This document shows positions 1-64,000 of a stretch of 64,000 nt of DNA, one piece after another. The DNA is taken from NCBI RefSeq assembly GCF_000159995.1, contig NZ_GG700643.1, forward strand, positions 799,195 through 863,194, in the 5' to 3' direction. Source of the DNA: Alloprevotella tannerae ATCC 51259 (GTDB lineage: Bacteria; Bacteroidota; Bacteroidia; Bacteroidales; Bacteroidaceae). The notes beneath the pieces are model-generated. The model was not told where the DNA came from. It was given only the letters and a program-made list of their open reading frames with translations, and ran no database searches. Every line of letters starts with the position of its first letter. The first letter of the stretch is position 1. Both the position numbers and the translations under genes were made by a program.

Positions 1-78
1 GGGCACGCCCTGATTTCGGATGCGCTTTACCTTGGACTGCACAATACTATTCAACAATATCTTAACTGCTTAAAGTAA
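1..78 (+). CDS. pdxJ: Pyridoxine 5'-phosphate synthase, C-terminal end (partial)
   Basis: Frame 1 is open from the window edge and reads GHALISDALYLGL followed by a short helix and a TAA stop. This resembles the conserved C-terminus of PdxJ, where the last strand of the TIM barrel reads NIGHA(I/L)I. PdxJ condenses 3-amino-1-hydroxyacetone phosphate with deoxyxylulose 5-phosphate to form pyridoxine 5'-phosphate in the cytoplasm. Only 25 residues are visible, so the call rests on one motif. The next gene starts 4 nt downstream, which suggests cotranscription. Confidence 0.7.
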   Translation, partial: GHALISDALYLGLHNTIQQYLNCLK

Positions 79-82
79 TCAT

Positions 83-646
83 ATGATGGTATATATCTTC
101 TTGGCTGATGGGTTTGAGGAGTCGGAGGCTTTATTGCCGGCTGATATTTTGAAAAGGGCAGGTCTTGATGTGTGCTTAGTAAGCATTACGGCGGACAAAC
201 TCGTCGCTTCGAGTCACGGCTTCAAGATTATGGCAGATGCCGTCTTTACTGAGATTGATTTGACGCAGGCCGCGGCGCTTATTATGCCGGGCGGGATGCC
301 GGGCGCTCAAAACTTGTGCGACTTTGCTCCCTTGCGCGAGGCGATCATAAAGCAAAATGAGCGCGGCGGTTTGTTGTGCGCTATCTGTGCCGCACCAATG
401 ACGCTTGGCGCTGCCGGCGTCTTGAAAGATAAGCGGGCTACGTGCTATCCGGGCTTTGAAAAATATTTGGATTGTAAAGTCTATACGGAACGACTCGTAG
501 AAGAAGATGGCCATATCATTACCGGGCGCGGCCCCGGCGCAGCGGCCGAATTTGGCTTTACCATTGCCGAGCGCCTTACGTCGGCTGATTGTGTGGCGCA
601 ATTGCGTCAAGGTATGATTTATGCGCCGACCACTTATCTGCCATAA
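83..646 (+). CDS. DJ-1/PfpI family protein (ThiJ/YajL-like)
   Basis: A 187-residue protein of normal length for the DJ-1 branch of the PfpI superfamily. The N-terminus carries the acidic GFEE motif (about residues 10-13), and the nucleophile elbow reads AICAAP with Cys102, the position of the reactive cysteine in DJ-1. The C-terminal ITGRGPGAAAEF motif is also typical. Family members act as cytoplasmic deglycases, glyoxalases or chaperones; which applies here cannot be told from sequence. Two consecutive ATG codons (83 and 86) are possible starts. It lies directly behind pdxJ, probably in one transcript. Confidence 0.88.
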   Translation: MMVYIFLADGFEESEALLPADILKRAGLDVCLVSITADKLVASSHGFKIMADAVFTEIDLTQAAALIMPGGMPGAQNLCDFAPLREAIIKQNERGGLLCAICAAPMTLGAAGVLKDKRATCYPGFEKYLDCKVYTERLVEEDGHIITGRGPGAAAEFGFTIAERLTSADCVAQLRQGMIYAPTTYLP

Positions 647-671
647 GTTCTTCCGCTCTCGTTCGTCTACA

Positions 672-736
672 TATATAATAATGTGTGCCTGCTGCTGATA
701 GGCTTGTTGGGCTTAAGACGCCTTATAATAATGTGT
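672..736 (+). repeat. Two copies of a TATAATAATGTGT motif
   Basis: The intergenic stretch between the DJ-1 gene and recG holds TATATAATAATGTGT (672-686) and CTTATAATAATGTGT (722-736), 50 nt apart. A third copy of the same core lies at 60187-60203 upstream of rsmH. No function is assigned. The rest of this gap shows no gene. Confidence 0.6.
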
Positions 737-780
737 ACGCGCCGTCAGTTGATTAGGTTTTTATTCAATAGCATTCTCTT

Positions 781-2889
781 TTGACTTCCACTCCGCTCCT
801 CTCACAAGCTATCAAATATCTGAAAGGTGTAGGCCCGCGCAGGGCTGAACTGCTCAGTAAGGAATTGCATATTGATTCGCTGGGCGACTTGCTTTATACC
901 TTTCCCTTTCGCTACATTGATCGCAGCGAAGTGCACGAGATACAAGCTTTGCAGGAAGGAATGCCTTACGTGCAAATTCGCGGCCGCTTTATTTCTTTTA
1001 GTGAGGAAGGAGAAGGGCGTAAGAAGCGTATTTCGGCTGTATTTACAGATGGGACAGGCTATGTGGACGTCGTTTGGTTCGCAGGTTTGAAATATGTGAA
1101 GGAAACTTTGCGTTACGATGAAACTTATTTATTGCTCGGAACGCCGAAGCTTTTTGCCCGACGCATTTCATTTGCGCATCCCGAACTGGAAAAGATTGCG
1201 CCCGACGCGCCTTTGCAGAATTTAGGTTTGCAGCCGGTTTATCATACGACAGAGCGGATGAAGAAGATGGGCTTTACTTCAAAGTCTATGTCAAAGCTGA
1301 TGCAAGCAGCTTTTGCCTTGATTGAAAGTACGCCGCTGCCCGAGACTTTGCCGGCGTGGTTTGTGCAAAAGCATCAGTTGATGGAGCTGACAAAGGCTTT
1401 GCTTACGGCTCACTTCCCGCCCTCTTCTGCGGCACTCCCTGAAGCTTTGCGCCGCCTAAAGTTTGAAGAACTTTTTTATTTGCAGCTGGATATTCTGCGC
1501 TATATGAAGCATCGCCAACTTTCGGTGCAAGGTTTTTGTTTCCCTAAAGTTGGCAACCTCTTTCTACGTTTCTTTCATGAGCGCCTGCCTTTTGAATTAA
1601 CGGGGGCGCAAAAGCGAGTGATTCGCGAAATACGCAATGACGTCGGTAGCGGGCGGCAAATGAATCGCTTATTGCAAGGCGATGTCGGCAGCGGAAAGAC
1701 AATGGTAGCTTTGATGGCTTGCTTATTAGCGCTCGACAATGGCTTTCAGGCCTGCATTATGGCGCCGACAGAGATTCTCGCCGAGCAGCATTTGGCAACT
1801 ATCACGGCGTTTCTTGGCGATTTGCCCTTGCGTGTCGCCCTTCTGACGGGTATTGTGAAAGGTAAGGCGCGCCAAGAAATCTTGGATGGCGTAGCTGATG
1901 GCTCCGTTCAATTGCTGATCGGCACGCACACGTTAATAGAGCCGACCGTCCGCTTTCTCAACTTAGGCTTAGCCGTTATCGATGAGCAACACCGATTCGG
2001 CGTGAAGCAGCGCTCCCAGCTATGGACGAAAAACATTCGCCCGCCCCATATTTTAGTAATGACTGCGACGCCGATCCCGCGTACCTTGGCTATGACCGTT
2101 TACGGCGATTTAGATGTCTCTATTATTGACGAACTCCCACCCGGCAGAAAGCCGATTAAGACCGTACATTATTATCAAGATAACAGTAGCCAACTGTATG
2201 ATGGCCTGCGCTATCAGCTCAGTTTGGGGCGGCAGGCCTACGTCGTTTATCCCCTGATTAAAGAAAATGCCCAAATGGATCTGAAAGCTTTGGAGCAAGG
2301 TTTCGAATCTTTGCGCGAAGTCTTCTCTGATATGGATATTGGCGTGGTGCATGGGCAAATGCGACCGATTGAGAAGGAATCAGAGATGGCCAGGTTTGTT
2401 CGGGGAGAAACGAAGATCCTCGTTTCGACAACGGTTATCGAGGTTGGCGTCAACGTTCCCAATGCCAGTGTGATGGTGATAGAAAATGCCGAGCGTTTTG
2501 GCTTGGCCCAACTTCATCAATTGCGCGGACGTGTAGGGCGAGGAGCAACTCAAAGCTACTGCATTTTAGTAACCAAACGCGAGTTGAGTAAAGATAGTCG
2601 GGCGCGTATCGGTATTATGGTTGATACGAACGATGGCTTTGAAATAGCCGAAGCCGACTTGAAGCTCCGTGGCCCCGGCGACTTGGAAGGAACAGCCCAA
2701 AGCGGACTTCCTTTTGATCTAAAGATTGCCAATATTGTGCGCGACGGCAATCTGCTGCAAACGGCTCGCGAAGCTGCCGAAGCTATTATAGAGGCAGATC
2801 CGCTTTTCGAGCAGTCGAAAAATGCACTTTTCCGCCAGCGTCTTGATCAGTTGAGGCGTGAGAAAATAAACTTTTCAGAGATCTCTTGA
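781..2889 (+). CDS. recG: ATP-dependent DNA helicase RecG
   Basis: A 702-residue protein matching full-length RecG, which remodels stalled replication forks and Holliday junctions. The N-terminal wedge region begins with KGVGPRRAELLSKEL. Helicase motifs follow in order: Walker A GDVGSGKT (about 301-308), the DEQHRFG box (about 401), TATPIPRT, and the C-terminal QLRGRVGRG. The start is a TTG: an in-frame TAG at 769-771 leaves no other start ahead of the conserved wedge sequence, and there is no clear Shine-Dalgarno, as is usual in this phylum. It is followed by a strong terminator hairpin. Confidence 0.97.
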   Translation: MTSTPLLSQAIKYLKGVGPRRAELLSKELHIDSLGDLLYTFPFRYIDRSEVHEIQALQEGMPYVQIRGRFISFSEEGEGRKKRISAVFTDGTGYVDVVWFAGLKYVKETLRYDETYLLLGTPKLFARRISFAHPELEKIAPDAPLQNLGLQPVYHTTERMKKMGFTSKSMSKLMQAAFALIESTPLPETLPAWFVQKHQLMELTKALLTAHFPPSSAALPEALRRLKFEELFYLQLDILRYMKHRQLSVQGFCFPKVGNLFLRFFHERLPFELTGAQKRVIREIRNDVGSGRQMNRLLQGDVGSGKTMVALMACLLALDNGFQACIMAPTEILAEQHLATITAFLGDLPLRVALLTGIVKGKARQEILDGVADGSVQLLIGTHTLIEPTVRFLNLGLAVIDEQHRFGVKQRSQLWTKNIRPPHILVMTATPIPRTLAMTVYGDLDVSIIDELPPGRKPIKTVHYYQDNSSQLYDGLRYQLSLGRQAYVVYPLIKENAQMDLKALEQGFESLREVFSDMDIGVVHGQMRPIEKESEMARFVRGETKILVSTTVIEVGVNVPNASVMVIENAERFGLAQLHQLRGRVGRGATQSYCILVTKRELSKDSRARIGIMVDTNDGFEIAEADLKLRGPGDLEGTAQSGLPFDLKIANIVRDGNLLQTAREAAEAIIEADPLFEQSKNALFRQRLDQLRREKINFSEIS

Positions 2890-3000
2890 GGGTAAAAGAA
2901 ATCGGCAGGCACTCCGCTTATCCCACCTAATCTAAGGTGAACTCGATAAGAAAGGTTCAAGGCGAGTAGAACTGATAAAAACAGATTTAAACTTGTCAAG

Positions 3001-3038
3001 AGCCGCGTTTTCAACCGATGAAAGCGCGGCTGTTTTCG
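3001..3038 (+). terminator. Terminator downstream of recG
   Basis: A 12-bp stem (AGCCGCGTTTTC paired with GAAAGCGCGGCT, one G-U pair) with a 7-nt loop, followed by GTTTTCGT. The same stem-loop recurs after both HU-related genes (9422 and 14401), so it appears to be part of a duplicated module rather than specific to recG. Confidence 0.75.
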
Positions 3039-3093
3039 TATGCCTTCAAAACTCCGCCAACTGTTCGTGAAATTAGGCTTAGGATGTTGAGCA

Positions 3094-3133
3094 AACTTTC
3101 TCCTATGATCGAAAAAAGTCGCTTATAAGACAA
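3094..3133 (+). repeat. Truncated 22-nt periodic array (family a)
   Basis: Two units, starting near 3099 and 3121, match the arrays downstream of the HU-related genes (CTTTCTCCTATGATCGAAAAA, then CTTATAAGAC). The array stops exactly where the IS982-like remnant begins, so the insertion or a deletion probably cut it. Confidence 0.6.
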
Positions 3134-3284
3134 GAACATTGCACAGGTGGAACACTCCGGACATAGATGCTTTGACAATTTCATCGTCAACTTATTAGGG
3201 GTAATTGCTGCCTATTGCCTGTTTCCTAAGAAGCCGTGCATCAATGTACAAAGGATCATTGACACACAGCTTGCATTGTTCTGA
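3132..3284 (+). pseudogene. IS982-family transposase, C-terminal remnant
   Basis: Translation in this frame gives KNIAQVEHSGHRCFDNF, then LLGVIAAYCLFPKKP and a TGA stop, the typical C-terminus of IS982-family transposases. There is no start codon: an in-frame TAA at 3126 precedes it, so only about the last 50 residues survive. The 20 nt after the stop (GAATTCGTCTAACTCACG) match those after the second remnant at 8647 and probably represent the right end of the element. Confidence 0.8.
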
Positions 3285-3300
3285 ATTCGTCTAACTCACG

Positions 3301-4236
3301 TTATTTACTATGTATTGAGTCTTGCGGCGAACCAATTGTTATATTCATATGGTTGCTGATTTTCTCAGCGTTAATGTGTTGTCTGTATTCATTTGGGGTT
3401 AGATGTATCTCTCTTAAGAATTGTTCGTAAAACAGTGTTGGTGTATTGTATCCCGAGTTAAAAGCCACTTCATTGACCGTAAGGTTCGAATGAGTTAGTA
3501 ATTTACAAGCATATTCAATGCGTATATTGGCAAGTACTTGGAATATACTCTTGTTGGTACATTTCTTAAAATATCGGCAAAGTGACGTCGGATTCTGACT
3601 AACAAAGTCAGCAAGTTCCGTGAGAACAATCTTCTTCTGGAAGTTATTATATAAATAGGTGAATACCTTGTCAATGGCAGTATCGGTATTAGGAGCTTTG
3701 TAATGGCTGAATGCTATTGGTGATAATAGCTTTGTTTGTGAACAGTTATATAATCTTTCGAGAATCTCATACAAAGCAATCAGACGCCTTGTATAGGACT
3801 GTGAATCGAACAATGATAACCTTGAGAGGAGGTCCTCATATAATCCTTCATCATAGAAACGTATGCCATACTGGCTTTTCGATAGCAAATCAGCAATATG
3901 TTCATAGTCTGGTAGGTTAAGAATATCGGGTGGAAACATGTCTGGACAGAACTGTATTGTTTCACTTGTACTATGTTCCATAGCTTCTGTCTCTTGGCTA
4001 TTTCCCATTCTACTTTTGCATAAATGCAGATGGGGAATATTACTTCCGATAAGTGCAACGTCGCCCTTTTTGTAGTCAGCAACCCCCTCTCCAACGAATT
4101 CAGTCCCACTTCCGCTGGTAAACAGGATGAGTTCATATTCGGAATGTCTATGAAATGGTAGATTAAACTCAGTGTATGTAATGTGACTGCACCTGGTTTG
4201 CACATTATGTACTATCTTTCTATCAAGTATTACCAT
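3301..4236 (-). CDS. AraC family transcriptional regulator
   Basis: About 311 residues. The N-terminal half is cupin-like (FHRHSEYELILFTSGSGTEFVGEG), the usual effector-binding domain; the C-terminal ~90 residues form the AraC double helix-turn-helix (ELADFVSQNPTSLCRYFKKC and VNEVAFNSGYNTPTLFYEQF). The upstream ATG at 4275 would overlap a TATCTTTG promoter box at 4280-4273, so the start at 4236 is preferred. It is divergent from a dehydrogenase fragment and a sugar permease and probably controlled them. Its base composition is AT-rich compared with recG and alaS. The stop codon lies at the presumed IS982 end, so the last residues may have been altered by the insertion. Confidence 0.88.
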   Translation of the reverse strand: MVILDRKIVHNVQTRCSHITYTEFNLPFHRHSEYELILFTSGSGTEFVGEGVADYKKGDVALIGSNIPHLHLCKSRMGNSQETEAMEHSTSETIQFCPDMFPPDILNLPDYEHIADLLSKSQYGIRFYDEGLYEDLLSRLSLFDSQSYTRRLIALYEILERLYNCSQTKLLSPIAFSHYKAPNTDTAIDKVFTYLYNNFQKKIVLTELADFVSQNPTSLCRYFKKCTNKSIFQVLANIRIEYACKLLTHSNLTVNEVAFNSGYNTPTLFYEQFLREIHLTPNEYRQHINAEKISNHMNITIGSPQDSIHSK

Positions 4237-4307
4237 CTTTTTCTGCAAATGTAAATATACTCTATAACAACGCAAAGATAGTGAATATTCTTGTTAAAAA
4301 CAAGTTG

Positions 4308-4315
4308 TACCTTTG
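4308..4315 (+). promoter_or_regulatory. Promoter -7 box (TACCTTTG) ahead of the truncated dehydrogenase
   Basis: TACCTTTG matches the Bacteroidetes -7 consensus TAnnTTTG, 20 nt before the ATG. No convincing -33 TTTG is found at the expected distance. It sits back to back with the TATCTTTG box of the AraC gene. Confidence 0.45.
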
Positions 4316-4335
4316 CAATATCAAGATAACTATAA

Positions 4336-4644
4336 ATGACAGCTTATAATGCTTCTAAAGCAGCTACTGTTAATATGACACGTTCTATGGCGTTGAGCTA
4401 TGGTAAGTATGGTATACGTGTGAATTGTGTAGCACTTGGTCCAACAAATACCAGTATGTTCCCGCAAGAACTTAAGAAAGTTTTCTCAAAGAACAGCCCT
4501 CTTGAGCGTATTGTTGAACCAGATGAGATTGCTAAAGCAGTGTTCTTTATGGCTACAGACGCATCGAGTGCAATAACTGGAGAGACGATTCCTGTTACAG
4601 CAGGCTTTGAAATATCTACAGGGCAGCCTAAGATGATAGATTAA
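4336..4644 (+). pseudogene. Short-chain dehydrogenase, N-terminally truncated
   Basis: The 102-residue reading frame starts at the active-site YxxxK motif (TAYNASKAA) and continues through the typical C-terminal half (GIRVNCVALGP, then a TGETIPVTAGF end). The whole Rossmann nucleotide-binding half, with its glycine motif, and the catalytic Ser are missing; intact members are about 250 residues. It cannot be an active dehydrogenase as it stands. The frame itself is clean and a promoter box precedes it, so a short protein could still be made. It looks like the product of a deletion that joined the upstream region to the middle of the gene. Confidence 0.8.
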
Positions 4645-4852
4645 AAGGCGGTCATACATTACCTATTCTACGGCCAATCATGACTTATTATAGGGTGTAT
4701 ACTGTTGCCACCAATTATATATCAAGGTTTATTCAGTCTGTTTTATGCCATCATAAAAGGGACAATGGAAACATAACTTGATAATAAGTGAATCAGAGTT
4801 AGCTCATTTTTTTAAACACAACAATTATCTCTTAACTAAAAAAAGTTTATAT

Positions 4853-6052
4853 ATGAAAGATAAAAACAACTTCATTATACCAATGCTTTTCCTTGCTTTC
4901 ATGTTCTTTACTTGTGGCTTTGCATTGGGAATCAATTCCTTATTAGTACCAGTATTGAAGGTTTCGCTAAGCGTTTCGTCCACAGAAGCATATATGCTTA
5001 TAGGTGCTACGTTCTTACCATTCCTTATCTTTGGTTATCCAGCAGGCTTATTGATAAGTAAAATTGGATATAAGCGTACGATGGCTGCAGCTTTTGCCAT
5101 GTTTGCTATAGCCTTCGGAGTGTTTATTCTCTCTGCAGCTGAAAGGAGTTTCATTATCTTTTTATTGGCATCTTTCCTTTGTGGAACAGCTAATACGTTC
5201 CTACAATCTGCTATAAATCCTTATGTAACAATCCTTGGACCAACGGAGAGTGCAGCAAAAAGAATCTCTATTATGGGCATGATAAACAAGTTAGCATGGC
5301 CTGTATCACCTTTGTTTATTGCTCTTTTTGCAAGTAATAGTGGAGGTGTTGGCTTGGAAGATCTTGACAAACCGTTCTTGGTTATAATCTGCTTATTTGT
5401 AATCTTAGGTGTCGTAGCACTTATATCACCATTGCCAGAGGTGAAAGCTGCTGGAGAAGATGACGCCGATGCAGATTCAGCAGTATCCGACTACGCAAAC
5501 AGTAAGCATTCTGTCTTCCAGTTCCCACATCTTGTTCTTGGAGCAATTGCCATATTCTTTTATGTTGGTTCAGAGACCATCGTCTTGGGTACACTTATAG
5601 ATTATGCAAGTGAATTAGGTCTTCCTCATCCTCATACGTACTCATGGATTACCCCAATCAGCATCAGTATAGGATATATCGCAGGTATTATTCTTATTCC
5701 TAAGTATCTTTCACAGACGAAAGCCTTACAGATCTGTTCCTTCGTTGCACTGTTTGGAACGCTACTTGTATTGTTACTCCCGGGTGTTTATAGTATTTAT
5801 GCTGTAGGTATCATGGCATTAGGCTGCTCATTGATGTGGCCAGCATTCTGGCCTTTGGCTCTTATGGACTTGGGTAAATATACCAAGGAAGGCTCATCAC
5901 TAATGACAATGGGACTTATCGGTGGTGCTGTTATCACTGTGTTGTTCGGACTTATTAAGGATGTTAGCAACATTCAATATGCGTATGGGATCTGTTTTGT
6001 CAGCTTCTCTTATATCCTTTTCTATGCATTCAAGGGCTATAAGTTGAGATAA
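4853..6052 (+). CDS. Sugar MFS transporter, FucP/GluP-like (FHS family)
   Basis: About 399 residues with twelve predicted membrane segments. The N-terminus (FFTCGFALGINSLLVPVL), the LISKIGYKRTM loop and the GTANTFLQSAINPYV helix resemble the fucose:proton symporter family. The ATG at 4853 (MKDKNN) is preferred over an upstream TTG, because membrane segment 1 begins about ten residues later and the extension is not family-like. Together with the AraC regulator and the dehydrogenase fragment it looks like the remains of a small sugar-use cluster. It is AT-rich, consistent with transfer. The exact substrate cannot be read from sequence. Confidence 0.85.
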   Translation: MKDKNNFIIPMLFLAFMFFTCGFALGINSLLVPVLKVSLSVSSTEAYMLIGATFLPFLIFGYPAGLLISKIGYKRTMAAAFAMFAIAFGVFILSAAERSFIIFLLASFLCGTANTFLQSAINPYVTILGPTESAAKRISIMGMINKLAWPVSPLFIALFASNSGGVGLEDLDKPFLVIICLFVILGVVALISPLPEVKAAGEDDADADSAVSDYANSKHSVFQFPHLVLGAIAIFFYVGSETIVLGTLIDYASELGLPHPHTYSWITPISISIGYIAGIILIPKYLSQTKALQICSFVALFGTLLVLLLPGVYSIYAVGIMALGCSLMWPAFWPLALMDLGKYTKEGSSLMTMGLIGGAVITVLFGLIKDVSNIQYAYGICFVSFSYILFYAFKGYKLR

Positions 6053-6130
6053 AAACTTCTTCTATAGCATAAGCATATCGGTAATCTATTTGAGAAGTGA
6101 TATAAGTTGAATTGAAAACTTCTCCTTCTA

Positions 6131-6184
6131 CAGCTCGTGAAGCTCTTTGTCCTTTTTAAAGGAGGACATAGAGCGTGCGAGCTG
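6131..6184. other. Long imperfect hairpin downstream of the sugar permease
   Basis: CAGCTCG (6131) pairs with CGAGCTG (6178-6184), enclosing further paired blocks GCTCT/AGAGC and GTCCT/AGGAGGAC around a TTTTTAA loop. There is no U-tract after it, so it is not a standard terminator, but it may mark the transcript end. The remaining gap up to the IS5 element shows no gene. Confidence 0.5.
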
Positions 6185-6488
6185 AATCTATTAAGTAGTC
6201 TCTCAGCTTACAGTATATCCATAATGGTCCATATTATTGGTCATGGTTCTGTCGCTGAAACACAATTAATTCTTTGTAAACTGTCGTTGGAACGTTAAAA
6301 AATCACCGACTGAAAGACACATTTTTGATTGCCAATCCCGCCGTTTCTTTCGTCTTCTTCACGTCCGTTTCTCAGTCTGTTCACCCACCTTGAGACCTTT
6401 GCACAATAGATCAGTCTATTTTACCACTTGTCCTATTGTTTATTAGCGTTTTATTTCGTATATTAGCACTATAAGATGACACAAAATT

Positions 6489-7571
6489 ATGGCAAGACAA
6501 GGAAAATCCACCAACGACGAAGTCTCATTTGCAGACGTCATGTTAGAGAAGAGATGCAGGAAAGCTCAGAATGTATTTTTGAATCAAGTCGACAGGCTTA
6601 TCGATTGGCGTCCTATTCGCACGCTGATCAACAAGAAGTACACCAAGCGGCAAAATGCGGCAGGAGCTCCGGCCTATGATGTCATCCTGCTTTTCAAAAT
6701 GCTTCTTTTGCAGACCTGGTATGGATTGAGTGACTGTGCCTTGGAAGAGCGTGTCAACGACTCGGTGACGTTTTCTCGATTTCTAGGGCTGAGTATGGAA
6801 GCCGTCTCTCCGGATCACAGTACGATCAGCCGTTTCAGGACTGCCCTGACAGAGTCTGGACTCATGGACAAGTTACTGAAAGCCTTCAATAAACAATTGA
6901 GCGCCCATCATATCTCTATCAAGGAAGGAGTTCTGATCGATGCGAGCATTGTCGACAGCCCTCACCGCCCTAATGGGACATTGCGCATCACTGTGGCTGA
7001 TGATCGTGAAGATACACGCAGTGATGACGAAAAGGATGAAGAGGAGGCTTACCATAAGTTCCTTTTGCAGGAACGCAAGGGGACAGACGGTGAAGCCCGG
7101 TGGGTAAAGAAGAAAGTCTATCGATATGGTTATAAGAAACATGTGTTGACAAACAGGGAAGGAATCATTCGGCAAGTCATCACCACCCCGGCCAATCGTA
7201 ACGATCTGAAGGAGTTGATACCATTGTTGAGAGAAGAGGATCTCCCTGCCGATACACCTGTCTATGCGGATAAGGGCTATGCAACGGAGGAGAACCGAGC
7301 CTTTTTAGCCAGGCATCACTTACGGGATTGTATCATGCACAGGGCATATCGCAACCGGCCCTTGAGCCAAGCACAACATCTCTTTAACCGCTCCATAAGT
7401 CCTATTCGCAGTGTCATAGAACGTACCTTTGGCAGCATCCGTCGGTGGTTTGATGGTGGACGTTGCCGATATCGAGGCCTTGCTAAGACGCATACACAGA
7501 ACATCCTCGAAAGCATAGCCTTTAATCTATATCGAACACCAGGGCTTATTATATCCAAATGTGTCAAGTAA
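6489..7571 (+). CDS. IS5-family transposase
   Basis: An intact 360-residue DDE transposase. The N-terminal part carries the IS5-type sequence PAYDVILLFKMLLLQTWYGLSD and the SPDHSTISRFR block; the catalytic acids are expected at Asp151 (LIDASIVD), Asp261 (YADKGY) and Glu311 (VIERTFGSIRRWF). It cuts and joins the element ends. The first ATG of the frame is taken as the start. It fills most of the 1.3-kb element. Confidence 0.95.
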   Translation: MARQGKSTNDEVSFADVMLEKRCRKAQNVFLNQVDRLIDWRPIRTLINKKYTKRQNAAGAPAYDVILLFKMLLLQTWYGLSDCALEERVNDSVTFSRFLGLSMEAVSPDHSTISRFRTALTESGLMDKLLKAFNKQLSAHHISIKEGVLIDASIVDSPHRPNGTLRITVADDREDTRSDDEKDEEEAYHKFLLQERKGTDGEARWVKKKVYRYGYKKHVLTNREGIIRQVITTPANRNDLKELIPLLREEDLPADTPVYADKGYATEENRAFLARHHLRDCIMHRAYRNRPLSQAQHLFNRSISPIRSVIERTFGSIRRWFDGGRCRYRGLAKTHTQNILESIAFNLYRTPGLIISKCVK

Positions 7572-7579
7572 GTAAAGAT

Positions 7580-7618
7580 TTCCCCGGTCGGGCCCGAGTT
7601 TGAGGCCCAACCGGGGGA
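7580..7618 (+). terminator. Hairpin after the transposase gene
   Basis: CCCCGGTCGGGCC (7582-7594) pairs with GGCCCAACCGGGG (7604-7616) apart from one mismatch, around a 9-nt loop. It lies about 10 nt behind the transposase stop, inside the element. There is no T-tract, so it could also block read-through or translation from outside. Confidence 0.55.
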
Positions 7619-7721
7619 AAGGGGGACCTTATCATCCTCGATAGTTACCCTTCTTCAAGCAAAAATGATCCTGAAAAGGAAGATAATTATTGTCCGCCCC
7701 ATTTTTCAAAGGTCTCACCTT

Positions 7722-8282
7722 TTGAATCGGTAAAGCCGCTACCCTGATGACAAAGCACACTGACCTTACTTTGAAAAACACAACGGAACGAACAGAAACA
7801 AAAATCCTTACACTTCTCACTTCGCTATCTTTCACTTTCCCTACCATATCCCTTCTTTATCACCTTTGTAACATTCAAGATATCAACAGGTTACAAACGG
7901 GCTTGTAAAAGGTACCCTTTTACATTGCAAAACATGCCCTTTTACACATCAAAAGATCGTAGATTAAAAAGCAGATGAGAATAATCTTTACATCTGAACA
8001 GTCCTTCCCTCCCTCCGTTCTGCTCAAATGCGAGGAGAGAAAGCGCAGAGATTCCCTAAAAAACAGCTGTTATGAGCGTGTAAATCTTTATATTAAGATT
8101 AATGTTCTCACTACTGATGGTATCCGCGTAAAGCCTCTTATAGATCGCAGTCTCTCTTGTTTTTGCTTTTATGTTACCGTGATCTCGACGAATTATAAGT
8201 GTCTATGGATTTGGTGATTAGTGAAAATCGTTGTAGCATTAAGGAGTTAATATACAAACAGTTATAAATAAAAACCGTAATA
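7722..8282. other. AT-rich non-coding stretch
   Basis: No supportable gene. The only clear structure is a perfect 9-bp inverted repeat, TGTAAAAGG / CCTTTTACA with a 3-nt loop (7904-7924), followed by another CCCTTTTACA at about 7936. The short frames on either strand lack any protein-like pattern. Confidence 0.5.
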
Positions 8283-8647
8283 ATCACCTATGGAGGAGTT
8301 ACTGAAATATTTTGTATGGTAGTTGATTCCTGCAAGTTTTTTGATGCAATGATAGCAAAATATACGCTAAAACCTACAGGAAAAGGAAATATCATCGAAA
8401 TTCTACAATGTCAAAGGCAGAAGTTATGCTGGTAATGATTCCTTTCCACGGTTCTGGTTATCGCTGCTTTATTGAAACGGTGAATGATGAACTAAAGAAC
8501 ATTGCGCAGGTGGAACACTCCAGACATAGATGCTTTGACCGCTTCATCATCAACTTATTATAGGCAATTACCACCTATTTCCTATTTCCAAAGAAGCCGT
8601 CCATCAATGCACAAAGCATCATTTACACTCCCCTTACATCGTTCTGA
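8283..8647 (+). pseudogene. IS982-family transposase remnant, frameshifted and internally deleted
   Basis: Three pieces of one transposase are readable: GGVTEIFCMVVDSCKFFDAM through KYTLKPTGK (from 8292), then after a frame change KRKYHRNSTMSKAEVMLVMI through FHGSGYRCF, then directly IETVNDELKNIAQVEHSRHR to FPKKPSIN and a TGA. The central catalytic part is deleted, and a TAG interrupts the tail at the position of the LLG motif. The C-terminal part is clearly homologous to the remnant at 3132-3284 and lies in the same orientation. The two remnants bracket the AT-rich island. Confidence 0.82.
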
Positions 8648-8721
8648 ATTCGTCGAACTCACGTTAAATAACGAACGCAATGTTATTATAACCTCAACCA
8701 ACAAAGCCCACACCCGCACCG

Positions 8722-8823
8722 CAAGCCCTTAGGCTTGGTCTTTTGGCAGGGCAGGCGTTGGAGCGAAGCGACAACCCTGCCATAATCCGTCGCGAAAGTG
8801 CAACCCCATAGGGCTGGTCTTTC
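8722..8823 (+). repeat. 105-bp three-hairpin repeat, copy 1 (forward)
   Basis: Contains three hairpins in order: AAGCCCTTAGGCTT, TGGCAGGG...CCCTGCCA around a ~23-nt loop, and CAACCCCATAGGGCTGG. Near-identical copies are at 13529 and 13700; inverted copies are at 9744 and 13308. It lies directly upstream of the HU-related gene promoter. It encodes no protein. Confidence 0.85.
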
Positions 8824-8867
8824 AAATCGTTCGTATATCAGCTTATAGTCAAGCGATTATCGTGCGT

Positions 8868-8899
8868 TTTGGCCGGCTCGAAGGATTTGCTTACCTTTG
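8868..8899 (+). promoter_or_regulatory. Promoter of the first HU-related gene
   Basis: TTTG at 8868-8871, a 20-nt spacer and TACCTTTG at 8892-8899 match the Bacteroidetes -33/-7 pattern. The transcript would start near 8906, about 55 nt before the ATG. The second HU-related gene has the same arrangement. Confidence 0.75.
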
Positions 8900-8960
8900 C
8901 ATACGCAAGGGCGAGGAGCGTCCTTGGTTATATTATTCACCAATTAAATCTATACCCACA

Positions 8961-9371
8961 ATGATTAAATTCGTCATTAGAGCGAAGAAAAATCCGCTCA
9001 AGAGAGATCAAGTGAAATTTTATCCGCAGATGGCGCCGGGCGTGCCCGTGATGTTGCGCACGATTGTCGGGCGCATCGAGAAGCGTTCGGGCGTATCTTC
9101 TGCCTCCGTCAAGGCGGTATTGGACGCCCTGCAATATGAGATTATCCAAACACTCTCCGATGGTAATTCGGTTCGCTTAGGAGACCTTGGTTCTTTTCGT
9201 CTGACAATGCACGGCGAGGGCGTAACGACGGCGAAAGAGGCAAAGGAAAAAGGAGCAAATCTCATTAAGCGCGTGAGCGTGCGGTTCACGAAAAGCAATA
9301 CGATGCGGATGGTTCTTGACAAGCACAACATAATCTTCGGTGCACAGGACGATATCCGGAATGCGAAGTAG
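8961..9371 (+). CDS. HU-related histone-like DNA-binding protein (copy 1)
   Basis: A 136-residue protein of the Bacteroidetes HU-related family (HU fold plus extra N-terminal residues). It shows RTIVGRIEKRSGVSSASVKA for the helical dimerisation part and GNSVRLGDLGSFRLTM for the beta arm base, with a basic C-terminal part. Such proteins bind and bend DNA in the nucleoid. The frame is open further upstream, but the promoter box lies inside that extension and homology between the copies starts at MIKFVIRAKKNP, so the ATG at 8961 is chosen. The paralogue at 13938 is about 90% identical. A terminator and a 22-nt array follow. Confidence 0.9.
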   Translation: MIKFVIRAKKNPLKRDQVKFYPQMAPGVPVMLRTIVGRIEKRSGVSSASVKAVLDALQYEIIQTLSDGNSVRLGDLGSFRLTMHGEGVTTAKEAKEKGANLIKRVSVRFTKSNTMRMVLDKHNIIFGAQDDIRNAK

Positions 9372-9421
9372 GCGAAGAATCGGCACAGCTTAGTGCCGGC
9401 AAAAAATTACATTTAACAAAG

Positions 9422-9455
9422 GCCGCGTTTTCAACTGATGAAAGCGCGGCTTTTT
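9422..9455 (+). terminator. Terminator after HU-related copy 1
   Basis: GCCGCGTTTTC pairs with GAAAGCGCGGC around a 7-nt loop, followed by TTTTT. It is the same hairpin as behind recG and HU copy 2. A smaller hairpin CGGCAC/GTGCCG (9381-9398) precedes it. Confidence 0.85.
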
Positions 9456-9510
9456 CGTACTTTGTCGAAAATAAGCCGTTTTTCGGTGGTGCAGGGATAA
9501 GGATTGTTGA

Positions 9511-9619
9511 AACTTTCACCTGTGATCGGAAAAAGTTTCTTAGGTAAAAGTTTGAACTTTCTTATAGGCAAATTAAAATTGTCTTATAGGAGAATTTTTC
9601 GATCATAGGTGAAAGTTTG
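9511..9619 (+). repeat. 22-nt periodic array, family a, five units
   Basis: Units start at about 9516, 9538, 9560, 9582 and 9603. They are built from recurring half-blocks (TCTTATAGG, GATCATAGG, GGTGAAAGTTT, AGAATT). The first unit, ACTTTCACCTGTGATCG, is the near reverse complement of the last, CGATCATAGGTGAAAGT. Not CRISPR: there are no spacers between repeats. Confidence 0.8.
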
Positions 9620-9743
9620 GCGGAGGTGAGCAGTGGGTTGTGGCGGGGTGGTTTATTCGGCATTTTTATAGCCGAATATGCGATGAAACCGCCGTTTTTT
9701 TGAATAATTTTATTTTTGTGTTGATGCATTTTCGCGTGTTTTT

Positions 9744-9850
9744 GAAAGACCAACCCTATGGGGTTGTCATTTTTTTCGGGGCTTCGAGGCAGGGTTGACG
9801 CAATGCGTCAACCCTGCCCTACCAAGAGACTAACCCCGATGGGGTTATTG
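9744..9850 (-). repeat. 105-bp three-hairpin repeat, copy 2 (inverted)
   Basis: Reads GAAAGACCAACCCTATGGGG, then GGCAGGGTTGACG with CGTCAACCCTGCC as a perfect central hairpin, then TAACCCCGATGGGGTTA. It aligns with the reverse complement of the copies at 8722, 13529 and 13700, differing mainly in the central loop. Confidence 0.8.
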
Positions 9851-10375
9851 GCGGAATAAATTGGGCGAAAGTTGCGTAAAATTGGACGAGCTATTGACAT
9901 TTTTATAGTAGAGAGCGTAGAATGGGGGTTATTGGTGGGCAAAGTGAGGTTTTTTGTGAGTGAGAGTGCGCGGGAATTATGCCATTTTTAAGCACTCTCT
10001 TCATTTAAGAGACAGGACGCTCCTTACGCCTTTGAAACCTTATAAAAAGCAACTAAGCGAAGCTCACGCCCCGCTTAGTCTGCCTGATCTAATACAATAG
10101 ATGCTTACCCGAACGCTATCGGATAATTAAGTCTATAGGATGAGGCGACAATACTCTGCCGCAGAGTCCCATTTAATTTGATCATAACCAGTATTCTTTC
10201 TTGCGAAAAACGATTTAACTCTTCTATAGACGATGCAAAGTTAACGCTTATTTTAATTCGCTGCTTGTAATCAGCACAATTATTTTGAGTTTTTTTAGTG
10301 ATATGACCTCGATTTTGCTTATTTCCCCCGTTTTTCTCGGATTTAGATGCGCCGTAAACGCCTTTTCTACCCTTT
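9851..10375. other. Non-coding stretch between HU copy 1 and alaS
   Basis: No gene is supported. The only structure seen is an 8-bp inverted repeat, ACTAAGCG / CGCTTAGT (10052-10079), which read leftward is followed by a T-rich run and could be a second terminator behind alaS. Confidence 0.5.
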
Positions 10376-10380
10376 TATTA

Positions 10381-10421
10381 AACGACTTCGGCGCCTTTGT
10401 AAAAAGAGCGCCGAAGTCGTT
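10381..10421 (-). terminator. Terminator of alaS
   Basis: A perfect 14-bp inverted repeat, AACGACTTCGGCGC with GCGCCGAAGTCGTT, separated by 13 nt, lies about 55 nt behind the alaS stop. Only a short T run follows, so termination may be imperfect; it could act in both directions. Confidence 0.65.
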
Positions 10422-10477
10422 AATGATTACAAATCCGATTTTGTGCGGACTATTTTATATAAGATGTGTATGCAGTA

Positions 10478-13102
10478 TTAAATGCCGGCCAACTCTACCA
10501 CTTTATCTACAGCCGCAGTAAGCCCGTTGAGATCTTTACCGCCGGCCGTGGCGAAGTGAGGCGCTCCGCCGCCACCACCTTTAATCAGTTTTGCAGCTTC
10601 GCGCACCAATTGGCCCGCGTTAAGTTGCTTGCTTTCTACTAATTGCTTGCTAATCATAACTGTCAGCAAGGGCTTCCCACCTTGGTGGCTACCGATGACG
10701 CAGAACAAGTTCTCCGGCAATTGTGCGGACAACTGGAAGGCCAGATCCTTTATCAGATCGGGCGCCCACTCATCTTTGACTACATATTTCAAGAGCTTAA
10801 TGTCGCCGCGATTCTCCGCTATCTTCATCAACTCTTTGCCGAGTTCTTTTACGCGTAGCTGCATAAACTTCTCCACCTCTTTCTTCAACTCGTCATTTTC
10901 TTCGATGGCATTATGCACAGCAACGGAGATATCTTTCACATTATTGAAGAGCGCGCGCAGATCGTTGAGCGTATCGTGTTGCCGGTAGCACATTTCTTCA
11001 GCTGCCTCTGCCGTTACGGCTTCGATACGGCGGATACCTGCTGCAACACTGCTTTCGCTCACAATGCGGAACAAGCCAATGCGGCCCGTGCTGCGGACGT
11101 GGCAACCGCCGCAAAACTCTACGCTTTTGTCAAATTGAACTACGCGCACGCGGTCGCCGTACTTTTCACCAAAAAGCGCAATAGCGCCCATCCTCTTTGC
11201 CTCTTCTATGGGCACATCACGGTGATCTTGCAGCGGAATATCTTCGCGTATGCGGCGGTTAATGATGCGCTCTACTTGGCGCAACTCTTCCGGTGTGACT
11301 TTTTGGTAGTGAGAAAGGTCGAAGCGCAAATAAGTGGGCGTTACGAGCGATCCCTTCTGCTCTACGTGCGCACCCAACACTTCGCGCAGGGCTTGGTCGA
11401 GCAAGTGGGTTGCCGAGTGGTTGGCTTCGCACGAGCGGCGAGCCGCCTCGTCTACTTCTGCCATAAACTCTGCCGCAGGATTCTCCGGCAGGCGCTTAGT
11501 TAGGTGAATCGACAGATTATTTTCCTGCTTCGTATCGAAGATTTCCACTGTTTCGTTCGCACTGCGCAATACGCCGCTATCACCGACTTGTCCACCCATT
11601 TCAGCATAAAACGGTGTCGTGTCGATGACTAATTCATAATACGTTTGTTTCTTTTGCTGCACTTTGCGATAGCGGAGAATGTGACACGCTTGGCGAAGTG
11701 TATCCCAACCTACGAAGTGCGATTCGCCTTCGCTCAAGATGACCCAATCGCCCGTTTCTACGCTTGCGGCACTGCGTGCGCGCTCTTTCTGTCGCTGCAT
11801 TTCTACGTTAAATCCGTCTTCATCTACTTTCAGTCCGTTTTCGGCGCAGATCAGTTCGGTCAAATCGAGCGGGAAACCGTAAGTGTCGAAGAGCGTAAAA
11901 GCTTTTTCGCCTTTTACAACACTGCTGCCGCCGTCTTTCGTCTCTTTCATCACGCCTTCAAGCAGCGAGATACCCGTGGCGAGTGTGCGCAGGAAACTGT
12001 CTTCCTCTTCTTTCATCACGCGCGTAATCAAATCGCGCTGCGCAGCGAGTTCCGGATAAGCCTCGCCCATCTCCTCTACGAGCGTCGGTACAAGCCGATA
12101 CATAAAGGCCTCTTTCTGATCTAAGAAGGTATAAGCATAGCGCACGGCACGGCGCAAGATGCGACGAATCACGTAGCCGGCTTTCGCATTGGAGGGCAAC
12201 TGCCCATCGGCAATGCTGAACGAGATGGCACGCAAGTGGTCGGCGATGACGCGCATTGCGATGTCCGTCTCCGTTGATTCGCCATAGCGGCGGCCCGAGA
12301 GTTCTGCAATTTTATTCAGAATAGGGCGGAAGACGTCGGTATCATAATTCGACTGCTTTCCCTGCATCACCATACAGAGACGCTCAAAGCCCATACCCGT
12401 ATCAATTACGCGCTGCGGCAGAGCATCCAGTGTACCGTCGGCTTTGCGGTTATATTGCATAAAGACGAGATTCCAAATCTCAATCACCTGCGGATGATCT
12501 TTATTGATCAATTCGCGTCCTGCTACGGCCGCCTTTTCTTCGGCCGAGCGTATGTCTATATGGATTTCCGAGCAAGGTCCGCAAGGGCCCGTCTCACCCA
12601 TTTCCCAGAAGTTGTCGTGCTTATTGCCATTGATGATGTGGTCTTCGGGGAAATGACGGCCCCAGATGGCTGCCGCCTCATCATCTCTCGAAAGGCCCTC
12701 ATCGGGTGAACCTTCAAAGACAGTCACATAAAGGTTGGCGGGGTCTATTTTCAAGACGCCGACTAAATATTCATAAGCAAACTCGATGGCTTCTTCCTTA
12801 AAGTAGTCGCCAAAACTCCAGTTGCCCAGCATCTCAAACATCGTATGATGATACGTATCGCGGCCCACCTCTTCGAGGTCGTTGTGCTTGCCGCTAACGC
12901 GCAGACACTTTTGCGAGTCCGTCTGTCGGCGACTTTTAGGTTCACGATGGCCGAGGATGATGTCTTTAAACTGATTCATTCCGGCATTGGTAAACATCAG
13001 TGTGGGATCATCTTTGATCACCATAGGGGCAGAGGGTACGATCAAATGCCCTTTGCTCTCAAAGAATCTTTTGAAAGATTCGCGTATCTCGTTAGCTGTC
13101 AT
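10478..13102 (-). CDS. alaS: Alanine--tRNA ligase
   Basis: An 874-residue, full-length AlaRS, which charges tRNA-Ala in the cytoplasm. The N-terminus [19 protein letters not shown] and the catalytic block [11 protein letters not shown] are diagnostic. The editing domain has the zinc motif HSATH (in [12 protein letters not shown]) plus CGGCHVR, and the C-terminal domain ends with [16 protein letters not shown]. It has its own promoter (13208-13177). It is transcribed alone and is flanked by the two duplicated HU modules, which are both on the opposite strand. Confidence 0.98.
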
Positions 13103-13176
13103 ATTCTTTTGTTTTATGGCTCACCCGTCAATGGTCAGCCATTTATTGTGCGCATAAAAGTGCTGTCTATCTTTTG

Positions 13177-13208
13177 CAAAATTAGTAGAAATATGCTTGA
13201 AGCACAAA
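13177..13208 (-). promoter_or_regulatory. Promoter of alaS
   Basis: On the minus strand TTTG (13208-13205), a 20-nt spacer and TAATTTTG (13184-13177), about 70 nt upstream of the ATG. Confidence 0.65.
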
Positions 13209-13307
13209 CATTGAGCCGCCTTTTGTAAAATATGTTGCACAAGAAGTCTTTCACTGCCTTTTAGGCTGAGTCCTTCACGGTCTCCGCCGGCGGGCATTCG
13301 CTTGTTT

Positions 13308-13414
13308 TGAAAGACCAACCCTAAGGGGTTGTCAATTTACTTATGCTTTGAGGCAGGGTTGACGTGCAACGTCAACCCTGCCCTACCAAAAGACTAACCC
13401 CGATGGGGTTATTG
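13308..13414 (-). repeat. 105-bp three-hairpin repeat, copy 3 (inverted)
   Basis: GAAAGACCAACCCTAAGGGG, then a perfect hairpin GGCAGGGTTGACGT / ACGTCAACCCTGCC, then TAACCCCGATGGGGTTA. Same orientation as the copy at 9744, on the other side of alaS. Confidence 0.8.
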
Positions 13415-13528
13415 ATGGACGAAACTATGCGGAAACGATATAATTTCAAGCGGAAAATCTGACACGCATACGTGTTATTGATCCAAAGCAATTATAAACT
13501 CGAATGTAAACGCGCAAAACATCCCCAG

Positions 13529-13630
13529 CAAGCCCTTAGGCTTGGTCTTTTGGCAGGGCAGGCGTTGGAGCGAAGCGACAACCCTGCCATAGTTCGCCGC
13601 AAAAGGGCAACCCCTTAGGGTTGGTCTCTC
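13529..13630 (+). repeat. 105-bp three-hairpin repeat, copy 4 (forward)
   Basis: Nearly identical to copies at 8722 and 13700 over the AAGCCCTTAGGCTTGG start, the TGGCAGGG/CCCTGCCA hairpin and the CAACCCCTTAGGGTTGG end. Only about 70 nt separate it from copy 5. Confidence 0.85.
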
Positions 13631-13699
13631 AAAACCGTCCACATATAGGCGTGTAAATACACAGATAAACCCAAACTACCAAAGCTCACTCCCGTACCA

Positions 13700-13800
13700 C
13701 AAGCCCTTAGGCTTGGTCTTTTGGCAGGGCAGGCGTTGGAGCGAAGCGACAACCCTGCCATAGTCCGTCGCAAAAATGCAACCCCTTAGGGTTGGTCTTT
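13700..13800 (+). repeat. 105-bp three-hairpin repeat, copy 5 (forward)
   Basis: Directly upstream of the second HU-related gene, in the same relative position as copy 1 before the first. Same three hairpins as the other forward copies. Confidence 0.85.
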
Positions 13801-13845
13801 ATATACGTTCGCAGACTGTCTCACTACCAAGCGATTATGGCGTAT

Positions 13846-13876
13846 TTTGCAGGCTCGCCGGAAATGCTTACCTTTG
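13846..13876 (+). promoter_or_regulatory. Promoter of the second HU-related gene
   Basis: TTTG (13846-13849), a 19-nt spacer and TACCTTTG (13869-13876), conserved with the promoter of copy 1. Confidence 0.75.
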
Positions 13877-13937
13877 CATTTGCAAGGGCGGGGAGCGCTC
13901 TTGGTTCAATTATTCTTCAATTAAATCTATACCAACA

Positions 13938-14348
13938 ATGATTAAATTTGTTATTAGAGCGAAGAAAAATCCGCTCAAGAGAGATCAAGTGAAATTTTAT
14001 CCGCAGATGGCGCCGGGCGTGCCCGTAATGCTACCTACGATTGTCGGGCGCATCGAGAAGCGTTCGGGCGTATCTTCTGCCTCCGTTAAGGCGGTATTGG
14101 ATGCCCTGCAATATGAGATTCTCCAAACACTTGCGGACGGTAATTCGGTTCGCTTAGGTGATCTCGGTTCTTTTCGCCTGACGATGCACGGCGAGGGCGC
14201 GTCGACGGCGAAAGAGGCAAAGGAAAAAGGCGCAAATCTCATTAAGCGCGTGAGCGTGAGGTTTACGAAAAGCAGTACGATGCGTATGGCACTCGACAAG
14301 CGCAACTTAATCTTCGGGGCGCAGGATGATATCCGGAATGCGAAGTAG
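13938..14348 (+). CDS. HU-related histone-like DNA-binding protein (copy 2)
   Basis: A 136-residue paralogue of the protein at 8961, with only about a dozen changes. The helix block (PTIVGRIEKRSGVSSASVKA) and arm base (GNSVRLGDLGSFRLTM) are kept, so both copies look functional. The start is set at MIKFVIRAKKNP for the reasons given for copy 1: the promoter box lies within the upstream open frame. Copy 2 is followed by the same terminator and the same 22-nt array. The two modules are parallel and flank alaS. Confidence 0.9.
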   Translation: MIKFVIRAKKNPLKRDQVKFYPQMAPGVPVMLPTIVGRIEKRSGVSSASVKAVLDALQYEILQTLADGNSVRLGDLGSFRLTMHGEGASTAKEAKEKGANLIKRVSVRFTKSSTMRMALDKRNLIFGAQDDIRNAK

Positions 14349-14400
14349 TTGAAGATTAAGGCACAGCTTAGTGCCGGAAGAAAATTACATTTAACAAAGG

Positions 14401-14433
14401 CCGCGTTTTCAACCGATGAAAGCGCGGTTTTTT
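14401..14433 (+). terminator. Terminator after HU-related copy 2
   Basis: CCGCGTTTTC pairs with GAAAGCGCGG around a 7-nt loop, followed by six T. Third occurrence of this hairpin in the window. Confidence 0.85.
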
Positions 14434-14488
14434 CGTGCTTTGTCGAAAAAGGACCGTTTTTCGGTGGCGTAGGGATAAGGATTGGTTA

Positions 14489-14598
14489 AACTTTCACCTA
14501 TGATCGGAAAAATTGTCTTAGGTGAAAGTTTGAAGAGAGTTATAGGAGAATTAAAATTGTCTTATAGGAGAATTTCAACGATCATAGGTGAAAGTTTG
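14489..14598 (+). repeat. 22-nt periodic array, family a, five units
   Basis: Units start at 14494, 14516, 14538, 14560 and 14582, an exact 22-nt period. The first unit (ACTTTCACCTATGATCG) is the reverse complement of the last (CGATCATAGGTGAAAGT). The array is closely similar to the one at 9511 but with point differences. Confidence 0.85.
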
Positions 14599-14689
14599 GC
14601 GGCGATGCGCAGCGGGTTGCGACGGGGTGGTTGGGATTGGATTTTTATAGCCGAATATGCGATAAAATCACGGTTTTTTGCGCTTTTTT

Positions 14690-15070
14690 CGTTTTGCATC
14701 CATACAAAAACACGCCATTCTTCGCTATGGGGAACTAAAAATAGCTACCCTTTGGGCTTTTTTTCTTACAGAGTATGTCGTGGTTGCGTTGCTACTCTGC
14801 GTAAAAGCTGACCGAATATAGAGCATTTTGTGGGTTGCGGGGGTGTGTTTTTCTGCCTGTCGCCGTGAATAATCACCGCACGCCGGCGTAAAAAATGCGT
14901 ATGAGCGTCAGGCGATAAATGATCAAAGATGTAAATTAAAAATGAAAGTTTAGCGACTGATTTTTAACTATTTCTCAGCTATTTTGCGTGTAAATTTTGG
15001 GTTATGGAAGGCTGTATATGTAACTTTGTATTGATTTTTGCGATAGCCACTATCGAAACAATCCGTTGTC
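14690..15070. other. Non-coding stretch
   Basis: No gene supported. A possible promoter (TTTG at 14996-14999, TAACTTTG at 15021-15028, spacer 21 nt) and a 7-bp inverted repeat CAGAGTA/TACTCTG near 14768-14798 are the only structures noted. Confidence 0.45.
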
Positions 15071-15074
15071 AATC

Positions 15075-15106
15075 CTTGTGGAGCGTTGGGCGTAAGGCTA
15101 CTTTTG
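15075..15106 (+). promoter_or_regulatory. Promoter of the 41-residue membrane protein gene
   Basis: CTTG (15075-15078), a 20-nt spacer and TACTTTTG (15099-15106), leaving a leader of about 20 nt before the ATG at 15134. Confidence 0.6.
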
Positions 15107-15133
15107 CAGCGTTAACTCAAAACAAATAGAATT

Positions 15134-15259
15134 ATGACTAATCAAACAATTGGAATGATCATTGCGGCAGTCGTCGTACTATTTATTATCTTTGACGCCG
15201 TTTATTGCTTCAAATCCGACCAACTTGCAAAAAATGAGGATTACGAAGACGAAGATTGA
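15134..15259 (+). CDS. Small single-pass membrane protein (41 residues)
   Basis: MTNQTIGMIIAAVVVLFIIF is a hydrophobic segment of about 18 residues after a short polar N-terminus. It is followed by a short soluble tail ending in a run of acidic residues (NEDYEDED). A well-formed promoter sits at the right distance and the frame ends in TGA before the LysR gene. I do not recognise a family. Predicted topology is one transmembrane helix with an acidic tail. It lies upstream of, and in the same direction as, a LysR regulator. Confidence 0.6.
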   Translation: MTNQTIGMIIAAVVVLFIIFDAVYCFKSDQLAKNEDYEDED

Positions 15260-15384
15260 CTATAAACTCAACTCAGACGCATAGGGGCGGGTAGCGTACT
15301 CGTTGATGGCTGGCTGTAAGTGTGGCCGGCGGAACGATGCTTAAGTGGCACGCTGTTGCTCCAGCGCTCAGTATAACAGAACGC

Positions 15385-16284
15385 ATGGAACTACGCCAAC
15401 TTCACTACTTTATAGCTGTAGCCGAACAACTTAATTTTTCGACGGCTGCCAAGTCGCTTTGCATTACACAAAGTACCTTATCACAGCAAATAAAACAACT
15501 GGAGGAGGAGTTGGGCGTAAGACTCTTAGAACGCAATAGTCACGAGGTTGTGCTCACAGAACCGGGTGAAGCATTTCTGCCCAATGCGCGGCGTACTATT
15601 GATGATGCAGAAACGAGTAAACTGTATATTCGAGATCTACAACATCTTAAGACCGGCGTGCTGAATGTGGGAGTCACGTATTCGTTTCACCCGATTATGA
15701 CGGAGACGGTGCTGACCTTTATGCGGCGCTTTCCGGCAATTCGCCTGAATATCTTTTATAAGCGTATGGAAGATTTGCTGGAGGATTTGCAAAAACGACA
15801 AGTCGACTTTGTGCTTTCTTACAAGCCCTTGCATGCGCTTCCGTCCATTAAAAGTAGGGAACTCTTTCGTACACAACTTGCGGCTATTACGGCTGTGGAC
15901 CATCCGCTTGCCGAACAGAAAAGCGTCACGTTAAAGGAGTTGGCACAATATGATTTGGCGTTGCCGACGAACGGCTTGCAAGCGCGCAACTTCTTTAATC
16001 GTTTTGCCGAAAAATCGGATTTGCATTTTAATGTGCGCTTTCAGCTCAATGTGGTCCATATGCTCCTTGATTTAGTGGGGCGCAGTCGGTTGGTTTCTGT
16101 GCTATCGGCCTCGACGGTAAAGGGGCATCAAGAGGTGGTGGCTATTCCGATTGATCTGCCTGAAAATGAAATGATCGGTTGTATACATACACTCGAGGGT
16201 GCTTATGAGAAGAATGCGGCCAAAGAGTTTTTGCAACTGCTGCGGCAGCAGAACGACCTGCAAGAAATGGTAAATAGTATGTAG
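15385..16284 (+). CDS. LysR family transcriptional regulator (CynR-like)
   Basis: 299 residues from MELRQLHYF, the canonical LysR N-terminus; the open frame extends 21 codons upstream, but that stretch is not family-like. The winged HTH reads LNFSTAAKSLCITQSTLSQQIKQLEEELG. The C-terminal substrate-binding domain follows, with the typical GVLNVGVTYSF strand opening it. Its target cannot be deduced; no divergent gene is present, and the only close upstream neighbour is the small membrane protein. It converges with the acyltransferase gene through a perfect terminator hairpin. Confidence 0.92.
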   Translation: MELRQLHYFIAVAEQLNFSTAAKSLCITQSTLSQQIKQLEEELGVRLLERNSHEVVLTEPGEAFLPNARRTIDDAETSKLYIRDLQHLKTGVLNVGVTYSFHPIMTETVLTFMRRFPAIRLNIFYKRMEDLLEDLQKRQVDFVLSYKPLHALPSIKSRELFRTQLAAITAVDHPLAEQKSVTLKELAQYDLALPTNGLQARNFFNRFAEKSDLHFNVRFQLNVVHMLLDLVGRSRLVSVLSASTVKGHQEVVAIPIDLPENEMIGCIHTLEGAYEKNAAKEFLQLLRQQNDLQEMVNSM

Positions 16285-16324
16285 GCCCATTGCCCACGTC
16301 GGGCTGTTTATTAGCCCACCCAAA

Positions 16325-16379
16325 AAGTAAACGATGCGCATTTCCCGCGAGAAATGCGCATCGTTTGTATTCTCAAAAG
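16325..16379. repeat. 55-bp direct repeat containing a terminator, copy 1
   Basis: Identical base for base to 17731-17785. It contains a perfect 16-bp inverted repeat AAACGATGCGCATTTC / GAAATGCGCATCGTTT with a 6-nt loop, which can terminate both the LysR gene and the oncoming acyltransferase gene. Confidence 0.9.
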
Positions 16380-16398
16380 TGTAGTGATATTTGAAGTT

Positions 16399-17403
16399 TT
16401 AGAAAATAGAAGGAAAAAAGCGTTTGAGTATTTTTGATGCGACTTCTCCAAAAATAAATACCACGATTACCGCACCAATTCCAAATAAGATATTAATGAG
16501 GATGCTTGTTCCCTTGTATCCGGCAAATGAAGTGGCAGAATTGACAAAATGGAGTACAAACATTTGCAGAGAAAAGATGGTCAAAGTATGTTTTCCCCTT
16601 TTTGCAAGGAAGCTTCCTATTTTTGACGCTTCTAAAAGTTTACCTATCCATACTAAAAAAAGAGTCCCCGTAACGCCTGTTAAGAAACTTAGTAAGATGG
16701 AATGCCCGTATATTCGAATGGATAAATTGATGGGTCCGTTTATCTGACAACCTGCAATTAACAATATAAGTATAATGAGGATCTTTAATCCAAGTGCGTC
16801 CTTAAATATATTATATCTGAGGCACAATTGTCCTGTATACATAAACAGCGCAAAGAATGGTACCGTATCCAAACTCCAAGGAAGGAGGAATGGAATTTGA
16901 TTAAGTAAAAGACTGGCTGATAACAAGCAAACGACAATTATGGCATGCACCCTTATGTTGCTGTTTATTAAATCCACCATTTTTGCTAATTTAATAAATA
17001 GCGTATCTGCTAAAAACATGGCAGTAAAGAACCATAGAGGTCCATTTAAACTTCGTAGCATTACCGGCAAGGAACTTCCTTCTAAGCCTAGTCTATAACG
17101 TGAATATACTACTCCTAACAAATCATAGACCGTAAAATTCCTACAGAGCAAAATAAAAACCACATTAAACAAAAGATATGGTATTAATAATCGCTTTGCG
17201 CGTTTGATGAGATGTTGTTTCCAAGGTACATTGTATTTTGACGTGTATCCGGATAAAAGAAAAAAAGCAGCTATAAAGAAACTTCCTAAGTATGTTTGCC
17301 CATAGCAATTTGTAGTATGGCTATAAACTATAAGCATTAAAGCAATAGTTTTGGCTATATCAATATATGCTAGACGCTGGGTTGGTTTTTTTGCAAGTTT
17401 CAT
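16399..17403 (-). CDS. Membrane acyltransferase, acyltransferase-3 family
   Basis: 334 residues from MKLAKKPTQRLAYIDIAKTI; the longer frame to 17463 overlaps the promoter. The RLAYIDIAKTIALMLIVYSH start with its catalytic-type His, the AAFFLLSGY motif and about ten membrane segments fit the family that transfers acyl groups to surface sugars or glycans at the inner membrane. The base composition is clearly more AT-rich than LysR or the transporter on either side, and the gene sits between 55-bp perfect direct repeats, so it looks inserted. The acceptor is unknown. Confidence 0.85.
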   Translation of the reverse strand: MKLAKKPTQRLAYIDIAKTIALMLIVYSHTTNCYGQTYLGSFFIAAFFLLSGYTSKYNVPWKQHLIKRAKRLLIPYLLFNVVFILLCRNFTVYDLLGVVYSRYRLGLEGSSLPVMLRSLNGPLWFFTAMFLADTLFIKLAKMVDLINSNIRVHAIIVVCLLSASLLLNQIPFLLPWSLDTVPFFALFMYTGQLCLRYNIFKDALGLKILIILILLIAGCQINGPINLSIRIYGHSILLSFLTGVTGTLFLVWIGKLLEASKIGSFLAKRGKHTLTIFSLQMFVLHFVNSATSFAGYKGTSILINILFGIGAVIVVFIFGEVASKILKRFFPSIF

Positions 17404-17433
17404 CTTTTTAGTGCATTTCGTTAAATTTGCTTG

Positions 17434-17464
17434 CAAAGATATGGACTCTAATGCACATATCAAA
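17434..17464 (-). promoter_or_regulatory. Promoter of the acyltransferase gene
   Basis: Minus-strand TTTG (17464-17461), a 19-nt spacer and TATCTTTG (17441-17434), about 30 nt before the ATG. It decides the start, since the longer frame would begin inside the -33 box. Confidence 0.7.
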
Positions 17465-17730
17465 GTGGAATAATCGGGATATATGCTTACACGAATGTGT
17501 GATTACCGATCGTGTTCCTCTTTCAAATAAAACACAACACAACAGAAAGTAACGAAATAGATGAGAACGACAACAGAAGATGATATTAGATTCGTTCTCT
17601 TCTCGGTTTCTTGATGCTTTCTTAAAGAAGACTTGGAGAAGCTACTTTCAGGTACATTTTAAAAGTTCAAAATACATCCGGACGGATGTGGCTTTCTCTA
17701 TCCTTATCAGGCAGCCTTTATTCCGACCAC
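17465..17730. other. Non-coding stretch
   Basis: No gene or clear signal seen. It belongs to the AT-rich segment between the two 55-bp repeats. Confidence 0.4.
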
Positions 17731-17785
17731 AAGTAAACGATGCGCATTTCCCGCGAGAAATGCGCATCGTTTGTATTCTCAAAAG
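17731..17785. repeat. 55-bp direct repeat containing a terminator, copy 2
   Basis: Identical to 16325-16379. Here it serves as the terminator of the leftward peptide transporter gene, which ends 42 nt away. Confidence 0.9.
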
Positions 17786-17826
17786 CGAAAGGCGAAGCCT
17801 TGCGCTTTTGAGGTTAAAATGCCTGA

Positions 17827-19350
17827 TTAGCTTACGCGCTCCAAGCGCTTCATGATTGTAAACATGAAGAGGGCAGAGAGGAGACACAAGCCGATGAAGA
17901 CGGCCCAAACAGACCAGAGCGGCAGGTTGCCCCAGAGGTAACCACCGACGCTGACGAGGAGGTTACCGATAGCCGTAGCTACAAACCAACCACCCATCAT
18001 CAAACCTTTATATTTAGGCGGCGCTACCTTGCTGACAAAGCTGATACCCATCGGAGAGAGTAGGAGTTCGCCGAAGGTGAGGACGAGGTAAGTACCGATG
18101 AGCCAGTTGGGCGATGTATAGGTAGCATTAGCGCCGGCTACTGCCTGCTGAGCAGGCGTATTCAAACCTTGTGAAGCCAAAACCATGAGGATGTAGGCTG
18201 CACCTGCCACGAGCATACCGTAAGCAATCTTGCGGGGCGCGCTGGGTTCCTTGCCGGTGCGGCCGAGGTAAGCGAAGATCGCCATACTTACGGGCGTGAG
18301 GGCTACGACATAGAAGGGGTTGAACTGCTGGAAGATCGGGGCGCTGACTTCTACCGCGCCTTCGAGGTTCATATACTTATAGCCGATCACAGCTAAAGCG
18401 GCGATGATAGCGAGTCCGGAGATGAGTTTGGATTTGCCCGTCTTACCCTGCACGAGAGAGAATGCGGCGTAGACAATGATAATAATCATAAAGAGGTTGA
18501 TCACGTCGAAGGCCATGCTCTGTACGCCGGTAGCTGTCTTTTGTACGAACTCATTTGCAAAATATGTGAGCGTCAAACCGTTTTGGTGGAAAGCCATCCA
18601 GAAGAAGATCACTACGGCAAAGACGAGACAAAGGGCGATGATGCGATCCTTCGTCTCCTTAGCTGAAATCTCCTGCACGGGTGCTTCGGCCTTATCTTCG
18701 GCTGACTTCTTTGTGCCTGTCGAACCTTCTACGTGGCGGAAAGAGGAGCGGAAACCGTAGTAGATAGCCATTGAAAGAATCAAAGAGGCGCAAGCTACGG
18801 CAAAGGAGAAGTGGTAAGCGTCGTTTTCGTGATAACCGATCGACTCTGCCCACTCTTTAATGCGCACAGCGGCTGTCGGAGCGAAGAGGGCGCCGATGTT
18901 GATCGCCATATAGAAGATGGAAAAGGCAGAATCGCGCTTGCCGGCATATTCCGGACTGTCGTAAAGATTGCCGACCATTACCTGCAAGTTGCCTTTGAAG
19001 AGACCCGTACCAAGACTGATGAAGATCAGGGCTGCGAGCATAGCAATCATTGCTACGGTGCCGCTACCTAAGGGTACGGAAAGCAGGAGGTAACCACCAA
19101 ACATGATGAGAATACCGATCGTAACCATCTTGCCGTAGCCGAATTTGTCGGCCATATAGCCGCCGATCAAGGGCAGAAAATAGACTAAGCCTAAGAAACT
19201 GCTGTAGATCATGCCGGCCGTGCCGGGTTCAAAACCAAAATTCGCTCGCAAGAAAAGCGCAAATACGGCTATCATCGTGTAGTAGCCGAAGCGTTCGCCG
19301 GTGTTGGCAAGCGCAAGGGCGTAAAGCCCTTTGGGTTGTCCTTCGAACAT
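17827..19350 (-). CDS. Peptide MFS transporter (POT/PTR family)
   Basis: 507 residues, many membrane segments. The PTR2 signature FSIFYMAINIGALFAP and the helix-1 motif TGERFGYYTM identify proton-driven di/tripeptide importers. In the usual ExxERFxYY motif the first Glu is Asn here (NTGERFGYY), while Glu and Arg of the ER pair remain. It is the last gene of a leftward series (secreted protein, uvrA, ybaK, this gene), 55 nt behind ybaK, and ends at the 55-bp repeat terminator. Confidence 0.92.
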   Translation of the reverse strand: MFEGQPKGLYALALANTGERFGYYTMIAVFALFLRANFGFEPGTAGMIYSSFLGLVYFLPLIGGYMADKFGYGKMVTIGILIMFGGYLLLSVPLGSGTVAMIAMLAALIFISLGTGLFKGNLQVMVGNLYDSPEYAGKRDSAFSIFYMAINIGALFAPTAAVRIKEWAESIGYHENDAYHFSFAVACASLILSMAIYYGFRSSFRHVEGSTGTKKSAEDKAEAPVQEISAKETKDRIIALCLVFAVVIFFWMAFHQNGLTLTYFANEFVQKTATGVQSMAFDVINLFMIIIIVYAAFSLVQGKTGKSKLISGLAIIAALAVIGYKYMNLEGAVEVSAPIFQQFNPFYVVALTPVSMAIFAYLGRTGKEPSAPRKIAYGMLVAGAAYILMVLASQGLNTPAQQAVAGANATYTSPNWLIGTYLVLTFGELLLSPMGISFVSKVAPPKYKGLMMGGWFVATAIGNLLVSVGGYLWGNLPLWSVWAVFIGLCLLSALFMFTIMKRLERVS

Positions 19351-19405
19351 AATTGTGTAATTAAGGAGTTATTAGTAATTGAATTTATGTATATAATTTG
19401 CTTGT

Positions 19406-19900
19406 TTATGAATCGTGCTCATCGGGTGTTAATGGGGCGTAGACGGCAGCGCAGCAGCGCAACAAATCGGCCGGTGCTACTTTGAGTTGCAAGCCGCGCA
19501 CGCCGGCACTGACATAAATGAAAGGTTGCTCCTCAGCCGACGCATCAAAATAAGTCGGGAAGTGCTTCTTCATACCGATCGGGGAACAACCGCCGCGAAT
19601 GTAGCCCGTGAGGGGGAGCAATTCTTTGAGTGGAAGGGGGTCGACTTTCTTATTGCCGCTCGCCTTGGCCGCTCGCTTTAGATCTACTTCGCTGTCGCCG
19701 GGCACTACGCAAACGAGGCAGCCTTGCTTATCGCCGCGCAAGACGATGGTCTTAAAGACGCTCTTGACGTCTTCGCCTAAAGAGGCGGCTACGTGGGCGG
19801 CACTTAGGTCGTGCTCATCGACGAGGTAGGGAATCAGTTCGTAGCTGACGCCTTCGCGGTCGAGCAAGCGGGCAGCGTTGGTTTTCTTCTCTTTGCTCAT
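19406..19900 (-). CDS. ybaK: Cys-tRNA(Pro)/Cys-tRNA(Cys) deacylase YbaK
   Basis: 164 residues, the usual length of YbaK/EbsC proteins, which hydrolyse Cys wrongly attached to tRNA-Pro. Recognisable blocks are SVFKTIVLRGDKQGCLVCVVPG and GYIRGGCSPIGMKKHFPTY, including the conserved GG.SPIG motif. The start codon overlaps the uvrA stop (ATGA, 19897-19900), which points to translational coupling. Confidence 0.93.
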   Translation of the reverse strand: MSKEKKTNAARLLDREGVSYELIPYLVDEHDLSAAHVAASLGEDVKSVFKTIVLRGDKQGCLVCVVPGDSEVDLKRAAKASGNKKVDPLPLKELLPLTGYIRGGCSPIGMKKHFPTYFDASAEEQPFIYVSAGVRGLQLKVAPADLLRCCAAVYAPLTPDEHDS

Positions 19901-22728
19901 CGGTGCAATTCTTCTTTTAGGTATCGGGCCGTATAGCCTAAACCCTTGCTTACGACTTGTTCGGGCGTGCCTGCAGCTACTACTTTGCCGCCGCCTCGGC
20001 CGCCTTCAGGGCCCATATCGATGAGGTAGTCGGCAGATTTGATCACGTCTAAATTGTGCTCAATGACAATAACGGTATTGCCCTTTTCGACCAGCCGGTT
20101 TAAGACGCCGAGCAGGATGCGTATATCCTCGAAGTGCAGGCCCGTAGTCGGCTCATCTAATATATATATTGTGTTGCCCGTATCTCGCTTTGCCAGTTCG
20201 GTAGCCAGTTTTACGCGCTGACTCTCACCGCCTGAAAGCGTCGTGCTGCTTTGTCCTAATTTGAGATAGCCCAAGCCCACGTCTTGCAATACTTTGATCT
20301 TATGCAGAATAGTGGGGACGTTCTCGAAAAACTCAACGGCGTTGTTGACCGTCATATTAAGTACGTCGGCGATGCTCTTACCCTTAAAGCGCACCTCTAA
20401 GGTCTCTCGATTATAACGCTTGCCGTGGCAGGCTTCGCAGGGGACGTAGACGTCGGGCAGGAAGTTCATCTCGATGGTCTTGTAGCCGTTTCCCTTGCAT
20501 ACTTCGCAGCGGCCGCCCTTGACATTGAAAGAAAAGCGTCCGGGCTTATAACCGCGCATCTTGGCTTCGGGCAATTCGACAAAGAGATTGCGGATGTCTG
20601 AAAAGACGCCCGTATAGGTGGCCGGATTGGAACGCGGCGTGCGCCCCAAAGGACTTTGATCGACGGCTACGACCTTGTCGACCTGTTCGATTCCTTCGAG
20701 TTTGCCGTAAGACAAAGGCGCACGAAGGGAACGATAAAAGTGTTGCGAAAGAATGGGGAGTAGGGTGTCGTTGATCAACGTAGACTTGCCGCTGCCTGAA
20801 ACGCCCGTCACGCAGACGAATGTGCCGAGTGGGATCGTCACATTTGCGCTTTTAAGGTTATTGCCCTTAGCCCCGATAAGGCGGAGCTTATGCCCGTTGC
20901 CTTTGCGGCGTGTCTGAGGAATGGCAATCTCTCGCTCGCCGTTCAGATAGTCGGCCGTCAGTGTACGACAAGAGAGCATCGTGGTCGGCTTTCCTTGAAA
21001 AACAACTTCGCCGCCCAAGCGCCCGGCGCGCGGACCCATATCTATAATATAGTCGGCCGCCAGCATCATATCTTTGTCGTGCTCTACGACGATGACCGTG
21101 TTGCCTATATCGCGCAAATTCTTGAGCGACTGAATCAGACGGACATTATCGCGCTGGTGCAGGCCTATGCTTGGCTCGTCTAATATATATAGTACGTTGA
21201 CCAACTGTGAGCCGATTTGCGTGGCCAAGCGTATGCGCTGACTTTCGCCGCCCGAAAGACTCATCGTGGCGCGCGAAAGGGAGAGATAATCCAAACCTAC
21301 GTCTAACAAAAACTTGAGACGGGTGCGCAATTCTTTCAAAATTTCGTGGGCAATGGCGGCGCGCTGCTTATCGAGTCGCGCTTCAAGATCGGAGAGACAA
21401 GCGTAGAGTTCGCTAATGTCCATCTCCGCGAAGTCGGCGATAGAGCGGCCGTCTAAGCGGTAAGAGAGCGCTTCGCGATTTAAGCGTTTGCCGTGACATT
21501 CAGGGCAAACCGCCGTGCGTGAGAATTGTTCAGCCCATTTCTGCGAAGCTGCTGTCATCTCGCTATCCGCCATCTGGTTGATATATTTCGCAAGGCCGTC
21601 GTAGCTTACGATGAAGTCCTCCGTCGTATGCATTGCTGCGGCGGGAATGTGTAAGCGTTCGGTTGTGCCGTTGAAGATCATATCAACGGCTTCTTCCGGA
21701 ATATCTTTAAAAGGCGTCTTAAGATCGCAGCCGAATGGGACTAAAATAGCCTCAATCTCCGCAAAGATAAGCGTGCTGCGATAAGCGCCTAAAGGCGCCA
21801 GAGCGCCCTTGCGGATGGAAAGCGTGGGGTCAGGAATAACTTTTTCGCGGTCTATCACGCTGACATAGCCCAAGCCCTTGCATTTGGGGCAAGCGCCTTC
21901 CGTAGAATTAAAAGAAAAGTTGTTGGGTGCCGGCTCTCTGTACGACAAACCGCCGACAGGGTCCATCAAACGCTTGCTGTAATAACGTGTTTGATCAGCC
22001 GCAACATCAAAGAGCATCATCAAGCCGTGGCCTTGCTCTAAGGTCTTGTGCACGCCGTGTGCCAAGCGCTTTTCGTCTTTAGCTTGAACGACTAATTTGT
22101 CTACGACTACTTCTATGTCGTGTGTACGATAGCGATCGAGTTTCATTCCGCTCACGGCCTCGCGCAGTTCGCCATCGACGCGAACCGTCAAAAAGCCCTT
22201 TCGACGTACATTTTCAAAGAGTTCTTTGTAATGTCCTTTACGCTGCCGTACAAGCGGCGCGAGCAAAAGCACCTTTTTGCCTTCATATTGCTCTAAAATA
22301 AGCGAAGTAATCTTCTCTTCGGAATACTTCACCATCAGTTCGCCCGACAAATACGAGTAGGCATCGGCAGCGCGAGCATACAAAAGGCGGAGAAAATCGT
22401 AGATTTCCGTCACGGTACCTACGGTTGAGCGCGGATTTTTGTTGGTTGTCTTTTGCTCAATGCTGATCACTGGACTGAGGCCCGTTATCTTGTCGACGTC
22501 GGGGCGCTCAAGATTGTCCAAGAAGCCGCGAGCGTAGGCTGAAAACGTCTCGATATAGCGCCGCTGACCTTCGGCATAAAGCGTATCAAAGGCCAATGAA
22601 CTCTTTCCGCTTCCACTCAAACCGGTAATCACCGTCAGACTGTGGCGCGGCAAGCGTACGTCCACATTCTTCAAGTTGTGTACGCGCGCTCCAAGCACAT
22701 CGATATATTGTTCAGCGTCTGTAGACAT
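19897..22728 (-). CDS. uvrA: UvrABC system protein A
   Basis: 943 residues, full length. It recognises DNA lesions for nucleotide excision repair together with UvrB. Both ATPase halves are complete: Walker A GLSGSGKSSLAFDTLYAEG and GVSGSGKSTLI, with LSGGESQRI and LSGGESQRV signatures. Three CxxC zinc motifs are visible (CPKCKGLG, CPECHGKR, and CEVCKGNG with CEACHGKR). It starts 7 nt behind the stop of the secreted protein gene and overlaps ybaK at its end, so it is embedded in an operon. Confidence 0.98.
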   Translation of the reverse strand: MSTDAEQYIDVLGARVHNLKNVDVRLPRHSLTVITGLSGSGKSSLAFDTLYAEGQRRYIETFSAYARGFLDNLERPDVDKITGLSPVISIEQKTTNKNPRSTVGTVTEIYDFLRLLYARAADAYSYLSGELMVKYSEEKITSLILEQYEGKKVLLLAPLVRQRKGHYKELFENVRRKGFLTVRVDGELREAVSGMKLDRYRTHDIEVVVDKLVVQAKDEKRLAHGVHKTLEQGHGLMMLFDVAADQTRYYSKRLMDPVGGLSYREPAPNNFSFNSTEGACPKCKGLGYVSVIDREKVIPDPTLSIRKGALAPLGAYRSTLIFAEIEAILVPFGCDLKTPFKDIPEEAVDMIFNGTTERLHIPAAAMHTTEDFIVSYDGLAKYINQMADSEMTAASQKWAEQFSRTAVCPECHGKRLNREALSYRLDGRSIADFAEMDISELYACLSDLEARLDKQRAAIAHEILKELRTRLKFLLDVGLDYLSLSRATMSLSGGESQRIRLATQIGSQLVNVLYILDEPSIGLHQRDNVRLIQSLKNLRDIGNTVIVVEHDKDMMLAADYIIDMGPRAGRLGGEVVFQGKPTTMLSCRTLTADYLNGEREIAIPQTRRKGNGHKLRLIGAKGNNLKSANVTIPLGTFVCVTGVSGSGKSTLINDTLLPILSQHFYRSLRAPLSYGKLEGIEQVDKVVAVDQSPLGRTPRSNPATYTGVFSDIRNLFVELPEAKMRGYKPGRFSFNVKGGRCEVCKGNGYKTIEMNFLPDVYVPCEACHGKRYNRETLEVRFKGKSIADVLNMTVNNAVEFFENVPTILHKIKVLQDVGLGYLKLGQSSTTLSGGESQRVKLATELAKRDTGNTIYILDEPTTGLHFEDIRILLGVLNRLVEKGNTVIVIEHNLDVIKSADYLIDMGPEGGRGGGKVVAAGTPEQVVSKGLGYTARYLKEELHR

Positions 22729-22735
22729 GTTTGGT

Positions 22736-23440
22736 TTATGGTGCTACCGAAGAACCCTCTTCAAAGCCGCGCAGCAGATTGATCGTTTTCTTTATGTTAT
22801 AATTGCGTCCGTCTGCTCCTTTGGCTTGCAAATTGAGATAATACGCCCCATCGGGAGCATCGCTACCTCCGGCGCGGCCGTCCCAACCTCCCTTGAGGTC
22901 CGTCCATTCATAGAGCTTTTTACCCCAGCGATCAAAGATGACGGCCCGAAAGGAGACGATGCTTTGATAACCGTCCTTTACTTTGAATACGTCGTTAATG
23001 CCATCGCCATTGGGCGTAAAGGCATTGGGCACTTCCAGTCGAGATTCGGAGATGGTAATCTTAAACGGCTCATCCATACTATATTCTATGGTGTCCGTGC
23101 CTTGCACAAAACTAATCAAAAGACTGACGGTAAACGAACCGCTCTCTCGAAAAACGTAAGTCGTATTCTCTTCGTGGCGCAAGAGGAAAGGCTTTGACTC
23201 GCCCACCTTCGTAAAGCGCCATTCATAAAGCGGCGTATAGTCGCCGATTGTCTGCGGATTGGCCGTAAATTCAGCCGTCATCGGCGCATTGCCTATGTAT
23301 TCTGAAACTTCTTCGCCGATTGTCTCGCCATACGTCACACGCATTTTCGGCATAGCCGAAGGATTGGCGTCATCAGCTTGAGCCGACAGCGCAAAGAGGG
23401 CGAAAAAGCAGCCCAAAAGGGCCGACAACAAACGTCTCAT
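22736..23440 (-). CDS. Secreted protein with gliding-motility-type C-terminal domain (T9SS type B sorting)
   Basis: About 234 residues from MRRLLSALLGCFFALFALSA, a clear signal peptide; an upstream ATG would add residues ahead of it and overlap the promoter. A PKD-like middle part (YEWRFTKVGESKPFLLRHEE) is followed by a typical C-terminal domain: VPNAFTPNGDGINDVFKV, then VIFDRWGKKLYEW, GGWDGR and APDGAYYLN. This domain directs export through the type IX secretion system in Bacteroidetes. The function is unknown. It is the first gene of the operon with uvrA. Confidence 0.85.
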   Translation of the reverse strand: MRRLLSALLGCFFALFALSAQADDANPSAMPKMRVTYGETIGEEVSEYIGNAPMTAEFTANPQTIGDYTPLYEWRFTKVGESKPFLLRHEENTTYVFRESGSFTVSLLISFVQGTDTIEYSMDEPFKITISESRLEVPNAFTPNGDGINDVFKVKDGYQSIVSFRAVIFDRWGKKLYEWTDLKGGWDGRAGGSDAPDGAYYLNLQAKGADGRNYNIKKTINLLRGFEEGSSVAP

Positions 23441-23456
23441 ATCAGAAGATTTTGCG

Positions 23457-23487
23457 CGAAGATAGTGAAAACTCATATACAGACAAA
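23457..23487 (-). promoter_or_regulatory. Promoter of the secreted-protein/uvrA operon
   Basis: TTTG (23487-23484), a 19-nt spacer and TATCTTCG (23464-23457), one base off the -7 consensus, about 17 nt before the ATG. Confidence 0.5.
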
Positions 23488-23552
23488 AACGAAATACAAC
23501 AAAATATATTGTCTGTGAGCTTATAGTGAGATGAAAGTGAGCAAGGAGAAAG

Positions 23553-23735
23553 CAAAAAAAGAAAAAGCGCCGACACTTTGTGCGGCGCTCTCTATCTCAA
23601 ACTATTCGGACGTTGTATTATAATCTCTTTCTGTGAACCTCCTCGAATGGAGGTGTAAGATCTTCTAAGTCTAGTTTAAACGGTTGTTTTTTGTGTTGAT
23701 TAATGGTTAATGCACGTCCCTAATCTGTCTGAGAA
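23553..23735 (-). ncRNA. Small RNA, candidate 6S-like RNA
   Basis: A promoter ends just before 23735 and an intrinsic terminator lies at 23589-23553, defining a transcript of about 180 nt with no convincing reading frame. Its ends pair: CTCAGAC (23733-23727) with GTTTGAG (23602-23596), GGGACGT with ACGTCC (23608-23613 on the plus strand), and ATTA with TAAT; the middle holds ACCTCCATTCGAGGAGGT as a tip hairpin. A long rod with internal bubbles and this length fit 6S RNA, which sequesters RNA polymerase. Sequence homology to known Bacteroidales 6S could not be tested. Confidence 0.55.
23555..23589 (-). terminator. Terminator of the small RNA
   Basis: Read leftward, AGCGCCG pairs with CGGCGCT, followed by TTTTTCTTTTTTT. 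A textbook intrinsic terminator. Confidence 0.85.
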
Positions 23736-23740
23736 TACTA

Positions 23741-23772
23741 CAAAAGTATAGATTTCCTTGCTTTTGCGCAAA
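23741..23772 (-). promoter_or_regulatory. Promoter of the small RNA
   Basis: TTTG (23772-23769), a 20-nt spacer and TACTTTTG (23748-23741). It matches the phylum consensus exactly. Confidence 0.75.
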
Positions 23773-24210
23773 TTGAGCGCCTCTTTTTGTCGATTTTAAT
23801 GTCGAAAATCAACGCTTTTTAGAGCGATTAACAATTACCCTTATGCTTTTGCTTTATCAGCTAAACAAAACTTGCGGTTAATTCGTTCTTTTCGGAAACG
23901 CTCTACTTTACGCTTTGTAGCTCTTCGTGTGGAATTTTTTTGTCGTTTTCTTTCGCCTTTTCAGGCGATAGTAGGAAGCTGATGTGTCGCGAGTCTGTTT
24001 TTAAATAAACGAGTTGATTGATTTCACCCCTTTTTGCGCTGCGGTGTCGCTGTTTTGTCTAAAAATTTGCCAATGTATAACGAAGGCGTTTTGCCCCGAT
24101 TTTCCGTTTTTGGCATCTGTTGTAAGGTGGGTGGTGTCCGTCTCATCTTAAATATGCCTCGGCGCAAGTAGCACTACGGGAGGTAATGAGGTGTTTTTTA
24201 AGTGTAGATG
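23773..24210. other. Non-coding stretch
   Basis: No gene or repeat was recognised between the small RNA promoter and the DUF6377 gene promoter. Confidence 0.4.
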
Positions 24211-24242
24211 TTTGGAGAAGAGAGGCAGGCTACTTATTTTTG
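24211..24242 (+). promoter_or_regulatory. Promoter of the DUF6377 gene
   Basis: TTTG (24211-24214), a 20-nt spacer and TATTTTTG (24235-24242), with a leader of about 30 nt. Confidence 0.7.
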
Positions 24243-24278
24243 TAGGCGCAAACTATCGTCCAATCAACACATTACTCC

Positions 24279-25874
24279 ATGATGAAAAGACTGCTCCTGT
24301 TCTCCGCGCTCTTTTGCTTGGCTTTCTCTGCCGTAGCCGGCGATGACTTCAGCACGAAAACGCAAACGCTTTTGCAGGAATTAGATAAGGTGGTCGAGCG
24401 AAAAGACTACTATTTGCAACAGCGAGAGCAGCGAGCATCGAAGTTGAAGCAAGTATTACGTAAAGTGCCCGACGCGCAACGGGCGCCGATCTACCGCCGG
24501 CTTTTCGAAATCTACCTACATACGCAAGCCGATTCGGCCAATTTGTATTTGCAGCGGCTCGAGCAGACGCCGCAGGCACATACCGACCCATCGCTCCGAG
24601 CCTATGTCTTGTTGGGGCGTGCCGAACTTTTGGCTTTGATGGGCTTATATCCGGCGGCGCTGGAGACGGCCGATAAAGCTGCAGCCCTGCATCTGACGGG
24701 CGACGACCTGCTCCATTATTATCGCATCAAACGAACGGTTTACGGCTGGATGAAAGACTTTGCGGCCGAAACGGCATCCGGCGGATCACCTGCCAAGTTG
24801 ACGGCCGCTTACAGAGACTCCATCCTTTCGCTTGAGTCGGACGGACACGGGCGCAACATTGTCTTGATCGACAAGCTCCTTAGTGAAGGAAAAGTGAAGG
24901 AAGCCTCGCAATTGGCGAAGGCTGAATACCAGCGGAGGAAGGGTAAACTCGATGTTTTCACGGTTTTTAATTTGGCAGAATGTTATCGACTTTCTGACGA
25001 TTACGACCAAGCGGCTTATTATTTGGCTGAGACGGCTTTGATGGACTTGAAGGCGGGCGTGAAAGAATATGAGGCCCTCCCCTTATTGGCTGAGTTGCTC
25101 TTTCAGCGCGGCGACTTGACGCGGGCCTACAATTATTTGATCTGCACCATTCAGGATGCCAGCTATTGCAAGGCGCGCTTGCGCTCTGTCGAAGCCAGCA
25201 AAATCTTCCCGCTGATTGATCGTGCTTATAAAGAAAAATCGCAGGAATGGATACGCATCGAGCGCATCTTCTTTGCCGGCGTTTCCTTGTTGGCCTTGCT
25301 GCTTTTTATCGCCGTCTTCTACCTGCGGCGGCAGATGAAAAAACTCTCGCAGACGAGAATGGCTTTGGCCAAGACGAATAAGCAACTCTTAGAGACCAAT
25401 GCGCACCTGCAAATGACCGATAAGATGAAGGAAGCCTACATCGTCCGCTATCTAGATCGCTGTCGTGATTACATAGAAGCCATCGGAGGTTATCGGCGTT
25501 CGCTTTTGAAGTTGGCCAAGGCGGGTAATATGCAAGAGGTGGCCAATCGTCTTCGCTCGGATATTTGGGAAGAGAGCGAGCAAGAGCGCTTTTATGCCGA
25601 TTTTGATGAAGCTTTCTTGAATCTGTTTCCCAATTTTATAGAAGATTTCAACGCTTTACTCTTGCCCGAAGCGCAGATTTATCCGAAAAATGATGAATTG
25701 CTCAATACGGAGTTGCGCGTATTTGCACTGATACGTTTAGGTGTCAAAGAGAGCAAACGGATTGCGCATTTCCTCAACTATTCACTGGCTACGATCTACA
25801 ATTATAGGAGTAAATACAGAAACAAATCCGTCCTCTCGAAGACCGATTTCGAGCAACGCGTGCAGCAACTCTGA
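24279..25874 (+). CDS. Membrane-anchored TPR protein with C-terminal HTH-like domain (DUF6377-like)
   Basis: 531 residues: signal peptide (MKRLLLFSALFCLAFSAVAG), a periplasmic part of TPR-like helices (about 60-310), one membrane segment (FFAGVSLLALLLFIAVFYL, about 330-348), a coiled coil, and a cytoplasmic part ending in a helix-turn-helix-like region (ELRVFALIRLGVKESKRIAH, then LATIYNYRSKYRNKS). This layout is that of a Bacteroidetes family of presumed transmembrane regulators that sense a periplasmic signal and bind DNA at the membrane. Which genes it controls is not evident. It converges with the MATE gene, only 19 nt away. Confidence 0.8.
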   Translation: MMKRLLLFSALFCLAFSAVAGDDFSTKTQTLLQELDKVVERKDYYLQQREQRASKLKQVLRKVPDAQRAPIYRRLFEIYLHTQADSANLYLQRLEQTPQAHTDPSLRAYVLLGRAELLALMGLYPAALETADKAAALHLTGDDLLHYYRIKRTVYGWMKDFAAETASGGSPAKLTAAYRDSILSLESDGHGRNIVLIDKLLSEGKVKEASQLAKAEYQRRKGKLDVFTVFNLAECYRLSDDYDQAAYYLAETALMDLKAGVKEYEALPLLAELLFQRGDLTRAYNYLICTIQDASYCKARLRSVEASKIFPLIDRAYKEKSQEWIRIERIFFAGVSLLALLLFIAVFYLRRQMKKLSQTRMALAKTNKQLLETNAHLQMTDKMKEAYIVRYLDRCRDYIEAIGGYRRSLLKLAKAGNMQEVANRLRSDIWEESEQERFYADFDEAFLNLFPNFIEDFNALLLPEAQIYPKNDELLNTELRVFALIRLGVKESKRIAHFLNYSLATIYNYRSKYRNKSVLSKTDFEQRVQQL

Positions 25875-25893
25875 TTCGTTCCTCCGATTATGC

Positions 25894-27246
25894 TCAGCTT
25901 AAAGACGTTTGCAGGTTACGCTTCATGGCTCTTCTAAAATAATAGAAGAAAAGTCCGGCAGCCGTAAACAAGCCTGCGGGCAGACCGAGGAAGAGTCCGT
26001 TAAGCTTCCAATCGAAAACAAATCCCAGCAGATAACCCACGGGGATGCCGATGCAAAGATACGACACCAAAGCTATGGGCGCCATCGGCTTAACGAAGGC
26101 CGTCCCGCGCAAAGCGTTGGCGTAGCAGATCTGCATCGCGTCGGCATACTGATAAAAGATCAGTCCCGGAATAAGCATTACGGCCATCTGAATCACGGCG
26201 GCGTCTTTCGTGAAGAAGCCGATCAGCGAAGGGCCGAAGAAGTAAAACACGAAACTGGCTACGACCGCAACGGCCAGCAGGATGTCGCGACCGGCGCGCG
26301 ACGAGCGCTCCAGTTGGGTCCAATCCTGCATACCTTGAAACGTTGCCACTCGAATTGACATAGCCGAGGCCAAGCTATAATAGAACATAAAGCCCAATGT
26401 GCTCACCGTCATGATCACTTGGAAGGCCGCCAACTCTACTTTTCCAATCCATCCGGCCATCACGCCGCAGCACGTAAACGCAGCTGTCTCTGCCCCCATC
26501 TGGATAGAGACGGGCAAAGATTGCGCATTGATGTGGCGCAGTGCAGACCAATCGTAGCGGACGTTAAAGAAACCTTTGAGGTAAGGCTTGTAGCAGCGCT
26601 CTAAGAGTAGGGCTGCTGAGATCCATACTACGATAAAAATACGCGAAAGCAGCGTCGACAAGCCCGCACCTAAAAGTCCCAACTCGGGAAAGGGGCCCAC
26701 GCCGTAGATCAGCAACCAGTTGCCTAATATGTTGAGCGCATTGCCGGCCCAAAGTGCCCACATGGCGGTCTTCGTATGCATAGTTCCGTCGGATAATTGT
26801 CGCAATACGTTGAAGAGCATCACGAAAGGCATCGACGCCAGTATGACTAAATAATAAGGACGTATCAAAGGCAGCAAACTCTCCGGCTGTCCCATCTGAT
26901 CAACGAAGAAATAACCGACGCCCATAATCAGTATGAGCAGGGCGGCAAACAGACTATTAGCGCGCAGCGCTTGACGCACGGCGGCGCCCACTGACGCCGT
27001 CTCACCTTGGCCAAACAAGGCACCCACTTGGGGCGTTAAGCCGAAAGAGTAACCTATAAGGAGAAAAATGACGAGGTTAAAAACACTGTTCACAAACGAA
27101 GCAGCAGCCAACGAGGGTGTATCGTAGCGTCCGACCATCATCGTATCGGCAAACGAAAGTACGATTGTACCAATCTGCCCGATGGAGATCGGAATGCCCA
27201 ACTTTAATGTCTGTTGATAATGAGAGAATAATGTCTTAGAAATCAT
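25894..27246 (-). CDS. MATE family efflux transporter
   Basis: 450 residues with twelve membrane segments. The N-terminus GIPISIGQIGTIVLSFADTM, followed by MVGRYDTPSLAAASF, and a second repeat carrying GAETAAFTCCGVMAGWIG are characteristic of the NorM-type branch, which exports drugs and metabolites in exchange for sodium or protons. A TATCTTTG box (27365-27358) with a weak -33 lies about 110 nt upstream. The substrate is unknown. It stands alone. Confidence 0.93.
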   Translation of the reverse strand: MISKTLFSHYQQTLKLGIPISIGQIGTIVLSFADTMMVGRYDTPSLAAASFVNSVFNLVIFLLIGYSFGLTPQVGALFGQGETASVGAAVRQALRANSLFAALLILIMGVGYFFVDQMGQPESLLPLIRPYYLVILASMPFVMLFNVLRQLSDGTMHTKTAMWALWAGNALNILGNWLLIYGVGPFPELGLLGAGLSTLLSRIFIVVWISAALLLERCYKPYLKGFFNVRYDWSALRHINAQSLPVSIQMGAETAAFTCCGVMAGWIGKVELAAFQVIMTVSTLGFMFYYSLASAMSIRVATFQGMQDWTQLERSSRAGRDILLAVAVVASFVFYFFGPSLIGFFTKDAAVIQMAVMLIPGLIFYQYADAMQICYANALRGTAFVKPMAPIALVSYLCIGIPVGYLLGFVFDWKLNGLFLGLPAGLFTAAGLFFYYFRRAMKRNLQTSLS

Positions 27247-27557
27247 AAGTTCCCGTTTATTTAGCGTGCTAAAAAGAGGGAGGCGAACGCTGTTTCGTTC
27301 GTGTCCCCGCTTATTGGCGAAGGCGCGCGGCCTTCATTGGTGAAAGAAAATCGGGCGCAAAGATACTAAAAAACTACCGGATGGCCAACATGCGTCCCGC
27401 AGATACTGCCGCGAGCAAGACTAAACAAGCCTTCGCTCTACGTTTCCCGATTGCGGTCCGGACGTGTGTGCCCTACGTTCCGTTTTTGCCGCTCCGCAAC
27501 GCGCATTTCGCGTCGCGCGGCCTGCTTTCTTGCTGCTTCGCTTGCCCTTTGTGGGCT
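27247..27557. other. GC-rich non-coding stretch upstream of the MATE gene
   Basis: It contains the probable MATE promoter (TATCTTTG on the minus strand, 27365-27358). No gene is supported; frames here lack protein-like composition. Confidence 0.45.
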
Positions 27558-27558
27558 T

Positions 27559-27648
27559 ACGCTCACGAGCGTAGACCTTTTTTCTCACGAGCGCAAACCC
27601 TTTTCATCGTGAGCGCAAACCTTTTTTCTCGTGATGAAAAACCTCTGC
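27559..27648. repeat. 22-nt periodic array, family c, four units
   Basis: Cores CACGAG, CACGAG, CGTGAG and CGTGAT start at 27564, 27586, 27608 and 27630: exactly 22 nt each. Units share GCGCAAACCTTTT-type flanks, and the core changes strand halfway through while keeping the register. A sister array lies at 60377. Confidence 0.8.
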
Positions 27649-27754
27649 CGCCCAACGTTGTCGCTGCAAAGGGCTATGCTGCGCAACTTTTGGCCGGCGC
27701 TTGTCGGCTTTCTTTTGCGAGGGCCTCGATTGGCTGGGCCGCCGTCGTAGTGCT

Positions 27755-27805
27755 ATAAAAAACCTGCTCGAAACGCGGCCGCGCGGGCCGCGTTTCGAGC
27801 AGGTT
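27755..27805 (-). terminator. Very strong terminator behind the transglutaminase-like gene
   Basis: A perfect 20-bp inverted repeat (27761-27780 with 27786-27805) with a 5-nt loop; read leftward it is followed by six T. It lies about 160 nt behind the gene end. Confidence 0.85.
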
Positions 27806-27963
27806 GATTCGTGGTTGACTATCTGCCGTTGGTGAGACTGATAGGCTTTTGGGCGCCTTATTGATGGAGATGGGCCGCAAAAAGAGGAACTCGGTGAAGC
27901 TATAAGCCGCTCATCGTGAGTAAATGCTCTTAAACCGGCGAAGAGAAGGGCCGCTTAGGCTGA

Positions 27964-30546
27964 TTAAATCTTGCCAATGACGCGCTTCAGTTGGTCGCCG
28001 ATACCGATCGTATAGCCTTGACTGAAGAAAACTACGCGGTTGAAGGTGTCGGCAATGATAATGATTGGTAATTCCTGCGTCTTCGTCAGTTGACTATTGA
28101 ATATGTCTGTACGGCTTTCGCCTTGCGTGTCGACGCCGAAGCGCAGGTTGCGCGGCAGATTGGGAAATTCGCCGCGGCGTTTCATAAATACGTCGTATTC
28201 TTCCTGCGTCGGGAAGAGCATAATCAGTTCGCGCCCCCAAGCTTCGAGCGTTTCGCGTTGCGCTTCAATGTCGTGGAGGATGTGGGTGCTGGGCTCGTTG
28301 TTGGCTTTTAGCAATCCTAAGATGTAATAGCCGCGGCCGGTCGTTGCAATCAAGCCTTTTTCGGCCTTTTCCTGCGTATCGTAATAGTGGTTTTCGGCAT
28401 TAAAGTTGCCGATAACGCTCACTTCTTCCGGATCTTCGCGGAGCGAGAGGACGACGGCCGTATCGTGGGTAAGCGAAAAGGCTGATAAGCGCGCCAAAAC
28501 ACTACCGCTGGCCAAGCGTGTGCCGCTCACGAGGAGGTAATCTCCGTTGTCGATGCGCGTTCCCTTTTCAAAGTCGTTTTTCCACGTAGCTTCTTCGTCA
28601 TAATTCATCAGTACGGGCGCTCCATCTTCGAGTTTGCTAATCGTAAACTGCGAATAATAGCCCGGATTTTCGCGAAATTGCTGCGGAACGTAGTCGATGC
28701 TTAAACGCGATTGCGGCTTGTTTGTCTGCTGTTCGGTGCGGCAGAAGGGCGTATCGCGCCAATCGTGGTCAAAATATTGGAACTTCATCGTCACTTCATC
28801 GAGGCGTGCGGGTATTCCTAAACTTCGCGCTGCGGCCACGAAGAGCAGACCGCGATTGAAGTCGTTGGCCAGTCGGTAAGCAAAAGCCGTTTCGGGCCGC
28901 TGCGTGCTACGTTGCGGATAGTCGGTCTTATCTTCACGAATGTTTTTTCGGATATAGTCGACCAGCAAGGCTGGTTGGCGCCGGAAATCAGCCTGCTGCT
29001 TCGGCGTGAAAGCCTTGCGCAGATAAGCGCGCCAAGGGGAGAGTTGCTCGTTCCACACGCGAGGACGGATGATCATCGGATCATAATCTTTTGTGTCCGC
29101 AAGCGCTTGAATGTGGGCCAAGATAACGGAGCTGTCAAAGTCGCGCAGATCTTTTTCTGTCAGTGTTTCCAAGACGCGCAAGGTGAGTTCGCGATCGATA
29201 TTCGGTGTGCGCAGCAGACTGAAGAGTACCTGCCAATTGCCCTTGCTTTTCTCGATGAGCGGGCGCAGGCGCTTAAAGTCGTAATTGTTGGTCCGGCAGA
29301 ATTCGGCTGACGCTGCAGAGTCGGGGAAAGTATGAACATAGGCCATACGAATACTGTCTTCGCGAGCCAAGCGCTCGTTGCAAAGACGCTGCGCCGCGAT
29401 GCTCACGGCTGGAAGCGTATCCGTGCCTGCGGGCGGTATAATGTTGAGATCCACAGCATAGCGGTCGCCGGCTTTACGATCCAACTTTATCGTCGCCTTT
29501 TCGCCGGCGTGGACTTTGGCAAAGCCATAGCGGCCGTTGTAAGTGGCCCATACGATCAGGTCGCCCAAACCGGAGAGGAGCGAAGCCTTGCCGTCGGCGG
29601 CTGTTTGCATAGCTTTGAGGACGTAAAATTCAGCGTAATTGTAAAGTCGGAACTGCACGCTTGCGCCCTTGACGGGGCGTCCTTGCTCGTCGACGATAGT
29701 AACGTTTGTTGTAGCCGTAGGTGCGTAATTTTCCGTCACGTTAATGGTTGTCCGATTGGGATGGCGCTCTAAAACTTCTTCAGGCCCGTCGTATTTTCCG
29801 AGCACCGTCGTGTTCATAAGTATGCCGCGCGAAGCCGGACGGTTGAACCAGGCTACGTTAAGTCGGGCGGCCGGCTCGCAAGCGCCGAGGAAGTACCACC
29901 GGCCATCGGCCCAAGCTTCAACCCACGCGTGGTTGTCGTCCGTATGCGCCCATCGCGGCGTATAAACTTGGCGCGCCGGAATGCCGACTGCGCGCAAAGC
30001 GGCTACCGTAAACGTCGACTCCTCGCCGCAACGCCCCGTTGCCGTTCGCATAGAAGCCAGGGGCGAACTGGTGCGGCCGTCGGAGGGCTTGTAGGTGACA
30101 TATTCGTGGCACCAATGGTTGACGGCTAAGATGGCATCGTACATTGATAAACCGGCAACGCGTGCTTTCAGGGCTTCATAGCAAGTCGTGCGGAAACTAT
30201 CCAAGGCTTCGTTGTTCACGCGTACGGGCAGGACGAAATGTTGCCACTCGCGCTGCGGTACGCGTTGGCCCCAAGGCATTTCGCGCCGAGCACGCAAAGC
30301 GGCTTCCGTTTGCCGGACGAAGAAACTTGGCTCGTAGTCGACCACGTCGGGCCAATACATATAAGTATATAGGAACTTGAGGGCTTGGCGTGCCTCTTCG
30401 CTCTTAGCTTGCTGCAAGGCTTGTGCGGGCAATGCACACGGCGTGGCTTTATAGCGCGCTTTGAAGTCTTTATTGATTTGTTCCGTAGTTTGCGCCCCTG
30501 CTCCTAAAGTGCATAGGAGCAAGAGAGCTGCGAGAATATTTCTCAT
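27964..30546 (-). CDS. Secreted transglutaminase-like protein
   Basis: About 860 residues from MRNILAALLLLCTLGAGAQ, a signal peptide; the upstream ATG would put 14 extra residues ahead of it. The transglutaminase-like core shows the expected triad order: Cys173 (TGRCGEES), His206 (DDNHAWVEAW) and an acidic residue near 224. A CARDB/Ig-like part follows (NVTIVDEQGRPVKGASVQFR), then a second transglutaminase-like region (FNRGLLFVAAARSLGIPARL) and a thioredoxin-like end. Bacteroidetes proteins of this kind are thought to act on peptides or cell wall outside the membrane; the substrate is not known. A TACCTTCG box lies about 30 nt upstream. Confidence 0.8.
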   Translation of the reverse strand: MRNILAALLLLCTLGAGAQTTEQINKDFKARYKATPCALPAQALQQAKSEEARQALKFLYTYMYWPDVVDYEPSFFVRQTEAALRARREMPWGQRVPQREWQHFVLPVRVNNEALDSFRTTCYEALKARVAGLSMYDAILAVNHWCHEYVTYKPSDGRTSSPLASMRTATGRCGEESTFTVAALRAVGIPARQVYTPRWAHTDDNHAWVEAWADGRWYFLGACEPAARLNVAWFNRPASRGILMNTTVLGKYDGPEEVLERHPNRTTINVTENYAPTATTNVTIVDEQGRPVKGASVQFRLYNYAEFYVLKAMQTAADGKASLLSGLGDLIVWATYNGRYGFAKVHAGEKATIKLDRKAGDRYAVDLNIIPPAGTDTLPAVSIAAQRLCNERLAREDSIRMAYVHTFPDSAASAEFCRTNNYDFKRLRPLIEKSKGNWQVLFSLLRTPNIDRELTLRVLETLTEKDLRDFDSSVILAHIQALADTKDYDPMIIRPRVWNEQLSPWRAYLRKAFTPKQQADFRRQPALLVDYIRKNIREDKTDYPQRSTQRPETAFAYRLANDFNRGLLFVAAARSLGIPARLDEVTMKFQYFDHDWRDTPFCRTEQQTNKPQSRLSIDYVPQQFRENPGYYSQFTISKLEDGAPVLMNYDEEATWKNDFEKGTRIDNGDYLLVSGTRLASGSVLARLSAFSLTHDTAVVLSLREDPEEVSVIGNFNAENHYYDTQEKAEKGLIATTGRGYYILGLLKANNEPSTHILHDIEAQRETLEAWGRELIMLFPTQEEYDVFMKRRGEFPNLPRNLRFGVDTQGESRTDIFNSQLTKTQELPIIIIADTFNRVVFFSQGYTIGIGDQLKRVIGKI

Positions 30547-30672
30547 AGTGTTTCGATAGAGTTTGTTTAGGTGCGCGAAGGTAAACATTAAGATTTATTT
30601 GAGGAAGTATAAGTTCTCTTATTCTTTGTTTTGCTTTCGTATTGCTGCTAACAAACGCTTAAACTGTGCGAC

Positions 30673-31767
30673 TCATTCGTTCTTCTTATAGCTTTTCACG
30701 GCCAATGAGGCCAAGATGATGCCCATAGCTGCAAGGATAGAAAATTGAAGAACAACGCCTGAGAAAGCCGAGCCGCGGATAAAGATTGTGCGCGCTGCGT
30801 CCATATAGTGGCGAACGGGATTGGCGTAGGTGAGGATCTGTGCCCAATCAGGCATACTGCGCACCGGCGTAAAGAGTCCGCTGAGGAGCATCATACAAAC
30901 CAGCGCAAACCACATCACAAGCATAGCCTGCTGGAGCGAATCACTGTAATTAGAGATGATCAATCCAATGCTACTAAAGACGATAGCCAACGCGATGGCG
31001 AAGACGAACAGCAGCGCGATGCTGCCGACCGGTGTGATGCCATAAAGAAGCCAAGAGAGTAGCAGGCAAATGCTGAAGTCGATGAGTGCAATCACCCAGT
31101 AAGGAATGAGTTTGGCAAGGATAAAAAGCCACTTACGGACGGGCGTGACATTGATTTGCTCAATTGTTCCGGCTTCTTTCTCACCTACGATGTTGAGCGC
31201 CGGTAGAAAACCGCAAATCATAATCATTATCATTGCCATAAGGGCAGGAATCATATTGACTTTATAACTCTCGTGGCGGTTGTAAAGGCGTTGCACGAAG
31301 AGAGGCTTTAGTGTAGGCGTGGGTGATGGGCGTCCGGAGAGGCCGGTTGCAGCGATGATGTTGGAGAGATAAGCGGCGCCGATGCCGCCTTTAGTGCCAT
31401 TGACCGCATTGGCTGCAATGAGTACGCGGGTGGGCTTGCCGAGCGTGAGGTCATGAGCGTAATGGCGCGGGACAACTATAATAATGTCGGTCTTTCCTTG
31501 TTCTAAGGCTTGCAGGGCGTGATTGTAGGAGGGTGCCGTACCGCAAAAATTGAAATAAGTAGAGGCTTCTACGCGCTGAATCAATTGCCGAGAAAGGCTT
31601 GACTGGTCGTGATCAACTATAGATACACCGATGTTGCGCACTTCCATACTGGTAATCCACGGAGCAATGCCCATAATCATTATGGGAAACAAGATGATGA
31701 GTCGCAGGACGAAGGTATTGCGACGTATTTGTATCCATTCTTTCTGAAGGAGGTAGCGGAACATCAT
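30673..31767 (-). CDS. ABC-2 type permease (YbhR-like)
   Basis: 364 residues: one N-terminal membrane segment, a large periplasmic loop (about 40-170) and five C-terminal segments, the ABC2_membrane_3 layout. The motif GEKEAGTIEQINVTPV between segments 2 and 3 is diagnostic. With the neighbouring permease it should form the membrane part of an exporter driven by the fused ATPase. It lies 22 nt behind the sister permease and ends the operon. Confidence 0.92.
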   Translation of the reverse strand: MMFRYLLQKEWIQIRRNTFVLRLIILFPIMIMGIAPWITSMEVRNIGVSIVDHDQSSLSRQLIQRVEASTYFNFCGTAPSYNHALQALEQGKTDIIIVVPRHYAHDLTLGKPTRVLIAANAVNGTKGGIGAAYLSNIIAATGLSGRPSPTPTLKPLFVQRLYNRHESYKVNMIPALMAMIMIMICGFLPALNIVGEKEAGTIEQINVTPVRKWLFILAKLIPYWVIALIDFSICLLLSWLLYGITPVGSIALLFVFAIALAIVFSSIGLIISNYSDSLQQAMLVMWFALVCMMLLSGLFTPVRSMPDWAQILTYANPVRHYMDAARTIFIRGSAFSGVVLQFSILAAMGIILASLAVKSYKKNE

Positions 31768-31789
31768 TTGGGAGAAGGTAAAAAGAGAG

Positions 31790-32893
31790 TTATTCCAGTC
31801 GGGTCTTAAACTTTTTCAGTGCAATGCCAAGAATTAACAGACTCATAGCCGTAAGGATTAGGAGTTCGCGCCCCACCATTTGCAAGCCGACACCCATAAC
31901 CATCAGTTTGCGAATGGCGGCAATGAACCAGCGCGCCGGAATAATGGCCGAGAACCATTGCAAGGGGAGGGGCATACTTTCGATAGGGTAGATCATGCCC
32001 GAAAGTAGCAAGTTGGGCATCAGCATCAGCATACCGGAGATAAGCAAAGCTTGTAGCTGAGTCTTTGCCACGACACTGATGAGCAAGCCAAGGCAGAGGG
32101 CAAGAAAAATATAAAGCAGGCAGAGCGTGAGGATGGCGAGAAGATTGCCGGCAACGGGAACTTTCAGCACAAAGTTGGAGATACCGAGAATGAAAAGCAA
32201 GATGATGATAGATAATAAGAAGTAGGGCACGGCTTTGGCGATAAGGATCAGCAGCGGGCGGATGGGCGAGACGAGCAAAACCTCCATCGTGCCGCGCTCT
32301 TTCTCACGAACAATGCTTACAGAAGTCATCATCGCGCAGATGAGCAGCAGCAATAAGCCCATAATACCGGGCACAAAGTTGTAGGCGCTTTTCATTTGCG
32401 GGTTGTAAAGTAATCGTGTGATGATTTCTGTGGATTGTGGGACGTGGGCCGCTGACGTTGCTTCCGCCATACCCGCTTGAAGGATCTGCGTAGCGTATGC
32501 CCCTTGCATAGACGCTTGATTCGGGTCAGCCCCATCAAGGATTAGTTGTACTTGGCCCTGACCTTTGGGCAAACGATCTGCAAAGCGCGGCGAGAAGACG
32601 ATGGCTATGTCAGCCTGTCCGTTGCGAATGAGTTGCTCCGCTTCAGCGGTTGTCTGCGCCGTATGCGTCAGGATAAAGTATTCTGAAGCATCGAGTCGAG
32701 CGAGCATACGTTGCGTGAGGTGATCGGCAGGCGTTGTCACAGCGACCAAGCGCACGTCTTTTACGTCGGTAGAAATGGCAAAGCCAAAGAGCAGCATCAT
32801 AATGAGCGGCATACCGAAGAGGATAAGCATCGTGCGTCGATCGCGCAAGATGTGCCGAATCTCTTTTCCCACAAAGGCTATAAACATTTTCAT
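31790..32893 (-). CDS. ABC-2 type permease (YbhS-like)
   Basis: 367 residues with the same layout as its neighbour: a membrane segment after KEIRHILRDRRTMLILFGMP, a periplasmic domain, then five segments with VREKERGTMEVLLVSPI. It is the second half of the heterodimeric membrane channel, 15 nt behind the ATPase gene. Confidence 0.93.
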   Translation of the reverse strand: MKMFIAFVGKEIRHILRDRRTMLILFGMPLIMMLLFGFAISTDVKDVRLVAVTTPADHLTQRMLARLDASEYFILTHTAQTTAEAEQLIRNGQADIAIVFSPRFADRLPKGQGQVQLILDGADPNQASMQGAYATQILQAGMAEATSAAHVPQSTEIITRLLYNPQMKSAYNFVPGIMGLLLLLICAMMTSVSIVREKERGTMEVLLVSPIRPLLILIAKAVPYFLLSIIILLFILGISNFVLKVPVAGNLLAILTLCLLYIFLALCLGLLISVVAKTQLQALLISGMLMLMPNLLLSGMIYPIESMPLPLQWFSAIIPARWFIAAIRKLMVMGVGLQMVGRELLILTAMSLLILGIALKKFKTRLE

Positions 32894-32908
32894 TCTTATT
32901 CCTCCGCC

Positions 32909-34354
32909 TTATGTTTCTTTTCTTTCTGCGCGGCGCGCAAGGAGCGTAAAAACCTCCCCCAGCGTCTCTTTTTCAAATCTGCTTTTCAGTTCGTCGGGCG
33001 TGCCCAATGCGCGTATCTTTCCATCTACCATAATCGAAATGCGGTCGCAATATTCCGCCTCGTCCATATAGTGGGTGGTGACAAAGATTGTGATGCCTTT
33101 TGCCGCCGCTTGGTAAATGAGTTGCCAAAACTGCCGCCGCGTAGTTCCGTCAACGCCGCCCGTAGGTTCGTCTAAGAAGACCACTTCAGGCGAGTGGAAA
33201 ATGCTGACGGAGAAAGCCAGTTTCTGCTTAAAGCCTAAGGGCAGCGAGGCCACTAATCGGTCAGCATATTGCGCGATGTCGAGTTTGTCGAGCAATTCAT
33301 CAGTTTTGCGGCGAATAGCTTGGTCGCGCATACCATAGATGCCGCCGAAGAGACGAATGTTCTCGCGCACGGTCATATCTTCGTAAAGCGAAAACTTCTG
33401 ACTCATATAACCAATGTGGCGTTTAATCTCTTCATATTGTGTGCGCACATCATAGCCGCCGACGATAGCCGTGCCGGACGTGGGCCGACTCAGCCCTGAA
33501 AGAATGCGCATGGCCGTAGTTTTACCGGCTCCGTTAGCGCCCAGGAAACCGAAGATCTCACCGCGTCGGACCGTAAATGAAATGTCGTCGACGGCGCGGA
33601 AAGAGCCGAAAGCTTTCACGAGATGATTGACGGAGATTACATTGACGTCCGTCGCCTCTTTTGTTGCAGCCTCTGTTTCCTGTTCCTTTATATAGGTAGA
33701 AGTAGTTGTAATAAAGTCGGGCGCAGGTGTTGTTGTGGGGCGCGTTAAGATAATTTCATCGCACTTCTTTATTTCATCTTCGTAGGGCGTTGATACTAAC
33801 ATTGTAATGCCTCGGCGCTTTAAGGTGGCCAGCGTATCCCAAAAGTCGATACGCGAGACGGGGTCAACGCCCGTTGTAGGCTCATCTAATAATAATACGC
33901 TTGGGCGATGAATCAGTGCGCAACTTAAAGCCAGTTTCTGCTTCATACCTCCCGACAGCGCGCCTGCACGGCGATCTTTGAAGCGCTCTATCTGTCCGTA
34001 AATGTCTTTAATATCGTCGTAACCTTCTTCGATGGTCGTTCCGAAAAGCGTAGCGAAAAAGCGCAGATTTTCTTCTACGGTGAGGTCTTGGTAGAGGCTG
34101 AAGCGCCCCGGCATATAACCTAAATGCCGGCGGATGGTTTGCATATCGTTTACCGTATCGTAGCCGTCGATGGTTGCTGTGCCGGAATCGGGTAAAAGTA
34201 AGGTGGCCAAGATGCGAAACATCGTGGTTTTTCCCGTTCCGTCAGGACCGATAAGTCCGTAAAGCGCACCTTTTGGTACGTTGAAAGAGCAATCGTCCAA
34301 GGCCACAGTTGCTCCGTAGCGTTTCGATATGTGCTTTACCTCAATCGCATTCAT
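32909..34354 (-). CDS. Fused double ATP-binding protein of an ABC exporter (YbhF-like)
   Basis: 481 residues with two ATPase domains. The first has GPDGTGKTTMFRIL, LSGGMKQKLALS and VLLLDEPTTGVD. The second has GANGAGKTTAMRIL and VVFLDEPTGGVD, but the signature reads SLPLGFKQKLAFS instead of LSGGQ, as in other YbhF-like proteins, so one ATP site is probably degenerate. A Thr/Glu-rich linker joins them. The start overlaps the stop of the HlyD gene by 4 nt. Confidence 0.94.
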   Translation of the reverse strand: MNAIEVKHISKRYGATVALDDCSFNVPKGALYGLIGPDGTGKTTMFRILATLLLPDSGTATIDGYDTVNDMQTIRRHLGYMPGRFSLYQDLTVEENLRFFATLFGTTIEEGYDDIKDIYGQIERFKDRRAGALSGGMKQKLALSCALIHRPSVLLLDEPTTGVDPVSRIDFWDTLATLKRRGITMLVSTPYEDEIKKCDEIILTRPTTTPAPDFITTTSTYIKEQETEAATKEATDVNVISVNHLVKAFGSFRAVDDISFTVRRGEIFGFLGANGAGKTTAMRILSGLSRPTSGTAIVGGYDVRTQYEEIKRHIGYMSQKFSLYEDMTVRENIRLFGGIYGMRDQAIRRKTDELLDKLDIAQYADRLVASLPLGFKQKLAFSVSIFHSPEVVFLDEPTGGVDGTTRRQFWQLIYQAAAKGITIFVTTHYMDEAEYCDRISIMVDGKIRALGTPDELKSRFEKETLGEVFTLLARRAERKET

Positions 34355-35244
34355 AGTTTTACCTCTCCATACATACCCATCTTAAGATAGCCGTCGTTGA
34401 TCACGGCAATCTTCACGGCATAGACAATGTCTGCCCGCTCATCGTCAGTGAGAATCGACTTGGGCGTAAACTCAGCGTTGGGCGAGATCCACGTCACCGT
34501 GCCGGAATAACTGCGGCGCGTGTCGCTGCCATAGTTGCTGAATACTTTTACGCGTTGTCCTAACTTTACTTGCGCCAGTTGACGTGACGTGATGTAGGCT
34601 CTTATAAACATATGGCGCGTGTCGGCTACTTTGAAAAGAGGCTTTCCTATCGTGGCAAACTCGCCTTGCTCGGCGTACTTTTCTAATACAGTGCCCGCAA
34701 TCGGGGATGTGATGTGACACTTCTTTAATTGATCAAGTACTTGGAGTCGTTGTATTTCAGCGCCACTTACCTGACTGTTTAGGCTGCGCGTACTATTTGA
34801 AAGTGCTGAGATTTGTGCGTTCAGTTGGCTTTGTAGAACCCGCACGGCATTGCTTGCATCGTCTGTTTGTTTTCGTGTTGCCGCTCCGTCTGCAAAGAGA
34901 GCCGCCGTGCGCTTCTGCTCCAATTCTGCTTTTGACAACTGTTGGCGCGTAGCGGCAATTTGTGCGCTGATGTCGGGGCGTTGTTCGGCAAAACTTTCTC
35001 GCGTGGCGCCAATCTGCCGTGCTTTAAGTTGGAGTTGAACAGTATCTATAAGCCCCACTTGTTGATGCGCCTCTACAAGTTTGCCTTCGCTTATGTCGAA
35101 AGTCATAAGTCGCCCTGTGGCTTCAGCGGAGACGGTTACTTCTGTCGCTTCAAAGATACCCGTAGCGTCAAACTCTTTTTCCTTGTTGCCGCAGGCACTT
35201 ACCAGCAGGGTGAATGCGGCGATAGCTATTACAGTCTTTTTCAT
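34351..35244 (-). CDS. HlyD-family periplasmic adaptor lipoprotein (YbhG-like)
   Basis: 297 residues with a lipoprotein signal (TLLVSACG). A biotinyl-lipoyl half (VSAEATGRLMTFDISEGKLV), a long alpha-helical hairpin (about 75-170), the second lipoyl half (CHITSPIAGTVLEKYAEQGE) and a beta-barrel domain follow in the usual adaptor order. It should connect the inner-membrane permeases to the TolC-like channel encoded upstream. Confidence 0.92.
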   Translation of the reverse strand: MKKTVIAIAAFTLLVSACGNKEKEFDATGIFEATEVTVSAEATGRLMTFDISEGKLVEAHQQVGLIDTVQLQLKARQIGATRESFAEQRPDISAQIAATRQQLSKAELEQKRTAALFADGAATRKQTDDASNAVRVLQSQLNAQISALSNSTRSLNSQVSGAEIQRLQVLDQLKKCHITSPIAGTVLEKYAEQGEFATIGKPLFKVADTRHMFIRAYITSRQLAQVKLGQRVKVFSNYGSDTRRSYSGTVTWISPNAEFTPKSILTDDERADIVYAVKIAVINDGYLKMGMYGEVKL

Positions 35245-35301
35245 GTCTCGTCGTTTTAAGCGCTTTGTAGGTGCAGCGTTTTCGTTTATTTCACTCTCTT
35301 T

Positions 35302-36588
35302 TCAGAAAGCACCTTTGATGATTTTCAGTTCGTATATACTTTGTAGTAGTTCAAGCTCGTGCACGGCGCGCGTGATGCAAGCTTCGTTTTCTTTCGTGAT
35401 TTCTTGCAAGAGTTGGTCAGCATCGATTGTGCCGTGTGTTAGTTGTGCTTCCGTGGCTCGTCTTATGGATTGGCGCAGACTGACGATTTCGTCGTCGGCT
35501 TGCATTACTTTGCGTCGCCCCGCAATGTGTGCTTGCTGCTGAGCCTCCTCCATTTGATTGTTAAGGAGGAAAAGTTCACGCGCATTTTCCGCCTCTTCGC
35601 GCTGCACGCCCAATTGGTGCAAATCGTTGCGGCGCGTGTATAAACTGCTTAGGCTCCACGAGAGGCGCGCACCGGCAAGCGCATTAAACGAGAGTCGGCG
35701 GCGCTGCATATCTTCAAAGAGATTGTAGCCGGGGCGCCCGTAATAGCCTTGGGCAAATATGCTCAAGACGGGCAGCAGGCGGCTTTTGAGAAACTGCTGC
35801 TGCGCATCTGCTAAACGCAAGCGGCAGTCGATGAGTTGCAATTCGGGCCGCTCGTTGGTCTTAGGATCGGTATCGATTTCCGAAGAGGGCTTCACCAAAC
35901 TATCGGCCTGCTCTACGCCGCAGAACAGCGCGAGCATACGACTTACGGCGTGCCGCGCTGCAGTGAGTTCGTCGCCTGCTTGTATAGCGCGGAGTCGTTC
36001 GGCGCGGAGTCGGTCTACGTCACTTTGCATAGCTACGCCGCGTTGCAGCATTGCTCGGAGTTTTTCTTCGTTGCTTTGCAGCATTGCCTGCAGTTGCGCG
36101 TTGAGGCGTATGCGTTCGTCAAGCAGCAGTTGCGAGAAGAATAAGTCGCTCACACGGCGGCGTAAGGCATAGAGATTTATATCAGTTTGCGCCTCTTCCA
36201 CTTCTGCCTTGCGCTTTTCCACTTCTGCTTGTCGACTGATTCGCCCGCCGTCCCAAAGCGTCTGGCTGATTTCCACTTGCAGGCGATATTGCTCCTTGCC
36301 TATCCCCTCGTAAGTTTGACCGCTTTGTGCCAGTATCGATGAGAGTTTGTCGGGAAGTTGCGTCGTTCGGTTCTGCACTGTTGCTTGCGCCGAAGCCTGC
36401 ACTTGTGGCAACCAAGCTTTCTTTATGTTGCTCACATTATAGGCCGCCGATCGGCGTATCAAATCATAGCGCTTTATCAAAGGATAGTTTTGCTTGGCCA
36501 TCTGCTGACACGCTTCCAGCGTAAGTTGCGCGCAGCAACTCATCGCCCGGCCCGTTAGCATCATCGCCATCAATAAGAGAGTTTTCAT
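35302..36588 (-). CDS. TolC family outer membrane efflux protein
   Basis: 428 residues: a signal peptide (MALLMAMM-like start, MKTLLLMAMMLTGRAMSCCA), then two repeats of long alpha-helical coiled coils typical of the OEP family (TLEACQQMAKQNYPLIKRYD at the front). It forms the outer-membrane exit duct for the exporter. First gene of the five-gene operon; a TACCTTTG box lies at 36618-36611, about 20 nt upstream. Confidence 0.9.
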   Translation of the reverse strand: MKTLLLMAMMLTGRAMSCCAQLTLEACQQMAKQNYPLIKRYDLIRRSAAYNVSNIKKAWLPQVQASAQATVQNRTTQLPDKLSSILAQSGQTYEGIGKEQYRLQVEISQTLWDGGRISRQAEVEKRKAEVEEAQTDINLYALRRRVSDLFFSQLLLDERIRLNAQLQAMLQSNEEKLRAMLQRGVAMQSDVDRLRAERLRAIQAGDELTAARHAVSRMLALFCGVEQADSLVKPSSEIDTDPKTNERPELQLIDCRLRLADAQQQFLKSRLLPVLSIFAQGYYGRPGYNLFEDMQRRRLSFNALAGARLSWSLSSLYTRRNDLHQLGVQREEAENARELFLLNNQMEEAQQQAHIAGRRKVMQADDEIVSLRQSIRRATEAQLTHGTIDADQLLQEITKENEACITRAVHELELLQSIYELKIIKGAF

Positions 36589-36610
36589 CGTTCGCTCGTT
36601 TTTTCTGTTG

Positions 36611-36618
36611 CAAAGGTA
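36611..36618 (-). promoter_or_regulatory. Promoter -7 box of the export operon
   Basis: TACCTTTG on the minus strand; no good -33 TTTG at the usual distance, as expected for an activator-dependent promoter. The divergent AraC regulator is the likely activator. Confidence 0.5.
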
Positions 36619-36747
36619 AGGCAGATGTAAGTAGGCCGCATTATCTTTTATGGCTATAAAATGGTCTTACGCTACACAAATGTGGGGAAAAAGCGCGCAA
36701 ATAGCCTTCTCTTCATTTATCTTTGTGGTCGAAATAATACCCACGCG

Positions 36748-37647
36748 ATGAACGATAAGAAGCCTGAGACGCTTACCATCGAGCAGATAAGAGATCGCCT
36801 GAGCGAAACCGTAGACAATAGACAGTTGCCCATCTTGGCCGATGGCGTTGCCTTGTTGAGCCGAGGGCGCAACCTTTTTGGCAAGGCCGTTGAGGTGCAG
36901 ATTCCTTATCGCCTGCCCGGCGTCCGACTGGGGGTGCTGATGGCTGGGGAGGCCGATGTGATGATCAATTTGATGAGTTACCACGTAGAGGCTCCCGCTG
37001 CCGTATTCATCGGCGATAACTCTATTTTTCAACTTCAAAGCATTGCGCCGGATAGCGAAGTGCAGGGCGTCTTTGTCGATCCTGCCTTGTTCAACGAAAT
37101 CTTTTCCGCTTGTCCGCCGGCAACTTTCAATGGACAGGTGCGCGATTTCATTACCCCCATAAATCAGGCTGCCGGAGAAAAGATAAATGCACTTATTCAA
37201 ACGCTTACGCTCACGTTTGCTGAGGGGGAATATAACCGCAGCGTGGTGCATCACCTTATAGCGGCATTGGCCCACGTTTTCAGTGAGATCTATGAAAAGC
37301 AGGTTGGTAAGCAACAGAGTCGCCGTTCACACACGCGTCAACTCTTTGATCGTTTTATTTTGCTTGTCAATAAGTATGGCAGTTATCAGCACAACCTCGC
37401 CTTCTATGCCGCTCAATTGTGCATCACGCAACCTTATCTCAGTCGTGTAGTGCAGCAAGAAAGCGGCGTCTATGCCAAAGAATGGATAGATCGTGCTGTT
37501 ATAACTGAGGCGAAAGTAATGCTCAAGCACAGTAATCTGCCCATTGCGCACATCGCTGAAAAGCTTAATTTTTCTAACCCGAGTTTTTTCAATAAGTATT
37601 TTAAGCGCTTGGCGGGCGTCACACCCAGTGCATTTAGAAACAGTTAA
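36748..37647 (+). CDS. AraC family transcriptional regulator
   Basis: 299 residues from MNDKKPETLTIEQI. The frame is open 29 codons further upstream, but a TATCTTTG promoter box (36718-36725) lies inside that part. The N-terminal domain is unassigned; the C-terminal AraC domain shows LAFYAAQLCITQPYLSRVVQ and IAHIAEKLNFSNPSFFNKYF, then KRLAGVTPSAFR. It is divergent from the TolC-HlyD-ABC operon, which it probably regulates. Confidence 0.9.
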   Translation: MNDKKPETLTIEQIRDRLSETVDNRQLPILADGVALLSRGRNLFGKAVEVQIPYRLPGVRLGVLMAGEADVMINLMSYHVEAPAAVFIGDNSIFQLQSIAPDSEVQGVFVDPALFNEIFSACPPATFNGQVRDFITPINQAAGEKINALIQTLTLTFAEGEYNRSVVHHLIAALAHVFSEIYEKQVGKQQSRRSHTRQLFDRFILLVNKYGSYQHNLAFYAAQLCITQPYLSRVVQQESGVYAKEWIDRAVITEAKVMLKHSNLPIAHIAEKLNFSNPSFFNKYFKRLAGVTPSAFRNS

Positions 37648-38246
37648 GAGACGGCGGAGGGGCGCCGCGGCCGTCTTCTTCGTTACATATGACCCTTGTC
37701 GCACACAGGCCGCACAAAGCAACGACAAGCGTATTTGAACTTAGCAAATAAACTTGTCAAAGAAGAATGAAATTAAGAACCAAAGTTGTCAACTAATTCT
37801 AGGACATTACAAGTAGATGCTGCCGCGCGAGCTTGTCTTAAGCCTATTTTGCGCGCGCTGCGTAGCCTTTTGATTGCCCCACTTGTTGAGACAAAATTTC
37901 CTACATATAGGAACTTTATTTCCCCTATTCGGAATTTTTTTCCTCCTTATTGGAATTCTTTTCTCCCCTTGTTGGGGCAATAAAACATAAGCACTCCCGC
38001 GGCCGACAGAGCTAAAGGGCGGCGCGATACTTAGGGGTGAGTGGTAAAAAGGAAGTAGTTGGGTCTGTTTGGTCTTAACGAAGGGTCAAAATATAAGGAC
38101 ATAACTACAAATGAGAGCTATGGCAAATTAAGGAAGAGGGGAGAACTTGCGCCTCGCTTGCCCGGATCGTGTGGTAGCGTGTGTTAAGACCTGTCGAAGT
38201 GCTTTTGGAAAAATGAGGTGTCGAAGTTGTACTACGTAAGATATAA
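37648..38246. other. Non-coding gap between convergent genes
   Basis: Apart from the periodic array at 37893-37978 and the terminator beginning at 38247, nothing gene-like is seen on either strand. Confidence 0.45.
37893..37978. repeat. 21-22 nt periodic array, family b, four units
   Basis: Four successive small dyads: TTTCCTACATATAGGAA, TTTCCCCTATTCGGAA, TTTCCTCCTTATTGGAA and TTCTCCCCTTGTTGGGG. Their right arms start at 37910, 37931, 37952 and 37974. The sequence differs from families a and c, but the period and the small-dyad design are the same. Confidence 0.7.
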
Positions 38247-38297
38247 ACAAGCACACACGGGAAACCGTTAAAATCAGTTTGCCCCGTGTGTGCTTGT
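38247..38297 (-). terminator. Terminator of the AI-2E-type permease gene
   Basis: Perfect 15-bp inverted repeat ACAAGCACACACGGG / CCCGTGTGTGCTTGT, 15 nt behind the gene stop; a modest T run follows on the leftward strand. Confidence 0.75.
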
Positions 38298-38311
38298 ATT
38301 TGTCACTCTAT

Positions 38312-39448
38312 TTAAGCCGGATCTTGCACTTCCTCTTCGATCGGCGCTTCGGGTTCATCTTCGACGGCCTCTTCCTCCGGACCGATAACATAGCGGCGGT
38401 AGTAGGAGATCATCAATGTCGTGACAGGCAAAGCAATGATCAGGCCGACGATGCCTAAGATGTAGCCCCAGACAGAGAGGGAAAGGAGAATCACGGCCGG
38501 AGATAGTCCCATAATCTTGCCCATAACGTGCGGCGTGACAATGGTGTCTTGCAACACTTGCACGACGATGTAAACCAAGCATACCCCTCCGAAGAGCAGC
38601 CAAAAACTTTGTCCCGTATCGGCCGCGCGCAGGAGGGCTAAGAACAAAGCGGGAATGAAACCGACGACTTGCAAATAAGGTACAAAACTGATGAGCCCGA
38701 TAAAGCAGCCTAAGCCGACCGGGATAGGAAAGTCTATAATCCAAAAGCCGACGGAAAACATAATGCAATTGCTCAAAGCAACGAGTGCTTGGCCGCGGAA
38801 GTAGCCATCCATTCCTTGTTTAATGTCGCCTACTAACTGTCGGGCTATCTCGCGCCGACTGTGCGGAACGAAGTTGATCCAGCCATAAGCATAGCGTTCA
38901 TAGTCTTTTAAGAGGAAGAAGAGATAGAGTAGACCGATCAGTGAGGCTAAGATGTTGAGAATAACGCCCGCCGTAGACCAAATGACGTCCCAAGCTTTAG
39001 GCAGTATTTTCTGGGCGGCCTCTTGCACGTCCTTTGAGGAAAGCAGCTGCTCTATGCGTGCCGCGCTGATTCGCTCTTGAATGAAATGAAGCACATGAGG
39101 GGGGATGACTTTCTCTTGCATCTTCGGATCTTTCAAGAAATTGATGGCAACTTCTTTGATATGGCTGAACTCATCTAAGAAAGGCGGTACGATAATATAA
39201 GCTAAGGCTGTCAGTGTGCCCAAGAGTAGTGCGAGGGCAACAAAGATGCTTAGTATTCTATTCTTTAATTTGCATTTATACTGCAAGAAACGCACGATTG
39301 GAAACAGCAGATAAGCCACGGCACACGCTACGAAGAAAGGCAGCAAGACGGTGCTTAGATACGAGATGATATAGCCCGCAAGAATCAGTCCGCCTACGAC
39401 TAAAGCGCCGCGGATAAAGCGGTCGAAAGTAATTTCCTTTTTCATCAT
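38312..39448 (-). CDS. AI-2E family (PerM-like) membrane protein
   Basis: About 378 residues from MMKKEITFDRFIRGALVVGG; two adjacent ATG codons are possible. It has eight membrane segments with the central GYFRGQALVALSNCIMF and GLISFVPYLQVVGFIPALFL blocks typical of the family, and ends in an acidic Glu/Pro tail. Members transport autoinducer-2 or act as ion antiporters; which is the case here is open. It is divergent from rsmI. Confidence 0.9.
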   Translation of the reverse strand: MMKKEITFDRFIRGALVVGGLILAGYIISYLSTVLLPFFVACAVAYLLFPIVRFLQYKCKLKNRILSIFVALALLLGTLTALAYIIVPPFLDEFSHIKEVAINFLKDPKMQEKVIPPHVLHFIQERISAARIEQLLSSKDVQEAAQKILPKAWDVIWSTAGVILNILASLIGLLYLFFLLKDYERYAYGWINFVPHSRREIARQLVGDIKQGMDGYFRGQALVALSNCIMFSVGFWIIDFPIPVGLGCFIGLISFVPYLQVVGFIPALFLALLRAADTGQSFWLLFGGVCLVYIVVQVLQDTIVTPHVMGKIMGLSPAVILLSLSVWGYILGIVGLIIALPVTTLMISYYRRYVIGPEEEAVEDEPEAPIEEEVQDPA

Positions 39449-39525
39449 AAACTTGTATTGTTTGCTTTTTAGAGCCCTCAAATGTATGAAGAATTTTCAA
39501 AAATGTCTAATCGGACGGTTTATTG

Positions 39526-39557
39526 TTTGCTTTCACCCCGATATTTCTATAAATTTG
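39526..39557 (+). promoter_or_regulatory. Promoter of rsmI, giving a leaderless transcript
   Basis: TTTG (39526-39529), a 20-nt spacer and TAAATTTG (39550-39557). The ATG begins at 39565, where transcription is expected to start 4-7 nt behind the -7 box, so the leader would be 0-3 nt. Confidence 0.7.
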
Positions 39558-39564
39558 CCTCCAA

Positions 39565-40272
39565 ATGGGCTGTTTGTATTTAGTGCCTACTCCCGTAGGC
39601 AATTTAGAAGACATCACGATGCGCGCGCTACGCGTGTTGAAAGAGGTGGATTTAATCCTGGCCGAGGACACTCGCACGACGGGCATCTTGCTTCAGCATT
39701 ACGAGATACGCAATTCGCTCTGCGCACATCATAAATTCAATGAACATCAAACGGCTGAAGCTTTTGCCAAGCGAATGGCTGCAGGTGAGGAGATGGCGCT
39801 CGTGACAGACGCCGGCACGCCGGGTATCTCTGATCCGGGTTTTATGCTCGTGCGGGCTTGCGCTGCCGAAGGTGTAACCGTGATTTGCTTGCCGGGTGCT
39901 ACGGCTTTCGTGCCGGCTTTGGTCGATAGCGGATTGCCTTGTGAGCGTTTTACCTTTGAGGGTTTCCTGCCGCAGAAGAAAGGTCGACAGACGCGCATTC
40001 ACCAACTCTGCGAAGAACCGCGCACGATGATCTTTTACGAATCGCCTTATCGCGTCGTGAAGACTTTAGACGAATTAGCAGAGGCCTTTGGCGGCGATCG
40101 ACGTGCGTCAGTGTCGAGAGAAATCTCCAAACTGCACGAAGAAACGCTTCGAGGGACGCTTGAAGAGCTTGCGGCGCACTTTAAGACGACAGCTCCCCGC
40201 GGCGAATTTGTCATTATCGTTGAGGGATTAAATAGAAAGAAATCAAAGGAGGTGGAGGCTTCCACACATTAA
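39565..40272 (+). CDS. rsmI: 16S rRNA (cytidine(1402)-2'-O)-methyltransferase
   Basis: 235 residues, full length. It methylates the ribose of C1402 in the 16S decoding centre using SAM. The N-terminus LYLVPTPVGNLEDIT and the blocks VTDAGTPGISDPGF, CLPGATAFVPALVDSGLP and FYESPYRVVKTL are diagnostic of this SAM-binding TP-methylase family. The promoter leaves almost no leader. The next gene follows by 13 nt. Confidence 0.96.
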   Translation: MGCLYLVPTPVGNLEDITMRALRVLKEVDLILAEDTRTTGILLQHYEIRNSLCAHHKFNEHQTAEAFAKRMAAGEEMALVTDAGTPGISDPGFMLVRACAAEGVTVICLPGATAFVPALVDSGLPCERFTFEGFLPQKKGRQTRIHQLCEEPRTMIFYESPYRVVKTLDELAEAFGGDRRASVSREISKLHEETLRGTLEELAAHFKTTAPRGEFVIIVEGLNRKKSKEVEASTH

Positions 40273-40285
40273 AAAGAATAAGATT

Positions 40286-41155
40286 ATGAAAAAAGCGTTG
40301 TTAGTCGTTGCAGCTGCTGCTTTGCTCTTCAGTTGCAATACGAAAAAGCAGAAAGAAGAAGCCGTGGAAGCTACGGCTCAGCAGATTGATTCGCTCAAAA
40401 ACGCTTTGAAAGAGGCGCAAAACGAATCGAACGATTTAATGGGAACCGTCGAACAGATTCAAGAAGGCTTCCGTCAGATCAATGAGGCAGAAAACATTGT
40501 TACGATGCAGGCGCAACACGGAGAAAACTCTAATAGGCAGGCCATAGCAGACAATATGCACCTCATTCAGGACAAGATGAAGTTGAACCGAGCGTTAATA
40601 GCCAATTTGCAGGATCAGCTTCGCTCATCTACGGGGGCTAATTCGCGATTGAAGTCTACGCTTTCGCAAATGGTGAAGAAGTTTCAAGCGCAGTTGGAAG
40701 AGAAGACGAAGGAGATTGATAAGCTTCGGGCGCAACTGGCTGAAAAGGACATCAAGATAGCCGAGCAAGATGAGCAGATCACTTCCTTGAATAATAGCGT
40801 CAACTCGCTTTCAAGCAGCAATGAGCAGAAAGCGCAGACCATTGCCGCGCAGGATCAGCAGCTCTACACGGCTTATTACGTGTTCGGCACGAAGAAAGAA
40901 CTTCGCGAGCAACGCATTCTGGCGCACGGCGATGTCTTGAAATCGAAAGACTTTAACCGCGACTATTTTACGCGCATAGACTATCGCGTGACGAAGACGA
41001 TTCGCCTCTATTCCAAGAGTGCACAGCTGAACACTTCGCACCCTGCAGATTCTTATTCGCTCGAGCGCGATGCGCAAGGGCAATATGTCTTGCGTATTAC
41101 GAATCCGGATCGCTTCTGGAGTGTGAGTAAGTATTTGGTGATTACCGTAAAATAA
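40286..41155 (+). CDS. Coiled-coil lipoprotein (Cbp1-like)
   Basis: 289 residues with a lipoprotein signal (LVVAAAALLFSC). A long coiled coil covers about residues 25-195 (LEEKTKEIDKLRAQLAEKD). The globular C-terminal ~90 residues contain YTAYYVFGTKKELREQ and end in RFWSVSKYLVITVK. It resembles a Bacteroidales lipoprotein family that databases name collagen-binding adhesin Cbp1; that function is from memory and untested here. It is 13 nt behind rsmI and probably cotranscribed. Confidence 0.7.
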   Translation: MKKALLVVAAAALLFSCNTKKQKEEAVEATAQQIDSLKNALKEAQNESNDLMGTVEQIQEGFRQINEAENIVTMQAQHGENSNRQAIADNMHLIQDKMKLNRALIANLQDQLRSSTGANSRLKSTLSQMVKKFQAQLEEKTKEIDKLRAQLAEKDIKIAEQDEQITSLNNSVNSLSSSNEQKAQTIAAQDQQLYTAYYVFGTKKELREQRILAHGDVLKSKDFNRDYFTRIDYRVTKTIRLYSKSAQLNTSHPADSYSLERDAQGQYVLRITNPDRFWSVSKYLVITVK

Positions 41156-41228
41156 TGAAAGCGTCGCACGCCCTCAGGTAAAAAACCTGTGGCGCGCGAT
41201 GTTTGTATATATATAGGAGTATATAATT

Positions 41229-41897
41229 ATGAAGCGTGGATTGCCCATTTTCCTTTCTGCCGCCCTACTGTTAAGCGCTTGCTCGGACAGAGGAAGTGCC
41301 ATGGCCGGCGGTAGTTTGCTGGGTAGCGTGCTTGGCTCTGCAGTCGGCGAAGTTATAGGTGGGCCGCGCGGTTCCGACTTAGGGTCAATTATCGGGGGCA
41401 TAACGGGCGCCGCTGTCGGTGCATCTACTGTGCAGAAAAAATCACGTGATGGCAATTGCGCCTCAGCAGACCAAGAGGAAGACGGCTATACTTACGACCG
41501 CGCAAAAGTAGGCCGTGCCGGTCGTAGTTCCTCTTCGAGACAGGCATATGCCTATTCCGAGTGGACTGCATTAGATGTGAAGAATGTGCAAATAGCCGAT
41601 TCGACAACGGAAGTAGCGCTCTCACCCGAGCATCCCTTGCCTTTGACGATGGACATATATAATAATGGGAGCGATACGCTGCAAAATGTACTTCCCATCC
41701 TTGTCTGCGACAATCCGCAAGTGCGCATTTCCCCTGCGGTTCATATCTCTTCGCTCGCTCCCGGTCAAGGCGTACGCTATAAAGTAATACTCACAACAAA
41801 GCACTCGTTGCGGCAGAAGAGAGCCAACTTTGTGGTCTATTTTGGCAAAGGCAATAAGCGCATCAAAGCCCTTTCTTTTACCCGCCGCTTCGATTGA
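41229..41897 (+). CDS. Glycine-zipper lipoprotein
   Basis: 222 residues: a lipoprotein signal (FLSAALLLSACS), then a glycine-zipper segment (GGSLLGSVLGSAVGEVIGG, then GSIIGGITGAAVGAS), which usually packs into membranes. A C-terminal Ig-like/CARDB-type domain (LPLTMDIYNNGSDTLQNVLP) follows. No specific function can be assigned. An imperfect hairpin (around CAGGTAAAAAACCTG, 41173-41190) separates it from the gene before. Confidence 0.7.
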   Translation: MKRGLPIFLSAALLLSACSDRGSAMAGGSLLGSVLGSAVGEVIGGPRGSDLGSIIGGITGAAVGASTVQKKSRDGNCASADQEEDGYTYDRAKVGRAGRSSSSRQAYAYSEWTALDVKNVQIADSTTEVALSPEHPLPLTMDIYNNGSDTLQNVLPILVCDNPQVRISPAVHISSLAPGQGVRYKVILTTKHSLRQKRANFVVYFGKGNKRIKALSFTRRFD

Positions 41898-41964
41898 GCA
41901 AGCCTCAGTTTGCTTTTACTTATTAGCCATAAGGGCGCACGTGAAGTAGCCCTAAGCCTTGCTG

Positions 41965-42003
41965 ACAACAAGTCCTGCTGCCATGCGGAAGACTTGTTGT
42001 TTG
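41965..42003 (+). terminator. Terminator of the glycine-zipper lipoprotein gene
   Basis: ACAACAAGTC (41965-41974) pairs with GACTTGTTGT (41991-42000) and is followed by TTTGTTGTTT. Confidence 0.7.
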
Positions 42004-42187
42004 TTGTTTCCAAGCCTGCCGACTACTGAAGAAGATGTGCCTCAGCCGCACTCGACCGATGGTGACCAACGATGAGGCAAACAATGAGAAGCGCGCGACT
42101 GAAGCTGCGAAAAGCGGCGCAGATCGGTGCTAGCGAGCCTCAATAGGCACTTGTTGAGGCTTGATGACGATAAAATCAATCCGTTTG

Positions 42188-42219
42188 CTTGTTTCCGTAG
42201 CAATTTATATATATATTTG
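42188..42219 (+). promoter_or_regulatory. Promoter of the secreted protein gene at 42288
   Basis: CTTG (42188-42191), a 20-nt spacer and TATATTTG (42212-42219), leaving a leader of about 60 nt. The stretch from 42004 to here holds no gene. Confidence 0.55.
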
Positions 42220-42287
42220 CAAGGCTGCAAATGATTTTGCCGTTTCTCGAAATGAGATTTTTTAAACCATTATAATTCATTCATTAC

Positions 42288-42818
42288 ATGAAAGCCAAAA
42301 GAAAACTCCTATTTATCTTGGCTGCCGGCCTCTTGAGTGGTGCGTCGAGCGTAGCCAGTGCATCAAGCCTCAAAAATCCTATGCAGGCTGACGCAGACAA
42401 GCAGCCTTGCCTCGTTGTTAAAATGCAAGCGGGCGGCGAAAACGTATTCTTCTTAGAGGGAAGTCCTAAGTTGATGTATTTTGCAGATAGCTTAGCGGTC
42501 GTTTATGACAAGCAGCAACTCAATTTCTCGCTGAAAGACCTTAAAGACTATCATTTTGAAGAGCGCGACGTAACGGGCATTGGTAAAGTTGTAGATCAAA
42601 ACAAGTCGCAAGGAGAAACCAACTTCGTGCAAGGTTTAGCCATCTTCACGCAGTATCCTGCCGGCACGAAGATTACCGTCTTCACGAGCAATGGCCGCAA
42701 AGTGGCAAAGGTCATCACAGATAAGGAAGGACGTGCACAGCTTGATTTGCGTGACCAGCCGGCCGGCGTTTACGTCATCACCGCAGGGCAGCGCTCCTTT
42801 AAGTGGCTGAAGAAATAA
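42288..42818 (+). CDS. Secreted protein with Por-type C-terminal sorting-like domain
   Basis: 176 residues: a signal peptide (KLLFILAAGLLSGASSVASA) and a unique middle part. The C-terminal ~60 residues (GTKITVFTSNGRKVAKVITD, then AQLDLRDQPAGVYVITAG) follow the pattern of the type A sorting domain of the type IX secretion system. The middle part (FFLEGSPKLMYFADSLAVVY) resembles the front region of the next secreted protein in style. Function unknown. Confidence 0.7.
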   Translation: MKAKRKLLFILAAGLLSGASSVASASSLKNPMQADADKQPCLVVKMQAGGENVFFLEGSPKLMYFADSLAVVYDKQQLNFSLKDLKDYHFEERDVTGIGKVVDQNKSQGETNFVQGLAIFTQYPAGTKITVFTSNGRKVAKVITDKEGRAQLDLRDQPAGVYVITAGQRSFKWLKK

Positions 42819-42895
42819 AAATCAGACCGCACTGCTCAACCGCCTAAACCCTTGGGCAGCGCAACTGACTTTATATCCTTGTAAATTTCGAATTT

Positions 42896-43771
42896 ATGAA
42901 AAAGAGACTTTTACTCTGTGCTACGGTTGCTTTAGTAGCAGCCGCAAATGTTTGCGCACAAAATTGGAAGATGGTCGTGAAGCGTGCAGATGGCACGAAG
43001 GACACGATCGCCACAGAAAAGGTGCAGGACATTAAGTTCTTCAAATCCGGTGCCGGCACGGTAGACCCGAAAGATATTGGTATTGAGTTTGTGAAAATTC
43101 AGGCCGGCTCTTTCGTAATGGGAAGCCCTACGACCGAGCCGCAGCGAGAAGCGGGCGAAATACAACATAAGGTCACGCTGACGAAGGACTTTTATATGAG
43201 CAAATATCCCGTTACATTCGAGCAATTTGATAAGTTTTGCGAAGCAACGGGCCGCCAAAAGCCTGATGATTACGGTTGGGGCCGCGAAAATCGCCCGGTT
43301 ATCGACGTAAGTTGGGAAGATGCCGTTGCCTTCTGCGAATGGACCGGTTGCCGCTTGCCTACTGAAGCCGAGTGGGAGTATGCTTGCCGTGCCGGCAGCA
43401 CTACACCGTTCAATACCGGCGACAACTTGACGACGGATGATGCTAATTACGACGGCACTTATCCTTATAACAACCACGAGCAGGGGCTTTATCGCCAGCA
43501 AACCGTACCCGTTGGGTCGGTAGGTCAACCTAATGCTTGGGGCTTGTATGATATGCACGGCAATGTGCAGGAATGGTGTGCCGATTGGTACGAAGAATAT
43601 TCGAAAGCCGAGCAGACCGATCCGAAAGGGCCTGCAAACGGAACGTATCGCATCTTGCGCGGTGGTAGCTGGACAAAGCGTGCTTTGCAATGTCGCAGCG
43701 CTTATCGCGGCGGTAGCGAATACAACAGTCGCTTTGACGATGCCGGTTTCCGCGTCGTAAAACTTAATTAA
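42896..43771 (+). CDS. Secreted formylglycine-generating-enzyme-like (SUMF1) protein
   Basis: 291 residues with a signal peptide (LLLCATVALVAAANVCAQ), a short N-terminal domain (NWKMVVKRADGTKDTIATEK) and the FGE-sulfatase fold from about residue 65: AGSFVMGSP, RLPTEAEWEYACRAG, GLYDMHGNVQEWCADWY and ILRGGSWTKRALQCRSAYRG. Real formylglycine-generating enzymes use two cysteines in the last block. Here only the second is kept (Cys266) and the first is Lys261, so oxidase activity is doubtful. It may be a binding or structural member of the family. It lies 77 nt behind the other secreted protein and is closed by a strong terminator. Confidence 0.85.
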   Translation: MKKRLLLCATVALVAAANVCAQNWKMVVKRADGTKDTIATEKVQDIKFFKSGAGTVDPKDIGIEFVKIQAGSFVMGSPTTEPQREAGEIQHKVTLTKDFYMSKYPVTFEQFDKFCEATGRQKPDDYGWGRENRPVIDVSWEDAVAFCEWTGCRLPTEAEWEYACRAGSTTPFNTGDNLTTDDANYDGTYPYNNHEQGLYRQQTVPVGSVGQPNAWGLYDMHGNVQEWCADWYEEYSKAEQTDPKGPANGTYRILRGGSWTKRALQCRSAYRGGSEYNSRFDDAGFRVVKLN

Positions 43772-43863
43772 AACATACGTTTAGCGCATAGCAAAAGCGA
43801 GAACTTTCATTGTCTCCGGGCTATGCGTTAAAAGCAAAACCAAAAGATGAGAAATCATCAGCA

Positions 43864-43907
43864 GCTACGAGGCGCTCGTTATCCGTCAGCCTCGTAGCTG
43901 TTTTTAT
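43864..43907 (+). terminator. Terminator of the FGE-like gene
   Basis: CAGCTACGAGGC pairs perfectly with GCCTCGTAGCTG, followed by TTTTT. A weaker inverted repeat, GCATAGC/GCTATGC, precedes it at 43785-43826. Confidence 0.88.
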
Positions 43908-43991
43908 GGTATAACATTGAAAAGCGGCAACCTTACATACAGGCCATTATCAAGTTGTATTTTAAGGTTGCCTTCTTTTTTTGATATTTGC

Positions 43992-44774
43992 TTAAAATGA
44001 AATATCAAGACCGACATCAACGGAATCAAAATCTTTCCGTACGGGTACAATCGGAGATGTGTCGTAAATGATACGATAGGCTCCGCGTAAGCCTATTGTC
44101 GGTGTGATGTTGTATTTCAGGTCGAGAGCCCCGCCAAAACGAGCTTTTTTCAAATAACTATCCGGTTTTCCTTGGTGAATAGCCGTCGTCGTAATTTCCC
44201 AATGATCCCCCAACTGATGCCTGAAACTAAGAGAAAGGTGACTTTTTAGGCTACGGCTGTAAGCATACATCCCTGTTGATGGACCGGGATTAGGATTCTC
44301 CCACTTTTCGAATTCGAAAAAGAAGCCTACAGCGGCAAACATCAAGCAATGATCTGTATTGATCAACCGATAACGCGATTGCAAACCCGTAGAAACCTTA
44401 TATTTCAGACCTTTACTACCGGCCCATTGCGACTCGGCATAAGGATAAACCTCAAAAGCCTTATCCAACAAGTAGCGATATTCGGAGTGTACATATCCTC
44501 CGCTTACCGTCACTTTCTTGCCATAGGTAGAAAACTCAAGCTTGTTTATGAAATTGATTACCCGTTTGCGCTTTATCAGCAGGTTCAGGTTAGCCGTATT
44601 TTTGAAAGTAAGTATATTCTTCTTTTCGGTTTTGAAATCCAGCACGGGCAATAATGTCCCTTGTATACTTTTGGTGCTGTCTATATTCATGGTAAGATTT
44701 TCGGAGAAGAGCATTTGTGAATATGTCGGAAGCGAAGCCGAAAAGATCAATAGGAGATAAAGTATTCGTTTCAT
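43992..44774 (-). CDS. Outer membrane beta-barrel protein (DUF481-like)
   Basis: 260 residues from MKRILYLLLIFSASLPTYSQ, a signal peptide. An upstream ATG would add 18 residues in front. The rest consists of alternating amphipathic strands ending in aromatic Phe (VDVGLDISF), as in outer membrane barrels; the pattern of YRYLLDKAFEVYPYAESQW fits DUF481-like proteins. No function is known. It is transcribed alone. Confidence 0.65.
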   Translation of the reverse strand: MKRILYLLLIFSASLPTYSQMLFSENLTMNIDSTKSIQGTLLPVLDFKTEKKNILTFKNTANLNLLIKRKRVINFINKLEFSTYGKKVTVSGGYVHSEYRYLLDKAFEVYPYAESQWAGSKGLKYKVSTGLQSRYRLINTDHCLMFAAVGFFFEFEKWENPNPGPSTGMYAYSRSLKSHLSLSFRHQLGDHWEITTTAIHQGKPDSYLKKARFGGALDLKYNITPTIGLRGAYRIIYDTSPIVPVRKDFDSVDVGLDISF

Positions 44775-44893
44775 TGTTAAGCTTATTTTTGGATTAAAGC
44801 AAAAGGACCTTATAAGGTAACTAAACACACGGAAGAGAAAGATGCTGCATTTTGCGAGCAGCCACGCAACCGCTCATTACCTTGCTGATACAT

Positions 44894-44938
44894 AAAAAAG
44901 GCCTCAGGAGATGTTTTGCCTTCTCCTGAGGCCTTTTT
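44894..44938. terminator. Bidirectional terminator between the SemiSWEET and beta-barrel genes
   Basis: AAAAAGGCCTCAGGAG pairs with CTCCTGAGGCCTTTTT, giving T runs on both strands. Confidence 0.88.
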
Positions 44939-45010
44939 AGATAACTTATCCTGTCAGGATATTTGTCTATTTGCTTAGTAGTTCGTTCGTTATCAAGCCG
45001 ATGATGCGCC

Positions 45011-45271
45011 TTATAAAGCCGTGAAAGAGGCCATGAAGCCACACACCACGCCGGGGAAGTTAGCTATAACGATCGGCCAATCCTTTTTCTTACGAAAGAA
45101 ACCATACCCCACCCACAGCACGCAGTTGATGCCTGCCACCATAGGTTGGAGCCAATCGCCTTTATGTCCGGAGAGATTAGAGCCAATCTGCGGAATATAA
45201 GAAATATACATAGCCATGGCTGTTGCCGTAGCGACCCAGCCGAGAATCGATAAAAATTTTTCTTGCGTCAT
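45011..45271 (-). CDS. SemiSWEET sugar transporter
   Basis: 86 residues with three membrane segments and the PQ motif in helix 1 (AMYISYIPQIGSNLSG), then NCVLWVGYGFFRKKKDWPI. This is the size and layout of bacterial SemiSWEETs, which work as dimers and move small sugars down their gradient. A TATCTTTG box lies at 45308-45301, about 30 nt upstream. It stands alone, so the sugar cannot be inferred. Confidence 0.9.
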   Translation of the reverse strand: MTQEKFLSILGWVATATAMAMYISYIPQIGSNLSGHKGDWLQPMVAGINCVLWVGYGFFRKKKDWPIVIANFPGVVCGFMASFTAL

Positions 45272-45308
45272 TTTATACTAAGTTTAGTTGTAACACGCTG
45301 CAAAGATA

Positions 45309-46112
45309 CTGCTTGTCGATCATTTATGGTTGATCTTTGGCAAAAAAACAGCTTGAAACATTACTCTTAATTTGATTTGGCCAAGGCCTTACTTCCGTTT
45401 CACGAATGTGCACATACCTCTTCTTATGTCATCATATAGGCTGCAAAGGCTTCTTTATTAAGCGGCGTATATCAAAACCGAGCCTCTAATACGCAATTTT
45501 TATCAAGCTTTTAGTTTTTGTTTATGGGTCATTACCAATATGCGGAAGAAAGCTAAGCAGCTTAGGCTCTTTATTAAAAGGCTTTTCAGATATAGCCCGA
45601 AAAGGCTTATTGCAGTCCGCCCGCAAAAGTAGAAACTTAAGCAAGAATTTAGCCCTTCAAGCAGAGATCGGTAGTTTGTCTTATTTAAAATAAGACAATC
45701 ATAGTTTCGTCTCTTTGAAAAGTAGGAGATTATGGCATCAGCATGCAGGATTAGGACGGCAATGCGCCTTGTCCGGCAAGCCTCATAGCGCATCATTTTT
45801 CGCCTGCACGTAGCCTCGAAAAATGAGCTTAGGAGCGTGCTTAAACTTTCATAGGAGATCGCAAAAATTCTCTTAGGTGATCGGAAAAACTTTCTCCTAT
45901 GATCGAAAAAATTGTCTTATAAGACAATTTTTCTTCTCTTATAGGAAAGTTTTAGGCTTCCTTAATGGTTTGAAAATCAGGCGCGTTTTGCGCTGTTTCG
46001 GCCCTGTTTTTTGCCTGCCGATGCTTCACCTTGACTTTTGGCTTTGGATGTGTCGGTATGTGAAATCAAGAATACGCCTTACGCTTACGCAGCATTGCTT
46101 CAAGAAAACTGA
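45309..46112. other. Non-coding gap
   Basis: Apart from the periodic array at 45845-45953 no gene, promoter or transposon end was recognised. The longer open frames here lack domain-like sequence. Confidence 0.45.
45845..45953. repeat. 22-nt periodic array, family a, five units
   Basis: Units start at 45849, 45871, 45893, 45915 and 45937, an exact 22-nt period. They contain TCATAGGAGATCG, TCTTAGGTGATCGG, TCTCCTATGATCG, TCTTATAAGAC and TCTTATAGGAAAG. The fourth unit is a perfect 20-nt palindrome (45910-45929). Unlike the arrays at 9511 and 14489 there is no HU-related gene beside it. Confidence 0.85.
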
Positions 46113-46151
46113 AAAAGTCTGCCCCTTTTAAGTAAGGAACAGACTTTTCTT
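46113..46151 (-). terminator. Terminator behind the lipoprotein/beta-barrel pair
   Basis: AAAAGTCTG pairs with CAGACTTTT around an 18-nt loop; a T run follows on the leftward strand. Confidence 0.65.
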
Positions 46152-46238
46152 ATGATTTATATTCACTAAATGAGCCTTTTGCGTGTGCAGTTTACTTAGG
46201 AAAATACACGCCGCAAAGATCAAGTGTGAAGCAAGCGT

Positions 46239-46742
46239 TTAGAATGTATAGCCAATGCCCACCATTAAGCGGTCGAAGTCGGGGTGCGTAATATAATAGC
46301 GGAACGTTACATCCAAGTGCTTGAAGAATTGAATGCCGACTTTCGGCACTAATACCGGATGAACGCGCATCGTGGGGCCAAAAAGACCATTTCCAACACT
46401 ATCAAAAGAAATTCCGGTACCAAGCCCGACGTAGGGTAGCACTTTTTTCGTCTTCAAAGGAAAAAGATAGTTTGCACCGGGTACGACGGCCAAAGAGTAA
46501 GTATCTAAATACCAGACGTCGTGATTCGTCGTATAGTTTTCACTATGCACGCCAAAATCTATGTTAAAACGATCCGTCAGTCGATAACTCGCATTAAGAT
46601 AAATGCTAACGTGATTATATTCGTTGCCTCCTTTCTCAATAGGAATGGGATAATTTAAGCCTAAGCCAAAGCGAAATTTGTGTTGAGCTTGCGCAGACAC
46701 AATACAGAGTATGAACAGTAGAAAAAAGATTATTCTTTTCAT
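46239..46742 (-). CDS. Small outer membrane beta-barrel protein
   Basis: 167 residues: a signal peptide (MKRIIFFLLFILCIVSAQAQ), then about eight amphipathic strands and a terminal aromatic residue (LMVGIGYTF), as expected of an 8-stranded OmpA/OmpW-like barrel. It lies 12 nt behind a large lipoprotein gene, so the two are probably made together. No specific family was recognised. Confidence 0.7.
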   Translation of the reverse strand: MKRIIFFLLFILCIVSAQAQHKFRFGLGLNYPIPIEKGGNEYNHVSIYLNASYRLTDRFNIDFGVHSENYTTNHDVWYLDTYSLAVVPGANYLFPLKTKKVLPYVGLGTGISFDSVGNGLFGPTMRVHPVLVPKVGIQFFKHLDVTFRYYITHPDFDRLMVGIGYTF

Positions 46743-46754
46743 ATTCTTTTATTT

Positions 46755-48200
46755 CTAATTAGTTTCTTTCTTGATAAACATGCCTCCCCATTTATTATTT
46801 AATTTCCCTGCTAATAAGACTTCGCCACCAATAAGTTTCTTTACAGGCATGTTTCTATACCCTCTTATCGTTTCGAGGAAATTTTTCCAGGTACCACCAT
46901 TAGAAATAGATATATAGAGTAAAACTCCAGAATCAAAGACTTTTCTCATTTTTTCTTTGTTTGTTACAATGTATGTATCATTGGGAATAACAACATAAAC
47001 GCTTTCAGGAGTTATAATTCTGATTGCAGTACCTCCTTCAGTTTTATCCAAAGCAGATGGGTCTTTTAACCACGAACGTAAAATGTTAAATATTTCCTGA
47101 GTTCCTTGCCCTATTAACTTATATAAGTCTTTCTCCTTAACCTCAAGTCCACAAATATCAATAGTTTTATTAAATGTATGGTCAAGGCCATGTACTTTAA
47201 AATAGGAATAAGATGTAAATACTTGCTGGAAGTTGTTCTTTGGTAGATTTTGTGTGGGTACCTTTACATTCATTTCAAGAACAAGGCCCTTATACTGCAT
47301 AAATAATTCTTCTGCTGGTATATCCTTCCACCCGTTGATAAATTTGAATAAACCACCACGCTTTTTACTCATAGAGACAAAACAACCCGTCTCGTGATAT
47401 ACTAAGTAATTATAAGAATAAAGAGAACCATTAACTCGACGCTTTTTCATAAATTCATCATGTTTTACAGATCTATCGCCTAATACCTTTCCGATTATTT
47501 TTCCGACGAAAGTCTTGCTTTCTGCAGAGTAATGTTTAAACCTCTCTGTTGGTAGATTCTCTGCAGTTGTTTTAGACTTTGGTGAAGAGTCTTGGGTATA
47601 ATTATCGTATGGAGTAAATACGACGCCGGGAGCAAGAGAGAATTTAGGTGTTGAATTATCCGTTGATAGAGAGTAGGCTTTGAGAGAAGAATAGGCGTCA
47701 TCAAGTTTAAGTCTATCCTTCGCGCTTGTTGTCAAAGTTCCAAATTCCGTAATTTTATATATAGAGTCATTTAATTGTATTTCTCTATTAGAATTAAGGA
47801 GTCGAGCAAAGTTTAAACTAGGTAAATATTCTTCACAGCCATACATATCATAATAGGTCATACCTTCTTCAAGAATAATCCTTTTTTCTTCTTCTGAGAC
47901 TTCATTGAGAACCGGGTCATTAGGGAGCACTTTATCTGTTAAAGATATAAAGTGTGAAGATTCAATAGCATTTCCTGTTGCTGCATTCGTTGCTCGTGTT
48001 CGTATGGAACTAATATTCGTAGATTTAACTGCTTGCAAAATGGCATCCTTGCTTGGAAAAGCAAGGATAGCTTCACCCTTGTCATTTTCTAATTCATTGT
48101 TGCTCTTGTTAATAGCTGACTCATCGTTAGAGCAAGAAAACAAGAATAAAGCACTTAAGCCTAAATAAAAGGCTCCTTTTTTGATTTTTACGTGTTTCAT
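46755..48200 (-). CDS. Lipoprotein of unknown function
   Basis: 481 residues with a lipoprotein signal (GLSALFLFSCSND). I recognise no domain. The sequence is polar and rich in Lys, Ser and Asn, without repeats or metal-binding motifs. It is strikingly AT-rich compared with the genes around it, which suggests acquisition from elsewhere. It is the first gene of a two-gene unit with the small beta-barrel protein and has a good promoter. Confidence 0.65.
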   Translation of the reverse strand: MKHVKIKKGAFYLGLSALFLFSCSNDESAINKSNNELENDKGEAILAFPSKDAILQAVKSTNISSIRTRATNAATGNAIESSHFISLTDKVLPNDPVLNEVSEEEKRIILEEGMTYYDMYGCEEYLPSLNFARLLNSNREIQLNDSIYKITEFGTLTTSAKDRLKLDDAYSSLKAYSLSTDNSTPKFSLAPGVVFTPYDNYTQDSSPKSKTTAENLPTERFKHYSAESKTFVGKIIGKVLGDRSVKHDEFMKKRRVNGSLYSYNYLVYHETGCFVSMSKKRGGLFKFINGWKDIPAEELFMQYKGLVLEMNVKVPTQNLPKNNFQQVFTSYSYFKVHGLDHTFNKTIDICGLEVKEKDLYKLIGQGTQEIFNILRSWLKDPSALDKTEGGTAIRIITPESVYVVIPNDTYIVTNKEKMRKVFDSGVLLYISISNGGTWKNFLETIRGYRNMPVKKLIGGEVLLAGKLNNKWGGMFIKKETN

Positions 48201-48300
48201 AACATTATTATGTAATTAAGATTCATGCTACATAAAAGAGGACCCGCAACATCAAGACTGACGCTTTCCTTCTTTTAATAGAAATCCCCTTTTTGCGGTG

Positions 48301-48331
48301 CAAAAGTAACAAGGAAATCGATATAAGCAAA
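48301..48331 (-). promoter_or_regulatory. Promoter of the lipoprotein/beta-barrel unit
   Basis: TTTG (48331-48328), a 19-nt spacer and TACTTTTG (48308-48301), about 100 nt upstream of the ATG. Confidence 0.7.
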
Positions 48332-48460
48332 AGTTTTATTTCATAAATAGGAAAAATAAATCTTCCTCATAGCCTTAATAAAGCCCCTCTCTATGTGAAA
48401 ATGAGAAGTTGTATTCCCGCTGCGTTAGCCCTTGGTAGAGGGCAAAGAACTGTACAAAAT

Positions 48461-48497
48461 AATAGGGGCAGCTTCTTTATATGGAGCTGCCCCTATT
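48461..48497. terminator. Terminator behind the secreted protein gene
   Basis: Perfect 13-bp inverted repeat AATAGGGGCAGCT / AGCTGCCCCTATT with an 11-nt loop; short T-rich runs follow on both strands. Confidence 0.7.
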
Positions 48498-48530
48498 CTA
48501 TATTTTAATTTGCTGTTGTTTTCTCGCTAA

Positions 48531-49298
48531 TTACTTACCGATGTACTTTATGGTCTTCGTTGTGCCGTCAGCAAACTTAATGCTCTTGATAACTATGCCC
48601 TTGCCAGCCTCAGAAAGCTTGCGGCCGGAGAGGTCGAAGTATGTTTCACCTACAATTTGCTTGTTGTCAGCTTTTTCAATATTTTCGATACCTGCCGGAT
48701 CTGTTGAGCATAATGTTTCAACATCGCCGCAGAAGAAGCCATTGTTGTCGCTCCAATAACCACCTAAAATCTTCAATTTTATGTTGTCTTGAGAACTTTC
48801 CATATAGGTGCCATCAAGCTTAGCAGTATTGCCTTCAAGCGTGAAAGTTATAGGCTCATTTGAAACCTCAAATTTGTCGTTCTTGTACTCCATATAGCCT
48901 ACGCGGGCGCCATATTCACCGTCCTCGTATTTGCCATACATAATGTATTGACCTGCAGGAATAGTGATTTTGTTTCCTTCCTTAGTACCTTTCACCCAGC
49001 CGCCTGCTTGGTCGTCCTTGATAAATGAGGGGTAAGTAAGCACATACTTCAAATAAACAGTCTTGCCATCATCAGCAGTAACGACTTTCAAATCGCCGGG
49101 TTTACCACCGCCCTGTATTAATTTTCCAAGATCAGCCATCTTGATCTCCTTATCTTTAACAAAAAACATTTTACCGCTAACACGTTTGTAAACCGTTTCA
49201 GTGCCGGCCGGTTGTTCGGTAATAACTTCAGGCTTGCCTTGTGCCTGTGCATTAATGCCGATGAATGCTACGAGAGCAAGGAGTAGTAATTTTTTCAT
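48531..49298 (-). CDS. Secreted protein of unknown function
   Basis: 255 residues with a signal peptide (LLLLALVAFIGINAQAQ). The body has no recognised domain. The C-terminal end (GETYFDLSGRKLSEAGKGIV, then IKFADGTTKTIKYIGK) resembles the short sorting-like tails of Prevotella secreted proteins. It has its own promoter and terminator. Confidence 0.65.
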   Translation of the reverse strand: MKKLLLLALVAFIGINAQAQGKPEVITEQPAGTETVYKRVSGKMFFVKDKEIKMADLGKLIQGGGKPGDLKVVTADDGKTVYLKYVLTYPSFIKDDQAGGWVKGTKEGNKITIPAGQYIMYGKYEDGEYGARVGYMEYKNDKFEVSNEPITFTLEGNTAKLDGTYMESSQDNIKLKILGGYWSDNNGFFCGDVETLCSTDPAGIENIEKADNKQIVGETYFDLSGRKLSEAGKGIVIKSIKFADGTTKTIKYIGK

Positions 49299-49411
49299 AA
49301 TGATAAATGTTTAAAGTGTTACAATTTTTTATGGGTTAACCCCACTGTGATAATCTGTCTAAATAGAGAGAGCTTACACGGCAACTGCGTGTTCGCTTTC
49401 TTTTTCAGCTC

Positions 49412-49442
49412 CAAAAGTAGACAATATTTTCATAGAAACAAA
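49412..49442 (-). promoter_or_regulatory. Promoter of the secreted protein gene
   Basis: TTTG (49442-49439), a 19-nt spacer and TACTTTTG (49419-49412). The leader is long, about 105 nt. Confidence 0.65.
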
Positions 49443-49532
49443 CTCTTGCGCTGTTATTTTTTATAATTAACGTCAGATCGCGAGAAAAGTGCTCCAAAAA
49501 GGGGGGCGGTCAATGAATTTGTACTAAGAATC

Positions 49533-49561
49533 GAGGGCTATGCATTTGTTGCATAGCCCTC
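49533..49561. terminator. Hairpin behind the cyclophilin gene
   Basis: Perfect 12-bp inverted repeat GAGGGCTATGCA / TGCATAGCCCTC with a 5-nt loop; only weak T runs. Confidence 0.6.
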
Positions 49562-49616
49562 TTATGTAATGATGCTCTATCAGAGTGCATTTAGCCCTTT
49601 TACCGCCCGTCTGTTA

Positions 49617-50330
49617 TCAATGTAGGCCGAGGCGCCTTAAGGCTTTGGGGTTGAGAATATACGTGCGCCGCACTACGACATCGGTGAGGGGACGGTCGTT
49701 TTTGTCTGTGGCGACTTGTTGTATTTTCTCAATGACGTCCAAGCCTTTTATAACTTGTCCGAAGACCGTGTAATTGCCGTCTAACCAGGGGGTTCCGCCC
49801 AGTTTTTCGTAAGTCATCATCATCTCGGGCGTCATCGGCATTGGTTTGGCGGGGTTACGCAAAGAAGCATTGAATATTTCCATCAGTTTTTCATTGGAGT
49901 AGGTCTTGCCCCATACGATATAAAACTGTGAGCCGCTTCCTTCGTGCAGTGGGTTTACGTCGTCGCCTTCGCGAGCGGCAGCCAGTGCACCGCGTTTGTG
50001 GAAGTAGCGCGGCAAACAAATCTCTGCGGGTATGGTATAACTTGGCCCTCCTTCGCCCAAGCGTTGGCCGGGCGCAGCATTGCGCGAATCAGGGTCGCCG
50101 CCTTGGATCATAAAGTCGCGAATCACACGATGGAAAAGCGTTTGTTTGAAATAGCCATTGCGCACTAAGGAGATAAAGTTGTCGCGGTTCTTCGGCGTTT
50201 CGTTATACAGTTCTACTGTAAATTTACCGAGAGAAGTTTCGAAGCGCACGCGTACCCGTGGGTCTTCCTTTGCCAAGAGTTGTAAGGGGCAAAGCAGACA
50301 AACGAGGAGTAGCTTTTGGAAGAGATGCAT
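49617..50330 (-). CDS. Cyclophilin-type peptidyl-prolyl cis-trans isomerase
   Basis: 237 residues: a signal peptide (LLLVCLLCPLQLLA) and a cyclophilin domain with FHRVIRDFMIQGGDP, a GSQFYIVWG block and the end VFGQVIKGLDVIEKI. It carries an insertion (residues ~150-190, SNEKLMEIFNASLRNPAKPM) compared with minimal cyclophilins. It helps fold exported proteins in the periplasm. It lies 50 nt behind ftsW, at the place where murG would follow in a standard dcw cluster. Confidence 0.93.
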   Translation of the reverse strand: MHLFQKLLLVCLLCPLQLLAKEDPRVRVRFETSLGKFTVELYNETPKNRDNFISLVRNGYFKQTLFHRVIRDFMIQGGDPDSRNAAPGQRLGEGGPSYTIPAEICLPRYFHKRGALAAAREGDDVNPLHEGSGSQFYIVWGKTYSNEKLMEIFNASLRNPAKPMPMTPEMMMTYEKLGGTPWLDGNYTVFGQVIKGLDVIEKIQQVATDKNDRPLTDVVVRRTYILNPKALRRLGLH

Positions 50331-50380
50331 AGTTTTTATAAGTTTATGGCAGCCCCAAAGGACGTCCGAGATTATGAATG

Positions 50381-51682
50381 TCAGTTTTCTGTTGCGATTT
50401 GCATTTCCTCATCGGCTACAATCGCTTCCTCCTCATTGGTAGTTGCATCTTTAGGATCAGCAGCCCTTTCGGTAGCAGTCTTAACCTTAGTACGGCGCAC
50501 GACCAATCGGCTAATGCTGAGAATGATCCCGATATAGAAACAGTTGATTAAGGTTGATGTGCCGCCTCGACTGATGAGTGGGAGCGGCTGCCCGGTGACG
50601 GGGGCAATGCCTACGGCCACGAGCATATTAAATAAGGCTTGGAGTACCAACATCAAGGCTGCGCCCATTACTGTTAAGGCATAAAAGTAGCGTGAATGGG
50701 TTGGCGTGCGCTGCATATCTCGACAACGCGACGCTATTCGCCCGGCTCGGAAGAGTAGCCAAATATATAGAATAACAACAATAGCGCCTCCCCAGATGCC
50801 TAGCTCTTCTATGATGATGGCATATATAAAGTCGGAATATGCCTGACTGAGGAAGTCGCGCTGAATAGAGTTGCCGGGCAATTTACCTACGACATTGGAG
50901 GAGGCGATGGCGATATTGGCGTGGGCCACTTGGGCGTCCTTATCAATATCAAAGTCTTCAGGTGCGAGCTGCTTATCATCACCAAAGTGCTTCGTGATGC
51001 GTGCTTTCCACGTGGAGAAGCGGTGGAGCACACCTGAATCATCCGGTGAGGTAGATGAGGGCGAGAGGGCCACGACTAAGAGTATGAGCGCTATAATAAT
51101 GGCAAAGACGCCGAGCAATGAACCCAGTTGCCGAAAGGGTACGCGCCCAATGTACATCATTAAGAATATGACGGCAAAAAGCAAGGCTGCGGTCGAGAGG
51201 TTCTCTGTAAAAATAAAGAGTTCGATGAAGCCCGTGAGTAGCAAAATATATTTGATAGCCTTTGGGTCGGCTCCATCGTCGCGCTGAAGGCGAGATAGAA
51301 TGAGGGCTGTGGTCAGAACCATCACACATTTAGCCAACTCGGAGGGTTGGAATTGGATGAAACCGACGTCGACCCAGCGCTGGGCATCATTGGTCGAGGC
51401 ACCGAGGAAAAAGGAAAAGATGAGTAAGATCAACGTTATAGGTAAGCCAATGACGGGTATGACTTGAAAGAAACGCGGCTGGATCATCTGAAAAGCTATG
51501 ACGATGGCCGTGCCTAAACCTAAGAAAAGGGCTTGCTTGAACATAGGCATCCAAAAGCTGCCGCTTTTGTAAGTCAGCGTGCTGGCTGCGCTAAAGACCT
51601 CGACAAGCGAGATAGCGCAAAGGAAGAAGAAGATGGCCCAGATAACGCGGTCGCCCTTGAAGATATTGCTTACTTTTGCCAT
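50381..51682 (-). CDS. ftsW: Peptidoglycan glycosyltransferase FtsW
   Basis: 433 residues, SEDS family with ten membrane segments. The diagnostic block GQPLPLISRGGTSTLINCFY is present near the C-terminus, together with FQPSELAKCVMVL. FtsW polymerises lipid II at the septum together with the FtsI-type transpeptidase encoded in the same cluster. The ~45-residue C-terminal tail is rich in Ala, Glu and Thr. It lies 25 nt behind murD and is the last dcw gene here. Confidence 0.95.
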   Translation of the reverse strand: MAKVSNIFKGDRVIWAIFFFLCAISLVEVFSAASTLTYKSGSFWMPMFKQALFLGLGTAIVIAFQMIQPRFFQVIPVIGLPITLILLIFSFFLGASTNDAQRWVDVGFIQFQPSELAKCVMVLTTALILSRLQRDDGADPKAIKYILLLTGFIELFIFTENLSTAALLFAVIFLMMYIGRVPFRQLGSLLGVFAIIIALILLVVALSPSSTSPDDSGVLHRFSTWKARITKHFGDDKQLAPEDFDIDKDAQVAHANIAIASSNVVGKLPGNSIQRDFLSQAYSDFIYAIIIEELGIWGGAIVVILYIWLLFRAGRIASRCRDMQRTPTHSRYFYALTVMGAALMLVLQALFNMLVAVGIAPVTGQPLPLISRGGTSTLINCFYIGIILSISRLVVRRTKVKTATERAADPKDATTNEEEAIVADEEMQIATEN

Positions 51683-51707
51683 TGACTTTTATTATTGTTA
51701 CTCAAGC

Positions 51708-53048
51708 TTATTCGGTGGTTTGCATTGCGCGAACGAGTGCCTTAAATTGATCGCCGCGATCGCCCATATTTCGGAAGAGATCGAAGCTGGCACAACACGG
51801 ACTCAACAAAACCGTATCGCCGGGTAGGGCTGCTGCGGCGCAAGCTGCTACGCAATCTTTCATACTATGCGTATCGCTAATCGGGAGATTAAAGTTGGCA
51901 AAGAAGTCTTGTAGTTTGCTGTTGTCAGCCCCAAGGAAAACGAGGGCGCGGCATTTCTCTCGCACGAGTGGTGCTATTTCGTTATAGTCGTTGCCCTTGT
52001 CCGTACCACCCAAAATGAGTACGACGGGCGTCTGCATACTTTCAAGCGCACAATAGCAAGCGTCGACGTTGGTCGCTTTCGAGTCGTTAACATAATGTAC
52101 GCCGGCCACATCTGCTACCTTCTCAAGGCGATGAGGCACACCGGGGAAGTCGGCCAAGCCGGCGCGGATCGTTGCCTCATCTACGCCCGCTGATTGGGCT
52201 GCTAAGGCTGCGGCCATACTGTTGCGTAGATTGTGGCGGCCGGGCAGTGAGAGTTCGCTCAGAGCCATCGTGAAGGGTGTGGGCTGATCAATCGTCAACA
52301 AACCATTTTCCGCATAGGCAGCTGCACCTGCTTCAGGAGCGTCGGCAAAAGCCAATAGGCGGCTTGCGGGAGCAAGTTGTTGGAGTTGGGTCGGGATGTG
52401 TTCGTCGCCGGCCCAATATATAAATGTATCTTGCGGGCGCTGGTTTTGCAGGATGCGCATCTTTGATGCCACGTAGTTCTCCATCTTAAAGTCATAGCGA
52501 TCGAGGTGGTCGGGCGTAATGTTCAGCAGAACGGCAATGTCGGCACGGAAGCGGAACATATCGTCCAGTTGAAAAGAAGAGAGTTCGATCACGTACCAAT
52601 CTACATCGCCTTCAGCTACTTGCAGCGCGAAACTACGTCCGATGTTGCCGGCGAGGCCTACGTTATAGCCCGCCTTTTGCAGGATATGATAAATGAGTGA
52701 CGTCGTCGTCGTCTTGCCATTGCTACCCGTGATGCAAATGGTGCGTGCTTGGGTATAGCGACCGGCAAATTCGATTTCGCTGATTACGGGAATGCCCTTT
52801 TCGCGCAGTGCACGCACCATCGGTGCGGTTTCCGGAATGCCGGGACTCTTGATGACTTCATCCGCATCGAGTATCGCTTCGGGCGTATGCTTGCCTTCCT
52901 CCCAACGCAAGTTGTGGGCTGAGAGTTGGGCCTTGTATTTATCTTGGATGTGTCCCATATCGGACACAAATACTTCATAACCTTTCTGCTGCGCGAGAAT
53001 GGCGGCGCCTACGCCGCTTTCGCCTGCGCCTAAAATGACTATTTTCAT
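51708..53048 (-). CDS. murD: UDP-N-acetylmuramoylalanine--D-glutamate ligase
   Basis: 446 residues, full length. It adds D-Glu to UDP-MurNAc-L-Ala in the cytoplasm. The N-terminal Rossmann motif ILGAGESGVGAAILAQQKG, the ATP loop GSNGKTTTTSLIYH and the block HYVNDSKATNVDA are diagnostic. It lies 9 nt behind mraY. Confidence 0.97.
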   Translation of the reverse strand: MKIVILGAGESGVGAAILAQQKGYEVFVSDMGHIQDKYKAQLSAHNLRWEEGKHTPEAILDADEVIKSPGIPETAPMVRALREKGIPVISEIEFAGRYTQARTICITGSNGKTTTTSLIYHILQKAGYNVGLAGNIGRSFALQVAEGDVDWYVIELSSFQLDDMFRFRADIAVLLNITPDHLDRYDFKMENYVASKMRILQNQRPQDTFIYWAGDEHIPTQLQQLAPASRLLAFADAPEAGAAAYAENGLLTIDQPTPFTMALSELSLPGRHNLRNSMAAALAAQSAGVDEATIRAGLADFPGVPHRLEKVADVAGVHYVNDSKATNVDACYCALESMQTPVVLILGGTDKGNDYNEIAPLVREKCRALVFLGADNSKLQDFFANFNLPISDTHSMKDCVAACAAAALPGDTVLLSPCCASFDLFRNMGDRGDQFKALVRAMQTTE

Positions 53049-53057
53049 TGTATTTCC

Positions 53058-54329
53058 TTATCTGATCTTCAATGTGATGATGGCTGCTGCGGCCAGCAAG
53101 ATGGTTGTAATCCAAAAGCGGACGGTAATTTTCGACTCGTGCCACGTGCCGCGCGGCCAATTTTTTAGCAAATAACGGCACTCCGGATCAAGTTGCTTGC
53201 CCAAGACCCTGAAGTTGTCGTGAATCGGTGTGCGCTTAAAGATTCTACGCTTCAAGCCTTTGCGCTTGAAGAATTTGAAATATTCTACTTGTAAGATCAC
53301 ACTCAGACTTTCTACAAAGAAGATGAAGCAGAGTAGCGGGAGAAGGAGTTCTTTGTGGGTAATGATGGCCAATACGCCAATCAGACCGCCAATGGTAAGT
53401 GAGCCGGTATCGCCCATAAATATTTGGGCGGGGTAGGCGTTGTACCACAAAAAACCGATGAGCGCTCCAATCATCGCAAAGATAAAGATGACTAGTTCCT
53501 CTGACCCTGGAATGTACATAATGTTTAGGTATCCGGCCCATTGGACGTGTCCGGATACGTAGGCAAAGATGGCCAGCGCTATGCAGATAATGGCCGAATT
53601 GCCGGCGGCCATACCATCCATTCCGTCGTTGAGGTTCGCGCCGTTGGAGACGGCAGTGATCACGAAGATGGTCATCAGTACGAAGAGAATCCAGCCTACT
53701 GCTTGCTTGTGTTCGCCTACAAATGAAACGATTTCGGCATAGTCGAGGTTGTGGTTCTTTACAAATGGGATGGTCGTCTGCGTAGCCTTGACGGGCTGAC
53801 TCTTATGCTTGACGACCGTCACGTGGTTGACGTTGACAGTTTCTACATTCTCGTGTATCACGGCATCCGGACTTAGATAAAGCGTCAAGCCTATGCCTAA
53901 GCCCAAGACTACTTGTCCTAGGATTTTGTAGCGTCCGGGCAAGCCGTCTTTCTTCTTCTTAAAGATCTTGATATAGTCGTCTAAGAAGCCGATGATGCCC
54001 AACCAAACCGTAGAAATGATCATCAATATAAGGTAGATATTGCGAAGACGACCGAGTAAAAGTACGGGTACGAGAATAGCTATAATAATGATGATGCCGC
54101 CCATTGAGGGCACATTCAACTTCTGCGTACCAAAGGGGTCGATGGTTGCATCGCGCTGTGTCTCACTAATGTTCTTGCGCTTCATGAGTTTGATGAAATA
54201 CTCGCCAAACCACGTGGATATGATCAGCGCAAGCATCAATGCAAGCAGGGCGCGGAAGGAGGTGTAGCTCCATAGGCCGGAACCGGGTACGCCAATGCTT
54301 TCTAATGCGCGGAAGAGATAGTATAACAT
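53058..54329 (-). CDS. mraY: Phospho-N-acetylmuramoyl-pentapeptide-transferase
   Basis: 423 residues with ten membrane segments. It makes lipid I from UDP-MurNAc-pentapeptide and undecaprenyl phosphate. Motifs: FLDDYIKIFKKKKDGLPGRY, NGANLNDGMDGMAAG and RRIFKRTPIHDNF. A periplasmic/loop insertion (about 175-210, VNHVTVVKHKSQPVKATQT) makes it longer than the ~360-residue E. coli enzyme, as is usual in Bacteroidetes. Confidence 0.97.
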   Translation of the reverse strand: MLYYLFRALESIGVPGSGLWSYTSFRALLALMLALIISTWFGEYFIKLMKRKNISETQRDATIDPFGTQKLNVPSMGGIIIIIAILVPVLLLGRLRNIYLILMIISTVWLGIIGFLDDYIKIFKKKKDGLPGRYKILGQVVLGLGIGLTLYLSPDAVIHENVETVNVNHVTVVKHKSQPVKATQTTIPFVKNHNLDYAEIVSFVGEHKQAVGWILFVLMTIFVITAVSNGANLNDGMDGMAAGNSAIICIALAIFAYVSGHVQWAGYLNIMYIPGSEELVIFIFAMIGALIGFLWYNAYPAQIFMGDTGSLTIGGLIGVLAIITHKELLLPLLCFIFFVESLSVILQVEYFKFFKRKGLKRRIFKRTPIHDNFRVLGKQLDPECRYLLKNWPRGTWHESKITVRFWITTILLAAAAIITLKIR

Positions 54330-54352
54330 ATCTGAAAGTCTTTGGTGGGCGC

Positions 54353-55816
54353 TTATGCTTCTAATCCGAAAGCCTTGCGCACCTCTTCGTGATCATCAAA
54401 ATGGTGTTTAACGCCTTTGATTTCTTGATAAGGCTCGTGTCCTTTACCCGCTATGAGGATTACATCGCCGGCTTGTGCCATTGCCGCTGCGGCGCGGATG
54501 GCTTCGCGGCGGTCTACGATGGCGATGGTTTTAGCACGTTGCGTTTCATCCAAGCCCGCGAGCATATCATCTACAATAGCTTGCGGCTCTTCAAAGCGCG
54601 GGTTGTCGCTCGTGATGATAACGCGATCGCTACGATTGGCCGCTTCTTGGGCCATCAAGGGGCGCTTACCTTTATCTCGATTGCCGCCGGCGCCGCAAAC
54701 CGTAATCACCTGCGCTTTGCCGTGTACGATTTCATCAATAGACGAGAGCACGTTGGCCAAGGCGTCCGGCGTGTGGGCATAGTCAATGATCGCACTCACG
54801 CCTTTTGGGGAGCGAATGGCTTCAAAGCGTCCGTTGACGGGGTGGAGCGAAGAGAGTACGCGCAAAGTTTCATCGGGAGATACCCCAAGCTCGATGGCTG
54901 CTCCATACACGGCGAGCAGATTAGAGACATTAAAGCGTCCGACAAACCGCACGCTAACTTCGCGACCATTTATTTCGAGCAGCATACCTTCGAGCGACTC
55001 TTCAAGGATCTTTCCTTTGTAGTCGGCCGCTGCTCTCGTGGAATACGTTTTGATGCGAGCCTTTGTATTCTGCACCATAATGGGTCCATTCTTATCGTCG
55101 GCGTTGGTGATAGCAAAAGCCTGTTTGCTCAAGCCGTCAAAGAAAGCCTTCTTAGCGTCGCGATAATTCTCAAAAGTTTTATGATAATCGAGGTGGTCGC
55201 GCGTCAGGTTGGTGAAGAGTGCCCCGGCGAAGTCTAAACCGCCGATTCGCTTTTGATGAATGGCGTGCGAACTACATTCCATAAAAGCATATTCGCAGCC
55301 TTCGTCGGCCATTTCCCCAAGGAGCTTATTTAAGGTTACGGGGTCCGGCGTCGTGTGTTCCGTCGGCACAGCGTGCGTTCCGATATAGTTGCATACCGTA
55401 GAGCAAAGGCCACACTTAAAGCCGAGTTCCGTAAACAGATGATACAATACAGTGGCAATTGTCGTTTTTCCGTTTGTGCCCGTCACACCAACAAGTTTCA
55501 AGCGTTGCGTAGGATCTCCATAAAATGTAGTAGCCACTTTCCCGATCGCATCTTCCGTGTCCGCCACACGCACAAAGGTGACGTCGGTCGGCGTTTCAGC
55601 CGGAATGGGTTCACTAACCAAGATCGCCGAAGCGCCTTTTTCAATCGCGCCGGCAATAAAAGCGTGCCCATCAGTCTGCGTGCCTTTGACAGCCACAAAG
55701 AGATTGCCCTTTTCAACTAAGCGCGAATCCATGTTCACGCCGTTAATATCAATAGTGAGGCTCCCTCGCGTTTCGAGGGGACTGATTTTCTGCAAGAGGT
55801 CCGACAATTTCATCAT
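54353..55816 (-). CDS. murE: UDP-MurNAc-tripeptide ligase (meso-diaminopimelate-adding)
   Basis: 487 residues. The ATP loop [16 protein letters not shown] and the C-terminal DNPRFEEP are present. DNPR is the signature of enzymes that add meso-diaminopimelate rather than lysine, which fixes the peptidoglycan type of the organism. Two adjacent ATG codons open the frame. It is 49 nt behind ftsI and 23 nt ahead of mraY. Confidence 0.97.
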
Positions 55817-55865
55817 GTATATATATTGTATGCGTTGAATGATTTACTGACACTGAAGGCGGGCA

Positions 55866-58487
55866 TTATTTCTTTTTGCCCTTGTTCGGTGTAGTATTCG
55901 TTGTTGTTGATTCTTTTTTCTTTCCGCTCGTTCCGGATGCCGACGAAGCGGGTTTAGGTTTCGATTTTCCGGCGGCTTCCGCCGTGGTTTTCGCATTTGC
56001 CTTCGGCTTGTCTTTGGGCTTATCTTTGGTAGCCGTCTTGGGCTTGTCCTTTGCCTTGTTCTCCTCCGTTCGGCGCTGCGGCGTAGCTTCGCGTGTCCCA
56101 GTTCGTGCCGGTTCTTTTGGCTTATCCTTCGGCTTCTCCGTATTGGTCACTTTCGGTTTTTCTGGTTTGATGCCCTCTTTAGCTGGTTTAGCTTGCGGCT
56201 TTTCGGGCTTGGGTGTGGGCGCCGGCGTGTTAGTTGTTGCCGGTGTCGCGTTCTCCGGAGCAGCTTGTTGCGCAGGTTCAGTAGCTGCTTCTTCTTCGGT
56301 CGCCGCCATCTCCTGCACTTCTGCGCCTTCTCCCAAAATGAGGTTGACGTGTTCTCCGCGCTTGATCTTCGCACCCGGCGGAATACTTTGCGCCGTCACG
56401 CGTCCGATGCCTGCGCAGTTTACCAACAAGCCTGCTTGCTCGAGACGGAATACCGCATCACGCAAACCATAGCCGCGCACATCGGGCATTTCGTCTTTCG
56501 GCGTCAACTTATTTGCCAGCGAAACGCTGCCGGAGCGCGTAGCACACGTTCCCCAGATCACGCCGTCCGCATTGCCGCCCACGTTCGTTGAGTGCGGGAT
56601 GCCAAAGACGTCCAAAAGATAATTTGCAGCCAGAATGTTACCCGGGTTAACGATGGGTAGCGGAATATTTACCGAGTCTCGTGCAACCGTATAATCCGTT
56701 AAGCGATCCTGTGCCATCACCGTTTCCGCGATGCGTTTGAACACCGGCCCGCAATCCAGCGCGCCGCCCGCACTGCCGGCCTTTTCGATGCAGACAATGC
56801 AAGAATAGCGCGGCGCTTCTGAGGGGAAATAGCCGGCGAAGGAAACGAGATATTCAGCCGAGCGGCCGTGAGCCGTCCAAACCTGTGCCGTTCCGGTTTT
56901 GCCTGAGATGTGGAAAAGTTTGGAGTTGATCTTTCGTCCGACGCCGTCAGTCACCACGGCGCGCAGACAAGCCTGCACATCCTTGATAGCCTCCGGTTTC
57001 GCCATCTGTTCGCGAACAACGATAGGCGGCTTTTCCTCGATGACCTCTCCGTTGCGCAAGATTGCTTTGATGAAGCGTGGGCGCATCATCTTACCATCGT
57101 TGGCAATGCCGTTGTAAAAAGTCAGCGTACTAATAGGTGGTATCTGCGTTACGTAGCCAATACTCATCCACGGCAAGTCCGTCTTTGCCCAGCGGTCGCC
57201 TAAGTCGCGCGGACGGCGAATGCGAGGCTTGGCATAGCCCGGAATGGGGATGCGCAAATCTTCGCCGACGCCGGTCGCGTAGATCCCGTCAACGAATTTA
57301 TCAGGGTTGTTGCCGTAGAAACGATCGATAAACTTGCTGACGCCGACGTTCGACGAGTTAGCAATACACATTCGTGCCGTCAAGCGCCCGTAGCCACCAT
57401 TGCGCCAGTTGTGGTCTTTCATTTTTCGGCCGTGCATTTCTATAATGCCATAGCCGGTGTCTACTTGGTCGTTGAGGTGAAGAAAGCCATCGTTGAAGGC
57501 CACCAAGAACGACATCGGTTTGAATACCGATCCCGGTTCCATCAAGTTGCTTACCGCCTTGTTGGAGATTTCATGAAACGAGCCATCGCCCACGCGCGAC
57601 AGACTTGAGATCGCTTTGACGTCGCCCGTCTTGACATCCATCACAATAGCCACGCCAAAGTTTACCTGCCCACGCCCTTCTCCCTGAATTTCGCGCAAGC
57701 GGTCGCCCAGCGCCTTTTGTGTAATGTCCTGCATCGCAATGTTGAGCGTCGTTTGCACGTCGCAGCCGTCTTCTGCCGGAAGGTCTACGATGCTTAAGTA
57801 TTGATTGAGCACTTTTTGCCGGTGGTAGCGCCCGGGCTTGCCGCGCAAGATCGCGTCGTAAGTCTTTTCGATGCCGCTTCGCGCCTCATCTTTCCCGCGA
57901 TAGAGGTCGCCGACGGTGCGCGGCGCCAAAGCGCCGAAGGGATTAACGCGAGTTCTGAACGTTTCGACGTGGAAGCCGCCGCGATAGGGGGCTAAGCGCA
58001 GCAAGGGCAGCTGCTTCACGCGGCGATATTGTATATAACTGACGCGCTTGGGATAGACTGGCCAGTTTTTACTCTTTTTACGGCGCCCTTCGCGCAAGTG
58101 TTCGGCCAACTTAGCCGGATCTATGTCAGGAAAAATGCGGTGCATCCCCTGACAGATGCTATCCATCTTGACCGTCAGGAGCGAATCGCGGATCAGTTGT
58201 TCTTTATGTTTACGGACCGAGTCATCCATTTCGACCATAAAGTCCATATACATTTTATATTCAGGCAAAGATGCCGCCAAGACCTCCCCATCGTCGGCCA
58301 AAATATTGCCACGCATTGGCGTGAGCGACACATTTCGCCGCTGGAAGCGATCGTTTACCGCCATCCAATAGTCCTTTTTGACGGTCATAATGTAGAGCGA
58401 TTTACCCACAATGACCAGTCCGACAAGCGCCAGGAGTATTGCGATGACCGAAAAGCGCGAACTGAATTTGTCTAAATATACTTTCAT
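55866..58487 (-). CDS. ftsI: Division-specific penicillin-binding protein FtsI with PASTA domain and long basic tail
   Basis: 873 residues. Membrane anchor at 12-35; dimerisation domain; transpeptidase with Ser320-x-x-Lys (SVFK), SSN at 378-380 and a KTGTAQVW box near 525. A PASTA domain follows (MPDVRGYGLRDAVFRLEQAG, to about 719). The last ~154 residues are low-complexity, rich in Lys, Pro, Thr, Ala and Glu (KPEKPQAKPAKEGIKPEKPK and KDKPKDKPKANAKTTAEAAG). FtsI crosslinks septal peptidoglycan. The basic tail is outside the membrane and is much longer than in other FtsI proteins I know; it may bind the wall or DNA-like polyanions. It lies 47 nt behind the ftsL-like gene. Confidence 0.94.
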   Translation of the reverse strand: MKVYLDKFSSRFSVIAILLALVGLVIVGKSLYIMTVKKDYWMAVNDRFQRRNVSLTPMRGNILADDGEVLAASLPEYKMYMDFMVEMDDSVRKHKEQLIRDSLLTVKMDSICQGMHRIFPDIDPAKLAEHLREGRRKKSKNWPVYPKRVSYIQYRRVKQLPLLRLAPYRGGFHVETFRTRVNPFGALAPRTVGDLYRGKDEARSGIEKTYDAILRGKPGRYHRQKVLNQYLSIVDLPAEDGCDVQTTLNIAMQDITQKALGDRLREIQGEGRGQVNFGVAIVMDVKTGDVKAISSLSRVGDGSFHEISNKAVSNLMEPGSVFKPMSFLVAFNDGFLHLNDQVDTGYGIIEMHGRKMKDHNWRNGGYGRLTARMCIANSSNVGVSKFIDRFYGNNPDKFVDGIYATGVGEDLRIPIPGYAKPRIRRPRDLGDRWAKTDLPWMSIGYVTQIPPISTLTFYNGIANDGKMMRPRFIKAILRNGEVIEEKPPIVVREQMAKPEAIKDVQACLRAVVTDGVGRKINSKLFHISGKTGTAQVWTAHGRSAEYLVSFAGYFPSEAPRYSCIVCIEKAGSAGGALDCGPVFKRIAETVMAQDRLTDYTVARDSVNIPLPIVNPGNILAANYLLDVFGIPHSTNVGGNADGVIWGTCATRSGSVSLANKLTPKDEMPDVRGYGLRDAVFRLEQAGLLVNCAGIGRVTAQSIPPGAKIKRGEHVNLILGEGAEVQEMAATEEEAATEPAQQAAPENATPATTNTPAPTPKPEKPQAKPAKEGIKPEKPKVTNTEKPKDKPKEPARTGTREATPQRRTEENKAKDKPKTATKDKPKDKPKANAKTTAEAAGKSKPKPASSASGTSGKKKESTTTNTTPNKGKKK

Positions 58488-58534
58488 GTTTTAAAGCCTG
58501 TAACTTTTCCTAAAACTGTCCGGGCAACAAGCCA

Positions 58535-59059
58535 TTAAGGCTGTTTGCTACTCGAGGAAGTCTCAGCCTCTACAGGCAAGTTATAATTGGGCGTCGTCGA
58601 CGTATGGAGCGTCGTGTCAGCCAGATGCTCTTCTACGCTGCTGCGGCGTGTCATTTCTTTCAATTGTCCGGAGAGCGTCAGCGCCTTGTAGCGTCTGTCG
58701 AGCAGCGTGTCGGCCAAATGCGTCCCTTCGATCATTTGCTGCTGGCACGCATAGCGATTGCCAACGTAAAGGAGACACATGACGATGATCATCACAATAT
58801 ACCAAAAATGCCGGCGAAACCAAGCACCCGCCAAGATGTCGCCACCGAGAATGGCGCGCAGGGATAGCGAGCGTCGGAGGTTAAACTCCTCCTCTCCCGT
58901 CAGGTTCTTGAAGGCCCGCTTCGCTTTCGTTTCGTTGTCGTCTTCAGTCTGCTTTTGGGGCGTTTCAGTGCGGCGATGGCGCTGCTTTTCAGCCGCCGAC
59001 CGCTCCAAGGCTTCTATCACCTTTCGTCCGTCTGTTTTCTCGTCAGTTGTTTTTGTCAT
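58535..59059 (-). CDS. FtsL-like cell division protein
   Basis: 174 residues from MTKTTDEKTDGRKVIEALER; a longer frame would overlap rsmH. A highly charged cytoplasmic N-terminus of about 85 residues precedes one membrane segment (FWYIVMIIVMCLLYVGNRYA) and a short periplasmic coiled part. Position between rsmH and ftsI, and topology, are those of FtsL, although the sequence itself is poorly conserved, as usual for FtsL. It starts 5 nt behind rsmH. Confidence 0.8.
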   Translation of the reverse strand: MTKTTDEKTDGRKVIEALERSAAEKQRHRRTETPQKQTEDDNETKAKRAFKNLTGEEEFNLRRSLSLRAILGGDILAGAWFRRHFWYIVMIIVMCLLYVGNRYACQQQMIEGTHLADTLLDRRYKALTLSGQLKEMTRRSSVEEHLADTTLHTSTTPNYNLPVEAETSSSSKQP

Positions 59060-59064
59060 GGGTC

Positions 59065-60003
59065 TTACTTGCCGTCTATTCGTTCGGCGATGCACTCTCC
59101 GATGCGCAACTTCGCGCTTCGGCTGCGTGGGTTCGCATTCATTTCAGCCTCGTCGGGCCTTATTACACGTCCATTGACGGGTTTCATCGGAGCGAGTCGG
59201 TTGCCGTAGAAGTCTTGTTCGACTTTGCCCGTCGCATTACCGGCTTTGATGAAGTTTTTCACCAAGCGATCTTCAAGCGAATGGTAAGTCAGTATCGCCA
59301 GGCGTCCCCCCGGTTTCAGCAACGTCAGTGCTGCCGTCAGCATAGCTTCCAAGGCCTCCATTTCGTGGTTCACCTCGATGCGCAGGGCTTGAAACACCTT
59401 GGCCATATCCTTCTTCGCGCGGGCTGCGCCGAGATAGGGCGTAACGACGTCGACCAATTGCTCCACGCGCTCAATCGGCGCGGCGGCGCGGGCCTTGATG
59501 ATGGCCGCGGCCAAGCGGCGCCCATTGTTGAGTTCGCCGTAGAGATAAAACAGGTTTGCCAATTGCTCTTCGCTGTACGTATTGACGACGCCGGCCGCTG
59601 AGGTGTGCGCGCGTTTGTTCATCCGCATATCCAGCGCCCCTTCAAAGCGAAAGGAGAACCCCCTGTCGGCCGCATCGAAGTGGTGACTGGAAACGCCCAA
59701 GTCGGCCAAAATGCCATCGACCTGCGCATAGCCGTAATAGTGCAGCCAGTTTGGCAGATAGCGAAAATTGCTTTGCACAAAGGTCAGTCGATCTTCGCCG
59801 GCCGGAATATTGCGTTGCGCGTCGGCATCTTGGTCAAAAGCCAGCAAGCGCCCGTTAGGGCCCAATCGGCGCAAGATCTCCCGACTATGACCGCCCCCGC
59901 CGAAGGTGCAATCGACGTAGCAGCCATCCGGCCGAACGTTTAATCCGTCCACTGTGGTTTGCAGCAGTACGGGAATGTGGTAATCGGGAGCAGCGTCAGT
60001 CAT
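59065..60003 (-). CDS. rsmH: 16S rRNA (cytosine(1402)-N4)-methyltransferase
   Basis: 312 residues. Motifs: HIPVLLQTTVDGL, the SAM site DCTFGGGGHSREIL, and GILADLGVSSHHFD. The C-terminal part has ILTYHSLEDRLVKNF. It methylates N4 of C1402 in 16S rRNA, the same base whose ribose RsmI modifies. It heads the dcw cluster here; mraZ, which normally precedes it, is absent. A TATTTTTG box (60044-60037) lies about 35 nt upstream. Confidence 0.97.
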   Translation of the reverse strand: MTDAAPDYHIPVLLQTTVDGLNVRPDGCYVDCTFGGGGHSREILRRLGPNGRLLAFDQDADAQRNIPAGEDRLTFVQSNFRYLPNWLHYYGYAQVDGILADLGVSSHHFDAADRGFSFRFEGALDMRMNKRAHTSAAGVVNTYSEEQLANLFYLYGELNNGRRLAAAIIKARAAAPIERVEQLVDVVTPYLGAARAKKDMAKVFQALRIEVNHEMEALEAMLTAALTLLKPGGRLAILTYHSLEDRLVKNFIKAGNATGKVEQDFYGNRLAPMKPVNGRVIRPDEAEMNANPRSRSAKLRIGECIAERIDGK

Positions 60004-60036
60004 CTCTGAAGATTTTTCTATCGTCTAACCAAACAG

Positions 60037-60044
60037 CAAAAATA
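60037..60044 (-). promoter_or_regulatory. Promoter -7 box of the dcw cluster
   Basis: TATTTTTG on the minus strand, without a clear -33 TTTG at 19-21 nt. Confidence 0.4.
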
Positions 60045-60186
60045 GAGATTATTCTGCACATTTGCCTTTTTTAAGGCAGGAAATCTTATAAAGCGGTTTC
60101 GTTTTGCGTCGCCGTGTGCGGCAGTTGGTCCGGAAGCTCATCGCGAAGGTCTGTTTTTGCTCCTGTAAGGCTCATTTTTGAGGCGC

Positions 60187-60203
60187 TATATATAATAATG
60201 TGT
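60187..60203 (+). repeat. Third copy of the TATAATAATGTGT motif
   Basis: TATATATAATAATGTGT; the same core stands at 672 and 722. The gap between rsmH and the TauE gene otherwise holds only the periodic array and a promoter. Confidence 0.55.
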
Positions 60204-60376
60204 AGTCGGCGGTCAAAATTGGGTGTCGGCGGGCCTGTTGTTGAGGTTTTTTTATCGAATTTTGAGTGGCTTTATCGGTATCGACTATGCGGCCGAGGCT
60301 TTTTGCGCGTCCCTGTGCAAGACTTTATTCGCTGAAGCATAAAGGTAGCGTGGATCAAAGTAGGCCTACTACCTTT

Positions 60377-60466
60377 TTCATCACGACAATAAAGGTTTGC
60401 GCTCACGATAAAAAGACCTTGCGCTCGTGAGAAAAAACCTTTGCGCTCACGATGAAAAATATCGAA
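60377..60466. repeat. 22-nt periodic array, family c, four units
   Basis: Cores CACGAC, CACGAT, CGTGAG and CACGAT start at 60382, 60404, 60426 and 60448, exactly 22 nt each. Flanks AAAGGTTTGCGCT and CTTGCGCT match the array at 27559. The third unit is turned round relative to its neighbours. Confidence 0.8.
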
Positions 60467-60711
60467 GCCCCAACTTCGCCGGAACGAAATGAATAGCCTC
60501 GCCTTACGTAATCGACATTTGGTGCATCGTTGTTGCGAGCGAAGTTTGCGCTGCGGCCAGTCGGGTGGAAACGGGTGGGGTGGCAGCGTTCGGCCATCGC
60601 CTATCATCGAAGGCTGTGCAGTGTGCGTGATGGTGCAAAGCAGCGTAATGCCCTAAAATGGGAAATCGCAATTTTTTTAGGTGAGAATAGGTTGGCAAAA
60701 GTCAAATATAC
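60467..60711. other. Non-coding stretch
   Basis: No gene is supported. It ends at a TATATTTG box (60712-60719) that is the likely promoter of the TauE/SafE gene, with no clear -33 element. Confidence 0.45.
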
Positions 60712-60766
60712 TATATTTGCAACCCGGAATAAGCAAAAATGATCTGTACGCGGCTCGGCCGGAATT

Positions 60767-61603
60767 ATGACAGTCGTTGTTTTTACATTGTTGATATTGC
60801 TCGCTGCTTACTGCGCAGGCTTGTTGGGTTCGCTTACCGGACTCGGCGGTGGGGTTGTGGTCATTCCTTTTCTTACGCTTGGGTTTGGCATCGACTTCCA
60901 TTATGCCGTCGGAGCGGCACTGGTTAGCACGATAGCCACAAGTTCCGGCTCCGGAAGTGCGTATGTCAAGGAAGGTATTACCAACGTGCGCCTCGGTATG
61001 TTTCTCGAAGTGGCGACCACGGTAGGCGCCGTCACGGGCGCTTTTGTCGCCGTCTGGCTCAATAGTTCTGTTATTGCCGTTATCTTTGGCTTCGTGCTCA
61101 TCCTGACTGTCATTATGCAGCAGCGGCGCAAGCTGGACCACGAGGGCGTGGTCGGTTCGGATGCCGCGCGGCGCTTAAAGCTCTTCGGAGCTTGGCCGCA
61201 GCGCGACGGAACGCTGAAGCATTATGAATTGCGCAACGTTGGGGGCGGACTTGGCGTAATGTACGTTGCCGGCATCTTGTCGGGCGTGCTCGGCATTGGA
61301 TCGGGCGTCTTGAAAGTCATAGCGATGGACGGCATTATGAAGGTGCCGTTTAAGGTGAGTACGACGACGAGCAATTTTATGATGGGCGTTACGGCCTGCG
61401 CTTCGGCCGTAGTCTACGTGCAGCGCGGCATCATTCTCCCGTCTGTGGCCTTCCCGACGCTGATCGGCGTCTTACTCGGTGCATTGACGGGCGCGCGACT
61501 CCTGCAAAGTATGAACGTAAAACGCCTGCGGCAGATTTTCTTCTTCGCCATTCTACTTGTGGCGCTCAATATGCTATACAACGGATTCACCGGTAGGTTC
61601 TAA
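60767..61603 (+). CDS. TSUP (TauE/SafE) family membrane exporter
   Basis: 278 residues with eight membrane segments in two repeats; the GSLTGLGGGVVVIPFLTLGF and GILSGVLGIGSGVLKVIAMD blocks are the two family motifs. Members export sulfite, sulfoacetate or related organic anions. The DUF1634 gene behind it is the usual partner of this subfamily. The substrate cannot be read from sequence. Confidence 0.9.
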   Translation: MTVVVFTLLILLAAYCAGLLGSLTGLGGGVVVIPFLTLGFGIDFHYAVGAALVSTIATSSGSGSAYVKEGITNVRLGMFLEVATTVGAVTGAFVAVWLNSSVIAVIFGFVLILTVIMQQRRKLDHEGVVGSDAARRLKLFGAWPQRDGTLKHYELRNVGGGLGVMYVAGILSGVLGIGSGVLKVIAMDGIMKVPFKVSTTTSNFMMGVTACASAVVYVQRGIILPSVAFPTLIGVLLGALTGARLLQSMNVKRLRQIFFFAILLVALNMLYNGFTGRF

Positions 61604-61668
61604 GCGGTCGGTCCGTACACATTATATATGTATCACGTCTCTTGCAAGAGCAATAACCTTTCGGAACA

Positions 61669-62148
61669 ATGAGGGAACCGACATCAACTGAAAAAGCGCA
61701 CCCCGCAGCGCCCCAAGGCAAGTCCTGCACGAAGGATGCAGCGGGCGAGGCTTCCGGCGACGGCACTTCGCGCGATCTTTCGCTGCTCGTGGCGCGCACG
61801 CTTCGAATCGGCGTGGCGCTGGCCGGACTGATCGCCCTCGTGGGCGGGATTGGCTATCTGTGGCGTCACGGCTCGGAAACGCTGCCCGACCTCTCTCATT
61901 TTTCCTACAATGCCTTGCCGGAAAATGCAGAAGCCTATACGACGCTTGGCGGCATCTTCGGCAGCGTAGGGCAAATGAACCCCATCGGGTGGATACAGCT
62001 CGGCGTCTTGGTTTTGATCCTTACGCCTTTCTTGCGCGTCGTCATTTCTTTTTTCGACTTCCTCAAGCAGCGCGATTGGTTGTATGCCGGCATTACAGCC
62101 TTTGTTTTGGGCGTGATTATCCTCAACTCGTTAAACCCTCTTCATTGA
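61669..62148 (+). CDS. DUF1634 membrane protein
   Basis: 159 residues: a polar ~35-residue start, then three membrane segments (VALAGLIALVGGIGYLW, IQLGVLVLILTPFLRVVISF and YAGITAFVLGVIILNSL). The LTPFLRVVISFFDF block is typical of DUF1634 proteins, which accompany TauE/SafE exporters and probably assist them. It lies 65 nt behind the exporter gene, in the same transcript. Confidence 0.88.
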   Translation: MREPTSTEKAHPAAPQGKSCTKDAAGEASGDGTSRDLSLLVARTLRIGVALAGLIALVGGIGYLWRHGSETLPDLSHFSYNALPENAEAYTTLGGIFGSVGQMNPIGWIQLGVLVLILTPFLRVVISFFDFLKQRDWLYAGITAFVLGVIILNSLNPLH

Positions 62149-62394
62149 TTCTGACAAACAAATAAATTCTGATTATTATAGCAACAACGTTCCTCGGCTG
62201 AAGGGCAACAAAAGAAATCTGCCACGTCGTCTTGCTAAAAACGCTTTCAATCAAGTCCGCTCCGCCGTAGAAGTCGGTGCGAAAACAAGGTGCAAAAAAC
62301 CGCAAAAGTGGACATTTTAGCGTTTTTTTATCCTCCTTAAACCGCGGGAGCAATTGTGGAAGTAGAAAAAAAGTGAGAAAAATAGAATGAAAAG
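62149..62394. other. Non-coding stretch
   Basis: No gene or recognised signal between the DUF1634 gene and the SusC promoter. Confidence 0.4.
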
Positions 62395-62425
62395 TTTGCG
62401 TTTACTGAAAATATCCGTACATTTG
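62395..62425 (+). promoter_or_regulatory. Promoter of the SusC-type receptor gene
   Basis: TTTG (62395-62398), a 19-nt spacer and TACATTTG (62418-62425). The leader would be about 195 nt, with an ACCTCG/CGAGGT stem at 62457-62494. Confidence 0.65.
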
Positions 62426-62625
62426 CCAATAGCTACAATTCTGAACTGGCGAAAAAACCTCGCCGTAGGCCTTGGAAACCCTTCTTTTCGAGGTAAAGAA
62501 TAAGCAAAAATATGGAGGGAGAAGATTGGACGGTAACATAGCAAAACCATAGTTTTCGCCACGCCTGTCTCTCTTCACGAAAAACGCACGAAGATTGAAT
62601 ATATGTTTAATTTAACGGTTATATT

Positions 62626-64000
62626 ATGAACAAGAAGTTAGTGCTTTTGTCTGCGTGTCTGCTTTCTGCAGGCTCTATTTATGCGCAGCAACACGTAACC
62701 GGCCGGGTAGTCGACGAGCATGGCTCGCCCGTGAGCGGTGCTGTCGTTCGTGTGCAAGGGACTAAGCTCATGACGCAAACCGATGACAACGGTGTTTTTA
62801 CGTTCTCGAGCTTGCCAGCCACGGCTAAGTACATTAACATCACCAACGTGGGTATGAACCCCGAGACGGTGAGCATCACGGGCAATATGCAAGTGACGAT
62901 GAAAGAGTCTGGTGATAGCAACCTGACTGAAGCAGTCGTTGTAGGTTACGGTACGGCAAAGAAATTGGGTACAGTCGTTGGTACTGTGTCTAAGGTTTCT
63001 GCCGACAAAATTGAAAACAAACCGGTAACTACCGCCCTTGATGCTTTGCAGGGTAAAGTAGCCGGTGTGCAGATCTTGAACAACACGGGTGACGTAGGTA
63101 ATGTCAACGGTACAAGTACGAAGGTCCGCGGTACGGGTTCACTCAATGGTGGTAACACGCCGCTCTACGTGATCGATGGTATGCCGGTAGGCGCTTCTGT
63201 GTTCTATATGTTGAACCCGAACGATATCGAAAGCTACACGGTGTTGCGTGATGCTTCAGCTACATCTATCTACGGTTCTCGTGCTGCCAATGGTGTAATC
63301 TTCGTAACAACGAAGAAAGGTCACCGCAATGAAAAGGCTGTTATCAAAATCGGCCAGAGCATCGGTTGGAGCCAATTGGCTCGCCGCATTGGTAACCCGA
63401 TGAGCTCTAACGAATTGCTGGAGTATGAGTTGCAGAACGGTATCATTAACGGTGCGCAATATGCTGCTTACAAGGCTTCAGGCGTGAATACTGACTGGCA
63501 GAAGTACTACTTCAATGATAACGCTCCGATGTATAATACGAACTTCAGCGTTGCCGGTGGTAGCGAACGTACGACGTATTATACTTCTGCTTCTTATTTG
63601 AAGAAAAATGGTTTGACGCCTTCATCTCGCTTCAAGCGCTATACGGTTCGCTTTAACTTGGACTCTCGCGCAACGGATTGGTTCCACTATGGCGTGAACC
63701 TTGGTTTGAACTACGATGAGCGTACATCAGATAGAATGTTTGGCAAGCTCTATGTCGGTAATAATGGTGCATTATCTACGGTAACCAACAAACCTTACAT
63801 CAATCCTTATGATAAAAATGGTCGTAAGTTGGATGTTATTCCTACAATGAATGCTTACAATAATGAGCTTTGGGCGAAACTTAATCCGTCATTTGCGAAT
63901 GATGCCCGTCTCACGGGTACGGCTTTCATCGAATTGACGCCGGTTAAGGGCTTGACGCTTCGCTCTCAATTGGGTGCAGACGCTGCTGACACGCGCACAA
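62626..64000 (+). CDS. SusC/RagA-type TonB-linked outer membrane receptor (partial)
   Basis: 458 codons are visible before the window ends; the full protein is usually about 1000 residues. Signal peptide (LVLLSACLLSAGSIYAQ), then the carboxypeptidase-like extension (VTGRVVDEHGSPVSGAVVRV), the TonB-box region EAVVVGYGTAKK and the plug domain (YVIDGMPVG, SATSIYGSRAANGVIFVTTK). It imports large substrates, typically glycans or peptides, across the outer membrane with a SusD-type lipoprotein that would be expected downstream. No sigma/anti-sigma pair stands before it. Confidence 0.95.
   Translation, partial: MNKKLVLLSACLLSAGSIYAQQHVTGRVVDEHGSPVSGAVVRVQGTKLMTQTDDNGVFTFSSLPATAKYINITNVGMNPETVSITGNMQVTMKESGDSNLTEAVVVGYGTAKKLGTVVGTVSKVSADKIENKPVTTALDALQGKVAGVQILNNTGDVGNVNGTSTKVRGTGSLNGGNTPLYVIDGMPVGASVFYMLNPNDIESYTVLRDASATSIYGSRAANGVIFVTTKKGHRNEKAVIKIGQSIGWSQLARRIGNPMSSNELLEYELQNGIINGAQYAAYKASGVNTDWQKYYFNDNAPMYNTNFSVAGGSERTTYYTSASYLKKNGLTPSSRFKRYTVRFNLDSRATDWFHYGVNLGLNYDERTSDRMFGKLYVGNNGALSTVTNKPYINPYDKNGRKLDVIPTMNAYNNELWAKLNPSFANDARLTGTAFIELTPVKGLTLRSQLGADAADTRT

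Follow-up and report, generated by a model that had tools for sequence, protein, structure and literature searches.

The tandem arrays of mostly 22-nt units that recur between the genes of Alloprevotella tannerae ATCC 51259 are, on balance, probably the cognate DNA sites of HU-HIG proteins, and those lying beside HU-HIG genes are putative operators; the arrays adjoin these genes more often than they adjoin control genes, and it is from this linkage that we infer binding. The rows of repeats beside HU-HIG genes suggest proteins that possess private, repeated DNA addresses of their own.

The window, by which we mean the whole stretch of 64,000 nucleotides that was analysed, corresponds to positions 799195-863194 of contig C5 in a genome of 2.59 Mb, and its arrays and HU-HIG genes are listed in Table 1. 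In a comparison of the alanyl-tRNA synthetase, the closest named organisms among the matches listed are Prevotellamassilia timonensis (75%) and an Alloprevotella (72%). All seven arrays described in a sequence-only reading of this DNA were found again, and the exact 22-nt steps between units that it gave for four of them (at 14489, 45845, 27559 and 60377) agree with the box coordinates. A strict period of 21-22 nt, claimed there for the entire set, is true of most arrays but not of family b, whose core matches are 20, 22 and 22 nt apart. The units are contiguous, with no unique spacers between the repeats, and thus the arrays were rightly described as being neither CRISPR nor interrupted by spacers. 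When periods from 12 to 40 were scanned, self-similarity runs scoring at least 18 occurred in the window three times at period 22, and not once at the other 28 periods. A search of the window against Rfam at gathering scores returned no match.

Table 1. HU-HIG genes and tandem arrays in the window (positions count from its first nucleotide)
Feature	Position	Strand	Details
Family a remnant	3093..3136	+	Two units, starts 3100/3122
HU-HIG gene (HU/IHF superfamily)	8961..9371	+	136 aa from internal ATG; open frame from 8862; start chosen by paralogues
Family a array	9510..9618	+	109 bp; 5 dyad units, 22 nt with one 21-nt unit
Second HU-HIG gene	13938..14348	+	136 aa from internal ATG
Family a array	14488..14597	+	5 x 22 nt
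Family c tetrad	27555..27642	+	Four 22-nt units around boxes CTC(AC/GT)GAG; box starts 27562/27584/27606/27628, every step 22
Family b array	37894..37977	+	Roughly four 20-22-nt units; matches at 3 places in genome
Family a variant	45843..45953	+	5 units; box starts 45850/45872/45894/45916/45938, every step 22; no adjoining HU-HIG gene
Family c tetrad	60373..60460	-	Four 22-nt units; box starts 60380/60402/60424/60446, every step 22

The products of the two genes match Pfam PF18291 at 82.6 and 81.9 bits (E=3.1e-23 and 5.2e-23; curated cut-off 26.2) and NCBIfam TIGR01201, HU_rel, at 82.7 and 81 bits (curated cut-off 68.6), and, with both curated cut-offs exceeded, profile comparison places them in the HU-HIG/HU_rel family. 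The first also matches PF00216 (E=8.3e-8), and a sequence comparison with the PDB shows similarity of HU-HIG to HU chains, at best with E=0.0046. The arrays had been said to lie between genes of unrelated function, and this does not apply to those at 9510 and 14488, each of which begins about 140 bp past an HU-HIG gene.

The 22-nt intergenic peak that had been predicted for the rest of the genome and for its relatives is present in this genome and in the congener G099, and is missing from G064, G005 and G009 and from the genomes sampled outside Bacteroidia. In our sample of this genome (the window plus 40 stretches, 864 kb, a third of the genome), 47 of the 50 intergenic tandem arrays have a period of 21-22, with 2 at 15-20 and 1 at 23-28. 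Arrays of period 21-22 number 70 in this sample when the coding ones are included, as opposed to 3, among 103 of all periods, in five Markov regenerations of the same sample. The first sample (the window plus 20 stretches, 464 kb) contained 39 separate intergenic arrays, of period 22 (24 arrays), 21 (6), 42 (3) and other (6). For the same three classes (15-20, 21-22 and 23-28), intergenic counts were 3, 29 and 1 in 500 kb of the congener, whose repeat sequences differ from those found here; 24, 23 and 8 at 80 loci taken from other members of the Bacteroidia, chiefly Bacteroidales; 6, 2 and 1 in sampled parts of 18 genomes that belong to other families of the class; 1, 1 and 0 in 20 genomes from the rest of the phylum; and 4, 1 and 1 in six 50-kb stretches from other phyla, all these being counts in which TRF thresholds favour clean arrays, genes are called by crude ORF and codon scores, and most other genomes are thinly sampled, at 20-100 kb each. 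The phenomenon is patchy inside the genus: G064 is without any intergenic array of period 21-22 in 100 kb, while G005 and G009, also at 100 kb each, have a single intergenic one apiece.

Three sequence families had been distinguished earlier, which turns out to be too few. About eight (a to h, of which d was recognized by eye) are found in this genome, along with two further array types that adjoin HU-HIG genes, and about a dozen are found, again by eye, in G099; that the families are unrelated to one another is also a judgment by eye. The unit of family d reads, by eye, approximately GTGCGGAGATGGTGAATCGGG, and the 21-nt unit of family e is GTTTG-N7-CAAAC-N4; family e is abundant in the genome, though none of its 28 sampled arrays falls in the window. 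By information content, family c is an 88-bp element made of four units T-N-Y-N-M-TC(AC/GT)GA-K-N-R-N-A plus spacer, and family e is made of four units TN-GTTTG-SYSSSRS-CAAAC-NA, both with sharp ends at 84-88 bp, random flanks and symmetric invariant positions. Among 140 family c boxes, 64 have AC and 74 have GT as the central dinucleotide, with the two forms intermixed. Of 122 arrays with a period of 21-22, 28 have a significant consensus dyad (p<0.05), as do 1 of 46 of period 15-20 and 3 of 14 of period 23-28, these counts including repeated members of families and most single arrays being below significance. Family g, by eye, has no clear dyad. The number of units is steady in several families: four in 35 of 39 family c arrays (counting those with at least three boxes), in 25 of 28 family e arrays (two of the three exceptions resemble chance matches) and in 7 of 8 arrays of family I of G099; other numbers are typical of family a in this genome (five), of family f (three) and of families II and a in G099 (mostly three).

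The spacing of these units is constrained rather than merely inherited. All 87 pairs of exact c boxes that are 12-32 nt apart are exactly 22 nt apart, a count that does not depend on chaining, while extending the limit to 60 nt adds only 6 pairs at 44 and 1 at 36. At the same time, the 14-nt spacers between boxes have a mean pairwise divergence of 43%, and differ from their consensus at 3.5-4.8 bases on average, in 35 four-box arrays (for these values, as for the unit counts, family c arrays were chained at exact 22-nt steps). With spacers so divergent, neutral drift should have left indels, and boxes out of register are not seen. Family e is equally rigid: in the 864 kb, the gap between GTTTG and CAAAC is 7 nt in 95 cases, and any other length from 0 to 20 occurs at most 8 times; in the whole genome, 96 of 100 among the matches listed (364 in all) have exactly N4 and N7, where 0-14 was allowed for each. 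The sites are thus phased at about two helical turns, as they are in a cooperative operator array. The sequence-only reading had proposed selection on two-turn spacing, for a protein occupying many sites on one face of DNA, and this gains partial and indirect support from the exact spacing, the steady unit number, the dyad units and the linkage to genes of the HU family; the other mechanism that it suggested, copying by a machine with a 22-nt measure, is possible but superfluous as an explanation of the arrays.

These data also bear on the view that the arrays are selfish or neutral minisatellites, produced by slippage via hairpin palindromes, with a period that is inherited and without function, and that HU-HIG genes merely tolerate them. 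In agreement with this view, the families are dispersed and species-limited (the exact family e pattern is found in one of 399 genomes of the family), and single-strand folding of the window arrays is strong in family a, with z values of -4.7 to -7.8 (-2.3 to -4.9 in family c and -1.7 in family b). Some covariation in pairing can be detected as well, in the arms of unit 1 of family c (reached by 5 of 500 shuffles; in unit 4 it is weak, 23 of 500) and in units 1-5 of family a (five double-change cells, 33 of 500 shuffles). However, the complete absence of off-register neighbours at the spacer divergence just described, the prevalence of four units in several families and the lack of a peak both in the Markov controls and in the sampled genomes outside Bacteroidia are hard to reconcile with slippage, as is the linkage to HU-HIG genes described below, and we consider a minisatellite origin unlikely, while giving it some weight.

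As to this linkage, the family a array and its HU-HIG gene form a duplicated cassette of roughly 0.8-1.3 kb, and all of the 15 full-length copies found in the genome are downstream of an HU-HIG gene, which is why other HU-HIG genes were examined. Several HU-HIG loci in other genomes proved to have 22-nt arrays too, of different sequence. Linkage was scored as self-similarity at 21-23 nt within 500 bp of the gene (400 bp in a third set, its controls staying at 500 bp), with a cut-off of at least 16 that was chosen after the first 15 loci had been seen. With the 15 family a cassettes excluded, 61 HU-HIG loci were tested, namely 41 (33 from other genomes and 8 from this one) and a third set of 20. 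An array of 21-23 nt adjoins 27 of the 61, and none of the 13 canonical HU genes; the 34 HU-HIG loci without an array above the threshold are in line with the minisatellite view.

Among control genes, 65 of 759 (from the 80 Bacteroidia loci, chiefly Bacteroidales) have an array by the same score, and 61 of 321 (G099) and 107 of 599 (this genome) do so in array-rich genomes, or 18-19% of ordinary genes, so that single linkages in the latter, such as those of families c and e, can be due to chance. Compared to these backgrounds, arrays are enriched at HU-HIG loci of other genomes (12 of 33 versus 65 of 759, Fisher 2e-5) and of this genome (7 of 8 versus 107 of 599, Fisher 5e-5), in comparisons where control genes neighbour each other and may share one array, and where some HU-HIG loci are close paralogues. 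The score of 16 is reached by 19 of the first 41 loci, in 18 cases upstream. By the alternative measure of the best period, 21-23 nt is found upstream of 21 of 41 HU-HIG genes versus 133 of 765 control genes, and downstream of 9 of 41 versus 167 of 765, without enrichment. As the first 15 loci had suggested the test, the next 18 were taken as replication, and these gave 5 of 18 by score (p 0.017) and 10 of 18 by best upstream period versus 133 of 765 (p 4e-4). In the third set, which included seven loci outside the class, 8 of 20 reached the score (p 2e-4; six upstream and two downstream), or 7 of 20 (p 0.0013) once the low-complexity locus L368 is removed, and the best upstream period again gave 8 of 20 (p 0.016).

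The linked arrays mostly have three or four units, and these differ between most paralogues. Examples are arrays of GGTCACGCAGCTGCGTGAC-like units and of the 23-nt AACATCCGGATGTT in one genome (G032), an array of AAAGTCGTACGACTTT-like units in the genome analysed here, and an array of AACTCATTAGCATGACTTGAGT downstream of its gene in another genome (G126). At locus L383 there are more than nine 23-nt units, unlike in the other linked arrays. Families c, e and f are each represented upstream of an HU-HIG gene in this genome. Of the five HU-HIG genes in G099, three adjoin arrays of families that also occur dispersed in that genome, namely family a with 3 units, family I with 4 units, and family VII (p 0.05 versus the G099 background of 61 of 321 genes); none of the seven tested families is found beside the other two, and family II, with 11 arrays in 500 kb the most frequent of those tested, is absent from all five. 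Both known arrays of family f are linked to HU-HIG genes, and arrays of the L365 and L234 types are found only at their own gene, with none in the sample; dispersal is thus optional. The number of HU-HIG genes was considered as a predictor of dispersal and fails for G005, in which there are 15 such genes and no array of 21-23 nt with at least 2.5 copies in 100 kb.

Comparison of the protein sequences shows that HU-HIG kinship agrees in part with array family. The HU-HIG linked to family a in G099 is 69% identical to its counterpart in the window, to which the other HU-HIG types of both genomes are about 42% identical; the two HU-HIGs linked to family f are 91% identical; and those linked to family c, family VII and the L234-type array, which are different arrays, are 40-48% identical. 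There are exceptions: the C7 HU-HIG of G099 is 91% identical to the a-linked one, and its 1.6-kb stretch contains no family a array; and in this genome the pair of HU-HIGs linked to family e share only 25% identity, with 432 bp separating one of the pair from its array.

The dispersal and the sharp boundaries of the arrays recall mobile DNA, and they could be short MITE- or REP-like elements moved in trans, with the units as sub-sites for a transposase. In addition to the tens of copies, the ends at 84-88 bp and the random flanks of families c and e, a gene for a Y1 transposase is located about 640 bp from a family a array. On the other hand, it is the only Y1_Tnp match in the genome, compared to several array families, and one such gene is unlikely to serve them all. 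Direct repeats in the flanks are not in excess (3.96 versus 3.76 for 27 family e arrays, 4.08 versus 3.97 for 39 family c arrays), and target duplications, looked for in the flanks of these two families, were not found. Mobility as the primary explanation therefore seems improbable, although it can coexist with the HU-HIG explanation, as the mode by which the sites would have spread. Exact e and c patterns had no match in viral contigs. Family e arrays had no recurrent neighbour genes in the 864-kb sample, while for family c arrays, members of a 13-member and of a 2-member protein family were flanking twice each.

Neither do the arrays behave like structures acting in transcribed RNA, such as terminators or hairpins at mRNA ends. 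The palindromic units fold well, and the covariation in unit 1 of family c and units 1-5 of family a could be interpreted in this way, but the inner units of family c have unlike arms and no covariation, and in family e the first and last of the seven central positions can pair in 25 of 96 cases, more rarely than the expected 46.6. The e and c arrays are found in convergent, tandem and divergent gaps, at median distances of 280-366 bp from genes, broadly following the available intergenic space, with family e somewhat more common in divergent gaps (11 of 28, versus an available 0.23). We regard a function in RNA as very unlikely. Even less credence can be given to intrinsic curvature by phased A-tracts: a tract of A/T is seen by eye in each unit of families b and c, but none is seen, also by eye, in family e or in family VII of G099, and curvature is thus not the property that the families share.

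The HU-HIG explanation can be put as follows. HU-HIG proteins belong to the HU/IHF superfamily, of which they are a branch expanded in some Bacteroidales, and they may bind as dimers, every paralogue type recognizing its own dyads of about 16-18 bp. Three to five such dyads per array (four is the number in c, e, I and VII, the families sampled best), spaced by two helical turns (21-23 bp), would place the dimers on one face of the helix, allowing cooperative packing. The copy at the HU-HIG gene would be an operator for self-control, usually positioned upstream, and downstream in the clade of the window genes. Some genomes, this one among them, would also have acquired copies at tens of intergenic positions, and these may serve for binding or for organising the nucleoid. 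In this proposal, a conserved protein fold keeps the period constant, and the array sequence can change freely as each paralogue shifts its own specificity. HU-related proteins had been named by the earlier reader as candidates, and the linkage to HU-HIG genes agrees with that choice. HU and IHF, the nucleoid proteins of the textbooks, show either little sequence preference or a single fixed one; to our knowledge, canonical HU and IHF do not use tandem 22-bp dyads, and this counts against the explanation, as do the HU-HIG loci without an array, the case of G005, the unlinked family II, the long row at L383, the exceptions to protein kinship and the pairing covariation in families a and c.

A broader and more tentative proposal, possible though in our judgment doubtful, is that HU-HIGs are diversifying chromosome-addressing proteins, each with a private array of two-turn-phased dyads, controlling themselves via the gene-linked copy and, in some species, seeding tens of copies, so that a genome would contain overlapping, fast-evolving architectural or silencing sets, the BrickBuilt repeats of Porphyromonas gingivalis being a member. 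If true, a major bacterial group of the gut and mouth would possess a new layer of chromosome organisation, or of selfish DNA; puzzling minisatellites such as BrickBuilt could be accounted for; and ready-made pairs of proteins and DNA addresses would become available, with predictions that can be made protein by protein.

In ArgR boxes and plasmid iterons, palindromic or direct-repeat sites follow one another at about two turns, and proteins occupy them cooperatively from one side of the helix. Both are found at few loci per genome and have one conserved sequence per system, while the arrays described here come in tens of copies and several families. A literature search, with most subscription journals outside its reach, found no report of HU-HIG proteins with such arrays, and a description of BrickBuilt was the closest item (PMC4596501). 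Another point of comparison is BldC of Streptomyces, a small MerR-like protein that forms a cooperative head-to-tail oligomer on direct repeats, at sites of varying length (PMC5859096). As far as the available part of that account goes, tandem repeats, a small DNA-binding protein and a cooperative oligomer (here proposed) are common to both, while the dyads, the HU-like protein and the steadier unit number set the present arrays apart. REP sequences are dispersed intergenic palindromes as well, present as singles, dimers or clusters of 20-40 bp, tagged with GTAG or CGTC and associated with a Y1 transposase (PMC3733652). From the portion of this source at hand, the REP/RAYT systems share with the arrays the dispersed palindromes, some with a cognate gene, and differ in that here phased rows are linked to an HU-like protein; the consensus of families c and e, on inspection, has no GTAG or CGTC tag, and units of family VII in G099 start with CGTC.

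BrickBuilt is the nearest published description. It is a minisatellite inside a MITE, in 19 dispersed intergenic copies, with 23-nt imperfect tandem repeats (1 to 22.8 of them) without spacers, predicted stem-loops, a leader and a tail, and IS5-like terminal inverted repeats, and it is limited to its species; copy 14 adjoins a PF00216 DNA-binding protein of the HU family (Table 1 of that paper), and the part of the text available to us names no partner protein (PMC4596501). Judged from the same part, the 23-nt unit differs from those of the window families (22 nt; 20-22 in b) and of family e (21 nt), while some of the HU-HIG-linked arrays elsewhere have 23; mostly four units in c and e, many families per genome and linkage to HU-HIG are also unlike BrickBuilt. 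Unlike with its leader and tail, the information content of c and e, by comparison with what that part describes, has sunk to background no more than a few bases beyond the outermost units; family a is located in a longer conserved cassette. What the two appear to have in common, on the same partial basis, is their occurrence in Bacteroidales, in dispersed intergenic places, as species-limited, contiguous repeats with predicted stem-loops.

Inside the window, two short repeats may be what is left of arrays. One, 3' of a DDE transposase gene, consists of two units of a 22-nt dyad repeat (TTGTAAAAGGTACCCTTTTACA), possibly a further, eroded family; the other, past recG, looks like a relic of the duplicated a-cassette (HU-HIG gene followed by family-a array), with two family-a units preceded by a terminator-like stretch similar to those in HU-HIG cassettes. 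Repeats also lie next to one another at L024, where a 33-nt repeat (TGAAAAAATCCAAGG...), of a period equal to three helical turns, lies on the upstream side of a family-c array, and at L014, where family d (GTGCGGAGATGGTGAATCGGG; 21-22 nt) continues straight on downstream from a family-a array. The sole Y1 transposase match found in the A. tannerae genome is located ~640 bp from a family-a array.

Elsewhere, an array in Alloprevotella sp. OH1205 has 6.5 copies at a 66-nt period (3 x 22), and another genome (L383, G002) carries more than nine near-identical 23-nt units 5' of an HU-HIG gene, apparently a recent expansion. A perfect 100-bp tandem duplication in a congener (G099) includes an apparent tRNA gene.

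Positions of the features within the stretches sampled
Feature	Stretch	Position
Terminator-like stretch, family-a units	window	3000-3136
Dyad repeat	window	7903-7957
Y1 transposase match	L169	1501-1842
66-nt-period array	L072	18136-18567
100-bp duplication	L328	14674-14853

As to known systems, Table 1 of PMC4596501 places BrickBuilt_14, a copy of the dispersed 23-nt-repeat element of Porphyromonas gingivalis, next to a PF00216 DNA-binding protein, which is what would be predicted for one copy if HU-HIG paralogues bind their own arrays.
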